From Solwaraspora sp. WMMD406 (GTDB lineage: Bacteria; Actinomycetota; Actinomycetes; Mycobacteriales; Micromonosporaceae), in contig NZ_JARUBF010000001.1 of the NCBI RefSeq assembly GCF_029626025.1, forward strand, positions 5,550,001 to 5,614,000: a DNA stretch of 64,000 nt, in the 5' to 3' direction. The position numbers and the translations under genes were made by a program. Every line of letters begins with the position of its first letter. The first letter of the stretch is position 1. The notes below the pieces were generated by a model that made no database searches, was not told the origin of the DNA, and saw only the letters and a program-made list of their open reading frames with translations. Positions 1 to 64,000 of this stretch are shown in pieces.

Positions 1-729
1 GGGGCCTGGGTCGGTGTCCGTGTCCGTGTCCGTGTCCGTATCCGGGTCGGTGTCCGTGTCGGTGTCGGTGTCGGGGCTCGGGTCGGCACCTGTGGCGGTG
101 CCGTTGGTGACGACCGCCGCCAGGGCGTCCAGCAGCAGGCACAGTCCTCGGCCGCCGGCGTCGACGACCCCGGCGCGGGCCAGCGCCGGCAGCTGCTTCG
201 GGGTGGCGGCGAGTGCCGTGGTGGCGGCGGAGGCGGCGGCCCGGACCACGGTCGGCAGGTCGTCGGATCCGGTCCGGTCGGCGGCCCGCGCGGCGGCGGC
301 GACCACGGTCAGCACGGTGCCCTCGACCGGTCGGGCCACCGCCGCGTACGCGGCGTCGGTGGCGGCGGTGAGCGCGCCGGCCAGGGCGCGGCCCCGGATC
401 ACGGCGGTGTCGGTCAGCGCGTCGGCGAGGCCGCGCAGGATCTGCGAGACGATCACGCCGGAGTTGCCTCGGGCGCCGAGCAGCGCGCCCCGGGCCATCA
501 GCCGCAGCACCCGGCCGTGTGCGGTCTGCTCTCCTTCGGAGGAGTTGTCCAGGTCGAGGGCGAGCGCGTGGTGGGCGGAGGTGAGGGTGAGCACCAGGTT
601 GGTGCCGGTGTCGCCGTCGGGCACCGGATAGACGTTGAGGGCGTCGATCTCGCTCTGATGCCGGCGCAGCGCGGCCAGGCCACCCGCGCACCACCGGCGG
701 ACGGCGGTGGCGTCGAGGGTGTCCAGCAC
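1..729 (-). CDS. DAK2-domain protein (YloV/FakA-like), C-terminal part off the left edge
   Basis: This is the N-terminal part of a DAK2 (DhaL-like) domain protein. Characterised relatives (FakA) phosphorylate fatty acids bound to a FakB partner, but that role is not shown for actinomycete members. The peptide carries the nucleotide-binding loop [13 protein letters not shown] (residues 32-44) and GARGNSGVI (85-93), both typical of the DhaL fold. The frame leaves the window inside a run of Asp-Thr and Asp-Pro dipeptides (bases 1-75), probably a linker to the second domain. The GTG at 729 is chosen because AGTAGG lies nine bases upstream. The frame stays open further up, so the start is uncertain. 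The gene is divergent from rpmB. Confidence 0.85.
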
Positions 730-888
730 GGCGATGAGCCTACTGGCGTGCCCCGACAGCTGCCGGAAGGACGGCCCCGACCGGGCCGGTCCGCAGCGGC
801 AGAGCGACGGCGGGGCAGCAGCGTGGGCAGCAGCGGGCAGCGACGGGGCGGGGCGGGGGCGATTGGCCGGGCGGGCGGGGCATCGGGT

Positions 889-902
889 AACCTGGCCAGG
901 TT
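889..902. promoter_or_regulatory. 14-bp perfect palindrome in the DAK2/rpmB intergenic region
   Basis: AACCTGGCCAGGTT is a perfect palindrome about 90 bases upstream of the rpmB start, in the 261-base gap between the divergent DAK2 and rpmB genes. It could be an operator or part of the rpmB promoter region. I do not recognise a regulator for it. A palindrome of this length in GC-rich DNA can also occur by chance. Confidence 0.3.
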
Positions 903-990
903 GTCTGGGCGGCGTGTCTGTCGGGTCTTCCGGCGTTTCATGTCCCCGCGACCGGCGACCTGATGAACGACACAATCCCAGGAGTATCCC

Positions 991-1185
991 GTGGCTAGCG
1001 TGTGCGACGTCTGTGGCAAGGGGCCGGGCTTCGGTCACAACGTGCCGTGGTCGAAGAAGAAGACCAACCGCCGCTGGAACCCCAACATCCAGACCGTGCG
1101 CACTCCGGCCGGTGGCGGCAACACCCGCAAGGTGAACGCCTGCACCTCCTGCCTAAAGGCCGGCAAGGTGGTCCGGGGCGCCTGA
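991..1185 (+). CDS. rpmB: 50S ribosomal protein L28 (cysteine-containing form)
   Basis: This 64-residue protein of the large ribosomal subunit has the normal family length. It starts with ASVCDVCGKGPGFGHNV and has a second pair, CTSC, near residue 50. The two CxxC pairs make this the zinc-binding (C+) form. Actinomycetes often carry a cysteine-free paralogue elsewhere under Zur control, which is known of the family and not seen here. The GTG start has AGGAG at 980-984 and is preceded by GTATCCC. A strong hairpin at 1221-1255 ends the transcript. Confidence 0.97.
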   Translation: MASVCDVCGKGPGFGHNVPWSKKKTNRRWNPNIQTVRTPAGGGNTRKVNACTSCLKAGKVVRGA

Positions 1186-1220
1186 CGCCCTCGCCTTTCG
1201 ATCTACTCGATTTACCGTCC

Positions 1221-1255
1221 GTAGCCGCCGGGTCGTCTGACGACCCGGCGGCTAC
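1221..1255. terminator. Hairpin terminator between rpmB and the acetyltransferase gene
   Basis: GTAGCCGCCGGGTCG and its exact complement form a 15-bp stem with a 5-base loop. There is no U-run, as is common in actinomycetes. It lies between convergent genes and can serve both. Confidence 0.85.
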
Positions 1256-1308
1256 GCGTGTACCCGCGGTCGGTTACGCGGGTGCCCCGGACGTCTCCCC
1301 CGGCCGGG

Positions 1309-1791
1309 TCACAGGTCACGACCGAAGGACAGGCAGCCCGGCGAGTCCCGGTAGTAGCCGAAGTTGGGGATCCGGGCGTACCCGCTGCTGCGGTAGAGGG
1401 CGATCGCCTCGGGTTGCTTGTCGCCGCATTCGAGGATGACCCGGCGGCGGCCGTGTTCGGCGGCGGACCGCTCGACCGCGCCGAGCAGCGTGCGGGCCAC
1501 ACCTCGGCCACGGGCCGCGTCGGCGACGTACATCCGTTTGAGTTCGGCGTCGGAGCCGGCGTCGCCGTGGCTGCGCCAGCCGGCGCAACCGACCGGTACG
1601 TCGTCGAGGTAGGCGACGAGAAACGTCCCGGCGGGCGGTGCGAAGTCGGTCGGGTCGACCGGGGTGTCGTCGCCGGTGCCGCCGTAGCGGGCACCGAGGT
1701 CGGCCATGGCGGCGCGGACCAGGTCCTGGGCCACCGGGTCGGTGTAGGGCACCGGGCGGATGTCGACGCTGGTCCTGAGCAGATCGGTCAC
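1309..1791 (-). CDS. GNAT-family N-acetyltransferase
   Basis: This 160-residue protein has the GNAT acetyl-CoA fold. The region around ELKRMYVADAARGRGVA (about residues 90-106) contains motif A with the pyrophosphate loop RGRGVA. It is followed by AEHGRRRVILECGDKQPEAI and a C-terminal LYRSSGYARIPNFGYY, all typical of small-molecule acetyltransferases. The substrate cannot be told from sequence. It is cytoplasmic with no signal peptide. It converges on rpmB across the terminator and lies 74 bases downstream of thiL on the same strand, so it may be cotranscribed with thiL. Confidence 0.88.
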   Translation of the reverse strand: MTDLLRTSVDIRPVPYTDPVAQDLVRAAMADLGARYGGTGDDTPVDPTDFAPPAGTFLVAYLDDVPVGCAGWRSHGDAGSDAELKRMYVADAARGRGVARTLLGAVERSAAEHGRRRVILECGDKQPEAIALYRSSGYARIPNFGYYRDSPGCLSFGRDL

Positions 1792-1865
1792 GATCCCCAG
1801 GGTAGGTCCCGGCGCGGCCGGACCGGGATTCGCCCGGCCGGCTCAGGCCAGCTCCGCTCCGGCGG

Positions 1866-2804
1866 TCAGCGGAAGTGTTCCCAGCCGGCGGCCCCCTGGT
1901 AGGGGCGGCCGTCGATGGTCACGCCCGCGCCTTTGACGACGTGCCCGACGTGCTGCCAGCCTTTCGGCAACGGCAGGTCCTCGGGGAAGGTCGCGGCCAG
2001 GGCGTGGTCGTCGCCACCGCCGAAGATCCACTGGTACGGGTCGACGCCGAGCGCGTTGGCGGTGTCGCGCATCTGCGGCGGTACGTCGAAGGCGTCCCGG
2101 CGCAGATCGATGCCGACCTGGCTGGCGGTGGCGACGTGGCCCAGGTCGGCGATCAACCCGTCCGAGATGTCGATCATGGCGCTGGCGCCGGCGAGCGCGG
2201 CGGCCGGCCCGGCGGCGTACGGCACCTCCGGACGTCGATGCGCTTCGACCAGCAGCTTCGGTGACCGGAACCCGCGCGACAGCACCGTGTAGCCGGCAGC
2301 GGCGTACCCGAGCCGGCCGGCCAGAGCGACCACGTCCCCGGCGTGGGCGCCGCCGCGCAGCACCGGGTCGACGCCGTGCAGGTCACCGAGGGCGGTCACC
2401 GCGATGGTCAGCGTCGGACTGGCCGACATGTCCCCGCCGACCACGCTGGCACCGACCAGGGCGGCTTCCGCCGACAGGCCGGCGGCCAGGTCCTCGGCCC
2501 AGCCGGCGTCGGTGTCCGGCGGGGCGCAGAAGGCCACCAGCAGCGCGGTCGGCACCGCCCCCATCGCCACGATGTCGGCCAGGTTCGCTGCGGCGGCCCG
2601 ATGCCCGACGTCGACCGCGCTCGACCAGTCCCGCCGGAAGTGGCGGCCTTCGACGAGCACGTCGGTGGAGGCGACCACCCGGCCGTCGGAGGCGGCGACC
2701 ACGGCCGCGTCGTCGCCGGGACCGAGCAGAGTGGCGGCACCGGGCCGCAGCCGCGCGGTGACCCGAGAGATGAGCCCGAATTCACCCGCCCGTGCCACAT
2801 TCAC
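1866..2804 (-). CDS. thiL: Thiamine-phosphate kinase
   Basis: ThiL phosphorylates thiamine monophosphate with ATP to give the cofactor thiamine diphosphate. The 312-residue length fits. Family signatures are LLGPGDDAAVV (residues 26-36), the metal-binding STDVLVEGRHF, NLADIVAMGA, GGDMSASP and DISDGLIADLGH. These glycine/aspartate loops are shared with the PurM/SelD/HypE ATP-binding superfamily, and the full set supports ThiL. It is divergent from the AsnC-domain gene at 2916, leaving a 111-base shared promoter region. Confidence 0.95.
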   Translation of the reverse strand: MNVARAGEFGLISRVTARLRPGAATLLGPGDDAAVVAASDGRVVASTDVLVEGRHFRRDWSSAVDVGHRAAAANLADIVAMGAVPTALLVAFCAPPDTDAGWAEDLAAGLSAEAALVGASVVGGDMSASPTLTIAVTALGDLHGVDPVLRGGAHAGDVVALAGRLGYAAAGYTVLSRGFRSPKLLVEAHRRPEVPYAAGPAAALAGASAMIDISDGLIADLGHVATASQVGIDLRRDAFDVPPQMRDTANALGVDPYQWIFGGGDDHALAATFPEDLPLPKGWQHVGHVVKGAGVTIDGRPYQGAAGWEHFR

Positions 2805-2915
2805 CGGTCCACCTCGTCCATCGTCGTCTCCACTCGGGCACCGTCATGAATCCGGCCTGCTCCGTACGGTAGTTTCACGTTCGAGCCGCTCCCGGCGGCG
2901 GATAGGAGTCGGGTC

Positions 2916-3149
2916 GTGGTCCAGGCATACATCCTCATCCAGACCGAAGTCGGAAGGGCACGCGACGTGGCAGACTCGATCGCGGACATCTCCGGCGTGG
3001 TCCGGGTGGACGCGGTGACCGGGCCGTACGACGTCGTCGTGCTCACCGAGGCGCATACCGTGGACGAACTCGGGACGATGATAGTCAGCCGGGTCCAGAT
3101 GGTGCCGGGCATCACCCGCACCCTTACCTGCTCGGTGGTGCGACTGTAA
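2916..3149 (+). CDS. Stand-alone Lrp/AsnC effector-binding (RAM) domain protein
   Basis: This 77-residue protein contains only the C-terminal ligand-binding/oligomerisation domain of Lrp/AsnC regulators. The pattern is MVQAYILIQTEVG, DIAGVVRVDAV-like core, GPYDVVVLTEA and a C-terminal VQMVPGITRTLTCSVV. No helix-turn-helix is present, so it is not expected to bind DNA alone. Such proteins are common in actinomycetes and may sense amino acids or pair with full-length regulators. The GTG start has ATAGGAG at 2902-2908. Its stop abuts the GTG of the DUF3515 gene, so the two are translationally coupled. Confidence 0.9.
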   Translation: MVQAYILIQTEVGRARDVADSIADISGVVRVDAVTGPYDVVVLTEAHTVDELGTMIVSRVQMVPGITRTLTCSVVRL

Positions 3150-3872
3150 GTGACCGACCAGCTCACTCCCCCGACGACCAGCCCGTCCGCGCCGCAGCCG
3201 GCGCCGGGCGGGTCGGACCGCACCACCCGCCAGGCGGCGATCTGGGCGACCGTGGTGGCGCTGCCGCTGACTCTGATCGTGGCGTTCGCCGCGCTGAGCC
3301 GGCTCGCGCCGGCCGACCCGGCGGACCCCGGCACCGCGCCGGACGCCGCCGCGGCGGCGTCCGGCGCGCCGGGCGCCGGACCGGACGCCGGGGGCTCGGC
3401 CGCGCCGGTGCCGACCGCGCCCGTACCGATGGAGGCCGCCGCCCTCGACGAACGCTCCGCGATCGTCTGCCGGGCGTTGCTGTCCCAACTTCCCGGTACG
3501 CTGCGCGACCTGCGCCAGCGGCTGGTGAGCGCCGGGGCGGAGCAGAACGCCGCGTACGGCGAGCCGCCGATCACGGTGGCCTGCGGGGTGCCGGCCGCCA
3601 CGTTTCCTCCGACTGATCTGGTGTATCCGCTGGACGGGGTCTGCTGGCACGCCGCCGAGCAGCCGGCCGGCGAGCAGCCAGCGGGCGAGCAGCCAGCGGG
3701 CGAGCAGCCGGCTGCGACGGTCTGGACGACGGTCGACCGGGAGGTGCCGGTACGGGTGACCGTGCCCGGCTCCTACGACGAGCCGGGGCAGTGGGTGATC
3801 GCGTTGTCCGACACGCTGATCGAGACGGTGCCGAGCGACCGGGAGGCGGCACCGCGCGGCTGCCGCCCCTGA
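3150..3872 (+). CDS. DUF3515-family membrane-anchored protein
   Basis: This 240-residue protein has a cytoplasmic N-terminus, one transmembrane segment at about residues 28-50 (AAIWATVVALPLTLIVAFAA) and an extracellular domain. Features that match DUF3515 are ERSAIVCRALLSQLP, the conserved VACGVPAA and LDGVCWHAAE, and late DREVPVRVTVPGSY. The function is unknown. The location beside ddl is conserved in actinomycetes, so an envelope role is a reasonable inference. A low-complexity Ala/Pro/Gly linker (about 55-95) and a four-copy pentapeptide repeat (170-189) look expandable. The GTG start directly follows the previous stop. Confidence 0.85.
   Translation: MTDQLTPPTTSPSAPQPAPGGSDRTTRQAAIWATVVALPLTLIVAFAALSRLAPADPADPGTAPDAAAAASGAPGAGPDAGGSAAPVPTAPVPMEAAALDERSAIVCRALLSQLPGTLRDLRQRLVSAGAEQNAAYGEPPITVACGVPAATFPPTDLVYPLDGVCWHAAEQPAGEQPAGEQPAGEQPAATVWTTVDREVPVRVTVPGSYDEPGQWVIALSDTLIETVPSDREAAPRGCRP
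3657..3716 (+). repeat. Four tandem 15-bp units inside the DUF3515 gene
   Basis: GAGCAGCCGGCCGGC and three near copies encode EQPAG four times (the last is EQPAA). Units are in frame, so slippage would change protein length without a frameshift. Confidence 0.9.
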
Positions 3873-3899
3873 GCCGAGCGAATCGCGTCGGTCGGCGGG

Positions 3900-3959
3900 T
3901 CAGCGTACTGCGGTGCCTCGGCTGAGCGGTCAGCGTAGTCCGGTGCCTCGGCTGAGCGC
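3900..3959. repeat. Tandem duplication spanning the ddl stop codon
   Basis: Two 30-base units with two mismatches lie side by side. The unit at 3930-3959 contains the last codons and stop of ddl, and the unit at 3900-3929 is an extra copy that repeats the stop. Confidence 0.85.
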
Positions 3960-5033
3960 GGTGCGGATCAGCCGGTCGACCAGCTTCGGGTATTCCAGGC
4001 CGGTCGCCGCCCACATCCGGGGGAACATCGATGTCGGGGTGAACCCGGGCATCGTGTTGATCTCGTTGAGGTAGATCTGGTCGTCGTCGGTGACGAAGAA
4101 GTCGACCCGGGCGAGTCCGGCGCAGTCGAGCGCGGTGAAGGTCCGGCAGGCGTAGTCCTGGACCTGTTTGACGACGTGCGCGGGTAGTCCGGCCGGGATG
4201 TCGTACTCGCAGGAGTTGTCGAGGTATTTGGCCTCGAAGTCGTAGAACTCGTGGTCGGTGACGACCCGTACCTCGGCCAGCATTGACGCCTCGGGTCCGC
4301 CGCCGGCTTCGCCTTCGATCACGCCGCATTCGATCTCGCGGCCGACGATCGCCGCTTCGACGAGCACCTTGGGGTCGATCTCGCGGGCGGTGGCGACGGC
4401 GGCGTCCAGGTCGGCCCAGTCGGAGACCTTGGTGATGCCGTACGAGGATCCGGCGCGGGACGGTTTGACGAAGACGGGCAGGCCGAGGCGGTCCTTGTCG
4501 GCTTCGCTGAGGCTGACCCCGGCGCGCAGTACGGCGTACGGGCCGGTGGGGATGCCCTCGACGGTGGCCAGCTTCTTGGTGAATTCCTTGTCCATGGCGG
4601 CGGCGGAGGCGAACACCCCGGCCCCGACGTACGGGATGCCGGCCATTTCCAGCAGTCCTTGGATGGTGCCGTCTTCGCCGTACGCGCCGTGCAGGGCGGG
4701 GAAGACGACGTCGACGCCGGCGAGGGCGGCGGCCGGGCCGGTGGTCGGGTCGAGCACCATGATCCCGTTGTCGGTGGGGTCGGCGGGCAGCACCACGGCC
4801 GAGCCGGAGCGGTCGGTGATCTCCGGCAGTCGCCGGTCGGTGATCGCCAGTTCGGTGGTGTCGCCGGTGGTGAGCACCCATCGTCCGGCGCGGGTGATGC
4901 CGACCGGGACGATCTCGTACTCGTCGGTGTCGAGGGCGGCGAGGATGCTGCCGGCGCTGACGCAGGAGATCGCGTGTTCGGTGCTGCGGCCACCGAAGAC
5001 GATGGCGACGCGGGTCTTCCGTGGGCTTGTCAC
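3930..5033 (-). CDS. ddl: D-alanine--D-alanine ligase
   Basis: Ddl joins two D-alanines with ATP for peptidoglycan precursors. The 367-residue length is normal. It has an N-terminal VAIVFGGRSTEHAISC (residues 8-23), LHGAYGEDGTIQGLLE (the HG(x)GEDG motif), VFVKPSRAGSSYGITKV in the ATP-grasp domain, LARVDFFVTDDDQIYLNEINTMPGFT with the metal ligands, and TSMFPRMW. Residues GSS and the Tyr of SSYGI agree with a D-Ala-D-Ala rather than D-Ala-D-Lac ligase, though this is only suggestive. The last nine codons and the stop are duplicated downstream (3900-3929). Confidence 0.95.
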   Translation of the reverse strand: MTSPRKTRVAIVFGGRSTEHAISCVSAGSILAALDTDEYEIVPVGITRAGRWVLTTGDTTELAITDRRLPEITDRSGSAVVLPADPTDNGIMVLDPTTGPAAALAGVDVVFPALHGAYGEDGTIQGLLEMAGIPYVGAGVFASAAAMDKEFTKKLATVEGIPTGPYAVLRAGVSLSEADKDRLGLPVFVKPSRAGSSYGITKVSDWADLDAAVATAREIDPKVLVEAAIVGREIECGVIEGEAGGGPEASMLAEVRVVTDHEFYDFEAKYLDNSCEYDIPAGLPAHVVKQVQDYACRTFTALDCAGLARVDFFVTDDDQIYLNEINTMPGFTPTSMFPRMWAATGLEYPKLVDRLIRTALSRGTGLR

Positions 5034-5387
5034 AGGGGTGCCTTTCGTTCGCGGCTCACGCGCGTGCCGGACGGGTCGGGGGGTGCCCGGCGGGTACGCG
5101 GTTCACGTCTTCGCGCTCACGCGGGTGACCCTACTCTGCGTGCCTGCCCGCCGGGCCCTGACCGGCCCGGGTTCCTCCTGATGATGCGAGGAGTGACCGG
5201 CGGGTCGCTGTGGCGGCCGGGCGAGGCGAGTCCGGGGCGAGTCCGAGACGAGGCCGGGGTGCGGCCGGGGTGGCTGATGGAAACAGCTTCGGTCTCGACG
5301 ACGAACCCAAAAACATCGATATTCATCTATAGTTGGCGATGCGTTCACCCGCACGTACCGTCCCATCCATCCGAGTCAGGACAGCCC
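5034..5387. other. 354-base divergent intergenic region (ddl / carbohydrate-binding protein)
   Basis: No gene is seen here. The stretch near 5301-5340 is AT-rich for this genome and includes TATAGT at 5328-5333, a plausible -10 element for the gene starting at 5388. It marks the left junction of the accessory block that separates ddl from gpsA. Confidence 0.5.
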
Positions 5388-7226
5388 ATGAGACGCATCC
5401 CCCTGAGAGCCATCATCCCCGCCGGGCTCGCGCTCGCTCTGCTCGCCGGCCCGCTGCAGGCACCGGCAGCCGCGCAGGCGACCGTCCCGATCACGCTGAC
5501 CGGTGCCAGCGCCACCAGCCCCAGCGCCGACGTCACCATCGCCGGGCGGGCGGTGACGATCACCGCGCCGGGCACCTACGAGATCAGCGGCACCCTCAAC
5601 GACGGCTACCTTGACGTCGACACCTCCGCCTCCGGCACCGTCCATCTGATCCTCAACGGTGCCGCCATCACCAACTCCAGCAACGCGCCACTGCAGATCA
5701 GCGACGCCGACGACGTGGTGATCACCCTCGCGGCCGGCACCACCAGCCGGCTCACCGACGCGGCCACCTACGTCTATCCCGACCCGGACACCGACGAGCC
5801 GAACGCCGCCCTGTTCAGCCGCGCCGACCTGCGGATCACCGGAGCCGGGGCGCTGGCCGTACGGGGCAACGCGTACGACGGCATCACCAGCAAGGACGGC
5901 CTGGTCATCGAGTCGGGCACGATCACGGTGAACGCGGTCGACGACGGCATCCGGGGCAAGGACTTCCTCGACATCACCGGCGGAAACGTCGACGTGACCG
6001 CCGGCGGCGACGGCATCAAATCCGACGACACCGAAGCGGACCGGGGCCGACTCACCATCACCAACGGCACCGTACGGGTGAACGCCGGTGACGACGCCGT
6101 CAAGGGCGAGAACACGGTCGCCATCTCCGGCGGCTCCGTCACCGTCACCAGCTCGTACGAGGCGATCGAGAGCCGGCAGATCACCATCAGCGGCGGCGCC
6201 GTCGACGTCACCGCCCGCGACGACGCGATCAACGCCGTCGAGGACGGGTACGGCGATTTCGAGGTGGCGCCGAACGCGTTCATCCGGTTCACCGGCGGGA
6301 CCACGCTGGTCAACTCCAGCATCGACGGCATCGATTCCAACGGTACGGTGACCTTCGCCGGCGGCACGGTGGTGGTCAGCGGGCCGAGCAGTGGCAGCCC
6401 CGGTGAGGGGGCGATCGACTCGAACGGCGCGGTCCACTTCACCGGCGGCACGATGCTCGGTGCCGGGTCGACCGCGCTGGCGGTGCTGAGCCTGCCGCCG
6501 ACCACGGGCCAGGGCTGGGTGGCGCCGCAGCTGTCCAGCGGCCAGTCGGCCGGCACCCTGCTGCATCTGGTCTCCGGCGGCCAGGTGCTCGTCTCCTACC
6601 GCGCTCCGAAGGCGTTCCGGGAGGTGGTCTTCTCGTCGAACCGGATCCAAAATGGGCAGACCTACGAGGTCTACCGCGGCGGCAGCCTCTCCGGCGCGAC
6701 GACCGGCGGCATGGCCACCACCGGCGGCAGCATCGCCGGTGCCACTCGGCTGATGACCGTGACCGCCGGGCAATATCGTGGCGGTCTGGTCGGCTGGCCG
6801 CCCGGCGGACCGGGCTGGCCGCCGTTGCCGACCCCGTCGCCCACCGCACCGCCGCCGAACCCGACCACCCCACCGCCGAACCCGACCACGCCGCCGCCGA
6901 ATCCGACGACCCCGCCGCCGGGCGCTGCCGGCTGCACGGCGACCTATTCGATCCTGGGCCAGTGGCAGGGCGGTTTCCAGGGTGACGTACGGGTCACCGC
7001 CGGCTCGTCGGCGATCAGGGGTTGGCGGGTGACCTGGACCTTCGCCAACGGTCAGACGATCAGCCAGTCCTGGAACGCGACGATCACCGCCGCTGGTTCG
7101 ACGGTGACGGCGACCAACGTCTCCTTCAACGGTTCACTGGGTGCCGGGGCCAGCGCGACGTTCGGGTTCATCGGCACCTGGAACGGCAGCAACACCGCCC
7201 CGACCCTGACCTGCACCGCGACCTGA
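5388..7226 (+). CDS. Secreted carbohydrate-binding protein: Cthe_2159-like beta-helix plus CBM2
   Basis: This 612-residue protein has a signal peptide (MRRIPLRAIIPAG then a hydrophobic run, cleavage near APAAAQA). Residues about 40-420 form repeated strands rich in Asn/Asp-Gly turns (KDGLVIESGTITVNAVDDGI, GGDGIKSDD, GDDAVKGENTV), matching the right-handed beta-helix carbohydrate-binding family typified by Cthe_2159. A Pro-rich linker with three PPPNPTT units follows. The last ~100 residues are a family 2 carbohydrate-binding module: opening Cys, QWQGGFQGDV, RGWRVTWTF, QSWNA, GFIGTWNGSN and a closing Cys. No catalytic domain is seen. The likely role is adhesion to cellulose or pectin. The ATG at 5388 is preceded by GTCAGG. 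Confidence 0.88.
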   Translation: MRRIPLRAIIPAGLALALLAGPLQAPAAAQATVPITLTGASATSPSADVTIAGRAVTITAPGTYEISGTLNDGYLDVDTSASGTVHLILNGAAITNSSNAPLQISDADDVVITLAAGTTSRLTDAATYVYPDPDTDEPNAALFSRADLRITGAGALAVRGNAYDGITSKDGLVIESGTITVNAVDDGIRGKDFLDITGGNVDVTAGGDGIKSDDTEADRGRLTITNGTVRVNAGDDAVKGENTVAISGGSVTVTSSYEAIESRQITISGGAVDVTARDDAINAVEDGYGDFEVAPNAFIRFTGGTTLVNSSIDGIDSNGTVTFAGGTVVVSGPSSGSPGEGAIDSNGAVHFTGGTMLGAGSTALAVLSLPPTTGQGWVAPQLSSGQSAGTLLHLVSGGQVLVSYRAPKAFREVVFSSNRIQNGQTYEVYRGGSLSGATTGGMATTGGSIAGATRLMTVTAGQYRGGLVGWPPGGPGWPPLPTPSPTAPPPNPTTPPPNPTTPPPNPTTPPPGAAGCTATYSILGQWQGGFQGDVRVTAGSSAIRGWRVTWTFANGQTISQSWNATITAAGSTVTATNVSFNGSLGAGASATFGFIGTWNGSNTAPTLTCTAT

Positions 7227-7395
7227 CCTGGGCTGGCGGGCGCGGCTGGCCCGGTCGGGCAGTGCCCGCGTCCGTCAGCGTCGACGCTCACCACGTGATC
7301 GGTAGAGTCCGGCACGATCTGGTGCCGGGCTCCACCGGCGGCCGGCCGTCGCGCTGCTCGCATGAGCGTCTCGCTTTCTCGCTTCGACCTTCCTC

Positions 7396-7752
7396 TCACT
7401 CCTTCGTTGGAGACGTCGTCAAGTCGGCCATTCGCATACCGTTCGGAGTGTTCTTCAGCCACAGTTCGTCGAATCCACCGAGGCGCCAACCTGTTTCGTC
7501 GCACCGGGCTACGACTTTGGCAATCACCTCAGCAACCGCACCTTTCCAGGGTACGAATCCAGCCTCAGCGAGCTCGCCTACCTCAGCTAGTTCCCGAGTC
7601 AAGAGATAGTCCAGCACAGCCACGACCTCTTCCCTGAACGCATCTCGCGGCTCCGGCACGGCCTTCTTTGCCTCACCGAACAGCGCATGGAGCGCCACCC
7701 AGTCATCCGCGCCATACCAAAGAATGCGTTGAGCGATTCTTTCAGTGCCCAT
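7396..7752 (-). CDS. Putative immunity-type protein at the end of an orphan toxin cassette
   Basis: This 118-residue soluble protein begins MGTERIAQRILWYGADDW and ends NTPNGMRMADLTTSPTKE. I do not recognise a named family. The ATG at 7752 overlaps the stop of a decayed toxin-like frame (TGA at 7742-7744), as immunity genes often do with their toxins. Base composition is less GC-rich than the housekeeping genes. The frame is open further upstream, but that part is out of phase with the toxin remnant and has no separate support. Immunity is inferred from position only. Confidence 0.55.
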   Translation of the reverse strand: MGTERIAQRILWYGADDWVALHALFGEAKKAVPEPRDAFREEVVAVLDYLLTRELAEVGELAEAGFVPWKGAVAEVIAKVVARCDETGWRLGGFDELWLKNTPNGMRMADLTTSPTKE

Positions 7753-8505
7753 CGATATGCACCTTAAACTGATCGACACCGGAGAAGATATCGATTGTTT
7801 CACCTCCTGAAGCCGAGGTCGTCCTCCATTGGATAAGGGCCGTTGATCGTTCGAGTCCACACAACCCGAATGATCTAGACGATGCCGGCCGCCGTCTCCA
7901 CAAACGACACGCCCGAGTTGATCACACCCCGGCCGTCACACCACGTTACATAGACAAAGCCCGGTTTCGAATCGGCGGACCCCTTTCGGAAAGTCCTCCT
8001 CGTCGAGGTAGTTGTCGGATCTTGCTGATAGTCGGCCGGCGATTACGACGGCCTTGGCTGTGGACTTGGTAGTGGACACGCCTCTACCGACATGCCCCAA
8101 GAAGCTGATCCCGGTCCACGTGCATCCTGAGACGGAGCCTTGGCCGCAGGCTTTGGTGTCAGCTATCCCGGTCAGTTCGAGAAAGATCATGTCCAGGATC
8201 GCATCTTGCTGCCGGTTGTATTCCCGGCAGATCTCTGGCGCGTTGTAGCAGATGGTGTTCCAGATGACCCAGCGCTGCTCCTGGGGGTTTAGCGCCGCGA
8301 ATCCAACGTTGTCGTATTCCAGTTTGGCAACATTGTCAAGTGTGACACTTGCCTTGCCGTCACGCGCCTTACCGGGGTTGCTTGGGGTCGGCACCGGGTG
8401 CCTGGCTACCCTTGCCCGAAGAATTAGCCGTCTTGCCCGATGTGCCCGATGTAGTGATCTTATTTTTTTCCGGATGGCATTTCGTTCACAGAGCCCCGAT
8501 CCCAA
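7742..8505 (-). pseudogene. Decayed orphan RHS toxin tip
   Basis: This is a displaced C-terminal cassette of an RHS protein. Its upstream end (8433-8503) is a near copy of the linker in the intact RHS gene (10119-10188), but with seven A instead of six, which puts a stop in the RHS frame. Further down another frame encodes LEYDNVGFAALNPQEQRWVI, then ICYNAPEICREYNRQQ and ADTKACGQGSVSGCTWTG, the kind of cysteine-bearing pre-toxin segment seen in actinobacterial RHS proteins. The last recognisable peptide is DIFSGVDQFKVHIDGH before the TGA at 7742. At least two frame changes are needed to join the pieces. The enzymatic activity of the tip is not identifiable. Confidence 0.6.
8433..8503. repeat. 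RHS linker homology arm, orphan copy (partner at 10119-10188)
   Basis: The 71 bases align with 10119-10188 with eight mismatches and one extra A in the poly-A run (poly-T on the plus strand). This is the segment that encodes the SGK-rich linker just after the RHS core in the intact gene. Confidence 0.8.
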
Positions 8506-8727
8506 CGCCACGCCCGAGCGGCACTGACGCGGGCGGTCGCCGCCCTCGACGAAGTCCTCGAGTTCGCCCCGGCCGACGCCACCGAGATCCCGGCGGACGC
8601 CTTCACCAGCGACACCGGACGACAGACACGGGTACGGAAACCAGGCCGCTTCCACCGCGACCGCCTCACCGCCCTCCGCACCACGTACGCCATCCTTCTG
8701 CACGGCAACGAACCCGACGAGGAGTAG
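8506..8727 (+). pseudogene. 5'-truncated gene fragment, unknown family
   Basis: A 73-codon plus-strand frame ends at TAG 8725-8727 and has strong coding character: third positions are nearly all G or C. The peptide includes ALDEVLEFAPADATEIPADA, FTSDTGRQTRVRKPGRFHRD and RLTALRTTYAILLHGNEPDE. It has no start codon and begins exactly where the RHS linker homology on the other strand ends, so the 5' part was probably removed by recombination. I do not recognise the family. Confidence 0.5.
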
Positions 8728-8729
8728 GC

Positions 8730-8945
8730 ACGTCATCGGATAAACTCCAACAGGAAATGTCGGATCTCGTCCACAACCCCAGGCAAGTTCTAGGGACAGA
8801 AGTCGCCCATCCGGAAGCCGGAATATCAGCTTACCGACGTCGTTGCTTGCCGCTTCTGAAACACGGACACATCTCCACCGAGCAGTTCTTGAATATCACG
8901 AGCAACAGCCTCACATCCGCTCGAATTGCAAATATCGGACGGCAT
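8730..8945 (-). pseudogene. Frameshifted small gene remnant, possibly an immunity gene
   Basis: From ATG 8945 one frame reads MPSDICNSSGCEAVARDIQE then LLGGDVSV. A neighbouring frame continues with VSEAASNDVGKLIFRLPDGR, then LLSLELAWGCGRDPTFPVGV and YPM. A single frame change near 8850 would join the two into a protein of about 70-90 residues. It lies between the Imm31-like gene and the orphan toxin tip, so an old immunity gene is likely, but the family is not recognised. Confidence 0.35.
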
Positions 8946-9070
8946 TCTCAATTTGACACAAGTTCACCACAGCCGCCCATATTGGCGACGAGGACTGGCG
9001 TCTTGGAGGAACAACGCCAGGGCCGTAAAAGGAACCTCAAGACAAACCCAAATCCTGAACGACTTCCACG

Positions 9071-9310
9071 CTATACAGCCTCATTGGGATAGTACGAGTC
9101 GCGACTTCGCATTTTTCCTGTAGGTCGGATATCCTTATCATCATACACAACGACCTGGTCCTCTCCATCTAGGATTACTGCGTAGCTGTTCCCCCCACTA
9201 GCATTCTCCGATACGCCAACTATGGCACCGAACCGACCATCTTGCCCGGACTGTTGCGGATCACGTAGGACGACAATTTCGGAATAAAAAGGGATCAGCT
9301 CGTTTTCCAT
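9071..9310 (-). CDS. Imm31-like immunity protein
   Basis: This 79-residue acidic protein follows the RHS toxin gene on the same strand. Its pattern FYSEIVVLRD, GAIVGVSENASGGNSYAVIL, then VVYDDKDIRPTGK is that of the Imm31 family of polymorphic-toxin immunity proteins. It is expected to bind and neutralise the toxin tip in the producing cell. The ATG at 9310 is preferred, with GGAAGG ten bases upstream. A GTG six codons earlier is possible. GC content is low, like the toxin tip, which suggests the two moved together. The gap to the RHS stop is about 140 bases. Confidence 0.7.
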   Translation of the reverse strand: MENELIPFYSEIVVLRDPQQSGQDGRFGAIVGVSENASGGNSYAVILDGEDQVVVYDDKDIRPTGKMRSRDSYYPNEAV

Positions 9311-9451
9311 CGTGACTGGACCTTCCACATCGTCTCAGCATAAACGACAATCCTGGCGAACACACGTAGAGTGATCGCACCCAATCTTCAGATCGATCCT
9401 AGGGTTCGATCCATCGCCGTGACCCTACCCACCCAAGTGCCCACAAGAGCG

Positions 9452-12400
9452 CTAATGGGTAATTCTTCCATCCAGCGACACATTCAAGTGCCTTCCATCA
9501 GGACTCAGCCTCTCCAATTGAGCCTTGCCAGTCCTACTGAGCTGGACATCCCACTCGAAATCTTGACCAGCAGTCCGAGAAGGACCACGCACCCATTCGT
9601 TTCCGAACCTGTCGATATATCCGCCTTTCGGGCCTCTAAGTAGACCCGAGTTAACTGATGTCCGCTTCGGCGGAACAAATCTAATTTTGCCGGACACCGG
9701 CAGTCTGGCGTTCTTAATTAGCCCCTTCACCCCACTGCGCAACACCTCGGGCAACGCAGCCCTGACAACCGGACCGAATCCGGCCTCTTGATACAAGACA
9801 TAAGGGGAGGCGGATTCCGCACACCACGAAGGGTTATTCTGACAGATGTAGTTGTACGTATAATTATCCAGCTGCGTATCGTCGCAAATCAAGGTAAACC
9901 AGGAGCAATAACTGTCGCGAGCCTGCCGCAGCATGTTATCAAGATCGGCAGCAGACGGTGCGATTACTAGCTCGCCCCGATCACCAAGCATCGCAGCGCT
10001 GTCAACAATATCCTGCCGGTCTCGTGAACCAGAACCGCCGCCCGATGAATTGTTCTTCCCGGTCGACCTGTTGTCACTTCCCTTACCACTCGAGCCCTTA
10101 CCCGGAGGCTTAGCCGGTTTGCCCGATGTGCCCGACGTGGTGATCTTATTTTTTCCGGACGGCGTTTCGGTGATATAGCCCCGATCCCCGTTTCCGTAAG
10201 GGTCCTCATCGAAGTAGAGGCCGGTGGGGTCGCTGAAGGTGGTGGGGTTGTTGTTGGCGTAGGCGTAGGCGTTGAGGGTTCTGGGGTCGCCGGGGTCGAT
10301 GAGGGGGTCGGTGGTGGTGAAGCGGCCGTGGGTGGGGTCGTAGAGGCGGGCGCCGATGTGGGTGAGTCCGGTGGGGTCTTCGGTGCCGCCGAGGAAGCCT
10401 TTGTCTCCGGGCCAGCCGGCCGGTGGTGGGATGGTGCGGGGATTGCCGAACGGGAGGGTTCGGCGGTGGGTGAGGTCGAGGGTGGTGGGGTCGATGGCGA
10501 TCTGGTGGGTGCCGTGGTGGTCAGGCACGAGCCAGGTGAGGCCGGTGACGGTACGGACGGCGACGGTGGCACCGTTGTGCTGGTAGTAGCGGGTGCCGTC
10601 GATCTGGCCGGTGCTGCTGGTGCGGCGGAGTTCGCTGTGGCCGAGGTAGAGGGTGGTGCCGGTGGCGTCGCGGCGGAGGACCCGGTTGCCTGAGGTGTCG
10701 TAGACGTAGGTGGTGTCGAGGCCGGTCTGCGTGGTCGCGGCGAGACGGCCTTCCGCGTCGTAGGTGTGGGTCTGGGTGACACCGTCGACGGTCCGCTGGT
10801 CGGTGTGCCCACCCGCCGTGTAGGTGAAGCTGTCGGTGCGGGTGATCTCACCGTCGTAGTCGACTTCGGTGACGGCGTGCGGGCGAGGGCTGCCGGGGGT
10901 GGGGTAGGTGTAGGTGGCGGTGGTGGACCCGGTCGCCGTCCAGGTGGTTTCGGTTTCCCGGTTGCCGGTCGCGTCGTCGTACTCCCACTGCTGTCGGTAG
11001 GGGTCGGCGCCGGAGCGTTGCGGCGGCAGGCTGCAGGGGGTGGTGGTCTTGGTCCAGGCTCGGCGGAGGCGGCGGAAGTTGTCGTAGGTGAAGCATTCGG
11101 TCTGGTCCGCGACGCCTGCTGTTTTCCCGGCCATGGAGGTGATGTTGCCGGCGGGGTCGTAGGTGTAGGTGGTGGTGGCCGCGTCGTCCCACGTGTTCGG
11201 GGTCGTGGGGTGTTCGGTGTCGACCTGGGAGGCGGCGAGGCGGCGGGTGCCGGGCTCGACGGGTGAGGAGACCCGTACCCGATCGGCGCCGGTGCCGAGG
11301 ATGCGTTGGGCGATCTGGCCGTCGTAGTGGTAGCTGGTCGCGGAGACGTAGGTGTCGTTGGCGGTGGTGAGGGTGGTGGGCAGGCCGGAGGCGGTGTGGT
11401 AGCCGTATTGAATTTCTTCGGCGGGGAGGCCGCCGACGGCGGGGATGGTGGTGGTTTCAGGGGCGCCGTTGTCGTGGTAGCTGTGGCTGGTGGTGTAGGT
11501 GCCGGCGAGTCCGGTCTCGGCGGCGGGGATGGTGACGGTGGTGCCGAGGGGTCGGTAGCCGTCGTCGTAGGCGGTGACCGCACTGGTGTAGGTGTCGGCG
11601 CCGATATGCCGGCTGGACGAGGTCAGCAGACCGAATCGGATCGTGTCGTACAGCCAGGAGGCCCGCAGGGCGCCGGTGGGGTTGTCGTCGCGGAGTTCGG
11701 TGGGGCGGCCGAGGGTGTCGTAGCCGTACCAGAGGGTTTCGCCCCGGCCGTCGGTGGTGGTGACCAGCTGCCCGGCGTTGTCGTAGACGCTGGTCGAGGT
11801 GCCCGCGTCCGGGTCGACCGTTTCGACACGGCGGCCGAGCAGGTCGTAGTCGTAGGTCCACTCGTTACCGGCGGGGTCGGTGACCGAAGTCAGCTCGTCG
11901 CGCAGGTTGTAGCCATAGCTGGTCTGCTGGTAGCCGCTTACTAGGGTGCCGTCGTGCTGCCGCAGGTGGGTCAGCCGGCCCCGGACATCCGTGAGGGTGG
12001 TGGTGGGGGTGCCGCCGGCGGGTGGGGTGACGGTGACCCGGTCCCCGCCGTACCCGGTCACGGTCTCCCACTGCAGGCTGTCAGCCGACCAGAACTGGTC
12101 CCGGGTCGCCCGCCCGACACCGTCATAGACGGTGCGGGTCTGGGTGTCGACAGCGGTGTCGGCGAAACCGACCAGGGTCCCGGTCGGACCCGAGGCGTTG
12201 TTGTAGAACGTCGACGTCTTGACCGGCAGACCCCGGCCGTCGTACCGGGTGTCGACGATGGTCCGTTTGCCGTCCGGGGCGGTCACCTGCGTCTGACGGG
12301 GGCGCAGCAGCCCGTCGGAGATGTCGAACGCGGACACCACACCGCCGTACGGGGCGAGGGTTTTGGTCTGGATTGTCGCCGGCGCCGTCAGGCTGACGGT

Positions 12401-15400
12401 GTACACGTATTCGGTGTCCGGGGTGTCGGGGTTGCCGCGTTCGGGTGCCCACACGTGGGTGAGTCGGCCGAGGGCGTCGAGCCACGCCGTGGTCGTCTTG
12501 TCGTTCGCGTCGACCGCGCTGGTCGGCAGCCCACGGGTGGTGTCCAGGGTGACCGTCGTCTCGTGGCCGGCCGGGTTCGTGGTGATCACGGTGCCGAGCA
12601 GGTCGTTGTTGTTGTGGACGTAGGTGGTGGTCGTCTCCCGGCCCAGGGCGTCACCCGCCACCTCGATCCGGCCCCACGTGTCGTAGTCGGCGGTGGCGAC
12701 CATCACCCAGTCCGGACTCCCACCCGTGAAGTCGGCGACCTGCTCGACACGGGTCACCTCCCCCTTCGTGGGGGCGGCACCGTGGGTGGTGGCGTGGTCG
12801 TGGAACACCCGCGACTCCGACAACACCTGCCCGGACGTCGGCGCCACCTTGCAGGGACCCTCCGCGAGCTGGGTCCGGTTCGCCACCCCCACCAGATACA
12901 GGTTGGTGTTGATGTTGCTGCTGTACCAGGTACGGGTACAGCGGTCATCAGTGGTGACGGTCGGGTCACCGAGATCGGACAGTTCGGTGCGGTAGCCGAA
13001 CGTCTGATGCCACGAATGCTCCGTCTCGGACTCCCGCCAACTCGCCGTGTCGGTCACCCACGTGAAATGCCGTTCCACCCCGACCCGGACGAGCACCGAA
13101 TGGTGCACCGTCGGCACCGCCCAATGCGCCGGGTAGGTCCGTGCCCCGGTCTGCCAGCCCTCGACCGTGTACACCGACTTCGACAGCGGGATACCGCCGG
13201 CCCCGTCGAAGACGATCTCCTCCAACAGCTGACCCCGCCGCCACAGGTCGTCCCGGACCACCTCGGACAGCGAGTTGCTCACCGTCGACACCCGGTCCTC
13301 ACCCGTGTCCGTGAGATCGAAGCTCAGCCCCCGGAAGTAGACCCGTCGCGTCTGCGACCGCATGCCGCCGCTCGTCGGGCCGACCGTCGTCGTCACGTCG
13401 GTGTAACCCCGCCAATCCGACCACGACCGGTACGGCAACGAACTGCTGTAGACCGCCGCCCCGTTCTCGTGCCCCCACAACACCTGCGCCGACCCCGACG
13501 CCGAGCCCAACGTGTACTGGTAGTCGTGCACCACCGGCGGTGACCCACCCACCAGATCGTTCTCCACCACCCGCGTCACGATGTACTTGTTCCACCACCC
13601 GAACCCCGCGCTGTTGTCCTCCGGCTTCCAATACTTCGGAAAACAGCGGTGGATGTTGTTGTCCGGATCCGGAAAGCTACCGCCGAACTGACACCCCGAC
13701 CCCGGACTCAGATACGTGACGTCGATCCGGCCACCCGTCTCGGTGAACACCTGCGACACCCGATACTTCCGCGGCTGCGCCATCCCCGCGTTCGGATCAT
13801 AATCAGCCCGCTGATCCCGCCGCGTCCCCCCGAACCGCACCTGCGGCAACACCACCGCCGGCGTCCGCGACGACCCCGTCCGGGTGATCGACTGCAACCA
13901 CAACGCCGCCGACGTGCTGTTCCCCGTCGCCGGGAACAACTGCTCCAACACCCACGAATCCACCACCCGCCGGTTCGCCCCCGGCCCCGTCCGCACCGAC
14001 GTCGACACCGACGTCAACCGCTTGTCCGACCAGAACGACGGCGCCGGATTCGACGGACACGACGACGCCGACACCCCGCAGTACAGATCCCACGGCGTGT
14101 CCGGCCAGTTCGCCGCCGCAGGCGACGACGGCGCGCTCCCGCACGACGACACACACCGGTCCGACCAGGTGAACTCCACCCGCGCCGGCGGATCACCCGC
14201 GAACCCCGTCGACGCCGTCACCCCGTAATCGATCCGCGTCAACCGGACCGCCCGGTCATACGACTGCGTCCCACCCGCGCCGAACCCCGACCGCTGCACC
14301 TCCTTCTCATAGAAATACGCCATCGCGTTCCCGTGCACATCCACCACATACGACAGAGACCACCGCCACGCCTGCCAACACGACGACACCGCGAACCCAC
14401 CCAGGTCGAAACACGGCTCACCCTGATTGTTCGCCCGCACCCGCACCGTCGCCGTCGAATTCGTCTGCACATTGCCCGGCACCGTCTCCAACCCGAAGTA
14501 ATACTGCGTGCCGTCCTGCGTCGTCAACCGCCAATACTCACCCGTGTTCGACGGCAAGTCGCCCTGATCCCCGTTGTTCGACCCCGCGAACGCCTGCACC
14601 ATCTCCCCGTCATCATCCGCCAACCGCCACCTGCCCGACCCGTCCCGCACCAACTCCGTCGACTTCCCACCCCACACCAACCGCAGATTCGGCAACCGCC
14701 AACACAAATCCCCGTTCGCCTCCGTATAGTGCGCCGGATTCTCCAGATCATCCGCACACGACCTGTACGCCCGCTCGATATAACCACCCGCCCGCAGATC
14801 CCACCCCTCACCCACCGCACCCGCCTGCACATTCCGACCCGCCGTCTGCCCGTCCACCCCACCCGAGCTGTACCCCAACCCCACCTGCGGCTCCAACCCA
14901 CCCGGCACCGGCGGCACACCCATCCCGTACGACCACCCGAAATCCCCCGACGACCCACCCGACGACCACTCCGCCGACACCGACAACGGCGTCTTCGTGA
15001 AATCCCCCGTCTCCCCCGACTGCACCCCCGTCACCGCGAACACCACCGCACCACCCGACGACAATGTCGACGACTCCCCCAACCCCGCGAACACCCCACC
15101 CCGCCGCACCTGATCCACCCCCGGCACCGCCTCCACCACCGCCGACACCACACCCGACCCGTTATCCAACCGCGACGACACCACCGGCCGCCCCACCCCA
15201 CACCCCACACCCTCCGGCGACGTCACCACACACCCCGGAAACGCCACCACCCCCAACCGCGCACCCCAATCCCCACCAAACGCCCCCGAAAACCCCGACG
15301 TGTCCACCTCCACACCCACCCGACCCGCCACCAACCCACCATCCGCCCGCACCACCCGGAACAACACACCCGACACACCCGCCGACACCGCCACCGACCG

Positions 15401-15826
15401 ATCCAACACCTCCACACCCACCCGCGACACCGACCCAGAACCATCCCCAGCCCCCGACCCGGACCCCGGCCGGCCAGCCGAACCACCCTCGACCGACGGC
15501 GCCGGACCCACCGCGAACCCCGACCCACCCACCGGCACCGAATCGACCGCCGGCACATCCACCACACCAGACACCGCCACCGGCCACACCGGCTCACGCG
15601 GCACGAACCCCGGCAACCCCGGCTCAACCCCAGCCCCAGCCGCGACCCTCGCCTCCGACACCGGCACCGACCGCTGCCCCACCCCCGGATCCCCCGCCGA
15701 CCCCACCGGAGCCGCCACCACCCCCGGCGCCGCCAACAACGACGCCGACACCACCACCACCATCACCACCGCCACCCGACCACGAACCCCGACCCACCAC
15801 CCGAACCCACCACCACGACCCGACAT
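9452..15826 (-). CDS. RHS-repeat polymorphic toxin with type-17-like C-terminal tip
   Basis: This 2124-residue secreted protein has a signal peptide (MSGRGGGFGW then a Val/Ala-rich run ending near VVAAP). A ~1000-residue N-terminal beta-rich part follows, then many YD repeats (for example TYDPAGNITSM, YGYHTASGLP), and the RHS core RLYDPTHGRFTTTDPLIDP and YAYANNNPTTFSDPTGLY. The last 254 residues are the variable tip: an SGK-rich linker, a Cys-bearing segment (YCSWFTLIC, NNPSWCAES) and, from about residue 2068, GPKGGYIDRFGNEWVRGPSR, FEWDVQLSRTGKAQL and RHLNVSLDGRITH. The ending matches what I know as polymorphic toxin type 17 (Ntox17, predicted RNase). ATG 15826 has AGGTGGG five bases upstream. 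The tip is less GC-rich than the body. Confidence 0.85.
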   Translation of the reverse strand: MSGRGGGFGWWVGVRGRVAVVMVVVVSASLLAAPGVVAAPVGSAGDPGVGQRSVPVSEARVAAGAGVEPGLPGFVPREPVWPVAVSGVVDVPAVDSVPVGGSGFAVGPAPSVEGGSAGRPGSGSGAGDGSGSVSRVGVEVLDRSVAVSAGVSGVLFRVVRADGGLVAGRVGVEVDTSGFSGAFGGDWGARLGVVAFPGCVVTSPEGVGCGVGRPVVSSRLDNGSGVVSAVVEAVPGVDQVRRGGVFAGLGESSTLSSGGAVVFAVTGVQSGETGDFTKTPLSVSAEWSSGGSSGDFGWSYGMGVPPVPGGLEPQVGLGYSSGGVDGQTAGRNVQAGAVGEGWDLRAGGYIERAYRSCADDLENPAHYTEANGDLCWRLPNLRLVWGGKSTELVRDGSGRWRLADDDGEMVQAFAGSNNGDQGDLPSNTGEYWRLTTQDGTQYYFGLETVPGNVQTNSTATVRVRANNQGEPCFDLGGFAVSSCWQAWRWSLSYVVDVHGNAMAYFYEKEVQRSGFGAGGTQSYDRAVRLTRIDYGVTASTGFAGDPPARVEFTWSDRCVSSCGSAPSSPAAANWPDTPWDLYCGVSASSCPSNPAPSFWSDKRLTSVSTSVRTGPGANRRVVDSWVLEQLFPATGNSTSAALWLQSITRTGSSRTPAVVLPQVRFGGTRRDQRADYDPNAGMAQPRKYRVSQVFTETGGRIDVTYLSPGSGCQFGGSFPDPDNNIHRCFPKYWKPEDNSAGFGWWNKYIVTRVVENDLVGGSPPVVHDYQYTLGSASGSAQVLWGHENGAAVYSSSLPYRSWSDWRGYTDVTTTVGPTSGGMRSQTRRVYFRGLSFDLTDTGEDRVSTVSNSLSEVVRDDLWRRGQLLEEIVFDGAGGIPLSKSVYTVEGWQTGARTYPAHWAVPTVHHSVLVRVGVERHFTWVTDTASWRESETEHSWHQTFGYRTELSDLGDPTVTTDDRCTRTWYSSNINTNLYLVGVANRTQLAEGPCKVAPTSGQVLSESRVFHDHATTHGAAPTKGEVTRVEQVADFTGGSPDWVMVATADYDTWGRIEVAGDALGRETTTTYVHNNNDLLGTVITTNPAGHETTVTLDTTRGLPTSAVDANDKTTTAWLDALGRLTHVWAPERGNPDTPDTEYVYTVSLTAPATIQTKTLAPYGGVVSAFDISDGLLRPRQTQVTAPDGKRTIVDTRYDGRGLPVKTSTFYNNASGPTGTLVGFADTAVDTQTRTVYDGVGRATRDQFWSADSLQWETVTGYGGDRVTVTPPAGGTPTTTLTDVRGRLTHLRQHDGTLVSGYQQTSYGYNLRDELTSVTDPAGNEWTYDYDLLGRRVETVDPDAGTSTSVYDNAGQLVTTTDGRGETLWYGYDTLGRPTELRDDNPTGALRASWLYDTIRFGLLTSSSRHIGADTYTSAVTAYDDGYRPLGTTVTIPAAETGLAGTYTTSHSYHDNGAPETTTIPAVGGLPAEEIQYGYHTASGLPTTLTTANDTYVSATSYHYDGQIAQRILGTGADRVRVSSPVEPGTRRLAASQVDTEHPTTPNTWDDAATTTYTYDPAGNITSMAGKTAGVADQTECFTYDNFRRLRRAWTKTTTPCSLPPQRSGADPYRQQWEYDDATGNRETETTWTATGSTTATYTYPTPGSPRPHAVTEVDYDGEITRTDSFTYTAGGHTDQRTVDGVTQTHTYDAEGRLAATTQTGLDTTYVYDTSGNRVLRRDATGTTLYLGHSELRRTSSTGQIDGTRYYQHNGATVAVRTVTGLTWLVPDHHGTHQIAIDPTTLDLTHRRTLPFGNPRTIPPPAGWPGDKGFLGGTEDPTGLTHIGARLYDPTHGRFTTTDPLIDPGDPRTLNAYAYANNNPTTFSDPTGLYFDEDPYGNGDRGYITETPSGKNKITTSGTSGKPAKPPGKGSSGKGSDNRSTGKNNSSGGGSGSRDRQDIVDSAAMLGDRGELVIAPSAADLDNMLRQARDSYCSWFTLICDDTQLDNYTYNYICQNNPSWCAESASPYVLYQEAGFGPVVRAALPEVLRSGVKGLIKNARLPVSGKIRFVPPKRTSVNSGLLRGPKGGYIDRFGNEWVRGPSRTAGQDFEWDVQLSRTGKAQLERLSPDGRHLNVSLDGRITH
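10119..10188. repeat. RHS linker homology arm, intact copy (partner at 8433-8503)
   Basis: Within the RHS gene this encodes DRGYITETPSGKNKITTSGT and the following residues, just downstream of the RHS core. It marks the point where toxin tips are exchanged. Confidence 0.8.
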
Positions 15827-16159
15827 CACACCCACCTAACGAAAGGAAAACAGCACCTGACCTGCCCCGCGACCCTAAACACCACCCCCGACACCTGTAA
15901 ACGATCAACACAAACAGCCACCACAAACCCACCACCCAACCAGAAAAACACCACCAAAATCACCAACAGTAACCGACCACAGTAGATAGACAACTCGAAA
16001 CCATCACGACCGCCGACTCAACCAGCAACAGCACCAGAAACCCACAAAACAACAAAACCAGACGACAACCAGCACCACCCAACGACGAAGCGCCGACCCT
16101 GCCGAAGCAGGGCCGGCGCTCGGCACACAATCCCGCCACCGGGAGATGTCAGGGCACCG
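15827..16159. other. 333-base intergenic leader, almost A+C only on the plus strand
   Basis: No gene is seen. The plus strand from about 15860 to 16090 is made of A and C with very few G or T, so the transcribed strand upstream of the RHS gene is G/T-rich. It contains the DUF397 terminator at 16089-16120. The promoter of the RHS gene must lie here, but I cannot name convincing -35/-10 boxes. Confidence 0.5.
16089..16120 (-). terminator. Hairpin terminator after the XRE/DUF397 pair
   Basis: AGCGCCG-A-CCCTGC, loop CGAA, GCAGGG-C-CGGCGCT: a 13-bp stem with one mismatch, 40 bases beyond the DUF397 stop. It insulates the RHS gene from the regulator operon upstream. Confidence 0.75.
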
Positions 16160-16348
16160 TCAGTCGTACCGCCCCGCCAGCTCGACGAACGAACGCCACG
16201 CAGACGGGCCGAAGGTCAACACCGGCCCGCCACGGTCCTTGGTGTCCCGGACCAACACCCGGCCCGGCAGGTTGTCTGCCACCTCGACGCAGGAACCGGC
16301 TTCGGAGTAGGTGCTGGTGCGCCAACGGGGTGCGGTGGTCAGGTCCAT
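16160..16348 (-). CDS. DUF397 protein
   Basis: This 62-residue protein has the DUF397 pattern: RWRTSTYSEAGSCVEVAD (residues 8-25), RVLVRDTKD, then GPVLTFGPSAWRSFV. DUF397 proteins are restricted to actinobacteria, include the Streptomyces developmental protein BldB, and are usually encoded after an XRE regulator as here. Some XRE/DUF397 pairs have been described as toxin-antitoxin-like. Its ATG lies inside the end of the XRE gene (10-base overlap), so the two are translationally coupled. Confidence 0.93.
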   Translation of the reverse strand: MDLTTAPRWRTSTYSEAGSCVEVADNLPGRVLVRDTKDRGGPVLTFGPSAWRSFVELAGRYD

Positions 16349-17121
16349 TTCTCAGCCGTCCTCGTGATCAGGTCAAGGCTCTGGTGATGCGGCAGAGCGT
16401 ACCCCCGGATCGTCTCCCAGGTGCCTTCCAGCGCCGCCGTCTGGTCCGGGCTCTCCACCACCTGGCCCTCCAGATGCCCGTCCAGGTAGCCCACAGTCCG
16501 GCCGTCGACGCTCGCCAGCACGAACGGGCCATCCATGCCGAGATAGACGCCGACCTCCGTCGGGATGACCTGCACCTGGATGTTCGGCCGCTGGCAGGCC
16601 TCGACCAGCGCGGTCAACTGGTCGCGCATCGTATCGGCGCTGCCCGCCTGCCGGGTCAGCACGCTCTCGTCGATCACGGCGGCGAGCTGGCAGGGATTCG
16701 TGCGATGGAGGATGCCCTGCCGTTCCATGCGGGTCGTCAACGCGATGGCCGCCGCGTCCTCGGGCACCCGGTAGGCCGAGAGCACCGCCTTGGCGTACGC
16801 CTCGGTCTGGAGCAGACCGGGGATCAACAGCGGCTGGTACGCCCGGATCAAGGTGGCGCGGCCTTCGTGCTCGCTGAACGGCCGGAACCAGATCGGGATC
16901 TGCTCGCGGACGACGAACTCCCGGTAGAACTTCATCATCGAGGTGTTGAACGCCTTGTCGACCATGGTCAGGTAGTCCGGGAGCGCTGGCCGCTCCCCGC
17001 GCTCGATGGCCCCCACGTGGGTGACCGAGAAGTGAACGCGATCCGCCCACGACTCCTGGGTGAGCCCCAACGACTCACGGGTCCGGCGTAGCTCCAATAC
17101 CAGATACTCGCTTGCAGACAT
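16339..17121 (-). CDS. XRE-family regulator with DUF5753 C-terminal domain
   Basis: This 260-residue protein has an N-terminal helix-turn-helix (LRRTRESLGLTQESWADRVH, then HVGAIERGERPALPDYL, residues 10-52). A DUF5753 domain follows (IRAYQPLLIPGLLQTEAYAK, ERQGILHRTNPCQLAAVIDE, VQVIPTEVGVYLGMDGPFVL). This is the WhiJ-like group of actinobacterial DNA-binding proteins, nearly always paired with DUF397. It probably autoregulates, but no operator is evident. A promoter should lie in the 192 bases between it and the divergent gene at 17314. Confidence 0.93.
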   Translation of the reverse strand: MSASEYLVLELRRTRESLGLTQESWADRVHFSVTHVGAIERGERPALPDYLTMVDKAFNTSMMKFYREFVVREQIPIWFRPFSEHEGRATLIRAYQPLLIPGLLQTEAYAKAVLSAYRVPEDAAAIALTTRMERQGILHRTNPCQLAAVIDESVLTRQAGSADTMRDQLTALVEACQRPNIQVQVIPTEVGVYLGMDGPFVLASVDGRTVGYLDGHLEGQVVESPDQTAALEGTWETIRGYALPHHQSLDLITRTAEKWT

Positions 17122-17313
17122 AGACTCTCACGTCCCCCAATTCACTCGACTCTGTCCACGTGCTGGTCGCCCGATGCCGGGTCGATATCACGGGTCTCTC
17201 ATACCGTTCCATACGGCGGTTGAAGCGTCCAGGGTGGAATAGACCCCGGGAAGTCGTTCTCCCGCTCGGATCACTTCCCGGGGTCCTCGTCGAGTCGACT
17301 GAGGGGGATTTTC

Positions 17314-17658
17314 TTGATCAACAATGACGGCGGTAAAAGCGACGCGAGAAGATCATCAACGCGCGGCGGCATCGGCGACGCCGCGTCCGCCCGGCCGGCG
17401 TTGCCGAAACGGGTGCCCAACCCGGCCGGTGTGGACACCGATCCGCGTTTCCGCCTGACGGCGGTGCGAGAGGACGTACGGGCGCACCTGCCGACGCGGT
17501 GGCGGGTCTGCCGTACGTGTGGCCGGGCCACGCCGTGCCGGCCGTTCCTGCGGGCGCTGACGATCCTCGACCGGCACGACCCGGCCAAAGCGAGACGGCT
17601 GCGTACCGTGCTGCACCTGTCCGGACTCTGGTCGGCACCGCTGCCGGCCCGCAAGTGA
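17314..17658 (+). CDS. Hypothetical protein with a Cys-rich CRTCGRATPCRP motif
   Basis: This 114-residue protein has a disordered basic first half and a second half with RVCRTCGRATPCRPFLRAL (residues 64-82), a possible metal site, then a basic helix. I do not recognise the family. A TTG start is chosen because GAGGGGG at 17301-17307 stands six bases upstream. It is the first gene of a tight four-gene run (17314-18410) that diverges from the XRE/DUF397 pair. Such runs of small genes beside XRE/DUF397 pairs occur in other actinomycetes without known function. Confidence 0.6.
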   Translation: MINNDGGKSDARRSSTRGGIGDAASARPALPKRVPNPAGVDTDPRFRLTAVREDVRAHLPTRWRVCRTCGRATPCRPFLRALTILDRHDPAKARRLRTVLHLSGLWSAPLPARK

Positions 17659-17673
17659 GAGGGTGTGTCGACG

Positions 17674-17844
17674 ATGGAGATCGGAGCACTCGTCGGAGCG
17701 GCACTGCTCGGCTTCTGCGCCGGACTTTTCTCGTTCCGGGTGAAGTCCCGGTGGTGCCCGCAGTGCGGGCTCACCACCTGGCCGACCGAACGAGGCGCGG
17801 ACGGCGTCGAACGGCCACGCCGCGACGCACCGCCCCGTGAATAG
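17674..17844 (+). CDS. Small membrane protein with a CxxC knuckle (56 aa)
   Basis: This 56-residue protein has an N-terminal transmembrane helix (IGALVGAALLGFCAGLFSF, residues 3-21), a basic stretch, then WCPQCGLTTW with a single CxxC, and a charged tail. The GTG at 17665, three codons earlier, is an alternative start preceded by GAGAGGG. It starts 15 bases after the previous stop and its end overlaps the next start by eight bases, so the whole run is coupled. The family is unknown. Confidence 0.6.
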   Translation: MEIGALVGAALLGFCAGLFSFRVKSRWCPQCGLTTWPTERGADGVERPRRDAPPRE

Positions 17845-18097
17845 CCGACTGCTGCGTACGCCCGAACCGAAAGCCGGCGATGTGCTGCTGATCGGCGCGG
17901 AAGCGAGCGTGCAGTTCGCCGGCGGCCGACGACTCACGTTCCGCGTCATCTCGGTCGATCGGAAACCGACGTACCACGGCTGGGTGTGGCTGACCGGCTA
18001 CGTCATCGACGAACGCGGATTGGCCGCCGATCGGCGGGAGATATTCGTCCAGCGACGTGGACTCTACCGGCTGCCCAAACGTACCGCGAAATTTTAA
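17837..18097 (+). CDS. Hypothetical 86-aa protein, beta-rich
   Basis: The protein begins MNSRLLRTPEPKAGDVLLIG and continues VQFAGGRRLTFRVISVDRKP, then YHGWVWLTGYVIDERG and REIFVQRRGLYRLPK. The alternation of strands and turns suggests a small beta-barrel, but no family is recognised. The GTG start at 17837 overlaps the end of the previous gene by eight bases. The same-strand neighbour at 18111 follows after 13 bases with its own ribosome binding site. Confidence 0.65.
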   Translation: MNSRLLRTPEPKAGDVLLIGAEASVQFAGGRRLTFRVISVDRKPTYHGWVWLTGYVIDERGLAADRREIFVQRRGLYRLPKRTAKF

Positions 18098-18110
18098 TTG
18101 ATCAAGGAGT

Positions 18111-18410
18111 ATGATGGTGATCTTCGATGTGTTGCGGGACTGGTGGCTGCGCTGGCTCGACTGGCGCTCCGGCCGGTCCACGGCGTCCCGGCGACTCGAA
18201 CACCTGCGCCGCGAACGACTCGACCAGCAGCAACGCCACCGGACGACGGCCCGGCACCGCCGACTCGACGGCAACCGGGGACGCCACTGGTCGGCCGAGG
18301 CGACCACCGCCTTGCTGCCGACGCTGCGCCCGCTGATGACCTACGGCCAGCAACTCGGCTACCAACTCCCGCCCACCACCGCCCCGACCAGCCACAGCCG
18401 CAGCCGGTGA
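18111..18410 (+). CDS. Hypothetical basic protein (99 aa)
   Basis: The protein has an aromatic, Arg-rich N-terminus (FDVLRDWWLRWLDWRSGRST) followed by a long basic helix (HLRRERLDQQQRHRTTARHR) and a Pro/Ser-rich tail. Amphipathic Trp/Arg content suggests membrane or nucleic-acid contact, but this is only inference. ATG 18111 and 18114 are both possible; AAGGAG sits just upstream at 18103. It is the last gene of the 17314-18410 run. Confidence 0.55.
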   Translation: MMVIFDVLRDWWLRWLDWRSGRSTASRRLEHLRRERLDQQQRHRTTARHRRLDGNRGRHWSAEATTALLPTLRPLMTYGQQLGYQLPPTTAPTSHSRSR

Positions 18411-18464
18411 GCCAGGAGTAGTCGTGGCCTGGTTCGCCGTAAGGTCGGGGCAGGAGGTCCAGGT

Positions 18465-18818
18465 ATGGCGAGGGCAGAGGGCGCACCGTCTGGTTCACGA
18501 TATGTCGACCAGCGGCACTTCATCGTGCCTGCGAGCCTGGCTGATCTGCGCGGGCCGATCGGTGGTGTGGTGACGCTCGACCGCTGGCTCGACTGGTCCG
18601 GCGACAGCGCCTACGACCTGGACGACACCGGGGACCTGCAGGTGATGTATCAGACCGTGCTCAACCAGGCTGCCAGCGTGGCTGACCTGCATCGGTGGCT
18701 CGACGCGGACACCTTGGGTCGGCTGTGGCCGAGCCTGTGGTTGCCCGCTCGGCTGCGTGCGCTGTGGCAGGCTCGGTTTCCTGAGCTGGCCGCGCCGCCG
18801 CAGGCGCTGGCCGGCTGA
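18465..18818 (+). CDS. Likely antitoxin partner of an AbiEii-type nucleotidyltransferase
   Basis: This 117-residue protein includes RHFIVPASLADLRGPIGGVV, LDRWLDWSGDSAYDLDD, DLQVMYQTVLNQAA and RLWPSLWLPARLRALWQ. Proteins of this type sit directly upstream of AbiEii/AbiGii nucleotidyltransferase genes in actinomycetes, probably forming a type IV-like toxin-antitoxin pair. Here the partner that starts two bases after the stop is truncated to 39 codons. ATG 18465 has AGGAGG seven bases upstream. The gene itself looks intact, so it is now an orphan. Confidence 0.6.
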   Translation: MARAEGAPSGSRYVDQRHFIVPASLADLRGPIGGVVTLDRWLDWSGDSAYDLDDTGDLQVMYQTVLNQAASVADLHRWLDADTLGRLWPSLWLPARLRALWQARFPELAAPPQALAG

Positions 18819-18820
18819 GT

Positions 18821-18940
18821 GTGGAAGCCGTCCACCTGCGGCTGGCGGAGATCGGACTCCGGGTCGCCGCCCGCTACGGCTTCGCGTTGGCCGGCGGCTA
18901 CGCGGTGCGATGCGAACAGCTTCTCAGCGGTGGCACGTAA
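18821..18940 (+). pseudogene. Truncated AbiEii/AbiGii-type nucleotidyltransferase
   Basis: The frame reads VEAVHLRLAEIGLRVAARYG then FALAGGYAVRCEQLLSGGT and stops at TAA 18938-18940. FALAGGYAV is the start of the nucleotidyltransferase core (GG followed by the metal-binding Asp pair), but everything after is missing, including the catalytic aspartates. The normal toxin is several hundred residues. A long inverted repeat (19027-19081) lies 87 bases further on and may mark the breakpoint. Confidence 0.65.
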
Positions 18941-19026
18941 GTACCCTCGAACACCGCTCCGCTCACCCGATCGGCCGCCCGTCGGTCAGGGCACGACGGG
19001 TAGCCGGCGCGAGTGTGGCCGGCACC

Positions 19027-19081
19027 ATGGTGAGGGTTTTCCACGTCATCCGTCGATGTTGACGTGGAAAACCCTCACCAT
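19027..19081. repeat. 22-bp perfect inverted repeat with 11-base loop
   Basis: ATGGTGAGGGTTTTCCACGT plus CA (19027-19048) is repeated exactly in inverted orientation at 19060-19081. Outside the arms GGCACC (19021-19026) is also matched after a two-base bulge. The total potential stem is 28 bp. It lies between the truncated AbiEii and Phd-type genes in otherwise non-coding DNA. It may be a small mobile or repeat element, or a recombination scar. Confidence 0.85.
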
Positions 19082-19162
19082 GAGGTGCCACCAGCGGCGA
19101 TCAGGCGGTCGGCGCACGGGATCCACCGCGCTGGCCCCGCCGATGCGAGGCCGCCTCGTCCC

Positions 19163-19333
19163 TCACGCCGCTTCCCGCCGCGCCCGAGCGGCCAGTTGGC
19201 GGCGCAGCTCTGCGACGTCTATCGCTTGACCTGCAGTGATGTCAGCCTCAGCCTGACGAATTTGCTCCAGCACGCCAGGCGTGGACAGCAGGTCGAGGGT
19301 CTCCTCCAGGGCACGCACGTCCGACACGGCCAT
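19163..19333 (-). pseudogene. C-terminal remnant of a Phd/YefM-type antitoxin
   Basis: The 56-codon frame from ATG 19333 reads MAVSDVRALEETLDLLSTPG then VLEQIRQAEADITAGQAIDV and AELRRQLAARARREAA. This is the C-terminal, toxin-binding half of Phd/YefM antitoxins (ALEETL..L....VL..IR.AE.DI.AG). The N-terminal DNA-binding half is missing. The frame stays open for a few more codons upstream but without a recognisable domain or start. It could still be translated as a short peptide. Confidence 0.5.
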
Positions 19334-19400
19334 CAGTATCCCGCGCCAGCAGGCGGGATCGGTACGGACCCGGGCCTGCCACCCTGAAACGTCGGCAGCA

Positions 19401-19673
19401 TCACCAGTATCGGACGTTCACCGCGTCGCGGAGCACGGATACGTCAAGGTCCATCATCGACATCTGCCACTCGAAATGCGCGAAGTAGCGCAACGGCAAC
19501 GTCACGATCAGCCCGAACACGATGACGATCGGCAACACGAACCAGACCTGCGGCCAGATAACGGAACAGGGCAACGCCACGGCCGCCAACCGCAGGAACC
19601 AGACGCTCAGCCGGTAGACCACCAGTCGCCGGTAGCCCGGCGGCGGACCACCACCCGGCTCCTGTCCCGTCAC
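19401..19673 (-). CDS. Small membrane protein, two transmembrane segments
   Basis: This 90-residue protein has a Pro/Gly-rich N-terminus and two adjacent hydrophobic helices (LRLAAVALPCSVIWPQVWFV and LPIVIVFGLIVTLPLRYF, about residues 27-63). The C-terminus is acidic. No family is recognised. It lies 45 bases downstream of the PLP-lyase gene on the same strand and may be cotranscribed with it. Confidence 0.6.
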   Translation of the reverse strand: MTGQEPGGGPPPGYRRLVVYRLSVWFLRLAAVALPCSVIWPQVWFVLPIVIVFGLIVTLPLRYFAHFEWQMSMMDLDVSVLRDAVNVRYW

Positions 19674-19718
19674 TCAGGTCCCGCTTCCCGCGCGCCGGCT
19701 CCCACGTGGGTAAGTCTG

Positions 19719-20846
19719 TCAGCTGGCGTCCAGGGCGGCGGTGATGTCAGCGACCAGGTCGGCGGTGTCCTCGATGCCGCAGGAGAGCCGGACGAATCCC
19801 GGTGGCGTGTCGTCGCCCCACTGGGCCCGCCGGTCCGCCGCCGTGTGCAGGCCACCGAACGACGTCGCCGCCGACACCAGCTTCGACACCGTCAGGAACC
19901 GGCCGACCCGCTCGGCGTCACCCAGATCGAACGACACGATCCCCGGCACCCGCCGCATCTGCGCCGACGCGACCGCGTACGACGGATCGTCCGGCAGGCC
20001 GGGCCACCGTACGCCGGAGACCTCTCCCCGCCCGACCAGCGCGGCGGCCACCGCTGCCGCGTTGGCCGACTGCCGACCCAGCCGCAGATCCAGAGTGGCC
20101 AGTGACCGGTGCGCCAGCCAGCAGTCGAACGGCCCCGGCACCGACCCGGTCAGCTTGCGCCACGTCGTCACCGCCGACAGCAGCTCCGCCGAACGGGTCG
20201 CCAGGTAGCCGAGCAGCAGATCGGAATGGCCGGTCAACGCCTTCGTCCCAGAGGCGACCACGACGTCCGCGCCGAGGTCCAACGGCCGCTGCCCGAGCGG
20301 CGTCGCCGCACTGTTGTCGACCGCCACCAGCGCCCCGGCCGCGTGCGCCGCCGCCGCGAGCGCCGCGACGTCACACACGTCCAGCCCAGGATTGGCCGGC
20401 GTCTCCAGCAGCACCAGCCGCACCCCGGCGAAATCCGGGTACGGCCCGGCGGTCGGCACCATCCGTACGGTCACGCCGAGCGGCGCCAGCACCGTGGAAG
20501 CCAGCGCCCGCACCGTGAAATAGCCGTCGGCCGGCAGCAGCACCGTGTCGCCGGGGCGCAGCGTGGTCATCAGCAGCGCGGTGATCGCCGCCTGACCGCT
20601 GGCGAAGACCCGCGTGTCGCCGCCCTCCAGGGCACCGATCGCCGACTCCAGGTTGCGCCGGGTCGGGTTGTCCTCCCGGGCGTAGCCGTCGCGGTCCGGC
20701 GCCGGCCCGGTCACCGGATCCAGGTGGTACGGGGCGGCGAACACCGGGCCGGGCAGAAACGGCTGCCCCGGCGTTGGCTCGGGCAGCCCGGCGGAGACAC
20801 AGCGGGTGCCGTCGCCGTACCCCGGATCGCGGGAGGTGTCTGTCAT
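19719..20846 (-). CDS. Cystathionine gamma-lyase/synthase family PLP enzyme
   Basis: This 375-residue fold-type I PLP enzyme belongs to the Cys/Met metabolism family. Features are REDNPTRRNLESAIGALEGG, FASGQAAITALLM (the phosphate-binding segment), VDNSAATPLGQRPLDLGADV and the Schiff-base lysine in VVASGTKALTGHSDLLLGY (about residue 207). LVSAATSFGGLHTAADRR in the C-terminal domain is typical. It may be a cystathionine gamma-lyase of reverse transsulfuration, but gamma-synthase or methionine gamma-lyase activity cannot be excluded. ATG 20846 is preferred over one three codons upstream. It sits next to gpsA at the right edge of the accessory block. Confidence 0.85.
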   Translation of the reverse strand: MTDTSRDPGYGDGTRCVSAGLPEPTPGQPFLPGPVFAAPYHLDPVTGPAPDRDGYAREDNPTRRNLESAIGALEGGDTRVFASGQAAITALLMTTLRPGDTVLLPADGYFTVRALASTVLAPLGVTVRMVPTAGPYPDFAGVRLVLLETPANPGLDVCDVAALAAAAHAAGALVAVDNSAATPLGQRPLDLGADVVVASGTKALTGHSDLLLGYLATRSAELLSAVTTWRKLTGSVPGPFDCWLAHRSLATLDLRLGRQSANAAAVAAALVGRGEVSGVRWPGLPDDPSYAVASAQMRRVPGIVSFDLGDAERVGRFLTVSKLVSAATSFGGLHTAADRRAQWGDDTPPGFVRLSCGIEDTADLVADITAALDAS

Positions 20847-20886
20847 GCCGATCATCCTGACCGACGCCGCCGACCAGCGGCAGAGC

Positions 20887-21885
20887 CTATTCCGGTTTCG
20901 TGGCCCGCGTCATCAGCAACGTCAACGCGGTACGCGGGTCCAAGCCCTCGTGGCAGATCCGCTCCACCTGCTCGGTGATCGGCATCTCCACCCCGTGCGC
21001 GCGGGCCAGGTCCCGGATCGACAGGCAGCTCTTCACGCCTTCGGCGGTCTGCCGGGTCGACGCCTGCGCCTGCTCCAGGGTCTCCCCGCGCCCCAGATGC
21101 TCGCCGAAGGTCCGGTTGCGTGACAGCGGCGACGAGCAGGTGGCGACCAGGTCACCGAGGCCGGCCAACCCGGCGAAGGTCAACGGGTCCGCGCCGAGCG
21201 CCACCCCCAGCCGGGCGGTCTCGGCCAGCCCCCGGGTGATCAGGGTCGCCTTGGTGTTGTCGCCGAGGCGCATCGCGGTGGCGATCCCGTACGCCAGGGC
21301 GATCACGTTCTTGACCGCCCCGCCCAGCTCGCAGCCGATCACGTCGTCGTTGGTGTACGGGCGCAGGTAGCCGGTGAGCATCGCCTGCTGCACGGCGGCG
21401 GTACGGTCGGCGTCGGTGCCGGCGACGACGCTCGCCGCCGGCTGCTCGGCGGCGATCTCGGCGGCCAGGTTGGGGCCGGAGACCACCACCACCCGGTCCG
21501 GGCTGACGCGCGCGGTCTCGACGATCACCTCGCTCATCCGCTTGGTGGTGCCGAGTTCGATCCCCTTCATCAGGGAGACCAGCGTCGCGTCGGGGTCGAT
21601 GTGCGCGGCCCACTCGCCCAGGTTGCCGCGCAACGTCTGCGACGGTACGGCGAGCACGACCAGCCGCGCCCCGGTGATCGCCTCGACGGCGTCGCTGGTG
21701 GCGGTGACCCGGTCGGGTAGCCGTACCGCCGGCAGGTAGTCGGGGTTGGTGCCGTATTCGCGGATCGCGGCGGCGACCTGTTCGCGGCGGGCCCAGACGA
21801 CCACGTCGGCTCCGGCGTCGGCGAGCACCTTGGCGAACGCGGTGCCCCACGATCCGGCACCGAGCACGGCGGCGTGTCCGCTCAC
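20887..21885 (-). CDS. gpsA: NAD(P)H-dependent glycerol-3-phosphate dehydrogenase
   Basis: GpsA reduces dihydroxyacetone phosphate to sn-glycerol 3-phosphate for phospholipid synthesis. The 332-residue length fits. The N-terminal Rossmann motif is [20 protein letters not shown] (residues 6-25). [50 protein letters not shown] (with the catalytic Lys), and [20 protein letters not shown] are all present. The GTG start overlaps the plsC stop by four bases (GTGA), so the acyltransferase and dehydrogenase are coupled, which makes sense as consecutive steps in lipid synthesis. Confidence 0.96.
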
Positions 21886-22631
21886 CGCCGGTTCTCCGGG
21901 CTGCCGTTACGGGTGCCGGAGGTGCCGTTACGGCGGGCCGGTGGACTCCACAGCGGCGGCGGGGTGCCGCCCCGGATCTCGGCCAGCAGGTCCCGCACCC
22001 GCAGCATCACCGTTTCGGTGATTTCCTCCAGGACGGCGCGGGTCGGCTCCGCCCCCGACCAGCGACTGAGGTCGATCGGCGGGCCGGCTTTGACGGCGAC
22101 CTGCCGGCGCGGCAGCAGGTTGAGTTTCTTGGTCCGGGGGTCGTACAGCCGTTGCGGTCCCCACATGGCGACCGGGACCAGCGGGGCACCGGTGATCAGC
22201 GCCAGCCGGGCGGCGCCGGTCTTGCCGCGCATCGGCCACAGGTCCGGCTCCCGGGTGGTGGTGCCCTCCGGGTAGATGACCACCGCCCCGCCCTCGTTCA
22301 CCCCGGCGATCGCCGCTTCCAGCGATTTGATCGCGTCGACGCTGCCCCGGTGCACCGGGATCTGCCGGACCTTGAGCAGCCAGGGGCCGACCACCGGGAT
22401 GGTGAACAGGCTGGCCTTGCCGAGGAACCGGGGCCACCGGCCGGAGTCGTAGACGAAGTGCGCCACGATCAGCGGGTCGGCGTGCGACATGTGGTTCGGC
22501 ACGATGATCACCCCGCCGGTGGGCGGAATGTGCTCCATGCCCGACCAGTCGCGCCGTGTCCAGATGGTCAACGTCGGCTTGATCACCATCACGACGAACC
22601 GTCGCCAGAAACCCAGCCTGCGCCGCGCCAC
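21882..22631 (-). CDS. Lysophospholipid (1-acylglycerol-3-phosphate) acyltransferase
   Basis: This 249-residue PlsC-type acyltransferase transfers acyl chains to lysophosphatidic acid. The catalytic NHMSHADPL motif (NHxxxxD, residues 49-57) and the glycerol-phosphate-binding [20 protein letters not shown] are clear, and [10 protein letters not shown] forms the third motif. A hydrophobic N-terminal region suggests membrane association. It is coupled to gpsA. It diverges from cofC across a 92-base gap. Confidence 0.93.
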
Positions 22632-22723
22632 CCGTACCTCCTGTCGACACCGTCACCCGACCGCTCGCAGCGAATCATGCCCTGTCCGACCCGGCCAGGG
22701 CCAACACGAGCCCACCGGGCAGG

Positions 22724-23386
22724 ATGGTGGGCGTGGGCGACGTGACCTGGTCCGTGGTGCTACCGGTCAAACGACTGTCGGCGGCCAAGAGCCGGCTGCG
22801 CGGCGCGCTGGACGGGGTGTGCCACGAGGAGTTGGCGCTGGCGCTGGCCTGCGACACCGTCGCCGCGGTGCTCGGCTGCCCGCTGGTGGCCGAGGCGGTG
22901 GTGGTCACCGCCGACCCGACCGCCGCCGCCGCGTTGGCCGCGCTCGGTGCCCGTACGGTCGACGAACCGGCCCGGCCCGGGTTGAACGCCGCCCTGGCGC
23001 ACGGCGCCGCTTCGGCCGACGGAGGCGCAGCCGGGCGGCCAGTGGCGGCACTCACCGCCGACCTGCCGGCGCTGCGTCCGGCCGAGTTGACCGCCGCGTT
23101 GACCGCTGTCCGCGCCAGCGCCGGGGCCGCTCCGGCCGGTTGGTTCGTGCCGGACGCCGCCGGCACCGGCACCGTGCTGCTCGCCGCGCCGGCCGGCACG
23201 GCGCTGCGGCCCTGCTTCGGCGTGGACTCGGCCCGCCGGCACACCGCGTCCGGCGTGGTACGCCTCGACGGCGACTGGCCGACGTTGCGCCGCGACGTCG
23301 ACACCGCCGCCGATCTGGCCGAGGCGACGGCGCTCGGGCTGGGCCGGCACACCGCCACGGTCGGCCGCGTCGGCGTACGGCGCTGA
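22724..23386 (+). CDS. cofC: 2-phospho-L-lactate guanylyltransferase (F420 biosynthesis)
   Basis: CofC activates 2-phospholactate or phosphoenolpyruvate with a nucleotide triphosphate for coenzyme F420 assembly. The 220-residue protein has SVVLPVKRLSAAKSRLRGAL (residues 9-28, the nucleotide-binding PxKxxxxAKSRL), CDTVAAVLGC, VVTADPTAAAAL and LTADLPALRPAELTAAL (the ADLP motif). Third positions are almost all G/C. The exact start is unsure between ATG 22724 and GTG 22733. The last codons and stop are tandemly repeated downstream up to the next gene. Confidence 0.92.
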   Translation: MVGVGDVTWSVVLPVKRLSAAKSRLRGALDGVCHEELALALACDTVAAVLGCPLVAEAVVVTADPTAAAALAALGARTVDEPARPGLNAALAHGAASADGGAAGRPVAALTADLPALRPAELTAALTAVRASAGAAPAGWFVPDAAGTGTVLLAAPAGTALRPCFGVDSARRHTASGVVRLDGDWPTLRRDVDTAADLAEATALGLGRHTATVGRVGVRR

Positions 23387-23456
23387 GCCACGTCGGAGTA
23401 CGGCGCTGAGCCGCGTCGGAGTACGGCGCTGAGCCGCGTCGGAGTACGGTGCTGAC
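23371..23456. repeat. Tandem 23-bp repeats starting at the cofC stop region
   Basis: CGGCGTACGGCGCTGAGCCA plus CGT is followed by two near-identical units and a partial fourth. The first unit contains the final codons and TGA of cofC (23384-23386), and each later unit repeats the GCTGA. The array ends exactly at the next start codon. Confidence 0.9.
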
Positions 23457-23654
23457 ATGCAGGGCACGGTGGCGACCTTCGATCCGGCGACCCGTACGGG
23501 CACGGTATTGCTCGACGACGGCGCGGAGCTGGCGTTTCCCGCTCCCGCGTTCGACTCCTCCGGGTTGCGGCTGCTGCGCCTCGGCCAGCGGGTACGCATC
23601 GAGCACGATGAGTCCGGGCACGTTAAACGCATCACGTTGCCCACTTTTGACTGA
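23457..23654 (+). CDS. Small cold-shock-like OB-fold protein
   Basis: This 65-residue protein starts MQGTVATFDPATRTGTVLLD and continues GAELAFPAPAFDSSGLRLLR, then LGQRVRIEHDESG. The layout resembles a cold-shock/OB-fold domain (G-xV-xxF-xxxxxxGxV) but the RNP1/RNP2 aromatic residues are only partly kept, so nucleic-acid binding is uncertain. Homologous small genes between cofC and ppk are, to my knowledge, usual in actinomycetes. The cofC repeat array runs right up to its ATG, so the ribosome binding site lies in repeat sequence and is weak. Confidence 0.7.
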   Translation: MQGTVATFDPATRTGTVLLDDGAELAFPAPAFDSSGLRLLRLGQRVRIEHDESGHVKRITLPTFD

Positions 23655-23669
23655 CTCAACTCGGGACAA

Positions 23670-23691
23670 ATTCATGTCACGTTCACGATGA
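23670..23691 (+). promoter_or_regulatory. Candidate PHO box upstream of ppk1
   Basis: ATTCATGTCAC and GTTCACGATGA are two adjacent 11-base units resembling the Streptomyces PhoP direct repeat (GTTCAYC-type). They lie 19 bases before the ppk1 start. Phosphate control of ppk by PhoR/PhoP is established in Streptomyces. Assignment here rests on sequence resemblance only. Confidence 0.45.
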
Positions 23692-23709
23692 TCAGGTCAT
23701 GATTGTCGG

Positions 23710-26202
23710 GTGACGCCCGCCCCCTCCCGGCGCGCCGCCGCACGTCCGCGCCGCGCAGCCGACCAGACCGCCGCCGCCGACGCCGCCGCGACCCCGACGC
23801 CTCGGCCGACCCGACGCCGCAGCGCCAACGGCAACGGTCGCAGAGCCGGCGCGACCGAGCCGGCGCCGGAAGCGGTGGCCGAGACCGCTGCGACGGCCGC
23901 CGCGTCACCCTTGCCGGACGGCACTCCCGACCCGGCGGACCCGACCGTCCCGGTGGACGCCAGCACCGAACCGGTCGAGGCCGAACCCGAACCGGTCGAC
24001 GCTGCCGACCCGGAACCGGCCGACGCCGACCCGGAACCGGCCGACGCCGACCCGGAACCCATCAACGCCAGCACCGAACCGGCCGACACCGAACCGGCCC
24101 ACACCCATCCGGCCGACACCGAGCCGTACGTCCCGGCACCGCTGCCGCCGGACCGGTTCCTCAACCGGGAGTTGTCCTGGCTCGACTTCAACGCCCGGGT
24201 CCTCGAACTCGCCGAGGACCCGCAGACCCCGCTGCTGGAACGGGCCAAGTTCCTGGCCATCTTCGCCAGCAACCTCGACGAGTTCTACATGGTCCGCATC
24301 GCCGGCCTGAAACGGCGCCAACAGGCCGGCCTGCCGGTGCGCGGCGGCGACCGGCTGCCGCTGCGGACCCAGCTGGAGCTGATCGCCGGCAAGACCGCCG
24401 GCCTGGTCGCCCGGCACGCCCGCTGCTTCACCGAGGAGGTCCGCCCGCAGCTGGCCGCCGAAGGCATCCACCTGATCCGCTGGAGCGATCTGGTGGCCGG
24501 CGAACGGGAGGAGCTGCGCACCTACTTCCGGGAACACATCTTCCCGGTGCTGACCCCACTGGCCGTCGACCCGGCGCACCCGTTCCCGTACATTTCCAGC
24601 CGGTCGTTGAACCTGGCCGTCGCGGTCCGCGACCCTAACGGCGGCCCGGAGCTGTTCGCCCGGGTCAAGGTGCCCAACAACGTGCCCCGGTTCGTGGTGG
24701 TCAGCCAGGACGGCCAAGGTGCTCGGTTCCTGCCGGTGGAGGACCTGATCTCCGCCCAGCTCGGGCAGCTGTTCTCCGGCATGCAGGTGGTGGAGTGCCA
24801 CCTGTTCCGGGTGACCCGCAACGCCGACTTCGAAGTCGACGAGGACCGCGACGAGGACCTGCTGCAGTCGCTGGAACGGGAACTGGCCCGCCGTCGGTTC
24901 GGCCCGCCGGTCCGGCTGGAGGTCGCCGCCTCCATTTCCGACCACATGCTCGACCTGCTGGTCCGCGAGCTGGACATGGACAGCCACGACGTGCTGCGGG
25001 TACCCGGTCTGCTCGACCTGTCCGCGCTGTGGCAGGTCTTCGAAGCCTCCGACCGGCCCGATCTCAAGGACCGGCCGTTCGTGCCGGCCACCCACCCCCG
25101 GCTGGTCGAGGGCGAGGTGCCGCGTAGCGTCTTCGCCACCCTGCGCGACGGCGACATCCTGGTGCACCACCCGTACCACTCGTTCTCCACCAGCGTGCAG
25201 CGTTTCATCGAGCAGGCCGCCGCCGACCCGCTGGTCCTGGCGATCAAGCAGACGCTGTACCGCACCAGCGGCGACTCCCCCATCGTCGACGCGCTGATCG
25301 AGGCCGCCGCCGCCGGCAAACAGGTGGTGGTGCTGGTCGAGGTCAAGGCCCGCTTCGACGAACAGGCCAACATCGGCTGGGCGCGGATGCTGGAACGCGC
25401 CGGCTGCCACGTCGTGTACGGCCTGGTCGGGCTCAAGACCCACTGCAAGACCGCCCTGGTGGTACGCCAGGAAGGCAACCAGATCCGCCGCTACTGCCAC
25501 ATCGGCACCGGCAACTACCACCCCAAGACCGCCAGGCTGTACGAGGACTTCGGCATGCTCACCGCCGACCCGGAGGTCGGCGCCGACCTGACCGACCTGT
25601 TCAACGTGCTGACCGGCTACAGCCGGCAGACCGCGTACCGGCGGCTGCTGGTCGCCCCGCACGGCGTGCGCAGCGGGCTGATCGACCGCATCGAACGCGA
25701 GATCGCCCACGTACGGGTCGGCCGCCCCGGGCTGGTGCAGATCAAGGTGAACTCGCTGGTCGACGAGGACATCGTGGACGCGCTGTACCGGGCCTCGCAG
25801 GCCGGCGTACAGGTCGATCTGCTGATCCGGGGCATGTGCACGCTGCGGCCGGGCGTGCCGGGGCTGTCGGACAACATCCGGGTCCGGTCGATCCTCGGCC
25901 GGTTCCTCGAACACTCCCGGGTCTTCCGGTTCGGCAACGACGGCGACACCGAGTTCTGGATGGGTTCGGCGGACCTGATGCACCGCAACCTGGACCGCCG
26001 GGTCGAAGCCCTGGTGCAGGTCACCGACCCGGTGGCCCGCGCCGAGCTGGACCAGGTGATGACCGACGCGTTCAGCCCCGAGTGCGAGTCGTTCGAGCTG
26101 CACCCGGACGGCACCTGGACCCGACACCACTCCACCGAGGGCCGCCCCCTGATGCACCTGCAGGAACGGCTGCTGCGCCGGTTCGTCGGCGCCGCCAAGT
26201 AG
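23710..26202 (+). CDS. ppk1: Polyphosphate kinase 1 with a long acidic N-terminal extension
   Basis: PPK1 makes polyphosphate from ATP. The conserved enzyme begins near residue 147 ([20 protein letters not shown]). [55 protein letters not shown] (phosphorylated-histidine region) and [20 protein letters not shown] (second histidine) are all present, so the enzyme looks active. The first ~145 residues are Ala/Arg-rich and then a Pro/Glu/Asp repeat ([16 protein letters not shown]) not needed for the fold. A GTG start at 23710 is the only reasonable one, with no good ribosome binding site. A candidate PHO box precedes it. The 3' end is duplicated. Confidence 0.95.
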
Positions 26203-26226
26203 GGGTTCGTCGGGGCCGCCAGGTAA
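26180..26226. repeat. Tandem duplication spanning the ppk1 stop codon
   Basis: GGTTCGTCGGCGCCGCCAAG plus TAG ends ppk1. A 23-base near copy at 26204-26226 ends with its own stop, TAA. Period 24, a few mismatches. Confidence 0.85.
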
Positions 26227-26252
26227 ACGATCGACGGCGCTAGGCTGGCCCG

Positions 26253-27782
26253 ATGGTGGAGGAGGAACGCAAGTACGAGGTCGACCCGGGTTTCGCCGTG
26301 CCCGACCTGTCCGGGTGTCTGCCGGACGGCGGCCGGCTGATGGAGCTGCCGGCGGTCAAGCTGACCGCCACCTACTACGACACCCCCGATCTGCGGCTGG
26401 CCCGCGCCGGGGTCTCGTTGCGGTACCGGGTCGGCGACGCGCAGCCGTGGACGGTGAAGCTGCCGGCCGACGCTCCGGGCGTACGGCACGAGATCAGCCG
26501 GTCGGGTAAGCGCGGCAAACCGCCGGAGGACCTCGTCTGGCTGGTCACCGCGTACTCGCGGGGGGTGCCGTTGACGCCGGCCGCGACGGTGCGCACCGTA
26601 CGGCAGGTGCTGGAGGTTCGCGACGCCGACGACGCGCTGCTGGTGGAGCTGGCCGACGACGCGGTGTCGGTGCTGGACGGCAAGAAGGTCCGGTCGACGT
26701 TCCGCGAGGTCGAGGTCGAGTTCAAGACCGGCGACCGGGACCTGCTCGACCGGGTGGAGGCCGAGCTCGTCGCGGCCGGGGCGACCGCCGGCGGGTTCAC
26801 CCCGAAGCACGTACGGGCGCTCGGTGCCGCCGCGGCCGGACCGCCGGAGCTGGCGGCGGTCGACGAGCTGCCGGCGGAGCCGTCCGCCGCCGACGTGGTC
26901 ACCCGGGCCATCCGCGACGACATCGCCCGGATCCTCGCCCACGACCCGCTGGTACGGCTGCACGCGCCGGTCGGCGACGACGACACCGCCGTACACCAGA
27001 TGCGGGTCGGTTGCCGGCGGCTGCGCAGCGACCTACGGACCTTCCGCGCGTTGGTCCGCAGCGACTGGGCCGCGTCCATCCGCGACGAGCTGAAGTGGGT
27101 GGCCGGGGTGCTGGGCGGGGCCCGCGACGCGGAGGTGCTGCGGGACCGGCTGCGCCGGACCGCCGACGCCGACCCGTTGGCGCCGCTGCCGGAGGCGGCG
27201 GTCACCCGGATCGACGAGGCCCTGGCCGCGCGGCACGACGCGGCACTGGCCGAGGTGGACGCGGCGCTGCGGTCCGAGCGGTACGTTGCCCTGGTGGAAA
27301 CCCTGGTGCTGGCGGCCCGCGAGCCGCAGCTGACCGGGGCGGCGCGCGGCCCGGCCGTCGAGGTCCTGCCCCGCCTGGTGGCCAAGCCCTGGCGGCGGCT
27401 GGCGTACGGCGGCGACGGGGTGGACGGGGCCGCCGACCTGACCGCCGACGCGCCCGACGACCGCTGGCACGCGGTGCGGATCAACGGCAAGAAGGCCCGG
27501 TACGCGGTGGACGCCGTCGCGCCGGTGCTCGGCGGTGACGCGGCCAAACTGGCAAAGGCGCTGTCCAAGGTGCAGAACCTGCTCGGCGAGCACCAGGACG
27601 CGGCCGTGGCCGCCCAGACCTGGCAGGAGATCGCGGACGAGCGGCCCGACGACCACGAGCTGGCGGTCACCGCCGGGCGGCTGGTGGAACGGGAACGGGC
27701 CGCCGTACGGGCCGCTCGGGCCGGCTTCCCCGCCGCCTGGGAACGGGCGTCGGCGCGTCGGCGGACCCGATGGCTGCCGTGA
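26253..27782 (+). CDS. CYTH and CHAD domain protein
   Basis: This 509-residue cytoplasmic protein has an N-terminal CYTH (triphosphate tunnel) domain. The signature VEEERKYEV (residues 2-10) is the EExExK-type motif, and LTATYYDTPDLRLARAGVSL and the basic WTVKLPAD strand follow. The C-terminal half is a CHAD domain of histidine-rich helices (HQMRVGCRRLRSDLRTFRAL, RDELKWVAGVLGGARDAEVL, LGEHQDAAVAAQTW). CHAD domains bind polyphosphate and CYTH domains can hydrolyse triphosphate, so the position next to ppk1 fits a polyphosphate-related role. It overlaps the NUDIX gene by 13 bases. Confidence 0.93.
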   Translation: MVEEERKYEVDPGFAVPDLSGCLPDGGRLMELPAVKLTATYYDTPDLRLARAGVSLRYRVGDAQPWTVKLPADAPGVRHEISRSGKRGKPPEDLVWLVTAYSRGVPLTPAATVRTVRQVLEVRDADDALLVELADDAVSVLDGKKVRSTFREVEVEFKTGDRDLLDRVEAELVAAGATAGGFTPKHVRALGAAAAGPPELAAVDELPAEPSAADVVTRAIRDDIARILAHDPLVRLHAPVGDDDTAVHQMRVGCRRLRSDLRTFRALVRSDWAASIRDELKWVAGVLGGARDAEVLRDRLRRTADADPLAPLPEAAVTRIDEALAARHDAALAEVDAALRSERYVALVETLVLAAREPQLTGAARGPAVEVLPRLVAKPWRRLAYGGDGVDGAADLTADAPDDRWHAVRINGKKARYAVDAVAPVLGGDAAKLAKALSKVQNLLGEHQDAAVAAQTWQEIADERPDDHELAVTAGRLVERERAAVRAARAGFPAAWERASARRRTRWLP

Positions 27783-28666
27783 CCGAGGTCCGCGCCGCCG
27801 GCGGGGTGGTGTGGCGGACGGGCGACACCGGCGCCGTCGAGGTGTGTCTGGTGCACCGGCCCCGGCACGACGACTGGTCGTTGCCGAAGGGCAAACTGGA
27901 GCCGGCCGAGCATCCACTGGCGGCGGCGGTGCGCGAAGTCGGCGAGGAGACCGGGATCCGGGCGGTGCCGCAGGTACGCCTGCCGTCGATCCGCTACACG
28001 ATGCCTGACGGCAACCTCAAGGCGGTGGACTACTGGTCGATGCGGGCCGTGGAGTCGGCGGTCGGGCCGGTGCCGGACGAGGCCGCCGACGAGGTGGACG
28101 AGCTGGTGTGGCTGCCGCTGACGCAGGCCCAGCGGCGGCTGACCTACCGGCACGACGTCGGGGTGCTGCGGTCGTTCGCCGCCGTACCGCCGGTGACGGC
28201 GGTGTTGACGCTGGTCCGGCACGCCCACGCCGGCAGCCGGGACACCTGGCCGGGTCCGGACACCGCCCGCCCGTTGGACACCGCCGGGCTGCGTCAGGCG
28301 CAGGCGTTGGCCGGCCTGCTGGCGTTGACCGCGCCGCGACGAGTGCTGTCCGCCTCGCCCCGGCGGTGCGTGCAGACGGTGGCTCCGTTGGCCGAGGCGG
28401 TCGATGTGGCGATCGAGGTGGACTCGACGTTCGACGAGCCGGCGGCCGGGCAGAACGCCGACGAGCGGGCGTTGGCGGCGGCGGCGCGACTGTGCGAATT
28501 GGCCGCCGACGGCGTCGGGGCGACGGTGTGCAGTCAAGGCAAGGTGATCCCGGCCGCGCTGACGTTGTTGAGTCGCCGGGCGTCGGCCGACTACCGGACG
28601 GCCAAGGGCGGCGGGTGGCTGCTCGCCTTCGCCGGCGACCGGTTCGTCGGCGCCGACCAGTTGTAG
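27770..28666 (+). CDS. MutT1-type NUDIX hydrolase fused to a histidine phosphatase
   Basis: This 298-residue two-domain protein resembles mycobacterial MutT1. The NUDIX box is GKLEPAEHPLAAAVREVGEE plus TGI (Gx5Ex7REVxEExGI, residues 44-66). After about residue 145 a histidine-phosphatase domain begins with LTLVRHAHAG (RHG-type motif, here RHA), followed by ASPRRCVQTVAPL. MutT1 hydrolyses 8-oxo-(d)GTP and diadenosine polyphosphates. It starts within the end of the CYTH-CHAD gene, so both are coupled, and it converges on hup across a strong terminator. Confidence 0.92.
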   Translation: MAAVTEVRAAGGVVWRTGDTGAVEVCLVHRPRHDDWSLPKGKLEPAEHPLAAAVREVGEETGIRAVPQVRLPSIRYTMPDGNLKAVDYWSMRAVESAVGPVPDEAADEVDELVWLPLTQAQRRLTYRHDVGVLRSFAAVPPVTAVLTLVRHAHAGSRDTWPGPDTARPLDTAGLRQAQALAGLLALTAPRRVLSASPRRCVQTVAPLAEAVDVAIEVDSTFDEPAAGQNADERALAAAARLCELAADGVGATVCSQGKVIPAALTLLSRRASADYRTAKGGGWLLAFAGDRFVGADQL

Positions 28667-28668
28667 CC

Positions 28669-28697
28669 GCACCGCAGCAGGCGCACCGCAGCAGGCG
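28669..28697. repeat. Short tandem repeat just after the NUDIX gene
   Basis: CGCACCGCAGCAGG occurs twice in direct succession, starting three bases after the stop codon. It does not include the stop. Confidence 0.7.
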
Positions 28698-28726
28698 CAG
28701 CCGCACCGGGCAACGGGATCCACAGA

Positions 28727-28766
28727 CGCGAAGACGCCCACCGGGGTTCTGGTGGGCGTCTTCGCG
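28727..28766. terminator. Strong bidirectional hairpin between the NUDIX and hup genes
   Basis: CGCGAAGACGCCCACC and its exact complement form a 16-bp stem with the loop GGGGTTCT. It stands between convergent genes and can end both transcripts. Confidence 0.92.
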
Positions 28767-28798
28767 CTGATGTGCCGTCGCGTCGTTGCGAGGGCCGG

Positions 28799-29437
28799 TC
28801 AGCGGGTGGTTTTGCGGGCCGCCGACTTCTTCGCCGGGGCCTTCTTGGCGGCGGTCGACTTCGCCGCCGACTTGGTCGCGGTCGACTTGGTCGCCGTCGT
28901 CTTCTTGGCCGCCGACTTCTTGGCGGCCGTGGCCGGAGCCGACTTGGTCGCCGTGGTCTTCTTGGCCGCGCTGGTGCTGGCCCGCTTCGCCGGCGCCTTG
29001 GTGGCGGTCGACTTGGCCGCCGTGGACTTGGCGGCCCCGGTGGCCTTGGCCGTGGTCGACTTGGCGGCGGTGGATTTGGCCGCCGTCGCCCGCGACGTGG
29101 TCGACTTGGCCGCCGTGGACTTGGCCGCCGTCGCCGACTTGGCCGCAGTGGCCTTGGGAGCCTTGCCGCTGGCCACCATGTCCTTGAAGCCGGCACCGGG
29201 CCGGAAGACCGGCACGGATGTCTTCTTGACCTTCACCGACTCGCCGGTACGCGGGTTACGCGCTGTTCGAGCCGCTCGGACGCGCTTCTCGAACACTCCG
29301 AAACCGGTGATACCCACCCGGTCGCCCTTGGTCACCGCGGCCTGAACCTCAGCGAGGACCGCGTCGAGCGCGGTCGTCGCGGTCTTACGGTCCCCCAGGC
29401 GAGCAGCGAGCGCGTCGATGAGCTCTGCCTTGTTCAC
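28799..29437 (-). CDS. hup: HU-family nucleoid protein with Lys/Ala-rich tail
   Basis: This 212-residue HupB-type protein has an N-terminal HU domain ([59 protein letters not shown], residues 1-90). A ~110-residue tail of [15 protein letters not shown] and similar units follows, like mycobacterial HupB. The tail resembles histone H1 and is known in mycobacteria to be modified and to add DNA contacts. The GTG at 29437 is chosen: GGGAGG lies about six bases upstream and the protein then starts like all HUs. The same frame is open for 51 codons upstream, but that part is not HU-like. Confidence 0.95.
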
Positions 29438-29658
29438 GAGTTCCCTCCCGTATGTGCAACTGGACTCCACGAGCCATTCTGCGCGCACGGTATGCCCTGT
29501 GCCGGCAGGACACAAACATCTACGGGAAAAAAGTCCTTGTGTCGTAACGGATTCGCCCCCATCCGGTGGCCGGAACCACCCGGATGGCATAGCCGTACGG
29601 GTGACGGGGCACCGGATGGGGGCGAAATCCTGGGCCTGTGACGTCGCGGAGCGGGCCG

Positions 29659-29701
29659 GATCGGCGCTATGCGACCACCCAGATCGGCGCTATGCGACCA
29701 C
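29659..29701. repeat. Tandem duplication spanning the leuD stop codon
   Basis: GATCGGCGCTATGCGACCAC occurs exactly twice with period 23 (29659-29678 and 29682-29701). The right copy contains the last codons and TAG stop of leuD (29690-29692), and the left copy repeats them. Confidence 0.9.
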
Positions 29702-30277
29702 TGGCTTGAACGGTAGCCGGCCCTGCTCGTACTCGGTGATAGCCGACTCGTGACGCAGGGTCAGTCCAATGTCGTCCAATCCTTCAATGAGCCGCCAGCG
29801 GCTGAAGTCGTCGATCGGGAACGACCATGCCGTACCGCCCGCTCTGACCTCGCGGGTGGTGAGGTCGACGGTCACCTCGGCGGTCGGGTCGGCCTCGACG
29901 AGCGACCACAATTGCTCAATGGCCGGCAATTCCAGCTCGACGGGGAGCAGCCCTTCCTTGAGCGCGTTGCCCCGGAAGATGTCGCCGAAGCGCGGAGACA
30001 GCACAGCTCGGAAGCCCCAGTCCCGCAGAGCCCACACCGCGTGTTCACGCGATGACCCGGTGCCGAACTCGGGGCCGGCGACAAGAATCGAGGCACCCGA
30101 ATACGAAGGATTGTTCAGAACGAATTCCGGGTCCTCGCGCCACGCGTTGAACAGACCGTCGGCGAAGCCCGTCCGGGTCACCCGCTTCAGATACACGGCC
30201 GGGATGATCTGGTCGGTATCCACGTTGGAACGACGCAACGGGACGGCGGTCCCGGTGTGCACGGTGAACTTGTCCAT
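29690..30277 (-). CDS. leuD: 3-isopropylmalate dehydratase small subunit
   Basis: LeuD is the swivelling small subunit of isopropylmalate isomerase in leucine synthesis. The 195-residue protein starts [20 protein letters not shown] and has [37 protein letters not shown] (the GSSREHA motif) and [23 protein letters not shown] 30277 matches the usual family start; the frame is open upstream but overlaps leuC. It follows leuC by 16 bases and forms one operon with it. Its 3' end with the stop is duplicated. Confidence 0.96.
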
Positions 30278-30293
30278 GTCGGTGATCCCGTTC

Positions 30294-31751
30294 TCAGTTG
30301 AGGTCCGCCGGGGCGGCCAGCCGGCCCAGCACGGCGGTGGCGGCGGCCACCGGCGGAGACACCAGATGGGTACGTCCGCCCTTGCCCTGCCGGCCCTCGA
30401 AGTTGCGGTTGGAGGTCGAGGCGGACCGTTCACCCGGCTTCAGGGTGTCCGGGTTCATGCCCAGACACATCGAGCAGCCGGCGAACCGCCACTCGGCACC
30501 GGCGTCGGCGAAGACTTTGTCCAGCCCTTCGTTCTCGGCGGCCTCCCGGACCTTTGCCGACCCGGGCACCACCAGCATCCGTACGCCGTCGGCGACCTTG
30601 CGTCCGCGCAGCACCTCGGCGGCGGCGCGCAGGTCCTCCAGCCGGCCGTTGGTGCAGGAACCGACGAAGACCACGTCGACGGCGACGTCACGCAACGCCG
30701 TACCGGGGCGCAGGTCCATGTACTCCAGAGCCCGGCGGGCGGCGACCCGCTCCGCGTCGGTGTCGAACCGTTCCGGATCCGGCACCGTTTCGCTCAACGC
30801 CGCGCCCTGCCCCGGGTTGGTGCCCCAGGTGACGAAGGGCGTGATCGCGGCGGCGTCCAGGATCACCTCGGCGTCGAAGGTCGCGCCCTCGTCGGTGACC
30901 AGGCTGGACCAGTACGCCACCGCGGCGTCCCAGTCGGCGCCCTGCGGCGCGTTGGGCCGGCCCTTGAGGTAGGCGAAGGTGGTCTCGTCCGGTGCGACCA
31001 TGCCGGCCTTGGCACCCCACTCGATGGACATGTTCGCCACCGTCATCCGGCCCTCCATGGAGAGCTTGCGGATCGCCTCACCCCGGTACTCGACGATGTG
31101 GCCGCGCCCGCCGCCCGTACCGACCTGGGTGATCAGGGCCAGGACCAGGTCCTTGGCGGTGACCCCGGGGCCGAGTTCACCGACGACGGTGACCGCCATC
31201 GTCTTGGGCCGGGTCTGCGGCAGCGTCTGGGTGGCCAGCACGTGCTCCACCTCGCTGGTGCCGATGCCGAAGGCGAGGGCACCGAAGGCACCGTGGGTGG
31301 CGGTGTGCGAGTCGCCACAGACGATCGTCATGCCCGGCTGGGTCAGCCCCAGCTGCGGGCCGATGACGTGCACGATGCCCTGGTTGTCGTCACCGAGGGC
31401 GTGCAGCTTGACGCCGAACTCGGCGCAGTTGCGCCGCAGCGTCTCGATCTGCGTACGCGAGGTCGGGTCGGCGATGGTCAGCAGGTCACCCCGGCGACGG
31501 CTGAACGCCGGGTCGGCGTACCCGGTCGGGGTGTTGTGATCCTCGGTGGCGAGGGTGAGGTCGGTACGGCGTACCGGCCGGCCGGCCATCCGCAGCCCGT
31601 CGAAGGCCTGCGGGCTGGTCACCTCGTGCAACAGGTGCAGGTCGATGTAGAGCAGGTCCGGCTCACCCTCGGCGGATCGCACCACATGAGCGTCCCAGAC
31701 CTTCTCGGCCAGGGTTCTGGGCGATGACGGCTTCGAAGTGACTCCCACCAT
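30294..31751 (-). CDS. leuC: 3-isopropylmalate dehydratase large subunit
   Basis: This 485-residue aconitase-type [4Fe-4S] subunit has [40 protein letters not shown], the cluster ligand Cys in [17 protein letters not shown], and the CxxC of [13 protein letters not shown]. With LeuD it isomerises 2- to 3-isopropylmalate. It diverges from the ndgR gene. That arrangement is conserved in Streptomyces, where NdgR regulates leuCD. Confidence 0.97.
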
Positions 31752-31800
31752 CTGGACATCCTAAATTCTGGGAGGTATGTTTCGGCTTGTGGGACACAGT

Positions 31801-32487
31801 ATGAGCGGTGTCGGCGTTCTCGACAAGGCGGTGGTCATCCTCGCGGCCTGCGTCGACGGCGCCAGCCTGGCCGAGCTCGTCGAACGGACCAAGCTACCCA
31901 GAGCCACCGCGCACCGGTTGGCCCAGGCCCTGGAGATCCACCGGATGCTGGTCCGGGACACCCAGGGACGCTGGCGACCCGGCCCGCGACTGGGTGAGTT
32001 GGCCAACGCCGCCCCTGACGTCCTACTCACCGCCGCCGAGCCGCTGCTGGCCGCGCTGCGCGACGCCACCGGCGAAAGCGCCCAGCTCTACCTGCGCCGC
32101 GCCGACGAACGGATCTGCGTCGCCGCCGCCGAACGGGCCAGTGGGCTGCGCGACACCGTGCCGGTCGGCTCGGTGCTGCCGATGACCGCCGGATCCGCCG
32201 CCCAGATCCTGCTCGCCTGGGAGCCACCCGAGGCGGTCATGCCGCTGCTGCCCCGCTGCAAGTTCACCGGCCGCACCCTGGCCGAGGTCCGCCGCCGAGG
32301 CTGGGCGCAGAGCGTCGCCGAGCGGGAAGCCGGAGTGGCCAGCGTCTCCGCGCCGATCCGTGACCGCACCGGCCGGGTGATCGCCTCCGTCAGCGTGTCC
32401 GGCCCGATCGAGCGCCTCGGCCGGCGCCCCGGCGAACGGCACGCGATGGCCGTCGTCCGGGCCGGACAACGGCTGTCCGGCCTCTGA
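31801..32487 (+). CDS. ndgR: IclR-family regulator, NdgR/AreB type
   Basis: This 228-residue IclR regulator has an N-terminal winged helix (VGVLDKAVVILAACVDGASL, ELVERTKLPRATAHRLAQAL) and a C-terminal effector domain (LRRADERICVAAAERASGLR, VGSVLPMTAGSAAQILLAWE). In Streptomyces the homologue beside leuCD (NdgR/AreB) controls leucine and other amino acid genes. ATG 31801 matches the usual start MSGVGVLDKA. An earlier ATG at 31777 is too close to the GGGAGG before it. The short gap to leuC (49 bases) must hold both promoters and any operator. The 3' end carries three extra copies of its last 21 bases. Confidence 0.92.
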   Translation: MSGVGVLDKAVVILAACVDGASLAELVERTKLPRATAHRLAQALEIHRMLVRDTQGRWRPGPRLGELANAAPDVLLTAAEPLLAALRDATGESAQLYLRRADERICVAAAERASGLRDTVPVGSVLPMTAGSAAQILLAWEPPEAVMPLLPRCKFTGRTLAEVRRRGWAQSVAEREAGVASVSAPIRDRTGRVIASVSVSGPIERLGRRPGERHAMAVVRAGQRLSGL

Positions 32488-32549
32488 CAACGGCTGTCCG
32501 GCCTCTGACAACGGCTGTGCGGCCGCTGACAACGGCTGTGCGACCTCTG
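32466..32549. repeat. Four tandem 21-bp units spanning the ndgR stop codon
   Basis: ACAACGGCTGTCCGGCCTCT plus G is the end of ndgR and its stop overlaps the next unit (TGA 32485-32487). Three further units follow, the second exact and the last two with a few changes. Each carries CTGA or CTGG at the matching place. Confidence 0.92.
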
Positions 32550-32702
32550 GGGATCACGCGCTGGGCGGCGCCGACACTCCGGCCCGCTACGCCATCCGCC
32601 GCGATGTACTCGAAAACCGCCCGCGAGCCCGCACATCCGGGCACAATGGCAGATAGGCCGTCGACGCGGATCCGACCCGCACGTCGACCGGCACCAACCA
32701 AA

Positions 32703-32730
32703 CAAGGCACCCTCGAACGAGGGTGCCTTG
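32703..32730 (-). terminator. Hairpin terminator after tRNA-Glu
   Basis: CAAGGCACCCTCG, AA, CGAGGGTGCCTTG: a 13-bp perfect inverted repeat just downstream of the tRNA-Glu gene on the minus strand. Confidence 0.85.
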
Positions 32731-32741
32731 TCAGGACTGCG

Positions 32742-32814
32742 TAGCCCCGACCGGATTCGAACCGGCGCTACCGCCTTGAGAGGGCGGCGTCCTGGGCCGC
32801 TAGACGACGGGGCC
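32742..32814 (-). tRNA. tRNA-Glu (anticodon CTC)
   Basis: A 73-base tRNA folds with acceptor GGCCCCG/CGGGGCT (one terminal G-U), D-arm CGTCTAGCGGCCCAGGACG, anticodon arm CCGCC-CTCTCAA-GGCGG with anticodon CTC, and T-arm GCCGG-TTCGAAT-CCGGT. The discriminator is A. CCA is not encoded. Confidence 0.95.
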
Positions 32815-32883
32815 AGAACCGCTGTGGTGCAACCGCTTTGCCCTTTCGGACAACGGTGCCGAACTCTAACAGAGACCAGCACC

Positions 32884-32903
32884 CCGACACCAACTGGTGT
32901 CGG
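32884..32903 (-). terminator. Small hairpin between the two tRNA genes
   Basis: CCGACACCA, AC, TGGTGTCGG lies four bases after the tRNA-Gln 3' end on the minus strand. It may be a terminator or a processing signal of a joint tRNA transcript. Confidence 0.55.
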
Positions 32904-32906
32904 AAG

Positions 32907-32978
32907 CTGGGGTACCAGGACTCGAACCTAGACTAACTGAACCAGAATCAGTCGGGCTGCCAATTACCCCATACCCCA
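32907..32978 (-). tRNA. tRNA-Gln (anticodon CTG)
   Basis: A 72-base tRNA folds with acceptor TGGGGTA/TACCCCA, anticodon arm ACTGA-TTCTGGT-TCAGT with anticodon CTG, T-arm with GGTTCGAGTCC, and discriminator G. Glu and Gln tRNAs next to each other are usual in actinomycetes. Confidence 0.95.
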
Positions 32979-33148
32979 TCGGTGCTTGCCGCACCGGGAC
33001 AGAACTCTACCTGACCCCATGGTGCGCGCCAAATCGGGTTACCGCAGCGGATTCCCGCAGCCCAGCTCGACGGACCCCGGCGGCGAGGCCGTACCGCCGG
33101 CTGTCCACCGACGCGAGGCCGTACCGCCGCCGGGCGTCACCGACAGGA

Positions 33149-33952
33149 TCAGTCGACCGCGACCACCGGGTTGGCAAGCTCGCCGATGCCCTCGACCCGC
33201 ACCGCCACGGTGTCCCCGGCAGTGATTTCACTCACCCCGGCCGGCGTGCCGGTCAGGATGACGTCTCCCGGCAGCAGCGTCATCACGTGGGACACGTACG
33301 AGACCAGTGTCGGCACGTCGAACACCATCTGTTTGGTCCGGCCGAGCTGCCGTACCTCCATCTGGTCGGGGTTGGTGCCCACCTCGCAGCGGACCTCCAG
33401 GTCCGACACGTCCAGCCCGGTGACGATCCACGGCCCCAGCGGGCAGAACGAGTCGAAACCCTTCGCCCGGGTCCACTGGCCGTCGGTGCGCTGCAGGTCC
33501 CGGGCGGTGACGTCGTTGCCGCAGGTGTAGCCGAAGATGGCCCGTTCGGCGGCCGCCCGGTCGGCCCGACGGGCACCCGGCGGCCCGATCACGACCGCGA
33601 GCTCGGCCTCGTGCTCGACCTGCTTCGACTGGGTGGGCAGCCGGATGGCGTCCCGTGGCCCGATCACCGAGGTCGACGGCTTGAGGAACAGCAACGGTTC
33701 GGCCGGCACCTCGGCCCCGTGCTCGGCGGCGTGATCGGCGTAGTTACGCCCCACGCACACCACCTTGCTCGGCAGGATCGGTGACAACAACCGGACGTCG
33801 GCCAGCGCCCAGCGCTGGGAAGTGAAGGTCAGCTTGCCGAACGGGTGACCGTCCACCTCGGCAACCGTCAGGCCCTCCGGCCCCACCCCCGGTTCACCTT
33901 CGACGACCCCGAACGACATGCCCTTGCCATGGGCGAAACGAGCGATACGCAC
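33149..33952 (-). CDS. Fumarylacetoacetate hydrolase family protein
   Basis: This 267-residue protein has the FAH C-terminal fold: VVCVGRNYADHAAEHGAEVP, PLLFLKPSTSVIGPRDAIRL, the metal ligands in VEHEAELAVVIG, GYTCGNDVTARDLQ, and LLPGDVILTGTPAGVSEI. Members hydrolyse or decarboxylate 2-oxo acids such as acylpyruvates. The substrate is not determined. The gene lies upstream of the tRNA-Gln/Glu pair on the same strand. In relatives gltX often lies nearby, but it is not in this window. A 17-base direct repeat follows its 3' end. Confidence 0.9.
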   Translation of the reverse strand: MRIARFAHGKGMSFGVVEGEPGVGPEGLTVAEVDGHPFGKLTFTSQRWALADVRLLSPILPSKVVCVGRNYADHAAEHGAEVPAEPLLFLKPSTSVIGPRDAIRLPTQSKQVEHEAELAVVIGPPGARRADRAAAERAIFGYTCGNDVTARDLQRTDGQWTRAKGFDSFCPLGPWIVTGLDVSDLEVRCEVGTNPDQMEVRQLGRTKQMVFDVPTLVSYVSHVMTLLPGDVILTGTPAGVSEITAGDTVAVRVEGIGELANPVVAVD

Positions 33953-34072
33953 CAGGTCAATCTACGGCAGGGCGGGCGAGCCTAGCAGCGGTCACCGGAT
34001 CCGGGAGCAGAACCGGCTTCTGTCGTACAGGCGGCCAGCACCGCCCTACCGTTCGGATCGGGGGCGGGGAAC

Positions 34073-35275
34073 GTGATGCTGATGTCACCGTGGGAACGGA
34101 TGCTCGTAACGAGCGCGCTACTGGCCGGCCTGACGAGCCTGGCCATCGGGTGGGCACCGGCCGCCTCGGCGCAGGACGGGGAGCCGGCGGCGCAGGACGG
34201 GGAACTGATCGCGGTCCGGATCGACGACGTCGGACAGAGCGCGCCGACTTACCGGATCGAAGCCCTGAACCACACGGTCGCACCGGTCGAGGTGACCCTA
34301 CGGCTGGGCATCCCGTCGGACACCGCGGCGGCCACCGTCAGCTCCGGCGGACAGGTCGACGAGTCCGAGATCACCTGGCGGCTGCCGCTGCCCGCCAGCG
34401 GAGCGGCCACCGTCAACGCGTCGTTCCGGCCCGGGGGTTCCGGCACGCCGCAGACCTTCCCGGTCTGCGCCTACGAGCCGGACACCGCGCGGCCGTACGA
34501 CTGCGCGGCCGACGAATGGATCCCCACAGCGGGGCTGGAGGCGAGCGACCCCTGGTGGCAGCGACCGTCGCTGACCCTGATCGGCGGTCTCGCCGCGCTG
34601 ACCCTGGTGGCGATGATCGGCTACGGCTGGCGGCGCCGGCTGCGGGAGCATCAGGTCCGTCGGCGACGCACGCTCACTCCGGCCGGTCGACGGGTCCGGC
34701 CGCCGTCAATGTCGACCCGCGCACTGTCTTCTCCCGAGCCGCCGGCGACGCAGCGGTGGCGGCCGTCCCCGCCGATGGTGTTCGGACTGCTCAGCGCCAT
34801 GCTGCTGGGTCTGGGGGTGGCCGGGGTCCGAGCGGCCACATACGGCTCGGAAGTCCTTGACCAGGCCAATCAGGCACCCAGCGGCTGGATCGGCGACTCA
34901 CAGACCGGCGGAATCGGCGCGTTGCTGTCGGAGAGCGCGTTCGAGTTCGTCGTCTACCGACTGGCCTGCGCCGAGGCTGGTGGTGACCAGCGTCGCTGCC
35001 TGGCCACGGTCGAGGTACGCAACACCGGCGGCTCCGAGCAGTTGTGGTACGGCCCGTTGCAGCGGGCGTACTTGCCGACCGGCGACTGGGTCGGGGTGGA
35101 CGAGGCGGCGACCAGGGAGGAGAACGGCGGCCGGGACATCTTCACCGAACCGGTACCGCCGGACGGGCGGATGCTCGTGCCGCTGGCGTTCACGGTCGCC
35201 GGCGAACTCACTCCAGACCGGCTGGTGTTGCGCAGCGGGGCCTTCTCCGCCGGAGTCACCGTTCTGTGCCGGTGA
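34073..35275 (+). CDS. Membrane protein with two extracytoplasmic beta domains
   Basis: This 400-residue protein has an N-terminal signal (MLVTSALLAGLTSLAIGWAP, cleavage near SAQDG) and an exported beta-rich domain (residues about 35-160). A transmembrane helix follows (LTLIGGLAALTLVAMIGYGW), then a basic cytoplasmic loop, a second helix (MVFGLLSAMLLGLGVAGVRA, about 233-253) and a C-terminal exported domain with VEVRNTGGSEQLWYG, like DUF4352-type folds. No specific family is recognised. The duplicated EPAAQDGE-type segment after the signal is slippage-like. The GTG at 34073 is the first start. The 3' end overlaps the next gene tail to tail by 20 bases. Confidence 0.65.
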   Translation: MMLMSPWERMLVTSALLAGLTSLAIGWAPAASAQDGEPAAQDGELIAVRIDDVGQSAPTYRIEALNHTVAPVEVTLRLGIPSDTAAATVSSGGQVDESEITWRLPLPASGAATVNASFRPGGSGTPQTFPVCAYEPDTARPYDCAADEWIPTAGLEASDPWWQRPSLTLIGGLAALTLVAMIGYGWRRRLREHQVRRRRTLTPAGRRVRPPSMSTRALSSPEPPATQRWRPSPPMVFGLLSAMLLGLGVAGVRAATYGSEVLDQANQAPSGWIGDSQTGGIGALLSESAFEFVVYRLACAEAGGDQRRCLATVEVRNTGGSEQLWYGPLQRAYLPTGDWVGVDEAATREENGGRDIFTEPVPPDGRMLVPLAFTVAGELTPDRLVLRSGAFSAGVTVLCR

Positions 35276-36242
35276 GCTCCGCCCGATCCGTGCGTGCCCG
35301 CCCGGTGCGCTCCGGCCGATCCGTGACCGTCTGATCCGTGACCGTCTGATCCGTGACCGTCTTGTCGATGAGTGCGGCCACCGCCGTCAGGAGCCGACCA
35401 CGCAGTACGGCGGCCCGGTCGGCGAACGCCCGCTGCGCGGCGACGTAGCCGGCCCGCCCTTCGGCGGTCTCGATCCGCACCGGCGGGTAGCCCAGCTCAC
35501 GCAGGTCGTACGGGCTGGCCCGCATGTCCAGGTCACGAATGTCGCGGGCCAGCTCGAAGCAGTCCGCGACGAGCTCACCGGGCACCAGCGGGCTCAGCCG
35601 GTAGGACCACTTGTAAAGGTCCATGTTGGCGTGCAGGCATCCCGGTTGCTCCTGATCCGGCTGGGTCTGCCGGGTCGGGCTCAGCAGATTCAGTGGGCGG
35701 GCCGCCGGGGTGAAGAACCGGTACGCGTCGAAGTGGCTGCACCGGATCCGCTGGCTGTCGACGAACTCGGCGATCCGCTCCGGTGCCATCCGCAGCCGCC
35801 ACCGGTCGTGCCGCACCTGATCGGCCGGCTGCCGGTACACCATCGCCCACTCGTGCAGCCCGAAACAGCCGAAGTGCCCGGGGCGCCGCGCCGTGCCGGC
35901 CAGCACCCGCCGGATCCACTCCACCGTCTCCCGCCGCCGCGCCAGCAGGCCGGCGGTGTCGACGGTGACCGCGTCCGGCTCGTCGGCACCTCGGCGGACG
36001 GCGTGGTAGTCGCGTCCCCACTCACCCGGATCCGTCCCGGTGAGCCACACGCCGGCACCCGGATGCCAGCGGCGCAGTTGCGCCGGGCGGAAGGCGTAGT
36101 AGGTGAAGAGGAAGTCGGCGACCGGGTGCGCCTCGCCGCGCCTGCGGCGGTCGAGATGCGCGCCGACGAGCTGGTCGATCCGTGCCTCGTGTGCCGCCCG
36201 ACGGCGGGTCCAGGCAGTCCGGTCCAGTACGGTCACCGTCAC
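35256..36242 (-). CDS. Protein annotated in relatives as 3-methyladenine DNA glycosylase
   Basis: This 328-residue cytoplasmic protein is conserved in actinomycetes, where it is usually annotated as a 3-methyladenine DNA glycosylase. I see no HhH-GPD or AAG motif that proves this. Conserved-looking parts are HPVADFLFTYYAFRPAQLRR, ADEPDAVTVDTAGLLARRRE, HFGCFGLHEWAMVY, CSHFDAYRFFTPAARPLN and GCLHANMDLYKWSYRLSPLV. The C-terminus has an in-frame VTDQT repeat (35313-35358) and an Arg/Thr-rich tail, both probably non-essential. Confidence 0.65.
   Translation of the reverse strand: MTVTVLDRTAWTRRRAAHEARIDQLVGAHLDRRRRGEAHPVADFLFTYYAFRPAQLRRWHPGAGVWLTGTDPGEWGRDYHAVRRGADEPDAVTVDTAGLLARRRETVEWIRRVLAGTARRPGHFGCFGLHEWAMVYRQPADQVRHDRWRLRMAPERIAEFVDSQRIRCSHFDAYRFFTPAARPLNLLSPTRQTQPDQEQPGCLHANMDLYKWSYRLSPLVPGELVADCFELARDIRDLDMRASPYDLRELGYPPVRIETAEGRAGYVAAQRAFADRAAVLRGRLLTAVAALIDKTVTDQTVTDQTVTDRPERTGRARTDRAELTGTER
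35313..35358. repeat. Three 15-bp units in the gene tail
   Basis: GATCCGTGACCGTCT occurs three times in tandem inside the C-terminal end of the gene on the minus strand, encoding repeated VTDQT. Confidence 0.9.
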
Positions 36243-36285
36243 CTGACCAGCCTAGGCCGGCCCGGGACCCGCACCGTACGCCCGG

Positions 36286-36786
36286 TCAGTCGACCTCGTC
36301 GACGTCGGCGAGATCGGCGGCGCTCTCCCCCACCCGCAGCAGCGCCTCCCGGCGCGTCAGCACGGTCACCCGGTACGACATCCCGAGGTTGGACCAGATT
36401 TCGCCGCGTACGTGCAGGCAGATCCCCACGCCGGTGTCGCCGTCGGGGTGTTCGAAGAAGTCGACGGCCGGCTCGGCCAACGCCCCGACCAGGCCCTGGG
36501 TTCGTCGAGCGGTCGGGGCCACCTGCAGCAGGCCACCGGTCACCTGGATCTCGACATCGTCGAGGGCGTCGACGTCGTACCAGTGGGTGTCCGGCAGGAA
36601 CAGCTGCTCGTCCACGGTGCGATGGGTGTATTCGGGGCCGGCCAGGCCGCTGTCCGGGGCGGCCCGGTCGCCGATCCAGACCGTCCCCGCGTAGTCGGTG
36701 CGCAGCCGCTGGGACTCGCTGTGCAGCTCGGTGACGAGAGAGTCGAGGCGGGGCTGGACGACGATGTGTACGGCTGCTTCGGTCAC
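36286..36786 (-). CDS. Hypothetical protein coupled to the GGDEF-STAND gene
   Basis: This 166-residue acidic soluble protein starts TEAAVHIVVQPRLDSLVTEL and includes TVWIGDRAAPDSGLAGPEYT, DEQLFLPDTHWYDVDAL and VGICLHVRGEIWSNLG. No family is recognised. Its GTG start overlaps the stop of the GGDEF-STAND-TPR gene by four bases (GTGA), so it is translated with it and may be a partner. A shared role in signalling is only inferred from this coupling. Confidence 0.65.
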   Translation of the reverse strand: MTEAAVHIVVQPRLDSLVTELHSESQRLRTDYAGTVWIGDRAAPDSGLAGPEYTHRTVDEQLFLPDTHWYDVDALDDVEIQVTGGLLQVAPTARRTQGLVGALAEPAVDFFEHPDGDTGVGICLHVRGEIWSNLGMSYRVTVLTRREALLRVGESAADLADVDEVD

Positions 36787-39700
36787 GCCCGGGACCCTAG
36801 CACCGTGGCTGCGTCACGCGGCCCGTCCGGGGCGCAGTCCAGGGCCTGATCGACCACCAGGTCCAACGAGGTGCTGCCGCCCAGTCGCCAGGCGGCGTCG
36901 AAGTCGACCGGGCCGAGGACGTGTCGCGCGGCGGCGAGACTCGCGTCGCGGCGGGTCTGCACCGCCAGTGGGGCCGCCAGGCCGTAGCGGCGGCGCAGCG
37001 AATCGACCGCCGCCAGGATCCGTACGGTCAGGGCGGGGTCGTCGACGACGATCACCTCGGCCACCGTCTCCAGCGAGGTCGCCAGGTCCGCCCGGTCGCC
37101 GAGTTCGAATCGGCGTTCCAGCGCCGCGACGAACAACCGCAGCGCGGCGGTACGGTTTCCGCCGGCCAGTTCACTCTGGCCGAGGTGGTGTAGGGCGACC
37201 GCCTCGCCGAACAGATCGCCGAGTCCGCTGGCGAGTTCGAGTGCCTCACGTGCCACGTCGGCGGCGCCCGCCGGGTCGGGTTGGGCCAGCAGGATCTCGG
37301 CCAGGCAGGTCAGGCCGAGCAGCACACCCCGGCTGTTGCCTGCTTCCCGTTCCAGGGCCAGGCACTGCTTGATGTGCCAGTCGGCGTTGGTGATGTCACC
37401 GAGACGGAGACAGATCTTGGCGAGGTTGCCGAGCGCCATCGCCATTCCCGACTTGGCGCCCAGGTCCCGCCAGACCTCCAGTCCGTAGCGGTAATGGTCG
37501 CCGGCTTCGTCGTACCGTCCGGCGAGCATCGCCGCGACGCCGAGGATGTTATGGGCCGCAGCGGTGCCCTCCTGGTCGCCGGACCGTTCGTTGAGGGTGA
37601 GACATTCGGTGCCGAGCCGGGTCGCCGTCGCCGTGTCGTCCTGGGTCGCGGCGAGCACCGCCGCCGGATAGAGCAGCCGGCGGCGGTCGGTGTCGGGCAG
37701 CCCGGTCGGGGTGGAGAGCAGTCGGTCGAGCCACTCGCGGCCGTCGCGGATCTGGTTGCCGTTGCGCCAGTGTCGCCACAGCCCGAGGCAGAGCCGGGTG
37801 GCCAGGGACAGCTCCCCGGCGGCGACGGACTGTTCCAGGGCGGCTCGCAGGTTGAGGTAGTCGTCTGCGAGCGCCTCGGCCCAGGCAGCCTGATCGGGGC
37901 CGGCCATTCCGGGGCCGGCCCGGTCGGCGTATCCGGCGAAGTGGTGCAGGAAGTTCCGCTGGTAGCGGGCCCGCCGTCCGTCGGTCAGCAGTTCTCCGGC
38001 GCGGGCCGCGATGGTGTTGAGCATGGCGTACCGGCGGGTTCCGGCGGTCCCCGGGACCGCCACCAGCAGGCTCTTGCGGACCAGTGCCTCCAGTACCGTC
38101 GTGCGGCGCTCCACCGCCGTCGGGTCGTCCCGGGCGACCGCACCGCCGTCGATCACCGCCGCCACGCCGCCATCCGCCACCGCCGGCAGGCCGACGCCGT
38201 CGATCACCGCCGCCACCGCCGTGGCGTCGGCACCCCCGGTGAAGATCACCATCGCGGTGAACGTCGCCTGCTCGTCGGGACCGAGGAGCTGATAGCTCCA
38301 GTCGACGGTGCCCCGCAGTGTCTGCTGGCGGGCCGGCCGGTCCCGGGGCCCGGGGCCGAAGACGTCCAGGTGTGGCCCGAGCCGGGCCAGCAGCGTCAGC
38401 GGGCTCATCTGGTCGACCCGGGCCGCCGCGAGCTCGATGGCCAGTGGCAGGCCGTCGAGCCGACGGCAGATCTCGGCCACCGCCGGCAGCGACGTCGCGG
38501 TCAGCTCGAAGTCGGCGTCCGCCGCGCGAGCCAGCTGGTCGAACAGGGCGATCGCCGGGTGGTCGGCGACGGCCCGGGCGACGGCGTCGGCTCCGACCGG
38601 GTCGTCGACCAGCTGCGGCAGGGGCAGGGCGGGGACCCGGTAGACCTGTTCGCCGTAGATGGCCAGGGGTTCCCGGCTGGTGGCCAGGATCCGCAGGTTT
38701 CCGGCGGCGGCCAGCAGCCGCGCCAGGTACGGACCGGCGGCGAGCACCTGTTCGAGGTTGTCCAGCACCAGCAGCACGCAGGCCTCGCCGAGGTGGCCGA
38801 TCAGCGCGGGCAACTCCGGGTCGCCCGGCTGCCGGGCGATGTCGATGGCGGCGGCGATGGCGCCGACGACCTCGTCGGCGGTACGGGCGTGGTCCAGCGC
38901 GACGAAGTAGACACCGTCGTCGAACTGGTCGGCGACGCTGGCGGCCACCGACAGCGACAGCCGGGTCTTGCCGATCCCGCCCGCCCCGGCCAGGGTGACC
39001 AGTCGGCCGCTGGCGAGCAGCCGGGCGACCCGGGCCGCGTCATGTTCCCGGCCGACCAGCGCGGTCAGCGGGGTGGGCAGCCGTACCCGGCGTTCCGGTC
39101 GACTGAGCAGTTCCGGGCCGAGGGTCCAGCCGCCGGTGCCGGATCCGACCAGGCCCCGGCGGGCCCGGACCCGGTCGAGTTCACGGGCGACGGCCGCGGG
39201 CAGTCCGGCGGTCTGCCGGACGAACCAGGACACCAGCGTACGGCTGGGCTCGCCGCGCAGGGTGGTCCGCAGCCAGATTCGCAGGGTCGCTGGCGACCAC
39301 GGGGTCAGTTCGAGCTGGTCGAGTTCTGGTAGGTGCAGCCCGGGTGGGTCGTACCCGGGCAGCGGGCCGGGCCGGTCGGCGTCGACGGTGGCCTGCACCA
39401 GCCCGAGTACGGCCGGCAAGACCCGGGGACGCGACCACTGGCGGAGCAGATGCGGCAGTTGTCCGGCGGCGGCCACGTCCGCGATCAGCAGCACCTGGTC
39501 GGCGAAGACCGGCATCGGCAGCGGCTCGGGGGCGGCCGGCACGGTCACCACCGCGAAGCCGCGCAGCGCCGCGAGTCGGGCCGTCTCGGCCAGGAACCGG
39601 GTGTGCCCGGCGCCGCGTTGGCCCCGGATCCGCAGTGTCCCCCGCCCGACGACGTGCAGGTGGGTGAGGAACTCGTGGGTACGGCGTAGCGCGTCGTCGC

Positions 39701-40220
39701 GTTCCCAGAGTCGGGATTCGTCCCGCTCGGTGATCTCGGTGTCGTCGGCGACCGCGCTGTCGCGCCCCCGTCGTTTGGCCAGGTAGTTGCGCCGGTCGGC
39801 GTGGTCGATCAGGTGGATGGGGGTACGGCCGTCCTCGGGTGCGGTCGCCACGCCGAGGCTGACCGTCAGGTGCAGCGGCGGTTCGCCGGGAAATTCGGTG
39901 GTACGGATCCGTTCGGTGAGGCGCAGGGCCAGCCGGATCGCCTCGGCGCGTCCGGTGTCGGGCAGCACCACCACGAACTCGTCGCCGCCGTAGCGGAACA
40001 GGACGTCCTGCGGCCGGCAGATGGCGCGCACCCGGTCGGCGAGTTGTCGGAGCACGAGATCGCCCCGCAGGTGGCCGTACACGTCGTTGACCGTTTTGAA
40101 GAAGTCGACGTCGAAGAGGAACACGCCGCAGGGATCGGTGCCCTTGCTGAGCTGTCGTCGCAGGTAGGGCTCCAGGAAGGCGCGCGGGCGGGCCCCCGTG
40201 ACCGGATCGGTCGCCGCCAC
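36783..40220 (-). CDS. GGDEF domain fused to a STAND ATPase and TPR region
   Basis: This is a 1145-residue cytoplasmic protein. Residues 1-155 are a GGDEF domain with an intact active site (RYGGDEF, 76-82) and an intact inhibitory I-site (RPQD, 69-72, five residues before GGDEF), so it may make cyclic di-GMP. Residues ~175-385 look like a NTPase module with a broken P-loop (GQRGAGHT, 200-207, His for Lys). Residues ~385-780 are a NB-ARC/STAND ATPase of the AfsR/LuxR type with a good Walker A (GAGGIGKTRL, 411-420) and Walker B (VLLVLDNLEQVL). About 800-1080 are TPR-like repeats (GTAAAHNILGVAAMLAGRYD). No DNA-binding domain is seen. The GTG start has GAGGGG upstream. Confidence 0.88.
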   Translation of the reverse strand: MAATDPVTGARPRAFLEPYLRRQLSKGTDPCGVFLFDVDFFKTVNDVYGHLRGDLVLRQLADRVRAICRPQDVLFRYGGDEFVVVLPDTGRAEAIRLALRLTERIRTTEFPGEPPLHLTVSLGVATAPEDGRTPIHLIDHADRRNYLAKRRGRDSAVADDTEITERDESRLWERDDALRRTHEFLTHLHVVGRGTLRIRGQRGAGHTRFLAETARLAALRGFAVVTVPAAPEPLPMPVFADQVLLIADVAAAGQLPHLLRQWSRPRVLPAVLGLVQATVDADRPGPLPGYDPPGLHLPELDQLELTPWSPATLRIWLRTTLRGEPSRTLVSWFVRQTAGLPAAVARELDRVRARRGLVGSGTGGWTLGPELLSRPERRVRLPTPLTALVGREHDAARVARLLASGRLVTLAGAGGIGKTRLSLSVAASVADQFDDGVYFVALDHARTADEVVGAIAAAIDIARQPGDPELPALIGHLGEACVLLVLDNLEQVLAAGPYLARLLAAAGNLRILATSREPLAIYGEQVYRVPALPLPQLVDDPVGADAVARAVADHPAIALFDQLARAADADFELTATSLPAVAEICRRLDGLPLAIELAAARVDQMSPLTLLARLGPHLDVFGPGPRDRPARQQTLRGTVDWSYQLLGPDEQATFTAMVIFTGGADATAVAAVIDGVGLPAVADGGVAAVIDGGAVARDDPTAVERRTTVLEALVRKSLLVAVPGTAGTRRYAMLNTIAARAGELLTDGRRARYQRNFLHHFAGYADRAGPGMAGPDQAAWAEALADDYLNLRAALEQSVAAGELSLATRLCLGLWRHWRNGNQIRDGREWLDRLLSTPTGLPDTDRRRLLYPAAVLAATQDDTATATRLGTECLTLNERSGDQEGTAAAHNILGVAAMLAGRYDEAGDHYRYGLEVWRDLGAKSGMAMALGNLAKICLRLGDITNADWHIKQCLALEREAGNSRGVLLGLTCLAEILLAQPDPAGAADVAREALELASGLGDLFGEAVALHHLGQSELAGGNRTAALRLFVAALERRFELGDRADLATSLETVAEVIVVDDPALTVRILAAVDSLRRRYGLAAPLAVQTRRDASLAAARHVLGPVDFDAAWRLGGSTSLDLVVDQALDCAPDGPRDAATVLGSRA

Positions 40221-40520
40221 GTCGTACCCCTCAAACGCCCTCGTCGCCGCCGGCCGGCCGGCCCTCCCGCCGAAAACAGCCGGAGATGACGGCGTGGTTA
40301 ACAGTGCACGTTACCTATGTCACCACAAAAATCGATGTTATCGGCAAGCCGCCAGGCTCGGAGTCAGCCGGGCCGCCGCACGTCCTACACGTTAGGAGGA
40401 TGTTCGCACTCACCCGCAAGGATTCTGCTACCAATCACGTCCATCATGGTGTGATTCGTCGCGCCACTTCGGTGGGCCGATGATCACCCGATCTCTGCAG
40501 CAATCAGGAGGAACATACCG
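40221..40520. other. 300-base divergent promoter region
   Basis: No gene is seen. The part near 40305-40345 and 40430-40450 is AT-rich for this genome and should hold the promoters of the GGDEF-STAND gene (minus) and the subtilase (plus). No clear operator is visible. Confidence 0.5.
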
Positions 40521-42071
40521 GTGCGAACCAACAATGCCCCGAACGGACGACGACAGCGACAGCGGCCCTGGGCGGCAGCCGCACTGTCGACAGTCCTCTT
40601 GCTCCTGGTCATCGGGGTGGCCGGCCCCACGGTCGCCCCGCCCGCACCTCGTACGGGCATTCCGGCGGGTGACTTCGCCAGCCTGTGGAACGGCTCGGCG
40701 GGCGCCGGGAACGGCACGACACTGTCCACCGTACGGGCCATCGTCGGTGCCGCCACCGCGACGACCGCGACACTGGACGGCACCGGCATCGGTATCGCCA
40801 TGATCGACACGGGGATCGTCTCGGTGCCGGGGCTGCCGGCCGCGCGAGTGACGAACGGACCCGACCTGTCCTTCGAATCGCAGGCGGCCAACCTCCGGTG
40901 GCTCGACACCTACGGCCACGGCACGCACCTGGCCGGAATCATGATCGGCAACGAACAATCCAGTGGGACCCAGGGCCTGGCCCCCAACGCGAGACTGACC
41001 TCGATCAAGGTCGGCGCGGCGAACGGCGCGGTCGACGTCTCACAGGTCATCGCGGCCGTCGACTGGGTGGTCGCCAACCGCAACCATGACCCGTCCCACC
41101 CGATCCGGGTGCTCAATCTGGCCTACGGCAGCGCCGGCAATCCGGCTTTCTGGACCGATCCACTGCACTACGCGGTCGAGCAGGCCTGGCACGCCGGTAT
41201 CGTCGTGGTGGCCGCCGCCGGCAACGACGGCAACGGGTTCGGCCGGCTCGACAATCCGGCGGCCAACCCGTACGTCATCGCCGTCGGAGCCAGCCTGACC
41301 AAGGGCACCGTGACCACCGCCGACGACGAACTGGCACCGTTCACCAACATCTCGAACGCCGGCAAGCAGGTCGACCTGCTGGCGCCGGGCGAGTCGGTGA
41401 TCTCCTTGCGCAACCCTGGCGCCAACGTCGACAACACCTATCCCTCGGCCCGCGTCGGCACCACCCTGTTCCGGGGCACCGGCACCTCTCAGGCGGTGGC
41501 GGTGACCTCCGCCACCGTCGCGTTGTTGTTGCAGGCCCGCCCCTGGCTCAACCCCGACCAGGTCAAGCAGCTGCTCGTGGAGAGCGGGACCTATCTGACG
41601 GTCGGCCCCCGGGCCAGCCTCGGCCTGCGCACGCTCAACCTGCACGCGGCGCTGAGCCACAACCCGGCCTACCAGGCTCAACAGTGGACACGGTCGGACG
41701 GCACCGGACCGATCGACGCGTCCCGGGGCACCAGCCGGGTGGTCCGCAACAACGTCACCCTGCAGGGCGAGGCGAGCATTTTCGGCCCGTTCAGCAGTTC
41801 GGTCTGGGCCGGGCACTCCGCCGCCCGTACGGCGTGGAACGGCGGGGTGTGGATGGGCCACCGGATGGCCGGTGACGGCTGGACCGGCAACTCCTGGGCG
41901 ACCAAGACCTGGGCACCGGCGACGTGGACGGCGCCGTCCTGGGACGGCTCGGGTTCCTGGGTCGATCCCGCCTGGTCGAGTCACTTCTGGTCGACCGGCG
42001 CGTGGACGCCGGGTGACTGGGGGTCGCACTTCTGGTCCACCGACAGCTGGGCCGGATCCTGCTGGTGTTGA
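40521..42071 (+). CDS. Secreted subtilase (S8) with a Trp-pentad C-terminal tail
   Basis: This 516-residue exported serine protease has a signal peptide (RPWAAAALSTVLLLLVIGVA, about residues 15-34). Catalytic residues are visible: Asp in IAMIDTGIVS, His in YGHGTHLAGIMIGN, and Ser in FRGTGTSQAVAVTSATVALL, with the oxyanion Asn in VVVAAAGNDGNG. After residue ~400 a Trp-rich tail begins; in the last 89 residues 16 Trp are spaced almost always five apart, ending SCWC. The pro-region between signal and catalytic domain is short. The GTG start has GGAGGA upstream. Related actinobacterial subtilases also carry Trp-rich tails of unknown role. Confidence 0.93.
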   Translation: MRTNNAPNGRRQRQRPWAAAALSTVLLLLVIGVAGPTVAPPAPRTGIPAGDFASLWNGSAGAGNGTTLSTVRAIVGAATATTATLDGTGIGIAMIDTGIVSVPGLPAARVTNGPDLSFESQAANLRWLDTYGHGTHLAGIMIGNEQSSGTQGLAPNARLTSIKVGAANGAVDVSQVIAAVDWVVANRNHDPSHPIRVLNLAYGSAGNPAFWTDPLHYAVEQAWHAGIVVVAAAGNDGNGFGRLDNPAANPYVIAVGASLTKGTVTTADDELAPFTNISNAGKQVDLLAPGESVISLRNPGANVDNTYPSARVGTTLFRGTGTSQAVAVTSATVALLLQARPWLNPDQVKQLLVESGTYLTVGPRASLGLRTLNLHAALSHNPAYQAQQWTRSDGTGPIDASRGTSRVVRNNVTLQGEASIFGPFSSSVWAGHSAARTAWNGGVWMGHRMAGDGWTGNSWATKTWAPATWTAPSWDGSGSWVDPAWSSHFWSTGAWTPGDWGSHFWSTDSWAGSCWC

Positions 42072-42075
42072 CCGT

Positions 42076-42111
42076 ACCGCCGGCCGGTCGCACCACCGAC
42101 CGGCCGGCGGT
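42076..42111. terminator. Hairpin between the subtilase gene and arfB
   Basis: ACCGCCGGCCGGTCG and its exact complement, a 15-bp stem with a six-base loop (CACCAC), five bases after the subtilase stop and between convergent genes. Confidence 0.88.
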
Positions 42112-42168
42112 CCACCATGTCAGGTGCGCCGAGCGCGTCGGGTGCGGCGAGCCCGTCGCGTCCGGTCG

Positions 42169-42597
42169 TCAGTCGTCGTCGCCACGACGTAGCCGTTTCG
42201 TCTGCGCCCGACGCTTCTTGTCCGAGATCCGGCGCTCCTTGGCCGCGCGCGACGGCCGGGTCGGGCGGCGCGGCGCGGCCGGCGGCGCGACCGCGTCCCG
42301 GAGCAACTCGGCCAACCGTTGCCGGGCAGCCGCGCGGTTGGCCAACTGCGCCCGGTGCTCGCTCGCCGCGATGGTCAACACACCGTCGACCAGCCGCCCG
42401 GACAGCCGGTCCAGTGCCCGTTGCCGAAGCCAGTCCGGCAGCGCCGCCGACGCCCGTACGTCGAAGGACAGCTCCACCCGGGAATCGGCCGTGTTGACCC
42501 CCTGGCCGCCCGGCCCCGAGGACCGGGAGAACCGCTCCCGCAACTCGCGTGCCGGGATCACCACGGTGTCGGTGATCCGGAGGTCTCCTGCCGCCAT
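42169..42597 (-). CDS. arfB: ArfB-type peptidyl-tRNA hydrolase (ribosome rescue)
   Basis: This 142-residue protein has the release-factor GGQ motif in RFSRSSGPGGQGVNTADSRV (residues 22-41). A basic C-terminal tail (RRPTRPSRAAKERRISDKKR and RAQTKRLRR) enters the mRNA channel of stalled ribosomes in characterised ArfB. There is no stop-codon recognition domain, so it is not a release factor proper. It is the last gene of a minus-strand run that begins with moxR, following the protease gene after 55 bases. Confidence 0.93.
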   Translation of the reverse strand: MAAGDLRITDTVVIPARELRERFSRSSGPGGQGVNTADSRVELSFDVRASAALPDWLRQRALDRLSGRLVDGVLTIAASEHRAQLANRAAARQRLAELLRDAVAPPAAPRRPTRPSRAAKERRISDKKRRAQTKRLRRGDDD

Positions 42598-42636
42598 CGC
42601 CTGACAGTACCGGCGCTCGCGTCACCAGCCGCGATG

Positions 42637-42668
42637 TCATCCGCCGACGGGGTCATCCGCCGCGACGG
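42637..42668. repeat. Imperfect duplication at the protease gene stop
   Basis: TCATCCGCCG-CGACGG (gene end, stop at 42653-42655) is preceded by TCATCCGCCGACGG at 42637. One short indel. This is weaker than the other stop-spanning duplications. Confidence 0.6.
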
Positions 42669-43561
42669 ATGATCTCGTCGGCCGCCTGTTCGGCCCGCTG
42701 GATCGGGATCGCGAACCCGATCCCGATCGAGCCGGCACCCTCAAGGGTGGCGATCGCGGTGTTCACGCCGATCACCTCGCCGTCGGCGTTGACCAACGGG
42801 CCACCCGAGTTACCCGGATTGATGGAGGCGTCGGTCTGGACCGCGGTCCGCCGCCCCCCGTTGCCCAACCGGACCTCGCGGTCCAGTGCGCTGACGATAC
42901 CGGCCGTGACCGTACCGGACAGGCCAAGTGGGGACCCGACCGCCAGCACCGCCTCGCCGACCTGGGTGGACCCGGTCTGGGCGAGCACCAACGGACGCAG
43001 CCCGGCCGACGGCGACACCCGCAGTACGGCGATGTCGCTGCCCGGATCCCGCCCCACCACCTCGGCCACGATCCGGCGACCGTCCGGGGCGACCACACTG
43101 ACCTGGTGACCGTTCAGCGGGGTACCAGGTAGGCTGTCGCCGTCCAGAATATGGTCGTTGGTGATGATGTGATGATGGTCGTCGATCGCGAAGCCCGAGC
43201 CGCTGGAGACCATGGCACCCCGGCTGATCTGCACCGACACCACGCCCGGCAGGACCTGGGCGGCGGCGGCCACCAGGTCCGCCGGCACCCCGGCGCTGGC
43301 CGACGCAGACGGCGACGGTAGGCCGGCGGCCAGCCGGGCCGGCCCGTTCTCCCAACCGGCCACCACTCCCCCGGCCAGCCCCCCCGAGGTCACCGACAGC
43401 GCCAGGACCGCGCTGGCGGCCAGCAGCCTGCGCCGCCAACGACCCGGACCGTCCGGGCCGGACGGGCCGTCCGTCGCGGCGGCGGCCGCCGCCCACGGAT
43501 CGGTTACGGGCGAGACGAACCAAGGGCCGCGCGGCTCGCCCAGCCCGGTAGGCACGGTCAT
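42653..43561 (-). CDS. Membrane-anchored trypsin-like (HtrA/S1C) protease without PDZ
   Basis: This 302-residue protein has a Pro/Gly/Asp-rich cytoplasmic start, one transmembrane segment (LLAASAVLALSVTSGGLAGG, about residues 47-67) and an extracellular S1C domain. The triad is visible: His in HIITNDHILDG, Asp in PGSDIAVLRV and Ser in NPGNSGGPLVNADG. No PDZ domain follows, unlike typical HtrA. ATG 43561 has GGAGG five bases upstream. The preceding VWA gene ends 26 bases away, so it is in the moxR-DUF58-VWA run and may process envelope proteins. Confidence 0.9.
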   Translation of the reverse strand: MTVPTGLGEPRGPWFVSPVTDPWAAAAAATDGPSGPDGPGRWRRRLLAASAVLALSVTSGGLAGGVVAGWENGPARLAAGLPSPSASASAGVPADLVAAAAQVLPGVVSVQISRGAMVSSGSGFAIDDHHHIITNDHILDGDSLPGTPLNGHQVSVVAPDGRRIVAEVVGRDPGSDIAVLRVSPSAGLRPLVLAQTGSTQVGEAVLAVGSPLGLSGTVTAGIVSALDREVRLGNGGRRTAVQTDASINPGNSGGPLVNADGEVIGVNTAIATLEGAGSIGIGFAIPIQRAEQAADEIIRRGG

Positions 43562-43587
43562 GGTGTCCTCCACGTAGGTCGGTCCGG

Positions 43588-44550
43588 TCAAGGCAGGCGG
43601 GCGAACCACAGCATCGAGGTCCCGGCGGCGATCAGGGCCAGGACCAGCCCGAGCCCGATGAACCGGGCCGATACGTCGGCCGGCTCCAGCCGGTAACCGA
43701 CCGACGTGCCGATGTCGGCGTAGACCGCGTTGAGTTCCCGGCTGCTCGCCGCCTCGTGATAGGCACCGCCGGTGAGTTCGGCGACCGCCTTGAGGTTCTC
43801 GCCGTCCACCGGGACCCGCAGCGGCCGGCCGCCGCCGTAGTCGATGTATCCGGCGTCGGTGCCGACCGAGATGGTGTCGATCGGAATGCCGGCCTCGACC
43901 GCCTCCGCCGCCGCCGACTCGGGCGAACGACCAGAGGTGTTCGCCCCGTCGGAGAGCAGCACGATCCGCGCGGGTGGCGTCTCCTGCGCGGCCCGGGCGT
44001 CCAACGACCGGATCGCCTCCAGCGAGGTCTTGATCGCCTCGCCGATCGCGGTGCCCTGAGCCCCGGTGATCCCCTCGGCCAGCCGGTCGATCCCGGCGCC
44101 GAGCGCTTCCCGGTCGGTGCCCGGCCCGACCAGCACGGAGGCGTTACCGGCGAACGCCACCAGGCCCACGTTGAACTGTGCCGGCAGGGTGTCGACGAAC
44201 TCGTGCGCCGACCGTTTCGCCGCGGTGAGCCGGTCCGGCCGTACGTCGCCGGCGAGCATCGACGTCGACACGTCCACCGCCACCATCACGGTGGCCCGTT
44301 CGCGGGGCACCCGTACCTCGTCCATCGGGCGGGCGAACCCGACCACCAGCAGGGCCAGCATGGCCAGGAACAGGCCGGCCGGCAGATGCCGCCGCCACGC
44401 CGGTCGCCGGGGAGCCACCCGGTCGAGCAGCCGAAGGTTGGTGAAGCGCACCGCGTACCGGCTGCCCCGGCGTTGCATGATCACGTATCCGACGGCCAGT
44501 GCCGCCACACCGGCCAGTAGCCACAACCGCTCCGGGGATTGCCAACTCAT
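43588..44550 (-). CDS. VWA-domain membrane protein (BatA-like)
   Basis: This 320-residue protein has two N-terminal transmembrane segments (LWLLAGVAALAVGYVIMQ, AGLFLAMLALLVVGFA) and a von Willebrand A domain with the metal site DVSTSM (DxSxS). The third-motif Asp is in VLLSDGANTSGRSPESA, and a C-terminal membrane helix closes the protein. MoxR-DUF58-VWA triads are thought to act as chaperone-like complexes in envelope assembly. It overlaps the DUF58 gene by four bases (ATGA). Confidence 0.92.
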   Translation of the reverse strand: MSWQSPERLWLLAGVAALAVGYVIMQRRGSRYAVRFTNLRLLDRVAPRRPAWRRHLPAGLFLAMLALLVVGFARPMDEVRVPRERATVMVAVDVSTSMLAGDVRPDRLTAAKRSAHEFVDTLPAQFNVGLVAFAGNASVLVGPGTDREALGAGIDRLAEGITGAQGTAIGEAIKTSLEAIRSLDARAAQETPPARIVLLSDGANTSGRSPESAAAEAVEAGIPIDTISVGTDAGYIDYGGGRPLRVPVDGENLKAVAELTGGAYHEAASSRELNAVYADIGTSVGYRLEPADVSARFIGLGLVLALIAAGTSMLWFARLP

Positions 44551-45650
44551 CGGTTCCTCCGTCGCTGTCCGCTCGCCGCCCCTGACCCTGCCACCCCGGC
44601 CAGTCCCGCTGACCCAGCCGGCCCTGCCGACGCCGCCGCCCCAGCTGACCCCGTCGGCCTTGACCCCGCCGGCCCCGCCGGCCCCGCCGGTACGGCGGAC
44701 AGCTGCCGCTGCCGGTGCACGTGCCGGACGATGTCGTTCACCCAGTCCCGGTCGGTCCGCAGCACCAGATGCGCCGCGCCCGCCCGACGGATCGCCCGGG
44801 CCACCAGGTCCCGCTGCTCGGCGGCGGCCCGCGCGTACCGCTCACGCAGTTCCCGGTCGGCGGTGGAGAACTCCCGCCGCCGGCCGCTCTCCGGATCTTC
44901 GAGGGTGATCACCCCGACATCCGGGAGCTCCAGTTCACGAGGGTCGATGACCTCCACCACGAGGGTCTGCTGGGCGGCGGCCAACCGGCGCAGCGCCACT
45001 TCCCAGTCCGGCCGCTCGTCGGCACCGTCCGGCAGGCCGTCGAGGAGGTCGGAGACCACCACGGCCAGGCCGCGCCGGGTCGCCGCCCGCCGCAGCCCGT
45101 CGATGGCATCGGCGAGGGCGGGCGCGGGCGGATCGTCGCGCCGGTCGGCCCGGGGCGCGGCCAGCAACGCCCGGAGTACGTAGTGGAGGTGGTCGCGGCT
45201 GGCGGCGGTGGGAAACCGCCGTACGCCGCCCGGCGCGAGCAGGTGGGCCCCGAGTCGGTTGCCGATCCCGGCGGTGAGGAAACCGACGGCGGCGACGGCG
45301 GCCACCGCGAGTTCCCGCTTCTCCAGTTCGCCGGTGCCGAAGTCCATGCTGGCCGTGCCGTCGACCAGCACCCAGCAGGTCAGCTCCCGGTCGGCGTCGA
45401 CCTCACGCACGTGCGGCACGGTGGTGCGGGCGGTCACCGCCCAGTCCATCCGGCGCACCTCGTCGGAGCCGGGGCGATACTCCCGGCTGCCGGCCAGCTC
45501 GCTGCCGGCACCGGGCAGCAGCCCGAGGTGCTGGCCGTGCAGCAGACCGTCCAACCGGCGGGTGACCACCAGTTCCAGCGTGCGCAGATGTGCCGGCGGG
45601 GTCAGCTCCGACACCGTGGCCGGACCGAGCGGCTCCCGGTCGACGGTCAC
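44547..45650 (-). CDS. DUF58 protein
   Basis: This 367-residue protein carries the DUF58 signature GSELAGSREYRPGSDEVRRM then DWAVTARTTVPHVREVDADR, and a VWA-like fold with VLVDGTASMDFG and LAVVVSDLLDGLP. The tail from about residue 315 is a Gly/Pro/Ala/Ser low-complexity run. It is coupled to moxR upstream (GTGA overlap) and to the VWA gene downstream. The function is unknown beyond association with MoxR ATPases. Confidence 0.92.
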   Translation of the reverse strand: MTVDREPLGPATVSELTPPAHLRTLELVVTRRLDGLLHGQHLGLLPGAGSELAGSREYRPGSDEVRRMDWAVTARTTVPHVREVDADRELTCWVLVDGTASMDFGTGELEKRELAVAAVAAVGFLTAGIGNRLGAHLLAPGGVRRFPTAASRDHLHYVLRALLAAPRADRRDDPPAPALADAIDGLRRAATRRGLAVVVSDLLDGLPDGADERPDWEVALRRLAAAQQTLVVEVIDPRELELPDVGVITLEDPESGRRREFSTADRELRERYARAAAEQRDLVARAIRRAGAAHLVLRTDRDWVNDIVRHVHRQRQLSAVPAGPAGPAGSRPTGSAGAAASAGPAGSAGLAGVAGSGAASGQRRRNR

Positions 45651-46690
45651 GCCACTGCCGCCAGTCCGGCCCGGGGATCGTGCGCCGGGGCGATCCGCGG
45701 TGGCGGAACCACCTGGACCAGCCGACGGACGATCGACTCCGCGCTGACTCCGTCGGCCACCGCGTCGAAGGAGAGCACCAGCCGGTGCGCGATCACGTCC
45801 ACGGCGAGTTCCCGGACGTCCTCCGGCAGGACGTAGTCCCGGCCGCGCAACAGGGCCAACCCTCGGGCGGCGGCGACCAGGCCGAGGGTGGCGCGCGGGC
45901 TGGCCCCGTAGACGAGCAGGCCGTGCAGCTCCGGCAACCCGAACAGCTGCGGTCGCCGGGTGGCCAGCACCAACCGGACGATGTACTCGGCCAGCGCGTG
46001 GTGCACGAAGATGTCCCGGGCCTGCTGCTGCATCGCGTGCAGTTGCCCGATGTCGAGCACCCGGCGGGGTTGCGGACGGTCCACGCCCATCCGATAGAGA
46101 ATGCCCAGTTCCTCCTCGTCGGTCGGGTAGTCGACGACGACCTTCATCAGGAACCGGTCCCGCTGCGCCTCCGGCAGCTGGTAGACCCCTTCGGACTCGA
46201 TCGGGTTCTGGGTGGCCAGCACCAGGAACGGCTCCGGTACGGGATAACTCCGTCCGCCGATGGACACCTGACGCTCGGCCATCGCCTCCAACAGCGCCGA
46301 CTGCACCTTCGCCGGAGCTCGGTTGATCTCGTCGGCCAGCACCAGATTGGCCATCACCGGGCCGAGTTCGACGTCGAACGTCTCGGTTGACGCCCGGTAT
46401 ATCCGGGTACCGACGATGTCCGACGGCACCAGGTCCGGGGTGAACTGGATCCGGGAAAAGGTACCGCCGACCGCTACCGCCAGGGTCTGCGCGGCGAGCG
46501 TCTTGGCGATTCCGGGCACTCCTTCGAGCAGACAGTGCCCGTTGGCCAGCAGCGCGGTCAACAGCCGTTCGACCAGCCGGTCCTGGCCGACGATGACCCG
46601 TTTGACTTCGAACAACGCCTGCTCGAGGGCTACTGCCGCCGGATCAGTGCCAACTGCAAGGTCCGTGGTGATCTGTGGCTCGGTCGTCAT
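45647..46690 (-). CDS. MoxR-family AAA+ ATPase
   Basis: This 347-residue ATPase has Walker A GVPGIAKTLAAQTL, the segment IQFTPDLVPSDIVGTRIY, Walker B LVLADEINRAPAKVQSALLE, and sensor region LATQNPIESEGVYQLPEAQR. MoxR proteins serve as remodelling chaperones, here for the DUF58/VWA partners encoded next. ATG 46690 is chosen with GAGG eight bases upstream. The open frame upstream to 46837 lacks family similarity. It heads the five-gene run moxR, DUF58, VWA, protease, arfB. Confidence 0.94.
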   Translation of the reverse strand: MTTEPQITTDLAVGTDPAAVALEQALFEVKRVIVGQDRLVERLLTALLANGHCLLEGVPGIAKTLAAQTLAVAVGGTFSRIQFTPDLVPSDIVGTRIYRASTETFDVELGPVMANLVLADEINRAPAKVQSALLEAMAERQVSIGGRSYPVPEPFLVLATQNPIESEGVYQLPEAQRDRFLMKVVVDYPTDEEELGILYRMGVDRPQPRRVLDIGQLHAMQQQARDIFVHHALAEYIVRLVLATRRPQLFGLPELHGLLVYGASPRATLGLVAAARGLALLRGRDYVLPEDVRELAVDVIAHRLVLSFDAVADGVSAESIVRRLVQVVPPPRIAPAHDPRAGLAAVA

Positions 46691-46900
46691 AGCACCGTCC
46701 TCGACACTGGTCGTCAATGCCGGGCCGGTCCGATGTCGGGCGTGCCCGGCGCCCGCCGGGGGTTGCCCCGGATCGCCGCGGTCTAACGCCGCCGCACCGC
46801 TCCGACCGGGTGAACCGTGCCATCGGCTCGGGAGCACCGGGGCGGCTGACCGGCGGCTCCGGGTCGGGTGGCGCGGTGGAAAGCCGATACGGTGCGCGGT

Positions 46901-47911
46901 GTGGATGTACGGACCGAATCCGCGCCGGCAGCGGCGACCAGCGCCTGGCGGCGCGCCTGGCGGGCCTGGTGGGCCTGGCTACTGGTGCTGCCCGGCCTCG
47001 GCTGGGCGCTGATCCGCCTCGTCGGCTGGGAACCGGGTCCGCTGGTCCCGCTGCTCGCCTTCACCCCGTACGTCGCGGCCTGGGCGGTGCTGCCGCTGGT
47101 GCTGTCGGTGGCGCTGCGCCGGTGGTGGGCCGGGGCGGCGGCCGCACTGGCCGTCGCGCTGCTGGCGATCGCGGTCCTGCCCCGGATGGTGCCCGACGGT
47201 TCCGCGACGGACCAGGCGGTGACGGACCGGACCCGGATCCGGGTGGCGACGGTGAATCTGCTTGCCGGAGCGGCGGATCTGTCGGTGGTGATGGAGCTGC
47301 TGCGCCGCGAGCGGGTCGACGTGCTGATGATGCAGGAGTTCACCCCGGACGCCGAGGCCGAACTGGACCGGCTCGGGGTGGTCGAATCGCTGCCGTACCG
47401 CCGGGCGGACGCCGAGGTGGGCACCACCGGGTCGGCGGTCTACTCCCGCTTTCCGCTCACCGACGTCGGCGTGCGCCGCAACGAGGGCGGCTTCGCCCAG
47501 TCGTACGGCACGATCCAGCCGCCGGGCTCCCCGCCGCTGCTGGTCGAGTCGGCGCACCCGATGGCCCCGTACGCGTGGCACACGCTCGAGCTGTGGCGTA
47601 CCGACCTGGCCGCCCAGCCGCGTCCCGACCCGGACTCGGCACCGCGGATCCTGGCCGGGGACTTCAACGCGACCCTGGACCACGCGGCGCTGCGTCGGCT
47701 GATCGCGGCCGGCTACGTCGACGCGGCGGCGGCGACCGGCCACGGGCTGGTCGGCACCTGGGGGCCGTACGACGGCAGCTGGATTCCGCCGGTGACCCTG
47801 GACCGGGTGCTGGTCGACCGCCGGATCGGGGTCGACTCGGTGGTGGTACACACGGTGCCCGGCAGCGACCATCGGATGGTCGTCGCCGGGCTGGTGCTGC
47901 CACCACCGTGA
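46901..47911 (+). CDS. Membrane-bound endonuclease/exonuclease/phosphatase family protein
   Basis: This ~336-residue protein has three N-terminal transmembrane segments (LLVLPGLGWALIRLVG, LVPLLAFTPYVAAWAVLPLV, AAAALAVALLAIAVLP). An EEP catalytic domain follows: VATVNLLAG, VDVLMMQEFTPD (the catalytic Glu), ESAHPMAP, RILAGDFNATLDH (GDFN) and VHTVPGSDHRMVVAG (SDH). Similar proteins are common in actinomycetes and are annotated as endonucleases or phosphatases; the substrate is unknown. The start is uncertain: GTG 46901 is used, and an in-frame GTG at 46868 is an alternative. Confidence 0.85.
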   Translation: MDVRTESAPAAATSAWRRAWRAWWAWLLVLPGLGWALIRLVGWEPGPLVPLLAFTPYVAAWAVLPLVLSVALRRWWAGAAAALAVALLAIAVLPRMVPDGSATDQAVTDRTRIRVATVNLLAGAADLSVVMELLRRERVDVLMMQEFTPDAEAELDRLGVVESLPYRRADAEVGTTGSAVYSRFPLTDVGVRRNEGGFAQSYGTIQPPGSPPLLVESAHPMAPYAWHTLELWRTDLAAQPRPDPDSAPRILAGDFNATLDHAALRRLIAAGYVDAAAATGHGLVGTWGPYDGSWIPPVTLDRVLVDRRIGVDSVVVHTVPGSDHRMVVAGLVLPPP

Positions 47912-47948
47912 ACCCGCGTCCCGGGCCGCGCCGGGTGTCCCGAAGGAC

Positions 47949-49553
47949 TCAGACGGCGGCGGAGGTCCGGGCCCGCTCCAGACCGTAGGTAAGGGCGTCG
48001 ACCAGGGCGTGCCAGCTGGCCTCGACGACGTTCTCGTGTACGCCGACCGTGGTCCAGTCCCGGGCGTTGCCGTCGACCGTCTCGACCAGCACCCGGGTGA
48101 TCGCCCCGGTGCCGTGGCTGCCTTCGAGGATCCGCACCTTGTAGTCGGCCAGCTGGAAGTCGGCCAGATCGGGGTAGTGACTGCGCAAGGCGACCCGCAG
48201 CGCCTCGTCGAGGGCGTTGACCGGGCCGTTGCCCTCGGCGGTAGCGATCACCCGCTCGCCGCGTACCCGGACCTTGACGGTGGCCTCGGAGACGACCGCG
48301 CCGTCCTCGCGGTGCTCGACCAGCACCCGGTAGGACTCCAGGGCGAACGGCCGGACGGTGGCCGGGCCGCCGTCGGCGGCGAGTTCGGAGCGGACGAGCA
48401 GTTCGAACGACGCGTCGGCGGCTTCGAAGGACCAGCCCCCGGCTTCGAGTGCCTTGACCCGTTTGGTGACCCGGGACAGGGCCTCCGGATGGCCGGCCAG
48501 GTCCAGACCGAGTTCACGACTCTTCAACTCGATGCTGGCCCGGCCGGCCATCTCGGTCACCAGGATCCGCATGTCGTTGCCGACAACCGACGGGTCGACG
48601 TGGTTGTACAGCAGCGGATCCACCTTGATCGCACTCGCGTGCAGCCCCGCCTTGTGAGCGAAGGCGGCGGCCCCGACGTAGGCCTGGTGGGTGTCGGGGG
48701 CGATGTTGGCGATCTCTGCGATGGCGTGCGAGACGCGCACCATCTGCCCCAGGCAGCCGTCCGGTAGGACCGGCAGCCCGAGCTTGAGTTGCAGGTTGGC
48801 GACGACGGCGAACAGGTCGGCGTTGCCGGGCCGTTCGCCGTAGCCGTTGGCGGTGCCCTGGAAGTGGCGTACGCCGGCTTCGACGGCGGCGATGGTGTTG
48901 GCCACCGCGCAGGAGGTGTCGTTCTGGCAGTGGATGCCGAGCCGGTCGGCACCGAGCCCGGTCCGCCCGACCAGGTCGGTGATGGCCGCGCCGATCTGGG
49001 ACGGCAGCATGCCGCCGTTGGTGTCGCACATCACGACGACCTCGGCGCCGGCTTCGGCGGCGGCCGCGACCACGGACGCGGTGTACGCCGGATCGTGCCG
49101 GAACCCGTCGAAAAAGTGTTCGCAGTCGAGGAAGACCCGTCGGCCCTCGGCGACGAAGTGCGCGACGGTCTCGGCGACCATCGCCAGGTTCTCGGCACCG
49201 CTGGTCCGCAGCGCCCGTTCGACGTGCCGGATGTCGGACTTGGCGACCAGGCACACGGCTGGGGTCTCGGCGTCGAGCAGGGCCCGGACCTGCGGGTCCT
49301 CGGTGATCCGTACGCCGGCCTTGCGGGTGGCACCGAACGCGACCAGGACGGCGTGCCGCAGGTCGAGTTCGGTGCGGGCTCTGCGGAAGAACTCGGTGTC
49401 CTTGGGCATCGCTCCGGGCCAGCCACCCTCGATGAAGCCGACGCCGAAGTCGTCGAGCAGCCGCGCGACCGCGAGTTTGTCGACCACCGAGTAGCTGATA
49501 CCTTCCCGCTGCGCTCCGTCACGCAGCGTGGTGTCGTAGACCTGAAAAGTCAT
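47949..49553 (-). CDS. cimA: Citramalate synthase
   Basis: This 534-residue enzyme condenses pyruvate and acetyl-CoA to citramalate, opening a threonine-independent route to isoleucine. VYDTTLRDGAQREGISYSVV (residues 5-24), FIEGGWPGAMPKD, VMCDTNGGMLPS, HCQNDTSCAVANTIAAVEAG and FQGTANGYGERPGNADLF identify the HMGL-type barrel of the CimA branch. The C-terminal LeuA-type dimer domain is present (residues about 390-530), with the feedback site unassigned. A leader peptide and terminator lie 150-250 bases upstream on the same strand, so control by attenuation is likely. Confidence 0.94.
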   Translation of the reverse strand: MTFQVYDTTLRDGAQREGISYSVVDKLAVARLLDDFGVGFIEGGWPGAMPKDTEFFRRARTELDLRHAVLVAFGATRKAGVRITEDPQVRALLDAETPAVCLVAKSDIRHVERALRTSGAENLAMVAETVAHFVAEGRRVFLDCEHFFDGFRHDPAYTASVVAAAAEAGAEVVVMCDTNGGMLPSQIGAAITDLVGRTGLGADRLGIHCQNDTSCAVANTIAAVEAGVRHFQGTANGYGERPGNADLFAVVANLQLKLGLPVLPDGCLGQMVRVSHAIAEIANIAPDTHQAYVGAAAFAHKAGLHASAIKVDPLLYNHVDPSVVGNDMRILVTEMAGRASIELKSRELGLDLAGHPEALSRVTKRVKALEAGGWSFEAADASFELLVRSELAADGGPATVRPFALESYRVLVEHREDGAVVSEATVKVRVRGERVIATAEGNGPVNALDEALRVALRSHYPDLADFQLADYKVRILEGSHGTGAITRVLVETVDGNARDWTTVGVHENVVEASWHALVDALTYGLERARTSAAV

Positions 49554-49708
49554 GGTGTTCCCTTTCGCTGGGGTCGTCGCGCCGCGCGCCGTCGGGGCAT
49601 CGGGCCGCAGGCGTGGGTCGCGCCGCTGGATGCCGCGATCGGCCGGCTGATCGGCCGTGGAGTTCCGCCGCCCTGGTCACCTGGGTCGGCCGGCAAACGA
49701 CGGCCAAC

Positions 49709-49738
49709 AAAAAGACCCCCCGCGAATGCGGGAGGTCT
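49709..49738 (-). terminator. U-tailed attenuator terminator upstream of cimA
   Basis: On the minus strand AGACCTCCCGC, loop ATTC, GCGGGGGGTCT forms an 11-bp stem (one G-U pair) followed by TTTTGTTGG. The T-run is on the minus-strand side only. It lies about 155 bases before the cimA start and 29 bases after the leader peptide stop. Confidence 0.85.
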
Positions 49739-49767
49739 GCGCGCTCGGCGGGCGGGTGCCGGGCGCG

Positions 49768-49800
49768 CTAGCAGCCAATAATGAGTACGAGGCGAGTCAC
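49768..49800 (-). CDS. Putative cimA leader peptide MTRLVLIIGC
   Basis: The ten-codon frame GTG...TAG encodes MTRLVLIIGC; five of ten residues (L, V, L, I, I) are branched-chain amino acids. It ends 29 bases before the intrinsic terminator that precedes cimA. This is the arrangement of ribosome-mediated attenuation as known for ilv and leu operons, including actinobacterial ones. The ribosome binding site is weak, and the alternative hairpin (antiterminator) was not worked out. Confidence 0.65.
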   Translation of the reverse strand: MTRLVLIIGC

Positions 49801-49980
49801 GCTGGGTACTCTGCCACCGATCCGGGATTCGCCGGTAGTCGAATCCACATCTCGGGACGACGTGGTTCCGGTCAACGAGACGACCTGGCTCCGGTCCACC
49901 ACAGGTGTAGATATCGACTGATCTGGGTACGTCGTGACGGACAACGAATTCCGTTCCGCCGAGCGAAGGAGTGAGGTCAC

Positions 49981-50457
49981 ATGGACAGGCTCGATCCGCA
50001 GACCACCCCAGCGCAGGCCACCGATCCGATGCCGTACGACGGTCAGGACACGGTTGCCGGGGGCACCCCGGCCGGCGCGTTCGATCCGTGGCGCTACCGC
50101 GACGACGCGGGGGTCGACGGAGCCAACCTGGTCGGCTACAAGGTCGAAGCGACCGACGGCGGTATCGGCAAGATCGACGCCGCCAGCGACGACGTGCAGA
50201 CCCACTACCTGGTCGTCGACACCGGCCCCTGGATCTTTGGCAAGAAGGTCCTGCTGCCGGCGGGCGTGGTCAACCACGTCGACCACGACGAGGAGAAGGT
50301 GTACGTCGACCGGAGCAAGGACCAGATCAAGGAAGCCCCGGAGTACGACGAGACGCACGGCTCGGAACCCGGCTACCACGACAAGCTGGGCAGCTACTAC
50401 GCCGGCACCTACGGCGGTGCCCCGGTCCCACCGATCGCCCCCGGGCGACTGCTGTAA
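49981..50457 (+). CDS. PRC-barrel domain protein
   Basis: This 158-residue soluble acidic protein has a central PRC-barrel: LVGYKVEATDGGIGKIDAAS, THYLVVDTGPWIFGKKVLLP, AGVVNHVDHDEEKVYVDRSK. The flanking regions are Asp/Gly/Pro-rich and probably disordered. PRC-barrels occur in RNA-processing and photosynthetic proteins and in stress proteins of actinomycetes. The specific role is unknown. ATG 49981 has AAGGAG upstream. Divergent from cimA, with its leader region between. Confidence 0.88.
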   Translation: MDRLDPQTTPAQATDPMPYDGQDTVAGGTPAGAFDPWRYRDDAGVDGANLVGYKVEATDGGIGKIDAASDDVQTHYLVVDTGPWIFGKKVLLPAGVVNHVDHDEEKVYVDRSKDQIKEAPEYDETHGSEPGYHDKLGSYYAGTYGGAPVPPIAPGRLL

Positions 50458-50497
50458 TCCACCGCCGCGGGCTGAGCACGAACAAACGCATCGTAGG

Positions 50498-50560
50498 CGG
50501 ACGCGCGGCGGTCCGCGACGACGACGGTGACGTCGATCGTCGCGGACCGCCGCGCGTCCG
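50498..50560. terminator. Very long perfect hairpin (24 + 5 bp) after the PRC-barrel gene
   Basis: Bases 50498-50521 pair exactly with 50537-50560 (24 bp). Inside, CGACG pairs with CGTCG across a GTGA tetraloop with a single bulged A. The arm includes GACGCGCGGCGGTCCGCGAC. There is no T-run. It separates two plus-strand genes. Confidence 0.85.
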
Positions 50561-50590
50561 TCGGGCGGCCGACTCGCTACCGTGGACGCC

Positions 50591-51331
50591 ATGGATGTCG
50601 CCCCCGTCTCGCGTTCGCTCGCTTTCTCCACCATGTTCAACTTCCGCGACATCGGCGGCTACCAGGGCCTCGACGGCCGTACGGTCCGCTGGCAGCGCGT
50701 CTATCGCGCCGACTCCCCGCACCGGTTGGACACCGACGACGAGGCCGCGTTCACCGCGCTCGGCGTACGGACCGTGATCGACCTTCGCCGACCGGCCGAG
50801 ATCGACCAGTACGGCCGCATCCGGCACGCCGACGGGCTGGACTATCACAACGTCCACCTGGTGCACCAGGACTGGAATGAGATCCCGTACTCCGAAGACC
50901 AGGGTGCCGCGCGCTACCTGGCCGACCGTTACCACGATCTGGCCGAGCAGGCGGCCGACGGCATCGTCGCGGCGATCTCCCTGATCGCCGAGGAGCAGAC
51001 CGCCCCGACCGTGGTGCATTGCATGGCCGGCAAGGACCGCACCGGGGTGGTCTGCGCGATGACGCTGTCCCTGCTGGGGGTCCGGGACTCGGTGATCGCC
51101 GAGGACTACGCGTTGAGTACGGCCGGCAGCGACCGGCTGCTGGCCTGGCTGCATACCCAGCACGAGACCAAGAGCCTGGTGCCGGTGCCGTACTTCTCCT
51201 GCCCGGCGGAGGCGATGCAGATGTTCCTGACGGAACTCGGCCAGCGCCATGGCTCGGTGGAGGGATATCTGCGCGACGCCGGGCTGCCGGGCGACCGGAT
51301 CGTCGCGCTGCGGGAGCACCTGCTGAGCTGA
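50591..51331 (+). CDS. Tyrosine-protein phosphatase (DSP/PtpB-like)
   Basis: This 246-residue phosphatase has the signature VVHCMAGKDRTGVVCAMTLS (HCxxGKDR(T/S), catalytic Cys and Arg). It resembles the PtpB/MptpB class with a Lys after the glycine, which often shows lipid-phosphatase activity too. FNFRDIGGYQGLDGRTVRWQ, then VYRADSPHRLD and VIDLRRPAEI, are the usual N-terminal parts. No signal peptide is seen, so it may act in the cytosol or leave by another route. ATG 50591 is preferred over the GTG three codons upstream. Confidence 0.92.
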   Translation: MDVAPVSRSLAFSTMFNFRDIGGYQGLDGRTVRWQRVYRADSPHRLDTDDEAAFTALGVRTVIDLRRPAEIDQYGRIRHADGLDYHNVHLVHQDWNEIPYSEDQGAARYLADRYHDLAEQAADGIVAAISLIAEEQTAPTVVHCMAGKDRTGVVCAMTLSLLGVRDSVIAEDYALSTAGSDRLLAWLHTQHETKSLVPVPYFSCPAEAMQMFLTELGQRHGSVEGYLRDAGLPGDRIVALREHLLS

Positions 51332-51372
51332 GTTCAGCCGAGCGGCTTCGCCCGCAGCGCGACCGGTCCGGA

Positions 51373-52470
51373 TCAGGCGACCCGGTGCACCCACCCGTCC
51401 TGGTCGGCCACCCGGCCACGCTGGATGTCCACCAGCGTCTGGCGCAGTGCCATGGTCACCTCGCCGGGGCCGCCGTCGGCGACCACGAACTCGCCCTCCG
51501 GGGAACGGACCCGGCCGATCGGGGTGATCACGGCGGCGGTCCCGCACGCGAAGGTCTCCCGCAGCTTGCCGCTGGCCGCGTCGGCCCGCCACTCGTCGAT
51601 GCCGACCGGTCGTTCGGTCACCTCGTGCCCGGCCCGGCGGGCCAGGGTGATCACGGATTCGCGGGTGATGCCCGGCAGGATCGCGCCGGTCAACGGGGGC
51701 GTGGCGATCGAGCCGTCGTCGTAGACGAAGAAGACGTTCATCCCGCCGAGTTCGTCGACGTATCGCCGCTGCACGGCGTCGAGGAAGACCACCTGGTCGC
51801 AGCCGTGCTCCATCGCCTCGGCCTGGGCCACCAACGAGGCGGCGTAGTTGCCGCCGCACTTGGCCGCCCCGGTGCCGCCGGGCGCGGCCCGGGTGTAGTG
51901 CGGTGAGGCCCACACCGTCACCGGTTTGACCCCACCGGAAAAGTAGGAACCGACCGGTGAGGCGATCACCACGTAGAGATATTCGCGGGCCGGTCGCACG
52001 CCGAGGAAAGCTTCACTGGCGAACATGAACGGACGGAGGTAGAGGCTGCCGTCCTCACCATCGGGAATCCACTGTCGATCAGTGGTGATCAGGTGTCGCA
52101 GGGAGTCCAAAAAGGTCTGTTCGGGTAGCGCCGGCATCGCCATCCGGGCGGCGGAGGCGACGAATCGGGCGGCGTTGGCGTCGGGTCGGAACAGGGTCAC
52201 CCCGCCGTCCGCCGCCTGGTATGCCTTGAGACCTTCGAAGATCTCCTGGGCGTAGTGCAGCACGGCCGTGGCCGGGTCCATCGGGATCGGGCCACGCGGC
52301 TCGACCCGCGCGTCGTACCAGCCCTTGCCCTCGGCGTACCGAATCGTGACCATGTGGTCGGTGAAGATCTGACCGAATCCGGGATTGGCCAGCAGCGCGG
52401 CGCGTTCCCCGGCAGCTACCGGGTGCGGATTTGGACGGATCTCGAAATCGAGTTTGTCACCGCCGATCAT
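51373..52470 (-). CDS. ilvE: Branched-chain amino acid aminotransferase
   Basis: This 365-residue PLP fold-type IV enzyme performs the last step of Val, Leu and Ile synthesis. Diagnostic parts are [20 protein letters not shown] (residues about 72-91), [35 protein letters not shown], the Lys in [20 protein letters not shown] and [17 protein letters not shown] 52470 has GGAGG eight bases upstream. The upstream region has TAAATT and a palindrome. It follows leuB on the same strand after about 490 bases and converges on the phosphatase gene. Confidence 0.96.
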
Positions 52471-52961
52471 CGGGCTGACCTCCATGGCGAGAATTGACGA
52501 AGCTGTGTCATGCAATTTACCCCGAACGTTCGTTCAGCGGGAGCCGCGACGGGCTGGCGGTCCCGCACGGTGTCGGCGTGCTCCCGGTGTACGGCCGGGA
52601 CCAGTTGGCTGGCGTCAGCCGGGCCGACGAGATCTCGCCGGCCGGCGGTAGGGTCGTGATGAGGCCGTGGACGAGGAGGATGGCCGCGCGCCACCAGGTC
52701 GGCGGGCACACGACCGACCGGGCCGAACCCACCGGGGTGGGCCGGCTCGGGCGGGAATGCGGTGCGGCTGTCGACGGCACCGTCGAACTTCCGTCGACCC
52801 GACGAACCCGTCGCTCTCGCGACCCGACCAGGTCACCGATGGAGGCTGCGGTCGACTCCGACCAGTGGCCGGGTCGTCGGTCGACGTCTCGGGCGTGGTC
52901 GGCTGTCCGTCTCCGCGCCGGTCGATCGGTCATCGCCCGGTGCCGGAGACTGGATGGATGG
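52471..52961. other. 491-base gap between leuB and ilvE
   Basis: I see no gene here. Only the first 70 bases next to ilvE contain recognisable signals (the -10-like box and the palindrome). The rest has open frames on both strands without protein-like character. Confidence 0.5.
52514..52532 (-). promoter_or_regulatory. ilvE promoter region with CGAACGTTCG palindrome
   Basis: On the minus strand TAAATT (52519-52514) is a plausible -10 box about 45 bases before the ilvE start. The perfect palindrome CGAACGTTCG (52523-52532) lies just upstream of it, a position suited to a repressor. Half-sites of this kind are typical for TetR-type proteins. The regulator is unknown. Confidence 0.4.
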
Positions 52962-53993
52962 TCAGCCCGTGGCGTGGGCGGCGAGCCGGTCGCCGATCTC
53001 GGCGGTACGCAGCGGGGCTCCCGGGGTACGGGAGGCCAACTCGGCCGCGACCGCCCCGGCTACTCGCTCGGCCGCAGCGGGATGTCCCAGGTGATCGAGC
53101 ATCAGGGAGGTGGACAGGACGGCGGCGACCGGGTCGGCGACGCCCTTGCCCGCGATGTCCGGAGCGGATCCGTGCACCGGCTCGAACATGGACGGGTACC
53201 GCCGCTCGGGATTGATGCACCCGCTGGCGGCCAGTCCGATCCCACCGGTCACCGCCGCGGCGATGTCGGTGAGGATGTCACCGAACAGGTTGTCGGTGAC
53301 CACGACGTCGTACCGCTGAGGGTGGGTGACCATGAACATGGCCGCGGCGTCGACGTGCTGGTATTCGGTTTCGATCCCGGGGAAGTCCGCCTTGACGGCG
53401 GCGAACGCGCGCGACCACAGCGAACCCGCGTGGGTCAGCACGTTGGTCTTGTGCACCAGTGTCACCTTGCGCCGCTCGCGGCGCTGCGCCCGGGTGAACG
53501 CGTCCCGGATCACCCGTTCGACGCCGTGCCGGGTGTTGAGGCTCTCCTCGGTGGCGACCTCGGCCGGCGTGTCGCGGTGCAGGGTGCCCCCGGCGCCGGC
53601 GTACAGACCCTCGGTGCCCTCGCGGACCACCACGAAGTCGATCTCGCCGGGCTTGACCCCGCCGAGCGGGCTGGCCGTACCCGCCCAGAGTCGGGCCGGA
53701 CGCAGGTTGACGTACTGATCGAAGGCGAAGCGGAGTTTGAGCAACAGGCCTCGCTCCAGGACGCCGGGCGGGACCGTGGGGTCACCGACCGCGCCGAGCA
53801 GGATGGCGTCGTGACCGGCGAGTTCGTCGAGCACCGAGTCGGGCAGCACTTCGCCGGTACGGTGGTAACGGGCGGCACCGAGGTCGTACTCGGTGGTCTC
53901 CACACCGGGGAGCACCGCGTCGACGACCTTGCGGGCCTGCGCGGTCACCTCGGACCCGATGCCGTCGCCGGCCACCACCGCGATCCGCGCCAT
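52962..53993 (-). CDS. leuB: 3-isopropylmalate dehydrogenase
   Basis: This 343-residue NAD-dependent enzyme oxidises 3-isopropylmalate in leucine synthesis. [99 protein letters not shown] and [20 protein letters not shown] are all in place. ATG 53993 matches the family start. GTG at 53999 with GAGGGA upstream is an alternative. An IS4-type element is inserted about 130 bases upstream, possibly disturbing its promoter. No stop-spanning repeat is present. Confidence 0.96.
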
Positions 53994-54181
53994 CGCCACG
54001 TCCACTCCCTCGCCCACATCGGTCAACGCCTAGCGAACGTTAAGCGATCATCCCGGTTGCCGGTACGGACGTCCCACCATTCGGACTGCATCGGACCAGA
54101 TCCACGCCTTCCGGGCTAGGGCCAACGCCGCTCGGTTAAGCCGTTGCGGCAGCGGTCAAGGGTGTGTCGGTCGGACATGGG

Positions 54182-54245
54182 AAAGCGGAGTTCCTGTAAC
54201 GAGGTGAGTCACTCCAAGACGCCTCGAGACCAGGAACTCCGCTTT
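54182..54245. repeat. 15-bp inverted repeat over the transposase start
   Basis: AAAGCGGAGTTCCTG and its exact complement enclose 34 bases. The right arm reaches the transposase TTG start, so a read-through transcript would hide the start codon in a hairpin, as known for other IS4-type elements. Confidence 0.8.
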
Positions 54246-55601
54246 GGTCGATCAGATTGCCATAACTCGGACGGTGCGGGTAGCCGCAGGTGTGTTCGCG
54301 CCGGGTCATCTGGGTGAGTTGACCCAGTTCCTGCCCTTCGAGATGGTCGATGAGGTCCTTGCCGCGACCCGTCGTACCCAGCAGCGGATCCGGCTACTCC
54401 CGGCCCGGGTCGTGGTCTACCTCGTCCTCGCAGGCTGCTTGTTCGCCGAACTCGGCTACGGGCAGGTGTGGCGGAACTGACCGCCGGTCTGACCGGGCTG
54501 GATCTGACCGAGCCGGCCTCAGGCACGTTACGGGAGGCGCGTCAGCGGCTCGGGTCGACGCCGTTGCGGGCCCTGTTCGATCTGCTGCGCGGCCCGGCGG
54601 TCACCACGGCGACGCACGCCGTGCGGTGGCGGGGCCTGCTGGTGACAGCGATCGACGGGACCACGATGTCGGTCGCCGACGCCGAGGCGGTCCGGGTCCG
54701 TTACCGCAAACAACGGGGTAACCACGGCGGCGCGGGCTACCCGGCACTACGGCTGAGTGTCCTGCTGACCTGCGGCACCCGCTCGATCATCGACGCCGTG
54801 TTCGCTCCACTCGGCACCAGCGAACTCGACCAGGCCCGCTCCCTGGCCCGGAGCCTGGCCGCCGGGATGCTGCTGTTGGCCGACCGTAACTACGCCGCCG
54901 CCGACCTCATCCAGACACTCGCCGCCACCAGGGCCGACCTGCTGATCCGCTGCAAGAACGGCCGCCGCCTGCCGGTGATCCGCCGGTACCACGACGGATC
55001 CTGGCTGTCGACCATCGGCACGGTACGGGTGCGGGTCGTGGACGCTGAGATCAGCGTCCAGACCATCGACGGCGTCCGCACGGGCGGCTACCGGCTGATC
55101 ACCACCCTGCTCGACCCACGCACCCACCCGGCCGGCGAACTGATAAAGCTGTACCACCGCCGGTGGGAGGTCGAAACCGCCTACCTGGAGATCAAATCCA
55201 GCATCCTCGGCGGCCGGGTCCTGCGCGCGCGTACTCCCGACGGCATCGACCAGGAGGTCTACGCCCTGCTGGTCGTCTACCAGATCCTGCGTAACGCCAT
55301 GACCGACGCCACCGACAGCCGGCCCGGCACCGGCCCTGACCGGGCCAGCTTCACCACCGCCCTGAACGCCGCCCGCGACCAGGTCACCCACGCCGCCGGC
55401 GTCCTCGCCGACACCGTCATCGACCTGGTCGGCGCCATCGGTCGTGCGGTTCTGGCCCACCTGCTACCTGAGCGTCGGATCCGGGTGAAGACCCGCATGA
55501 TCAAACGCTCGAACTCCAAGTACCAAGCCCGCGGACCCAACGTAGACCGACGCAGCTACAAAGCCACCATAGCCATCGATATAATCACAAACACTTGCTA
55601 A
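54244..55601 (+). pseudogene. IS4-family transposase, frame disrupted
   Basis: The first frame (54244-54480) reads VDQIAITRTVRVAAGVFAPG to LAGCLFAELGYGQVWRN and stops. The second (54468-55601, 377 codons) reads AELTAGLTGLDLTEPASGTL onward. In intact relatives known to me GYGQVW runs on into LTAGL in one frame, so a one-base loss near 54475 is the simplest explanation. Catalytic residues in the second part are intact: Asp in VTAIDGTTMSVAD, Asp in LLLADRNYAAADL and the YHRRWEVETAYLEIK (Y-R-E-K) signature. A programmed frameshift or restart at GTG 54468 cannot be excluded. Confidence 0.8.
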
Positions 55602-55855
55602 CCATCCACCCGCCCTAACCGAGCGGCGTTGGGGCTAGGGCAGGTCCGGAACTGCCAGACGCCCAGCAAGCACACAGCGGGGCTTAACACCACGCTCACC
55701 CCACCCGACTACCGTAGGTGACGACCGGGAACCGGGCACCGGTGAAGGAGACACGACGATGGCGACACCCCGCGCCGCCCAGCCAGTCCCACCCGACCTC
55801 GAGGTGGGTCCGGTCGGCCCGGCACACCGCGCGACGACGCGGTTCGCCGCCGGTC

Positions 55856-56623
55856 GTGGTCGCCCGGCACACCGTCACCACCTCGACCAGCGACTACCAA
55901 CTGATCCTCGTGGCCGGCGAGCGAATCGGTCGGCGCGGCCTGAGTGAGGCGATCAGCGACGCCGTCGCCGAGCTACGGGCCATCGACGTCACCTACAGCC
56001 CGCTACGGCGCAACAGCCTGGTCTCGCTGCTGCGCCGGGGCGAGGTCTCCGCCGAGGTCTACCCGCCGCTGGCGGACATCGTCGGACGGTGCGAGGCGAT
56101 GCGCACGGCGACCGACGGATGGTTCGACCCATGGGCGGTCCCCGGCGGCTTCGACCCGGCGGGCATGATCAAAGGATGGGCGATCGAACGGGCGGCGAGC
56201 CGGTTACGCGCCGCCGGGATCTGCGACTACGCCGTGGTCAGCGGCGGTGACCTGACCGTACGTGGACACGCGCCGCACGGCGGGCCGTGGCGGATCGCGC
56301 TGCGGCAGTCCTCGTCCGCCGCGTCGGGCGGCACCCGGACGACGATCGTGACCATGGTGGACGGCGCGATCGGCACGTCCGGGATGACCAACCGGCGTGG
56401 GCCGGTGATCGACCCGCGAACCGGCGCGGCGGTGCACCGGGCCGGCGCGGCGATGGTGCTCGGCGCCGACCTGGCCATCGCCGACGGGTACGCCACGGCG
56501 CTCTACGCCGCCGGGACCGCCGGCCACGCCTGGTTTCCCACAGTGGACGGCTATCGGCCCCTCGGGCTGGTGGATGTGGACAGTGCCCCGTCGGCGGCCG
56601 GGCGACTGGTGGACCCCGACTGA
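55856..56623 (+). CDS. ApbE-like FAD:protein FMN transferase (start or frame uncertain)
   Basis: ApbE enzymes attach FMN from FAD to Thr/Ser of target proteins. This ~255-residue protein has ELRAIDVTYSPLRRNSLVSL, GWFDPWAVPGGFDPAGMIKG then WAIERAASRL, VVSGGDLTVRGHAPHGG, and the late GTSGMTNRRGPVIDPRTGAA, all matching the family. GTG 55856 is the first good start in this frame. However, a strong ribosome binding site (AAGGAG) precedes ATG 55759 in another frame, and a single-base change near 55851 would join that start to the ApbE frame. It lies 215 bases from the IS right end. Confidence 0.75.
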   Translation: MVARHTVTTSTSDYQLILVAGERIGRRGLSEAISDAVAELRAIDVTYSPLRRNSLVSLLRRGEVSAEVYPPLADIVGRCEAMRTATDGWFDPWAVPGGFDPAGMIKGWAIERAASRLRAAGICDYAVVSGGDLTVRGHAPHGGPWRIALRQSSSAASGGTRTTIVTMVDGAIGTSGMTNRRGPVIDPRTGAAVHRAGAAMVLGADLAIADGYATALYAAGTAGHAWFPTVDGYRPLGLVDVDSAPSAAGRLVDPD

Positions 56624-57027
56624 CATCCGGCCCCGGCCAGCTCCCGCGACCTCGGCAATGATCACGGGAGCTGACCGGCGACACGTGCGCTTGGCGCGCG
56701 CACCGGGGGTGCCGGGTCACCCGACGGACGGCGGTGCGGTCGGACGTCACCCGAAGACGTGACCGCACCGAGACGACCTGCGGGCGAACCGCCTCCACAA
56801 GCTATCGATTCCGTACAACCGGGCGCAAGGCTGCGAATTCTCCGCCCGTACCGCAGCCGCAGCAGACCGCGCCACAGCCGCATCGGACCGACACCGGAGC
56901 CGGCGCGGCACGGACCGGTGCGGAGCCGGCGCGGCACGGGCCGACACCGCGACGGCGAGCGGGGCCGGACACACCGAGTAGGGACTGGGCTGGAAAGGAC
57001 GACGGGGCGGATGGCACGCTGTCCGGC
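56624..57027. other. 404-base gap without a recognised gene
   Basis: There are open frames on both strands but none with a ribosome binding site or protein-like pattern. The sequence is GC-rich without clear repeats or hairpins. Confidence 0.45.
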
Positions 57028-57396
57028 GTGACATTCGATCTCGTCGTATGGGCGTTGGACGATCGGTCCACGTCGGCGGACGTACACGCCGCGCATGAGT
57101 TGTGTCGGCAGGGCGAGCATAGCGATGGTGCCGCCGACCGCCGGATAACGTCGTTCTATGCCGCGCTGACCGCCCACTATCCCGATCGGGGTGCCGATTC
57201 GACCAGCGACAAATCTCCGTGGGCAAACGTTCCACTACACACCGCGACCGACCATGTCGAAATGAACCTGCGGCACAGCTGCGACGACGAGGTCCTGTTG
57301 GCCATCGAACGGCTGGCCCAGGAGCACCGGCTGCTGCTGCTCGACCCGCAGGACGGGTCGGTGTATCCGCCAGCCGCCAGCGCGCCGGCCCACTGA
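57028..57396 (+). CDS. Hypothetical protein of a widespread uncharacterised family (122 aa)
   Basis: The protein starts MTFDLVVWALDDRSTSADVH and ends LAQEHRLLLLDPQDGSVYPP. The closing LLLLDPQDGSVY is a motif I know from small bacterial proteins of unknown function that often sit near immunity-type genes. HVEMNLRHSCDDEVLLAIER forms the middle. GTG 57028 is the natural start. It converges on serA across a strong hairpin. Confidence 0.65.
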   Translation: MTFDLVVWALDDRSTSADVHAAHELCRQGEHSDGAADRRITSFYAALTAHYPDRGADSTSDKSPWANVPLHTATDHVEMNLRHSCDDEVLLAIERLAQEHRLLLLDPQDGSVYPPAASAPAH

Positions 57397-57408
57397 ACTG
57401 GCCCGATC

Positions 57409-57448
57409 CCGGGGTGGTCCGGCGACGGCGGCTGCCGGACCACCCCGG
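57409..57448. terminator. Bidirectional hairpin before the serA 3' end
   Basis: CCGGGGTGGTCCGGC and its exact complement form a 15-bp stem with a ten-base loop, between convergent genes. Confidence 0.9.
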
Positions 57449-57453
57449 ACCGA

Positions 57454-59052
57454 TCACTCCTCTCGGAGGTCCACCGCGCTGGCGGCGGTCGCCCCGATCG
57501 AACTGGCGGCGGTGCCCAACGACTCCGCTCCGACCGCCGAGTCGACGGTGAGCGTCATCAGGGCCTCACCGCCGGCGGTACGGCGGGCCACCTGCATCGC
57601 GGCGATGTTGACGCCGGCCTCGCCGAGGATCGAGCCGATGGTGCCGACCACGCCGGGCCGGTCGGTGTAGCGGAAGAAGATCAGGATGCCCTCGGCGGTC
57701 AACTCCAGGTCGAAGCCGTCCACCTCGGTGAGCCGGATCAGGTCCCGGCCGGCGGCGGTCACGACGGTGCCGGAGACGCTGACCGTACGGCCGTCGGGCA
57801 GCACACCCCGGACGGTGACCAGGTTGGGCTGCTCGACGGTGTCGGCGTCGGCCACCAGGTCCACCTCGACGCCCCGGTCGGCGGCCAAGTGCGGCGCGTT
57901 CACGTAGGTGACCTGCTCCTCCACCACCGAGCTGAACAGGCCCTTGGTCGCGGCCAGCTTCAACACCGACACCTCGTTGGCCACGATTTGACCGCGTACC
58001 TCGACGGTGACGCTGGCGGCGACCACGCCGGCGACCGCAGTGAAGACCTTGCCGAGCTTCTCGGCCAGCGGCAGCAGCGGTCGGACGTCCTCCGCGACCA
58101 CACCCCCGGCCTGGACGTTGACCGCGTCCGGTACGAACTCGCCCTGCAGGGCCAGCTTGACGCTGCGGGCCACCGCCAACCCGGCCTTGTCCTGCGCCTC
58201 GGCGGTCGAGGCACCCAGGTGCGGGGTGGCGACCACGTTGTCGAAGGCGAACAGCGGCGACGAGGTGCACGGCTCCTTGGCGTACACGTCGACGCCGGCG
58301 CCGCCGACCCGGCCCTCGGCGAGGGCGTCGGCAAGGGCCTGTTCGTCGACCAGACCGCCCCGGGCGGCGTTGACGATCCGGACCCCGGGCTTGACGATCG
58401 CCAGTTCCTTCTCACCGATCAGACCCAGGGTCTCCGGGGTCTTGGGCAGGTGGATCGAAATGAAGTCGCTCTCGCGCAGCAGTTCTTCCAGTCCGACCAG
58501 GCGCACGCCGAGCTGCGCGGCCCGAGCCGGCTGGATGTACGGGTCGTACGCGATCAGCCGGGTCCCGAACGCGGCGATCCGCTGGGCGAAGAGCACCCCG
58601 ATGCGTCCGAGGCCGACCACACCGACCGTCTTGCCCTGGATCTCGACGCCGGTGTACTTGGACCGCTTCCACTCGCCGGCCTTCAGCGCGGCGCTGGCGC
58701 TCGCGGTGTTGCGGGCCACCGCCAGCAGCAGTGCGATCGCCTGTTCGGCGGCCGAGACGATGTTGGAGGTGGGTGCGTTGACCACCATCACGCCACGGGC
58801 CGTCGCGGCAGGCACCTCGACGTTGTCGAGGCCGACCCCGGCCCGGGCGACCACCTTGAGCCGTGGTGCGGCGGCCAGGGCCTCGGCGTCGATCTGGGTG
58901 GCGCTGCGCACGATCACGGCGTGGGCGGCGGCGAGTGCGGCGAGCAGGGCGGGACGGTCGGTGCCGTCGACATGCCGGACATCGAAGTCGTGGGCGAGCA
59001 CGTCGATCGCGGCGGGCGCGAGCTCTTCGGCGATCAGTACGACAGGAATCAT
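57454..59052 (-). CDS. serA: D-3-phosphoglycerate dehydrogenase
   Basis: This 532-residue enzyme opens serine synthesis by oxidising 3-phosphoglycerate. It has the NAD-binding VGVVGLGRIGVLFAQRIAAF, the signature ISIHLPKTPETLGLIGEKEL, and catalytic VRIVNAARGGLVDEQALADA. It also has an intervening (ASB) domain (about residues 320-450) and a C-terminal ACT domain (GVVGTIGSILGEAGVNIAAM). The long actinobacterial form with ASB and ACT domains is serine-regulated in M. tuberculosis. It lies downstream of the mpgS gene with a 265-base gap. Confidence 0.97.
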   Translation of the reverse strand: MIPVVLIAEELAPAAIDVLAHDFDVRHVDGTDRPALLAALAAAHAVIVRSATQIDAEALAAAPRLKVVARAGVGLDNVEVPAATARGVMVVNAPTSNIVSAAEQAIALLLAVARNTASASAALKAGEWKRSKYTGVEIQGKTVGVVGLGRIGVLFAQRIAAFGTRLIAYDPYIQPARAAQLGVRLVGLEELLRESDFISIHLPKTPETLGLIGEKELAIVKPGVRIVNAARGGLVDEQALADALAEGRVGGAGVDVYAKEPCTSSPLFAFDNVVATPHLGASTAEAQDKAGLAVARSVKLALQGEFVPDAVNVQAGGVVAEDVRPLLPLAEKLGKVFTAVAGVVAASVTVEVRGQIVANEVSVLKLAATKGLFSSVVEEQVTYVNAPHLAADRGVEVDLVADADTVEQPNLVTVRGVLPDGRTVSVSGTVVTAAGRDLIRLTEVDGFDLELTAEGILIFFRYTDRPGVVGTIGSILGEAGVNIAAMQVARRTAGGEALMTLTVDSAVGAESLGTAASSIGATAASAVDLREE

Positions 59053-59282
59053 CGGTCCTCATGGTCGTCTGGGACGGGTATCTGCGGCGGATCTCGGCGG
59101 CGGTGGGGCGCCGCTTCGCGCCCTGCGCTTCCTCCCCGGCGGGTCTCGCGCGGCACGGAGGCGGCCTACTCGCGATCGTAGGCGCACCCGTGGGCGGCAT
59201 GGCTCACGGTCGGGGGTGAGTGCCCTCACAAACCAGACCTAATGCCTGTACGGCGAGTAGGCGACGCCCGGGTGAATCACCG

Positions 59283-59352
59283 TCAGCCAGCGGCCGCCGG
59301 TCCGACCGGTCGGCGGATCAGCCAGCGGCCGCCGGTCCGACCGGTTGGCGGG
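59283..59352. repeat. Tandem duplication spanning the mpgS stop codon
   Basis: A 35-base unit beginning TCAGCCAGCGGCCGCCGGTC occurs twice (59283 and 59318) with two differences. The right copy contains the last codons and stop of mpgS (59318-59320), and the left copy repeats them. Confidence 0.9.
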
Positions 59353-60580
59353 CGACCGGCCGACGCTGGATCGCCCCTTCGCCGATCTGGCGGAAGGTGG
59401 TGGCCTCCGCTTCGAGGGTGTCGTAGAGCAGATCGAAGGCCAGGGAGCCGACCGGAGGATAGATCCGCTCGCGCGGAGGTTCGTCGCCGGGTGCCAGCGC
59501 ACCCTGGGCGACCATGAACTCCAGGATCGCCTCACGGACCGCCGGCAGGCAGACCGGCGAGTGATAGAGCACGTTCAGCGCCTGCATACGCATCCCTTGG
59601 ACGTGCTCTTCTCCCTTGTTGTCGTGGAAGTGCGGGTTTCGGGTCTCCACCTGCAGCACCGGCACCGAACTCGCCATCACCTCGGGGCAGTCGGTGTCGA
59701 GGATGCCGCCGAACCGCTCGAAAAGGTCGACGTACTCGTAGGGCTCGACGGCGAATCCGCCCGCCAGCCGAAGCCGCAGCCCGAGGTCGAGGCTGAGGGC
59801 GTGCTCGCCCGCGTTGCCGGTGGCGATGACCTCGGTGCCGAAGCCGGAGTACTCGGCGATCAGCCGGTTGAGAAACCCGTTGGTGATCTCGGAACTGCGT
59901 CCCCGCCGACTGAAGAACAGCCGGCCGTCACGCAACTTGGGCTTGGAATGCCAGGAAATCCGCACCATCGAGTAGGGGCTGTCGGCGAGGTGGAGTCCGG
60001 CCGCGTACACCTTGCAGTACTCGTGGACCGCGCCGGGCACGTAGTTGTCGGCGTCGACGTAGCCGAGGTACTTACGGCCCGTGAGGGCGGCGACCGCCAT
60101 GCCGACCAGCATGGCTTCGCCCTTGCCGGTCCGGACCAGGCCGTCGTCGTCGATGAGCTCGGGCATGCCGGCGGCCTTCATCGCCGCGGCCAGTCCCGGG
60201 TCCCGCTGATGCACGGTGATCGCCGGCCGGTCGGCGGATCGGCAGAACTGCTCGACGGTGTGTGCCTCGATTTCATAACGGTCCACCGGCTGACGGCCAC
60301 TATTTGAGACGAGCACGATCAGGCAGTCGTGGGGTATACCAGAGAGCACCCCCTCGATTACCCTACGTGTTTCGTTCATGCAGGGAATGACAACTACCAG
60401 GTCACGCTCGATCGCGCGAATGGCATCCTGCGAGACGAGTCCACGGCCGCGGTCACCCGTGACATCCCCCGAGTCCAGCTCGATGACACGCTGAAGCTCA
60501 TGGATGCGAACGGCACCGAAGCGCTCCGTACGGTGCGATTGCTCCAGACGCATGCGGGGCACATTACCCGAGGCGGCCAT
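59318..60580 (-). CDS. mpgS: Mannosyl-3-phosphoglycerate synthase
   Basis: This 420-residue GT55-type enzyme transfers mannose from GDP-mannose to 3-phosphoglycerate, the first step to the compatible solute mannosylglycerate. Family signatures are VVIPCMNETRRVIEGVLSGI, VRTGKGEAMLVGMAVAALTG, YLGYVDADNYVPGAVHEYCK (metal-binding DAD), SMVRISWHSKPKLRDGRLFF, GFGTEVIATGNAGEHALSLD and VEPYEYVDLFERFGG. A cognate phosphatase gene (mpgP) is not next to it. ATG 60580 with AGGT six bases upstream is used; ATG 60553 (MRLEQSHRTERFG) fits the family start as well. Confidence 0.88.
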   Translation of the reverse strand: MAASGNVPRMRLEQSHRTERFGAVRIHELQRVIELDSGDVTGDRGRGLVSQDAIRAIERDLVVVIPCMNETRRVIEGVLSGIPHDCLIVLVSNSGRQPVDRYEIEAHTVEQFCRSADRPAITVHQRDPGLAAAMKAAGMPELIDDDGLVRTGKGEAMLVGMAVAALTGRKYLGYVDADNYVPGAVHEYCKVYAAGLHLADSPYSMVRISWHSKPKLRDGRLFFSRRGRSSEITNGFLNRLIAEYSGFGTEVIATGNAGEHALSLDLGLRLRLAGGFAVEPYEYVDLFERFGGILDTDCPEVMASSVPVLQVETRNPHFHDNKGEEHVQGMRMQALNVLYHSPVCLPAVREAILEFMVAQGALAPGDEPPRERIYPPVGSLAFDLLYDTLEAEATTFRQIGEGAIQRRPVARQPVGPAAAG

Positions 60581-60684
60581 TAACTACCTGTAACCGTAGG
60601 TCAATTATCGGCGTCAGCCGCCGGATACCCCGAATCGACCCCAACCCGCAATCTTCCGGTAACGCAAACCCTGGCCAGGTCGCC

Positions 60685-60724
60685 GCAGAGCCCGCCGCCG
60701 ACTACCGTCAGCAACGGGCTCTGC
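60685..60724 (-). terminator. Hairpin after ilvC
   Basis: GCAGAGCCCG and CGGGCTCTGC form a 10-bp stem with a 20-base loop, about 65 bases beyond the ilvC stop on the minus strand. Confidence 0.55.
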
Positions 60725-60787
60725 CACGACACTCGGCCTCAGGCCGGACCCGACTTCAGACCGGACCCGACCACGAGCCGGACTATC

Positions 60788-62462
<1,675 letters not shown>

Positions 62463-62470
62463 CTGTCCCT

Positions 62471-62526
62471 CATCGTGTCGGCCGGCACGCCGGCTGATCC
62501 TTCATCGTGTCGGCCGGCACGCCGGC
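62471..62526. repeat. 24-bp direct repeat between ilvB and ilvN
   Basis: CATCGTGTCGGCCGGCACGC plus CGGC occurs exactly twice (62471-62494 and 62503-62526, period 32) in the gap upstream of ilvN. The unit contains the internal palindrome GCCGGC. Confidence 0.85.
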
Positions 62527-62553
62527 ACTTGCGGTTGTCCTTGCCGAGCGTCG

Positions 62554-64000
62554 TCACAGATCGTCGTCGTCGAAGTCGGGTCGGACATCTCGGGCGAACA
62601 TGATCTCATCATTGCTGGTGCCGGCGGCGACCATCGGCCAGACCATCGCGTCCTTGCCCACCACGAAGTCGATCACCACCGGAACGTCGTCGATCTCCAT
62701 CGCCGCGGCGATGGTCTTGTCGACGTCGGCGGCGTTCTCGCAGCGCAGCCCGACACACCCCAACGCCTCGGCGAGTTTGACGAAGTCCGGGATGCGGTGC
62801 TTGTGGGTGCCCAGGTCGGTGTTGGAGTAACGCTGGTCGTAGAAGAGGGTCTGCCACTGCCGGACCATGCCCAGGTTGCCGTTGTTGATCACCGCGACCT
62901 TGACCGGGATGCCTTCGAGCGCACAGGTGGCCAACTCCTGGTTGGTCATCTGGAAGCAGCCGTCGCCGTCGACCGCCCAGACCACCGTCTGCGGCCGGCC
63001 GACCTTGGCGCCCATCGCCGCCGGCACGGCGTACCCCATGGTGCCCAGGCCACCGGAGTTGAGCCAGGTGTTGGGCTTCTCGTAGGAGATGAACTGGGAG
63101 GCCCACATCTGGTGCTGGCCCACCCCGGCGACGTAGATGGCGTCGGGACCGGCGAGCTTGCCGAGCCGCTCGATCACGTACTGCGGGGAGAGCGTGCCGT
63201 CGTCGGGCTCATCGTAGCCCAGCGGATAGCGCTGCCGCAGGTCGTCGAGCTGCGCCCACCAGTCGGTACGGTCCCCGGCGGCCCCGCCCCGCGCCCCACC
63301 GGTACGGGTCGGACCGACCGGCCGGTCAGCCGACCCCACCCGGGCCGCCGCCGCCGGGTACGCCTCGATCAATTCGTCGATCACGTGTCGGGCGTCACCG
63401 ACGATCGGCACGTCGGCGGCCCGGTTCTTGCCGATCTCCGCCGGGTCGATGTCGGCGTGCACGATCGCGGCACCGGGAGCGAAGGAATCCAGCTTGCCGG
63501 TGACCCGATCGTCGAACCGCGCGCCGAGCGCCACCAGCAGATCGGCCTTCTGCAGGGCGTACACGGCGGCCACCGTGCCGTGCATGCCGGGCATGCCGAG
63601 GTGCTGCTGGTGCGAGTCGGGGAAGGCTCCCCGGGCCATCAGGGTGGTGACCACCGGGATGTTGGTCAGTTCGGCGAGCTTGCGCAGCCCTTCGGTGGCC
63701 TGCGCCTTGAGCACGCCGCCGCCGACGTAGAGCACCGGACGCCGGGCGGTGGCCATCAGCCGGGCGGCCTCCCGGATCTGCTTGCCGTGCGGATGCAGCG
63801 TGGGCCGGTATCCGGGCAGGTCCAGCGTCGGCGGCCAGGCGAAGGTCGTCTGCGCCTGCAGCACGTCCTTGGGAATGTCGACCAGCACCGGACCGGGCCG
63901 GCCGGTCGCGGCCAGGTGGAACGCCTCGGCCAGCACTCGGGGAATCTCCTCGCCCGACTGCACCAGGTAGTTGTGCTTGGTGATCGGCAGGGTGATGCCC
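62554..64000 (-). CDS. ilvB: Acetolactate synthase catalytic subunit, N-terminus off the right edge
   Basis: This ThDP-dependent enzyme forms acetolactate or acetohydroxybutyrate. The window holds the C-terminal ~480 residues. [20 protein letters not shown], the FAD-type central domain ([40 protein letters not shown]) and the ThDP-binding motif ([20 protein letters not shown], then [20 protein letters not shown]) are intact. It heads the ilvBNC run; any leader or attenuator lies beyond the window. Confidence 0.96.

What the first reader, a model, noticed from the sequence alone, without database searches (positions are those of the whole stretch)
3900..59352. Stop-codon-spanning tandem duplications at the ends of many genes
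Six genes end in a short tandem repeat whose unit contains their last few codons and the stop codon: ddl (3900-3959, period 30), cofC (23371-23456, period 23, three extra units), ppk1 (26180-26226, period 24), leuD (29659-29701, period 23), ndgR (32466-32549, period 21, three extra units) and mpgS (59283-59352, period 35). The protease gene at 42653 shows a weaker case (period 16). The units are unrelated in sequence and the periods are not all multiples of three. So this is not one mobile repeat and not simply back-up stop codons in frame. A neutral reading is that slippage duplications happen everywhere and survive only where they add non-coding DNA. A more interesting reading is a local mechanism acting at gene ends, or a role in 3'-end processing. 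I do not know of a description of this pattern.
Basis: partly seen in the sequence, partly recalled or inferred. Interest (0 to 1): 0.72.

Follow-up and report, generated by a model that had tools for sequence, protein, structure and literature searches.

The report
Ordinary tandem duplications at gene ends
Roughly one gene end in twenty-three in the sampled part of this actinobacterial genome carries a short tandem duplication that includes the stop codon; the repeats are real and recent, but they sit where other insertions and deletions also accumulate, so they look like ordinary copying errors that survive where they do no harm.

Summary
In detail: all six named genes end in a tandem array whose unit carries the stop codon. 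Shuffled gene ends gave 0 such arrays in three trials, against 63 real ones among 1543 gene ends. In 2.01 Mb of this genome 66 of 1543 stops (4.3%) lie in such an array, 4-7 times what a flat spread over intergenic DNA predicts. The excess is not specific to stop codons. Units starting 0-10 bp after the stop are as dense, and density then falls with distance in proportion to other indels measured at array-free gene ends (fit p=0.56, flat p=2e-9). Periods ignore the reading frame, extra stop triplets are not conserved, and overlapping or nearly abutting same-strand genes almost never carry one (1 of 252). Two-copy arrays have excess border microhomology (34 of 59). None of the six arrays was seen in the congeners examined, while mpgS gained different arrays in sister species about 97% identical. 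Best reading: microhomology-driven slippage, kept where harmless. Why lineages differ in rate remains open.

The parts
3898..3958 (-). ddl end: two 30-bp units, stop at 3930-3932 in the first (gene-oriented) unit
   Evidence: ddl; absent at the orthologous ends of G002 and G004
23364..23455 (+). cofC end: four 23-bp units, stop at 23384-23386
   Evidence: cofC; absent in the five congener ends read
26180..26225 (+). ppk1 end: two 24-bp units, stop at 26200-26202
   Evidence: ppk1; absent in G002 and G004
29659..29701 (-). leuD end: two 23-bp units, stop at 29690-29692
   Evidence: not listed by TRF; leuD; absent in G002 and G004
32465..32549 (+). ndgR (IclR-type regulator) end: four 21-bp units, stop at 32485-32487
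   Evidence: absent in all six congeners
42636..42667 (-). trypsin/HtrA-like protease end: weak 16-bp near-repeat around the stop at 42653-42655
   Evidence: read from the sequence; not detected by TRF nor by my scan
59283..59351 (-). mpgS end: two 35-bp units, stop at 59318-59320
   Evidence: mpgS; different arrays at the same end in G004 and G001

Best explanation
These are short tandem duplications made by microhomology-driven replication slippage or template switching, some of them then expanded like minisatellites. They survive mainly in the least constrained DNA, from the last codons of a gene to a few tens of bases past its stop. A unit that contains the stop leaves the protein unchanged whatever its length, because the first copy's stop still ends translation; the insertion only lengthens non-coding DNA. 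Shown here: borders rich in microhomology, a position profile that fits that of other indels, indifference to frame, near-absence at overlapping or abutting same-strand gene ends, and fast turnover. Inferred: the slippage step itself, and that the survivors are neutral.
For: Periods of the 66 stop-spanning arrays fall 24/18/24 over residues 0/1/2 mod 3, while 240 of 243 arrays inside called genes are multiples of three. Stop-spanning density equals that of units starting 0-10 bp downstream (2.19 vs 2.48 per 1000 positions, p=0.62). The 95 downstream duplications fit the indel profile of 84 array-free gene-end pairs (p=0.56; flat rejected, p=2e-9); substitutions are also most frequent there (0.19-0.21 at 0-40 bp, 0.136 at 80-200 bp, 0.114 in the last 90 coding bases). 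Same-strand pairs overlapping or under 6 bp apart carry 1 of 252, wider ones 44 of 729 (p=3e-5). Copies of the stop triplet mismatch as often as the rest of the unit (19 of 339 vs 111 of 2092). 34 of 59 exact two-copy non-coding arrays have 3 or more nt of border homology against 4.9 expected. Turnover at mpgS.
Against: Against a flat spread over intergenic DNA the excess is 4-7-fold, and indels fall about 5-fold with distance where substitutions fall only about 1.5-fold, so a mutational hot zone may add to tolerance. In ten Micromonospora/Asanoa pairs the indel gradient appears at convergent ends (34 per kb at 0-10 bp to 2.5 at 150-200) but not at same-strand ends (7.4 and 12.3), and no tandem duplication was counted in 135 ends. 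In the leftmost register first units often end right at the stop; at mid register this is not significant, though the spread is U-shaped (11,7,5,5,13 of 41; KS p=0.39). Ancestral -25..+25 stretches of duplicated ends fold slightly better (p=0.006), with higher GC (0.734 vs 0.700). Aligners tend to place gaps at the edge of conserved coding DNA, and requiring exact copies slightly favours arrays with border homology.
Confidence: 0.78

Rival explanations
1. A mutational hot zone at gene ends: where ribosomes leave the transcript, naked RNA, R-loops or terminator hairpins disturb replication and raise the rate of slippage, so duplications and other indels arise there more often.
For: Indel gradient (about 5-fold) steeper than the substitution gradient (about 1.5-fold); the decline is also seen in convergent regions, which should lack promoters; repeated independent arrays at mpgS.
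Against: Substitutions and indels both peak there, as relaxed constraint predicts; the near-absence at overlapping or abutting same-strand pairs is best explained by selection; duplicated ends do not fold significantly more strongly after the stop (p=0.10); long intergenic regions probably hide uncalled genes and tRNAs, which exaggerates the decline (88 of 148 intergenic arrays are multiples of three).
Confidence: 0.15
2. The duplications are selected for a role at the 3' end: spare stop codons, a folded structure after the stop that insulates translation, or 3'-end processing.
For: 66 of 1543 stops carry one, more than a flat expectation.
Against: Periods ignore frame; extra stop triplets mismatch as often as other positions and folding of 0..+50 is not significantly stronger; arrays are not shared between the species compared; no RNA data were available.
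Confidence: 0.06
3. A dispersed mobile repeat family of the mycobacterial MIRU kind inserted at gene boundaries.
For: Location at gene boundaries and tandem copies.
Against: The units consist of their own genes' last codons and differ from each other; outside their own sites the six window units have no copy with fewer than 4 mismatches in 2.01 Mb.
Confidence: 0.01

Closest known systems
Tandem repeats of archaeal Borg elements (PMC9879509; passages read)
   Same: Independently arisen, fast-evolving tandem repeats; those inside genes are multiples of three, most intergenic ones are not; [quoted passage not shown]
   Different: Borg repeats are described as perfect and A-enriched, in extrachromosomal elements; these are GC-rich, often imperfect, and chromosomal.
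Bacterial minisatellites / VNTR loci, for example those of Mycobacterium tuberculosis (PMC2734929; passages read)
   Same: Tandem units of tens of bases between genes, with copy numbers and repeat lengths that change between related genomes.
   Different: There, repeats upstream of fpg1 were linked to its expression; no such link is shown or tested here.
Mycobacterial interspersed repetitive units, MIRUs (PMC12548453 and PMC2734929; passages read)
   Same: Repeats at gene boundaries in actinobacteria.
   Different: MIRUs are one dispersed 40-100 bp family said to insert at start codons; here each unit is local to its own gene end.
Ribosome termination structure, RTS (PMC7518266; abstract and section list read)
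   Same: Located immediately after stop codons.
   Different: Defined by stable conserved folding; duplicated ends here do not fold significantly more strongly than others (p=0.10).

Membership tests
Bacterial minisatellite / short tandem duplication | Head-to-tail copies of a unit of about 10-60 bp | tested here: met
Bacterial minisatellite / short tandem duplication | Presence or copy number differs between close relatives | tested here: met
   mpgS, ndgR and cofC ends in congeners; within-species variation not tested
Bacterial minisatellite / short tandem duplication | Origin by slippage between short homologies | tested here: inconclusive
   border microhomology in 34 of 59 vs 4.9 expected is consistent; the process itself was not observed
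MIRU-type dispersed repeat | One homologous unit at many loci | tested here: not met
   no copy of the six window units with fewer than 4 mismatches elsewhere in 2.01 Mb; the rest of the 7.16 Mb genome was not searched, apart from the cofC end, which had two weak partial matches
Tandem in-frame stop codons as back-up | Extra stops kept in frame and conserved | tested here: not met
   24 of 66 periods are multiples of three; mismatch 5.6% at stop triplets vs 5.3% elsewhere
Ribosome termination structure | Stable fold directly after the stop, stronger than expected | tested here: not met
   mean -19.55 (66 duplicated ends) vs -18.81 kcal/mol (400 sampled others), p=0.10
Borg-type tandem repeats | Perfect, A-enriched units | tested here: not met
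   GC-rich and often imperfect units

The most novel reading that the evidence does not exclude
Gene ends in some actinobacterial lineages are a true mutational hot zone for short duplications and other indels, tied to the point where translation stops, with a lineage-specific rate set by an unknown replication or repair factor.
Probability: 0.13. Interest if true: 0.6.

Novelty: new member of a known kind. Interest (0 to 1): 0.3.

Why it matters
It puts numbers on a simple rule: in this genome insertions and deletions are found mostly in the first tens of bases after a gene, so duplications that swallow a stop codon become common (about 4% of sampled gene ends) without any sign of function. 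It warns against reading meaning into such repeats. If the steep indel gradient proved mutational rather than selective, it would link translation termination to replication errors.

Tried and rejected
Dispersed repeat family: rejected, the units do not recur closely. Spare in-frame stops: rejected. Hairpin or 3'-processing role: no significant folding difference for 0..+50; the collapsed -25..+25 difference (p=0.006) goes with higher GC. Blunt fill-in of staggered breaks as the origin: disfavoured by border microhomology. Exact placement of the unit end at the stop: an excess in the leftmost register, not significant at mid register. A mismatch-repair loss peculiar to this genus: MutS domain in 0 of 7 genus genomes and NucS in 40 of 41 family genomes, so no difference that would explain it; the MutS search covered the genus only. 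Counting new duplications in ten Micromonospora/Asanoa pairs: 0 tandem events in 135 gene ends, uninformative. A terminator/promoter consensus scan of 59200-62600 gave nothing useful.

Literature: ten searches were answered. The phrases 'overlapping the stop codon' and 'includes the stop codon' together with tandem repeats gave 1 unrelated paper and 0 papers. Passages were read in PMC12548453, PMC2734929, PMC9879509 and PMC8228993 and the abstract and section list of PMC7518266; PMC2884548 was seen only in a listing. Considered and not done: an E. coli control, and a check of my gene caller against a curated annotation.

Full report
What was checked. The window is C1:5550001-5614000 of a 7.16 Mb genome, G000; the window is 70% GC. 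The 80 best named matches to its ndgR are of Micromonospora, Actinoplanes and kin, Plantactinospora, Asanoa, Phytohabitans and one Verrucosispora, which I take from recall to be Micromonosporaceae; its own genus was not named by any tool. The six stop-spanning arrays are at the stated places; the seventh (protease) is weak.

Scale. I used 2.014 Mb of the same contig in four blocks, window included (the 40 kb of L042-L043 were fetched but not used), and called genes with a hexamer model of my own. That caller was not checked against a curated annotation; indirect support is that 240 of 243 arrays inside called genes have periods divisible by three. Of 498 arrays detected (period 12-60, identity at least 85%) 24 low-complexity ones were dropped, leaving 474: 243 inside genes, 148 intergenic, 66 stop-spanning (63 plus 3 that also touch a start), 17 others. 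So 66 of 1543 stops carry one. At the intergenic rate spread flat, 9.2 to 16.3 would be expected, depending on the longest intergenic region allowed. Start-spanning arrays number 3 (2 of them also stop-spanning) against 9.9-16.3 expected by the same reckoning, which fits selection against them. Many long intergenic regions probably hide uncalled genes: 88 of 148 intergenic arrays are multiples of three.

Chance. Shuffling codons before and base pairs after each stop gave 0 stop-spanning arrays in three trials, against 63 by the same criterion in the real ends.

Where they are. Oriented by gene, densities per 1000 possible positions are 2.19 (stop-spanning), 2.48 (unit starts 0-10 bp after the stop), 1.18 (10-30), 0.75 (30-60), 0.44 (60-100), 0.41 (100-200) and 0.25 (200-400); a decline is also seen in convergent regions. 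So the feature is the gene end, not the stop codon as such; stop-spanning units are 1.75 times denser than the 0-60 bp average (p=0.003) but not denser than the first 10 bp (p=0.62). Alignments of gene ends among own, G004 and G002 show the same for other indels. To avoid circularity I dropped 32 of 116 gene-end pairs with any array near; the other 84 give 49.8, 21.5, 21.5 and 9.5 indels of 5 nt or more per kb at 0-20, 20-40, 40-80 and 80-200 bp, and 2.3 in the last 90 coding bases; substitution divergence is 0.194, 0.209, 0.151, 0.136 and, in the coding part, 0.114. The 95 downstream duplications (38, 17, 18, 22) fit this indel profile (p=0.56) and reject a flat one (p=2e-9). Cautions: aligners tend to put gaps at the edge of conserved coding DNA; and in ten Micromonospora/Asanoa pairs only convergent ends showed an indel gradient, same-strand ends did not.

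Tests for function. Frame: 24/18/24. Extra stops: mismatch 19 of 339 against 111 of 2092 elsewhere in the unit. Folding of 0..+50: no significant difference, p=0.10; the collapsed -25..+25 stretch is slightly more stable (p=0.006) but also richer in GC. Gene spacing: 1 of 252 at same-strand pairs overlapping or under 6 bp apart, 44 of 729 at wider ones; at convergent ends 21 of 562. These speak for tolerance rather than use.

Origin and age. Of 59 exact two-copy non-coding arrays, 34 have 3 or more nt of border homology against 4.9 expected; 50 of 109 exact non-coding arrays of period 12 or more have at least 2.5 copies. At mpgS, G000, G004 and G001 have different stop-spanning arrays (p35, p22, p24), G003 has one just downstream (p21), G006 one within the last codons (p15), and G002 and G005 none by my scan, though G001, G003 and G004 are about 97% identical there. 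The ndgR array is in none of six congeners; the cofC array is in none of the five congener ends read (G002's match came in pieces and was not read); ddl, ppk1 and leuD arrays are absent from G002 and G004, the only congeners looked at for them. The genus lacks a detectable MutS domain (0 of 7 genomes) and the family has NucS (40 of 41); NucS repair is reported not to correct short indels (PMC8228993, passages), though loops of 12-35 nt would probably escape any mismatch repair (recalled).

Other lineages. Stop-spanning arrays per stop: G002 6/172 and G004 4/129 (same genus), G062 2/138 (same class), G068 1/158 (same phylum); in loci around ndgR only: Micromonospora 4/734, Actinoplanes group 6/306, Plantactinospora 2/34, Asanoa 0/59, Phytohabitans 0/21 (the single Verrucosispora locus was counted with Micromonospora). 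G002+G004 (10/301) are above Micromonospora (p=0.001) but not clearly above the Actinoplanes group (p=0.32). The family loci are one orthologous region in related species, so these are not independent counts. G062 has few stop-spanning arrays but 4 units in the first 10 bp after a stop (3.65 per 1000), so the genus is not unique.

Verdict. A real, well-seen pattern, best explained by slippage plus tolerance. The closest description in print that I found is for Borg elements, where first units lie within or partly within gene ends (PMC9879509, passages). Still open: why indels fall about 5-fold with distance when substitutions fall only about 1.5-fold, and why lineages differ. The odds of the hot-zone reading are kept at 0.13-0.15 for that reason.

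Noticed in passing
60739-60783 and 62466-62526: Two more tandem arrays in the ilv operon that do not contain a stop: p17 starting a few bases after the ilvC stop (60788), and p32 (96% match) between the ilvB stop (62554) and the called start of the next gene (62462).
   Followed up: partly
G000:C1:5358115-5358436: A perfect 57-bp unit repeated over 322 bp in called-intergenic DNA, the longest exact match (265 bp) among the arrays listed.
   Followed up: no
28799-29437: A coding array of 15-bp-based repeats (29004-29174) in a minus-strand gene next to leuD; from recall it looks like the Lys/Ala-rich tail of an HU-type protein (not searched).
   Followed up: no
L113, L114, L116 just after the ndgR stop: In G002, G005 and G006 the ndgR end is followed by an inverted repeat (GACGATCTTGCA ... 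TGCAAGATCGTC or close to it) that is not seen in the printed stretch of the G000 end.
   Followed up: no
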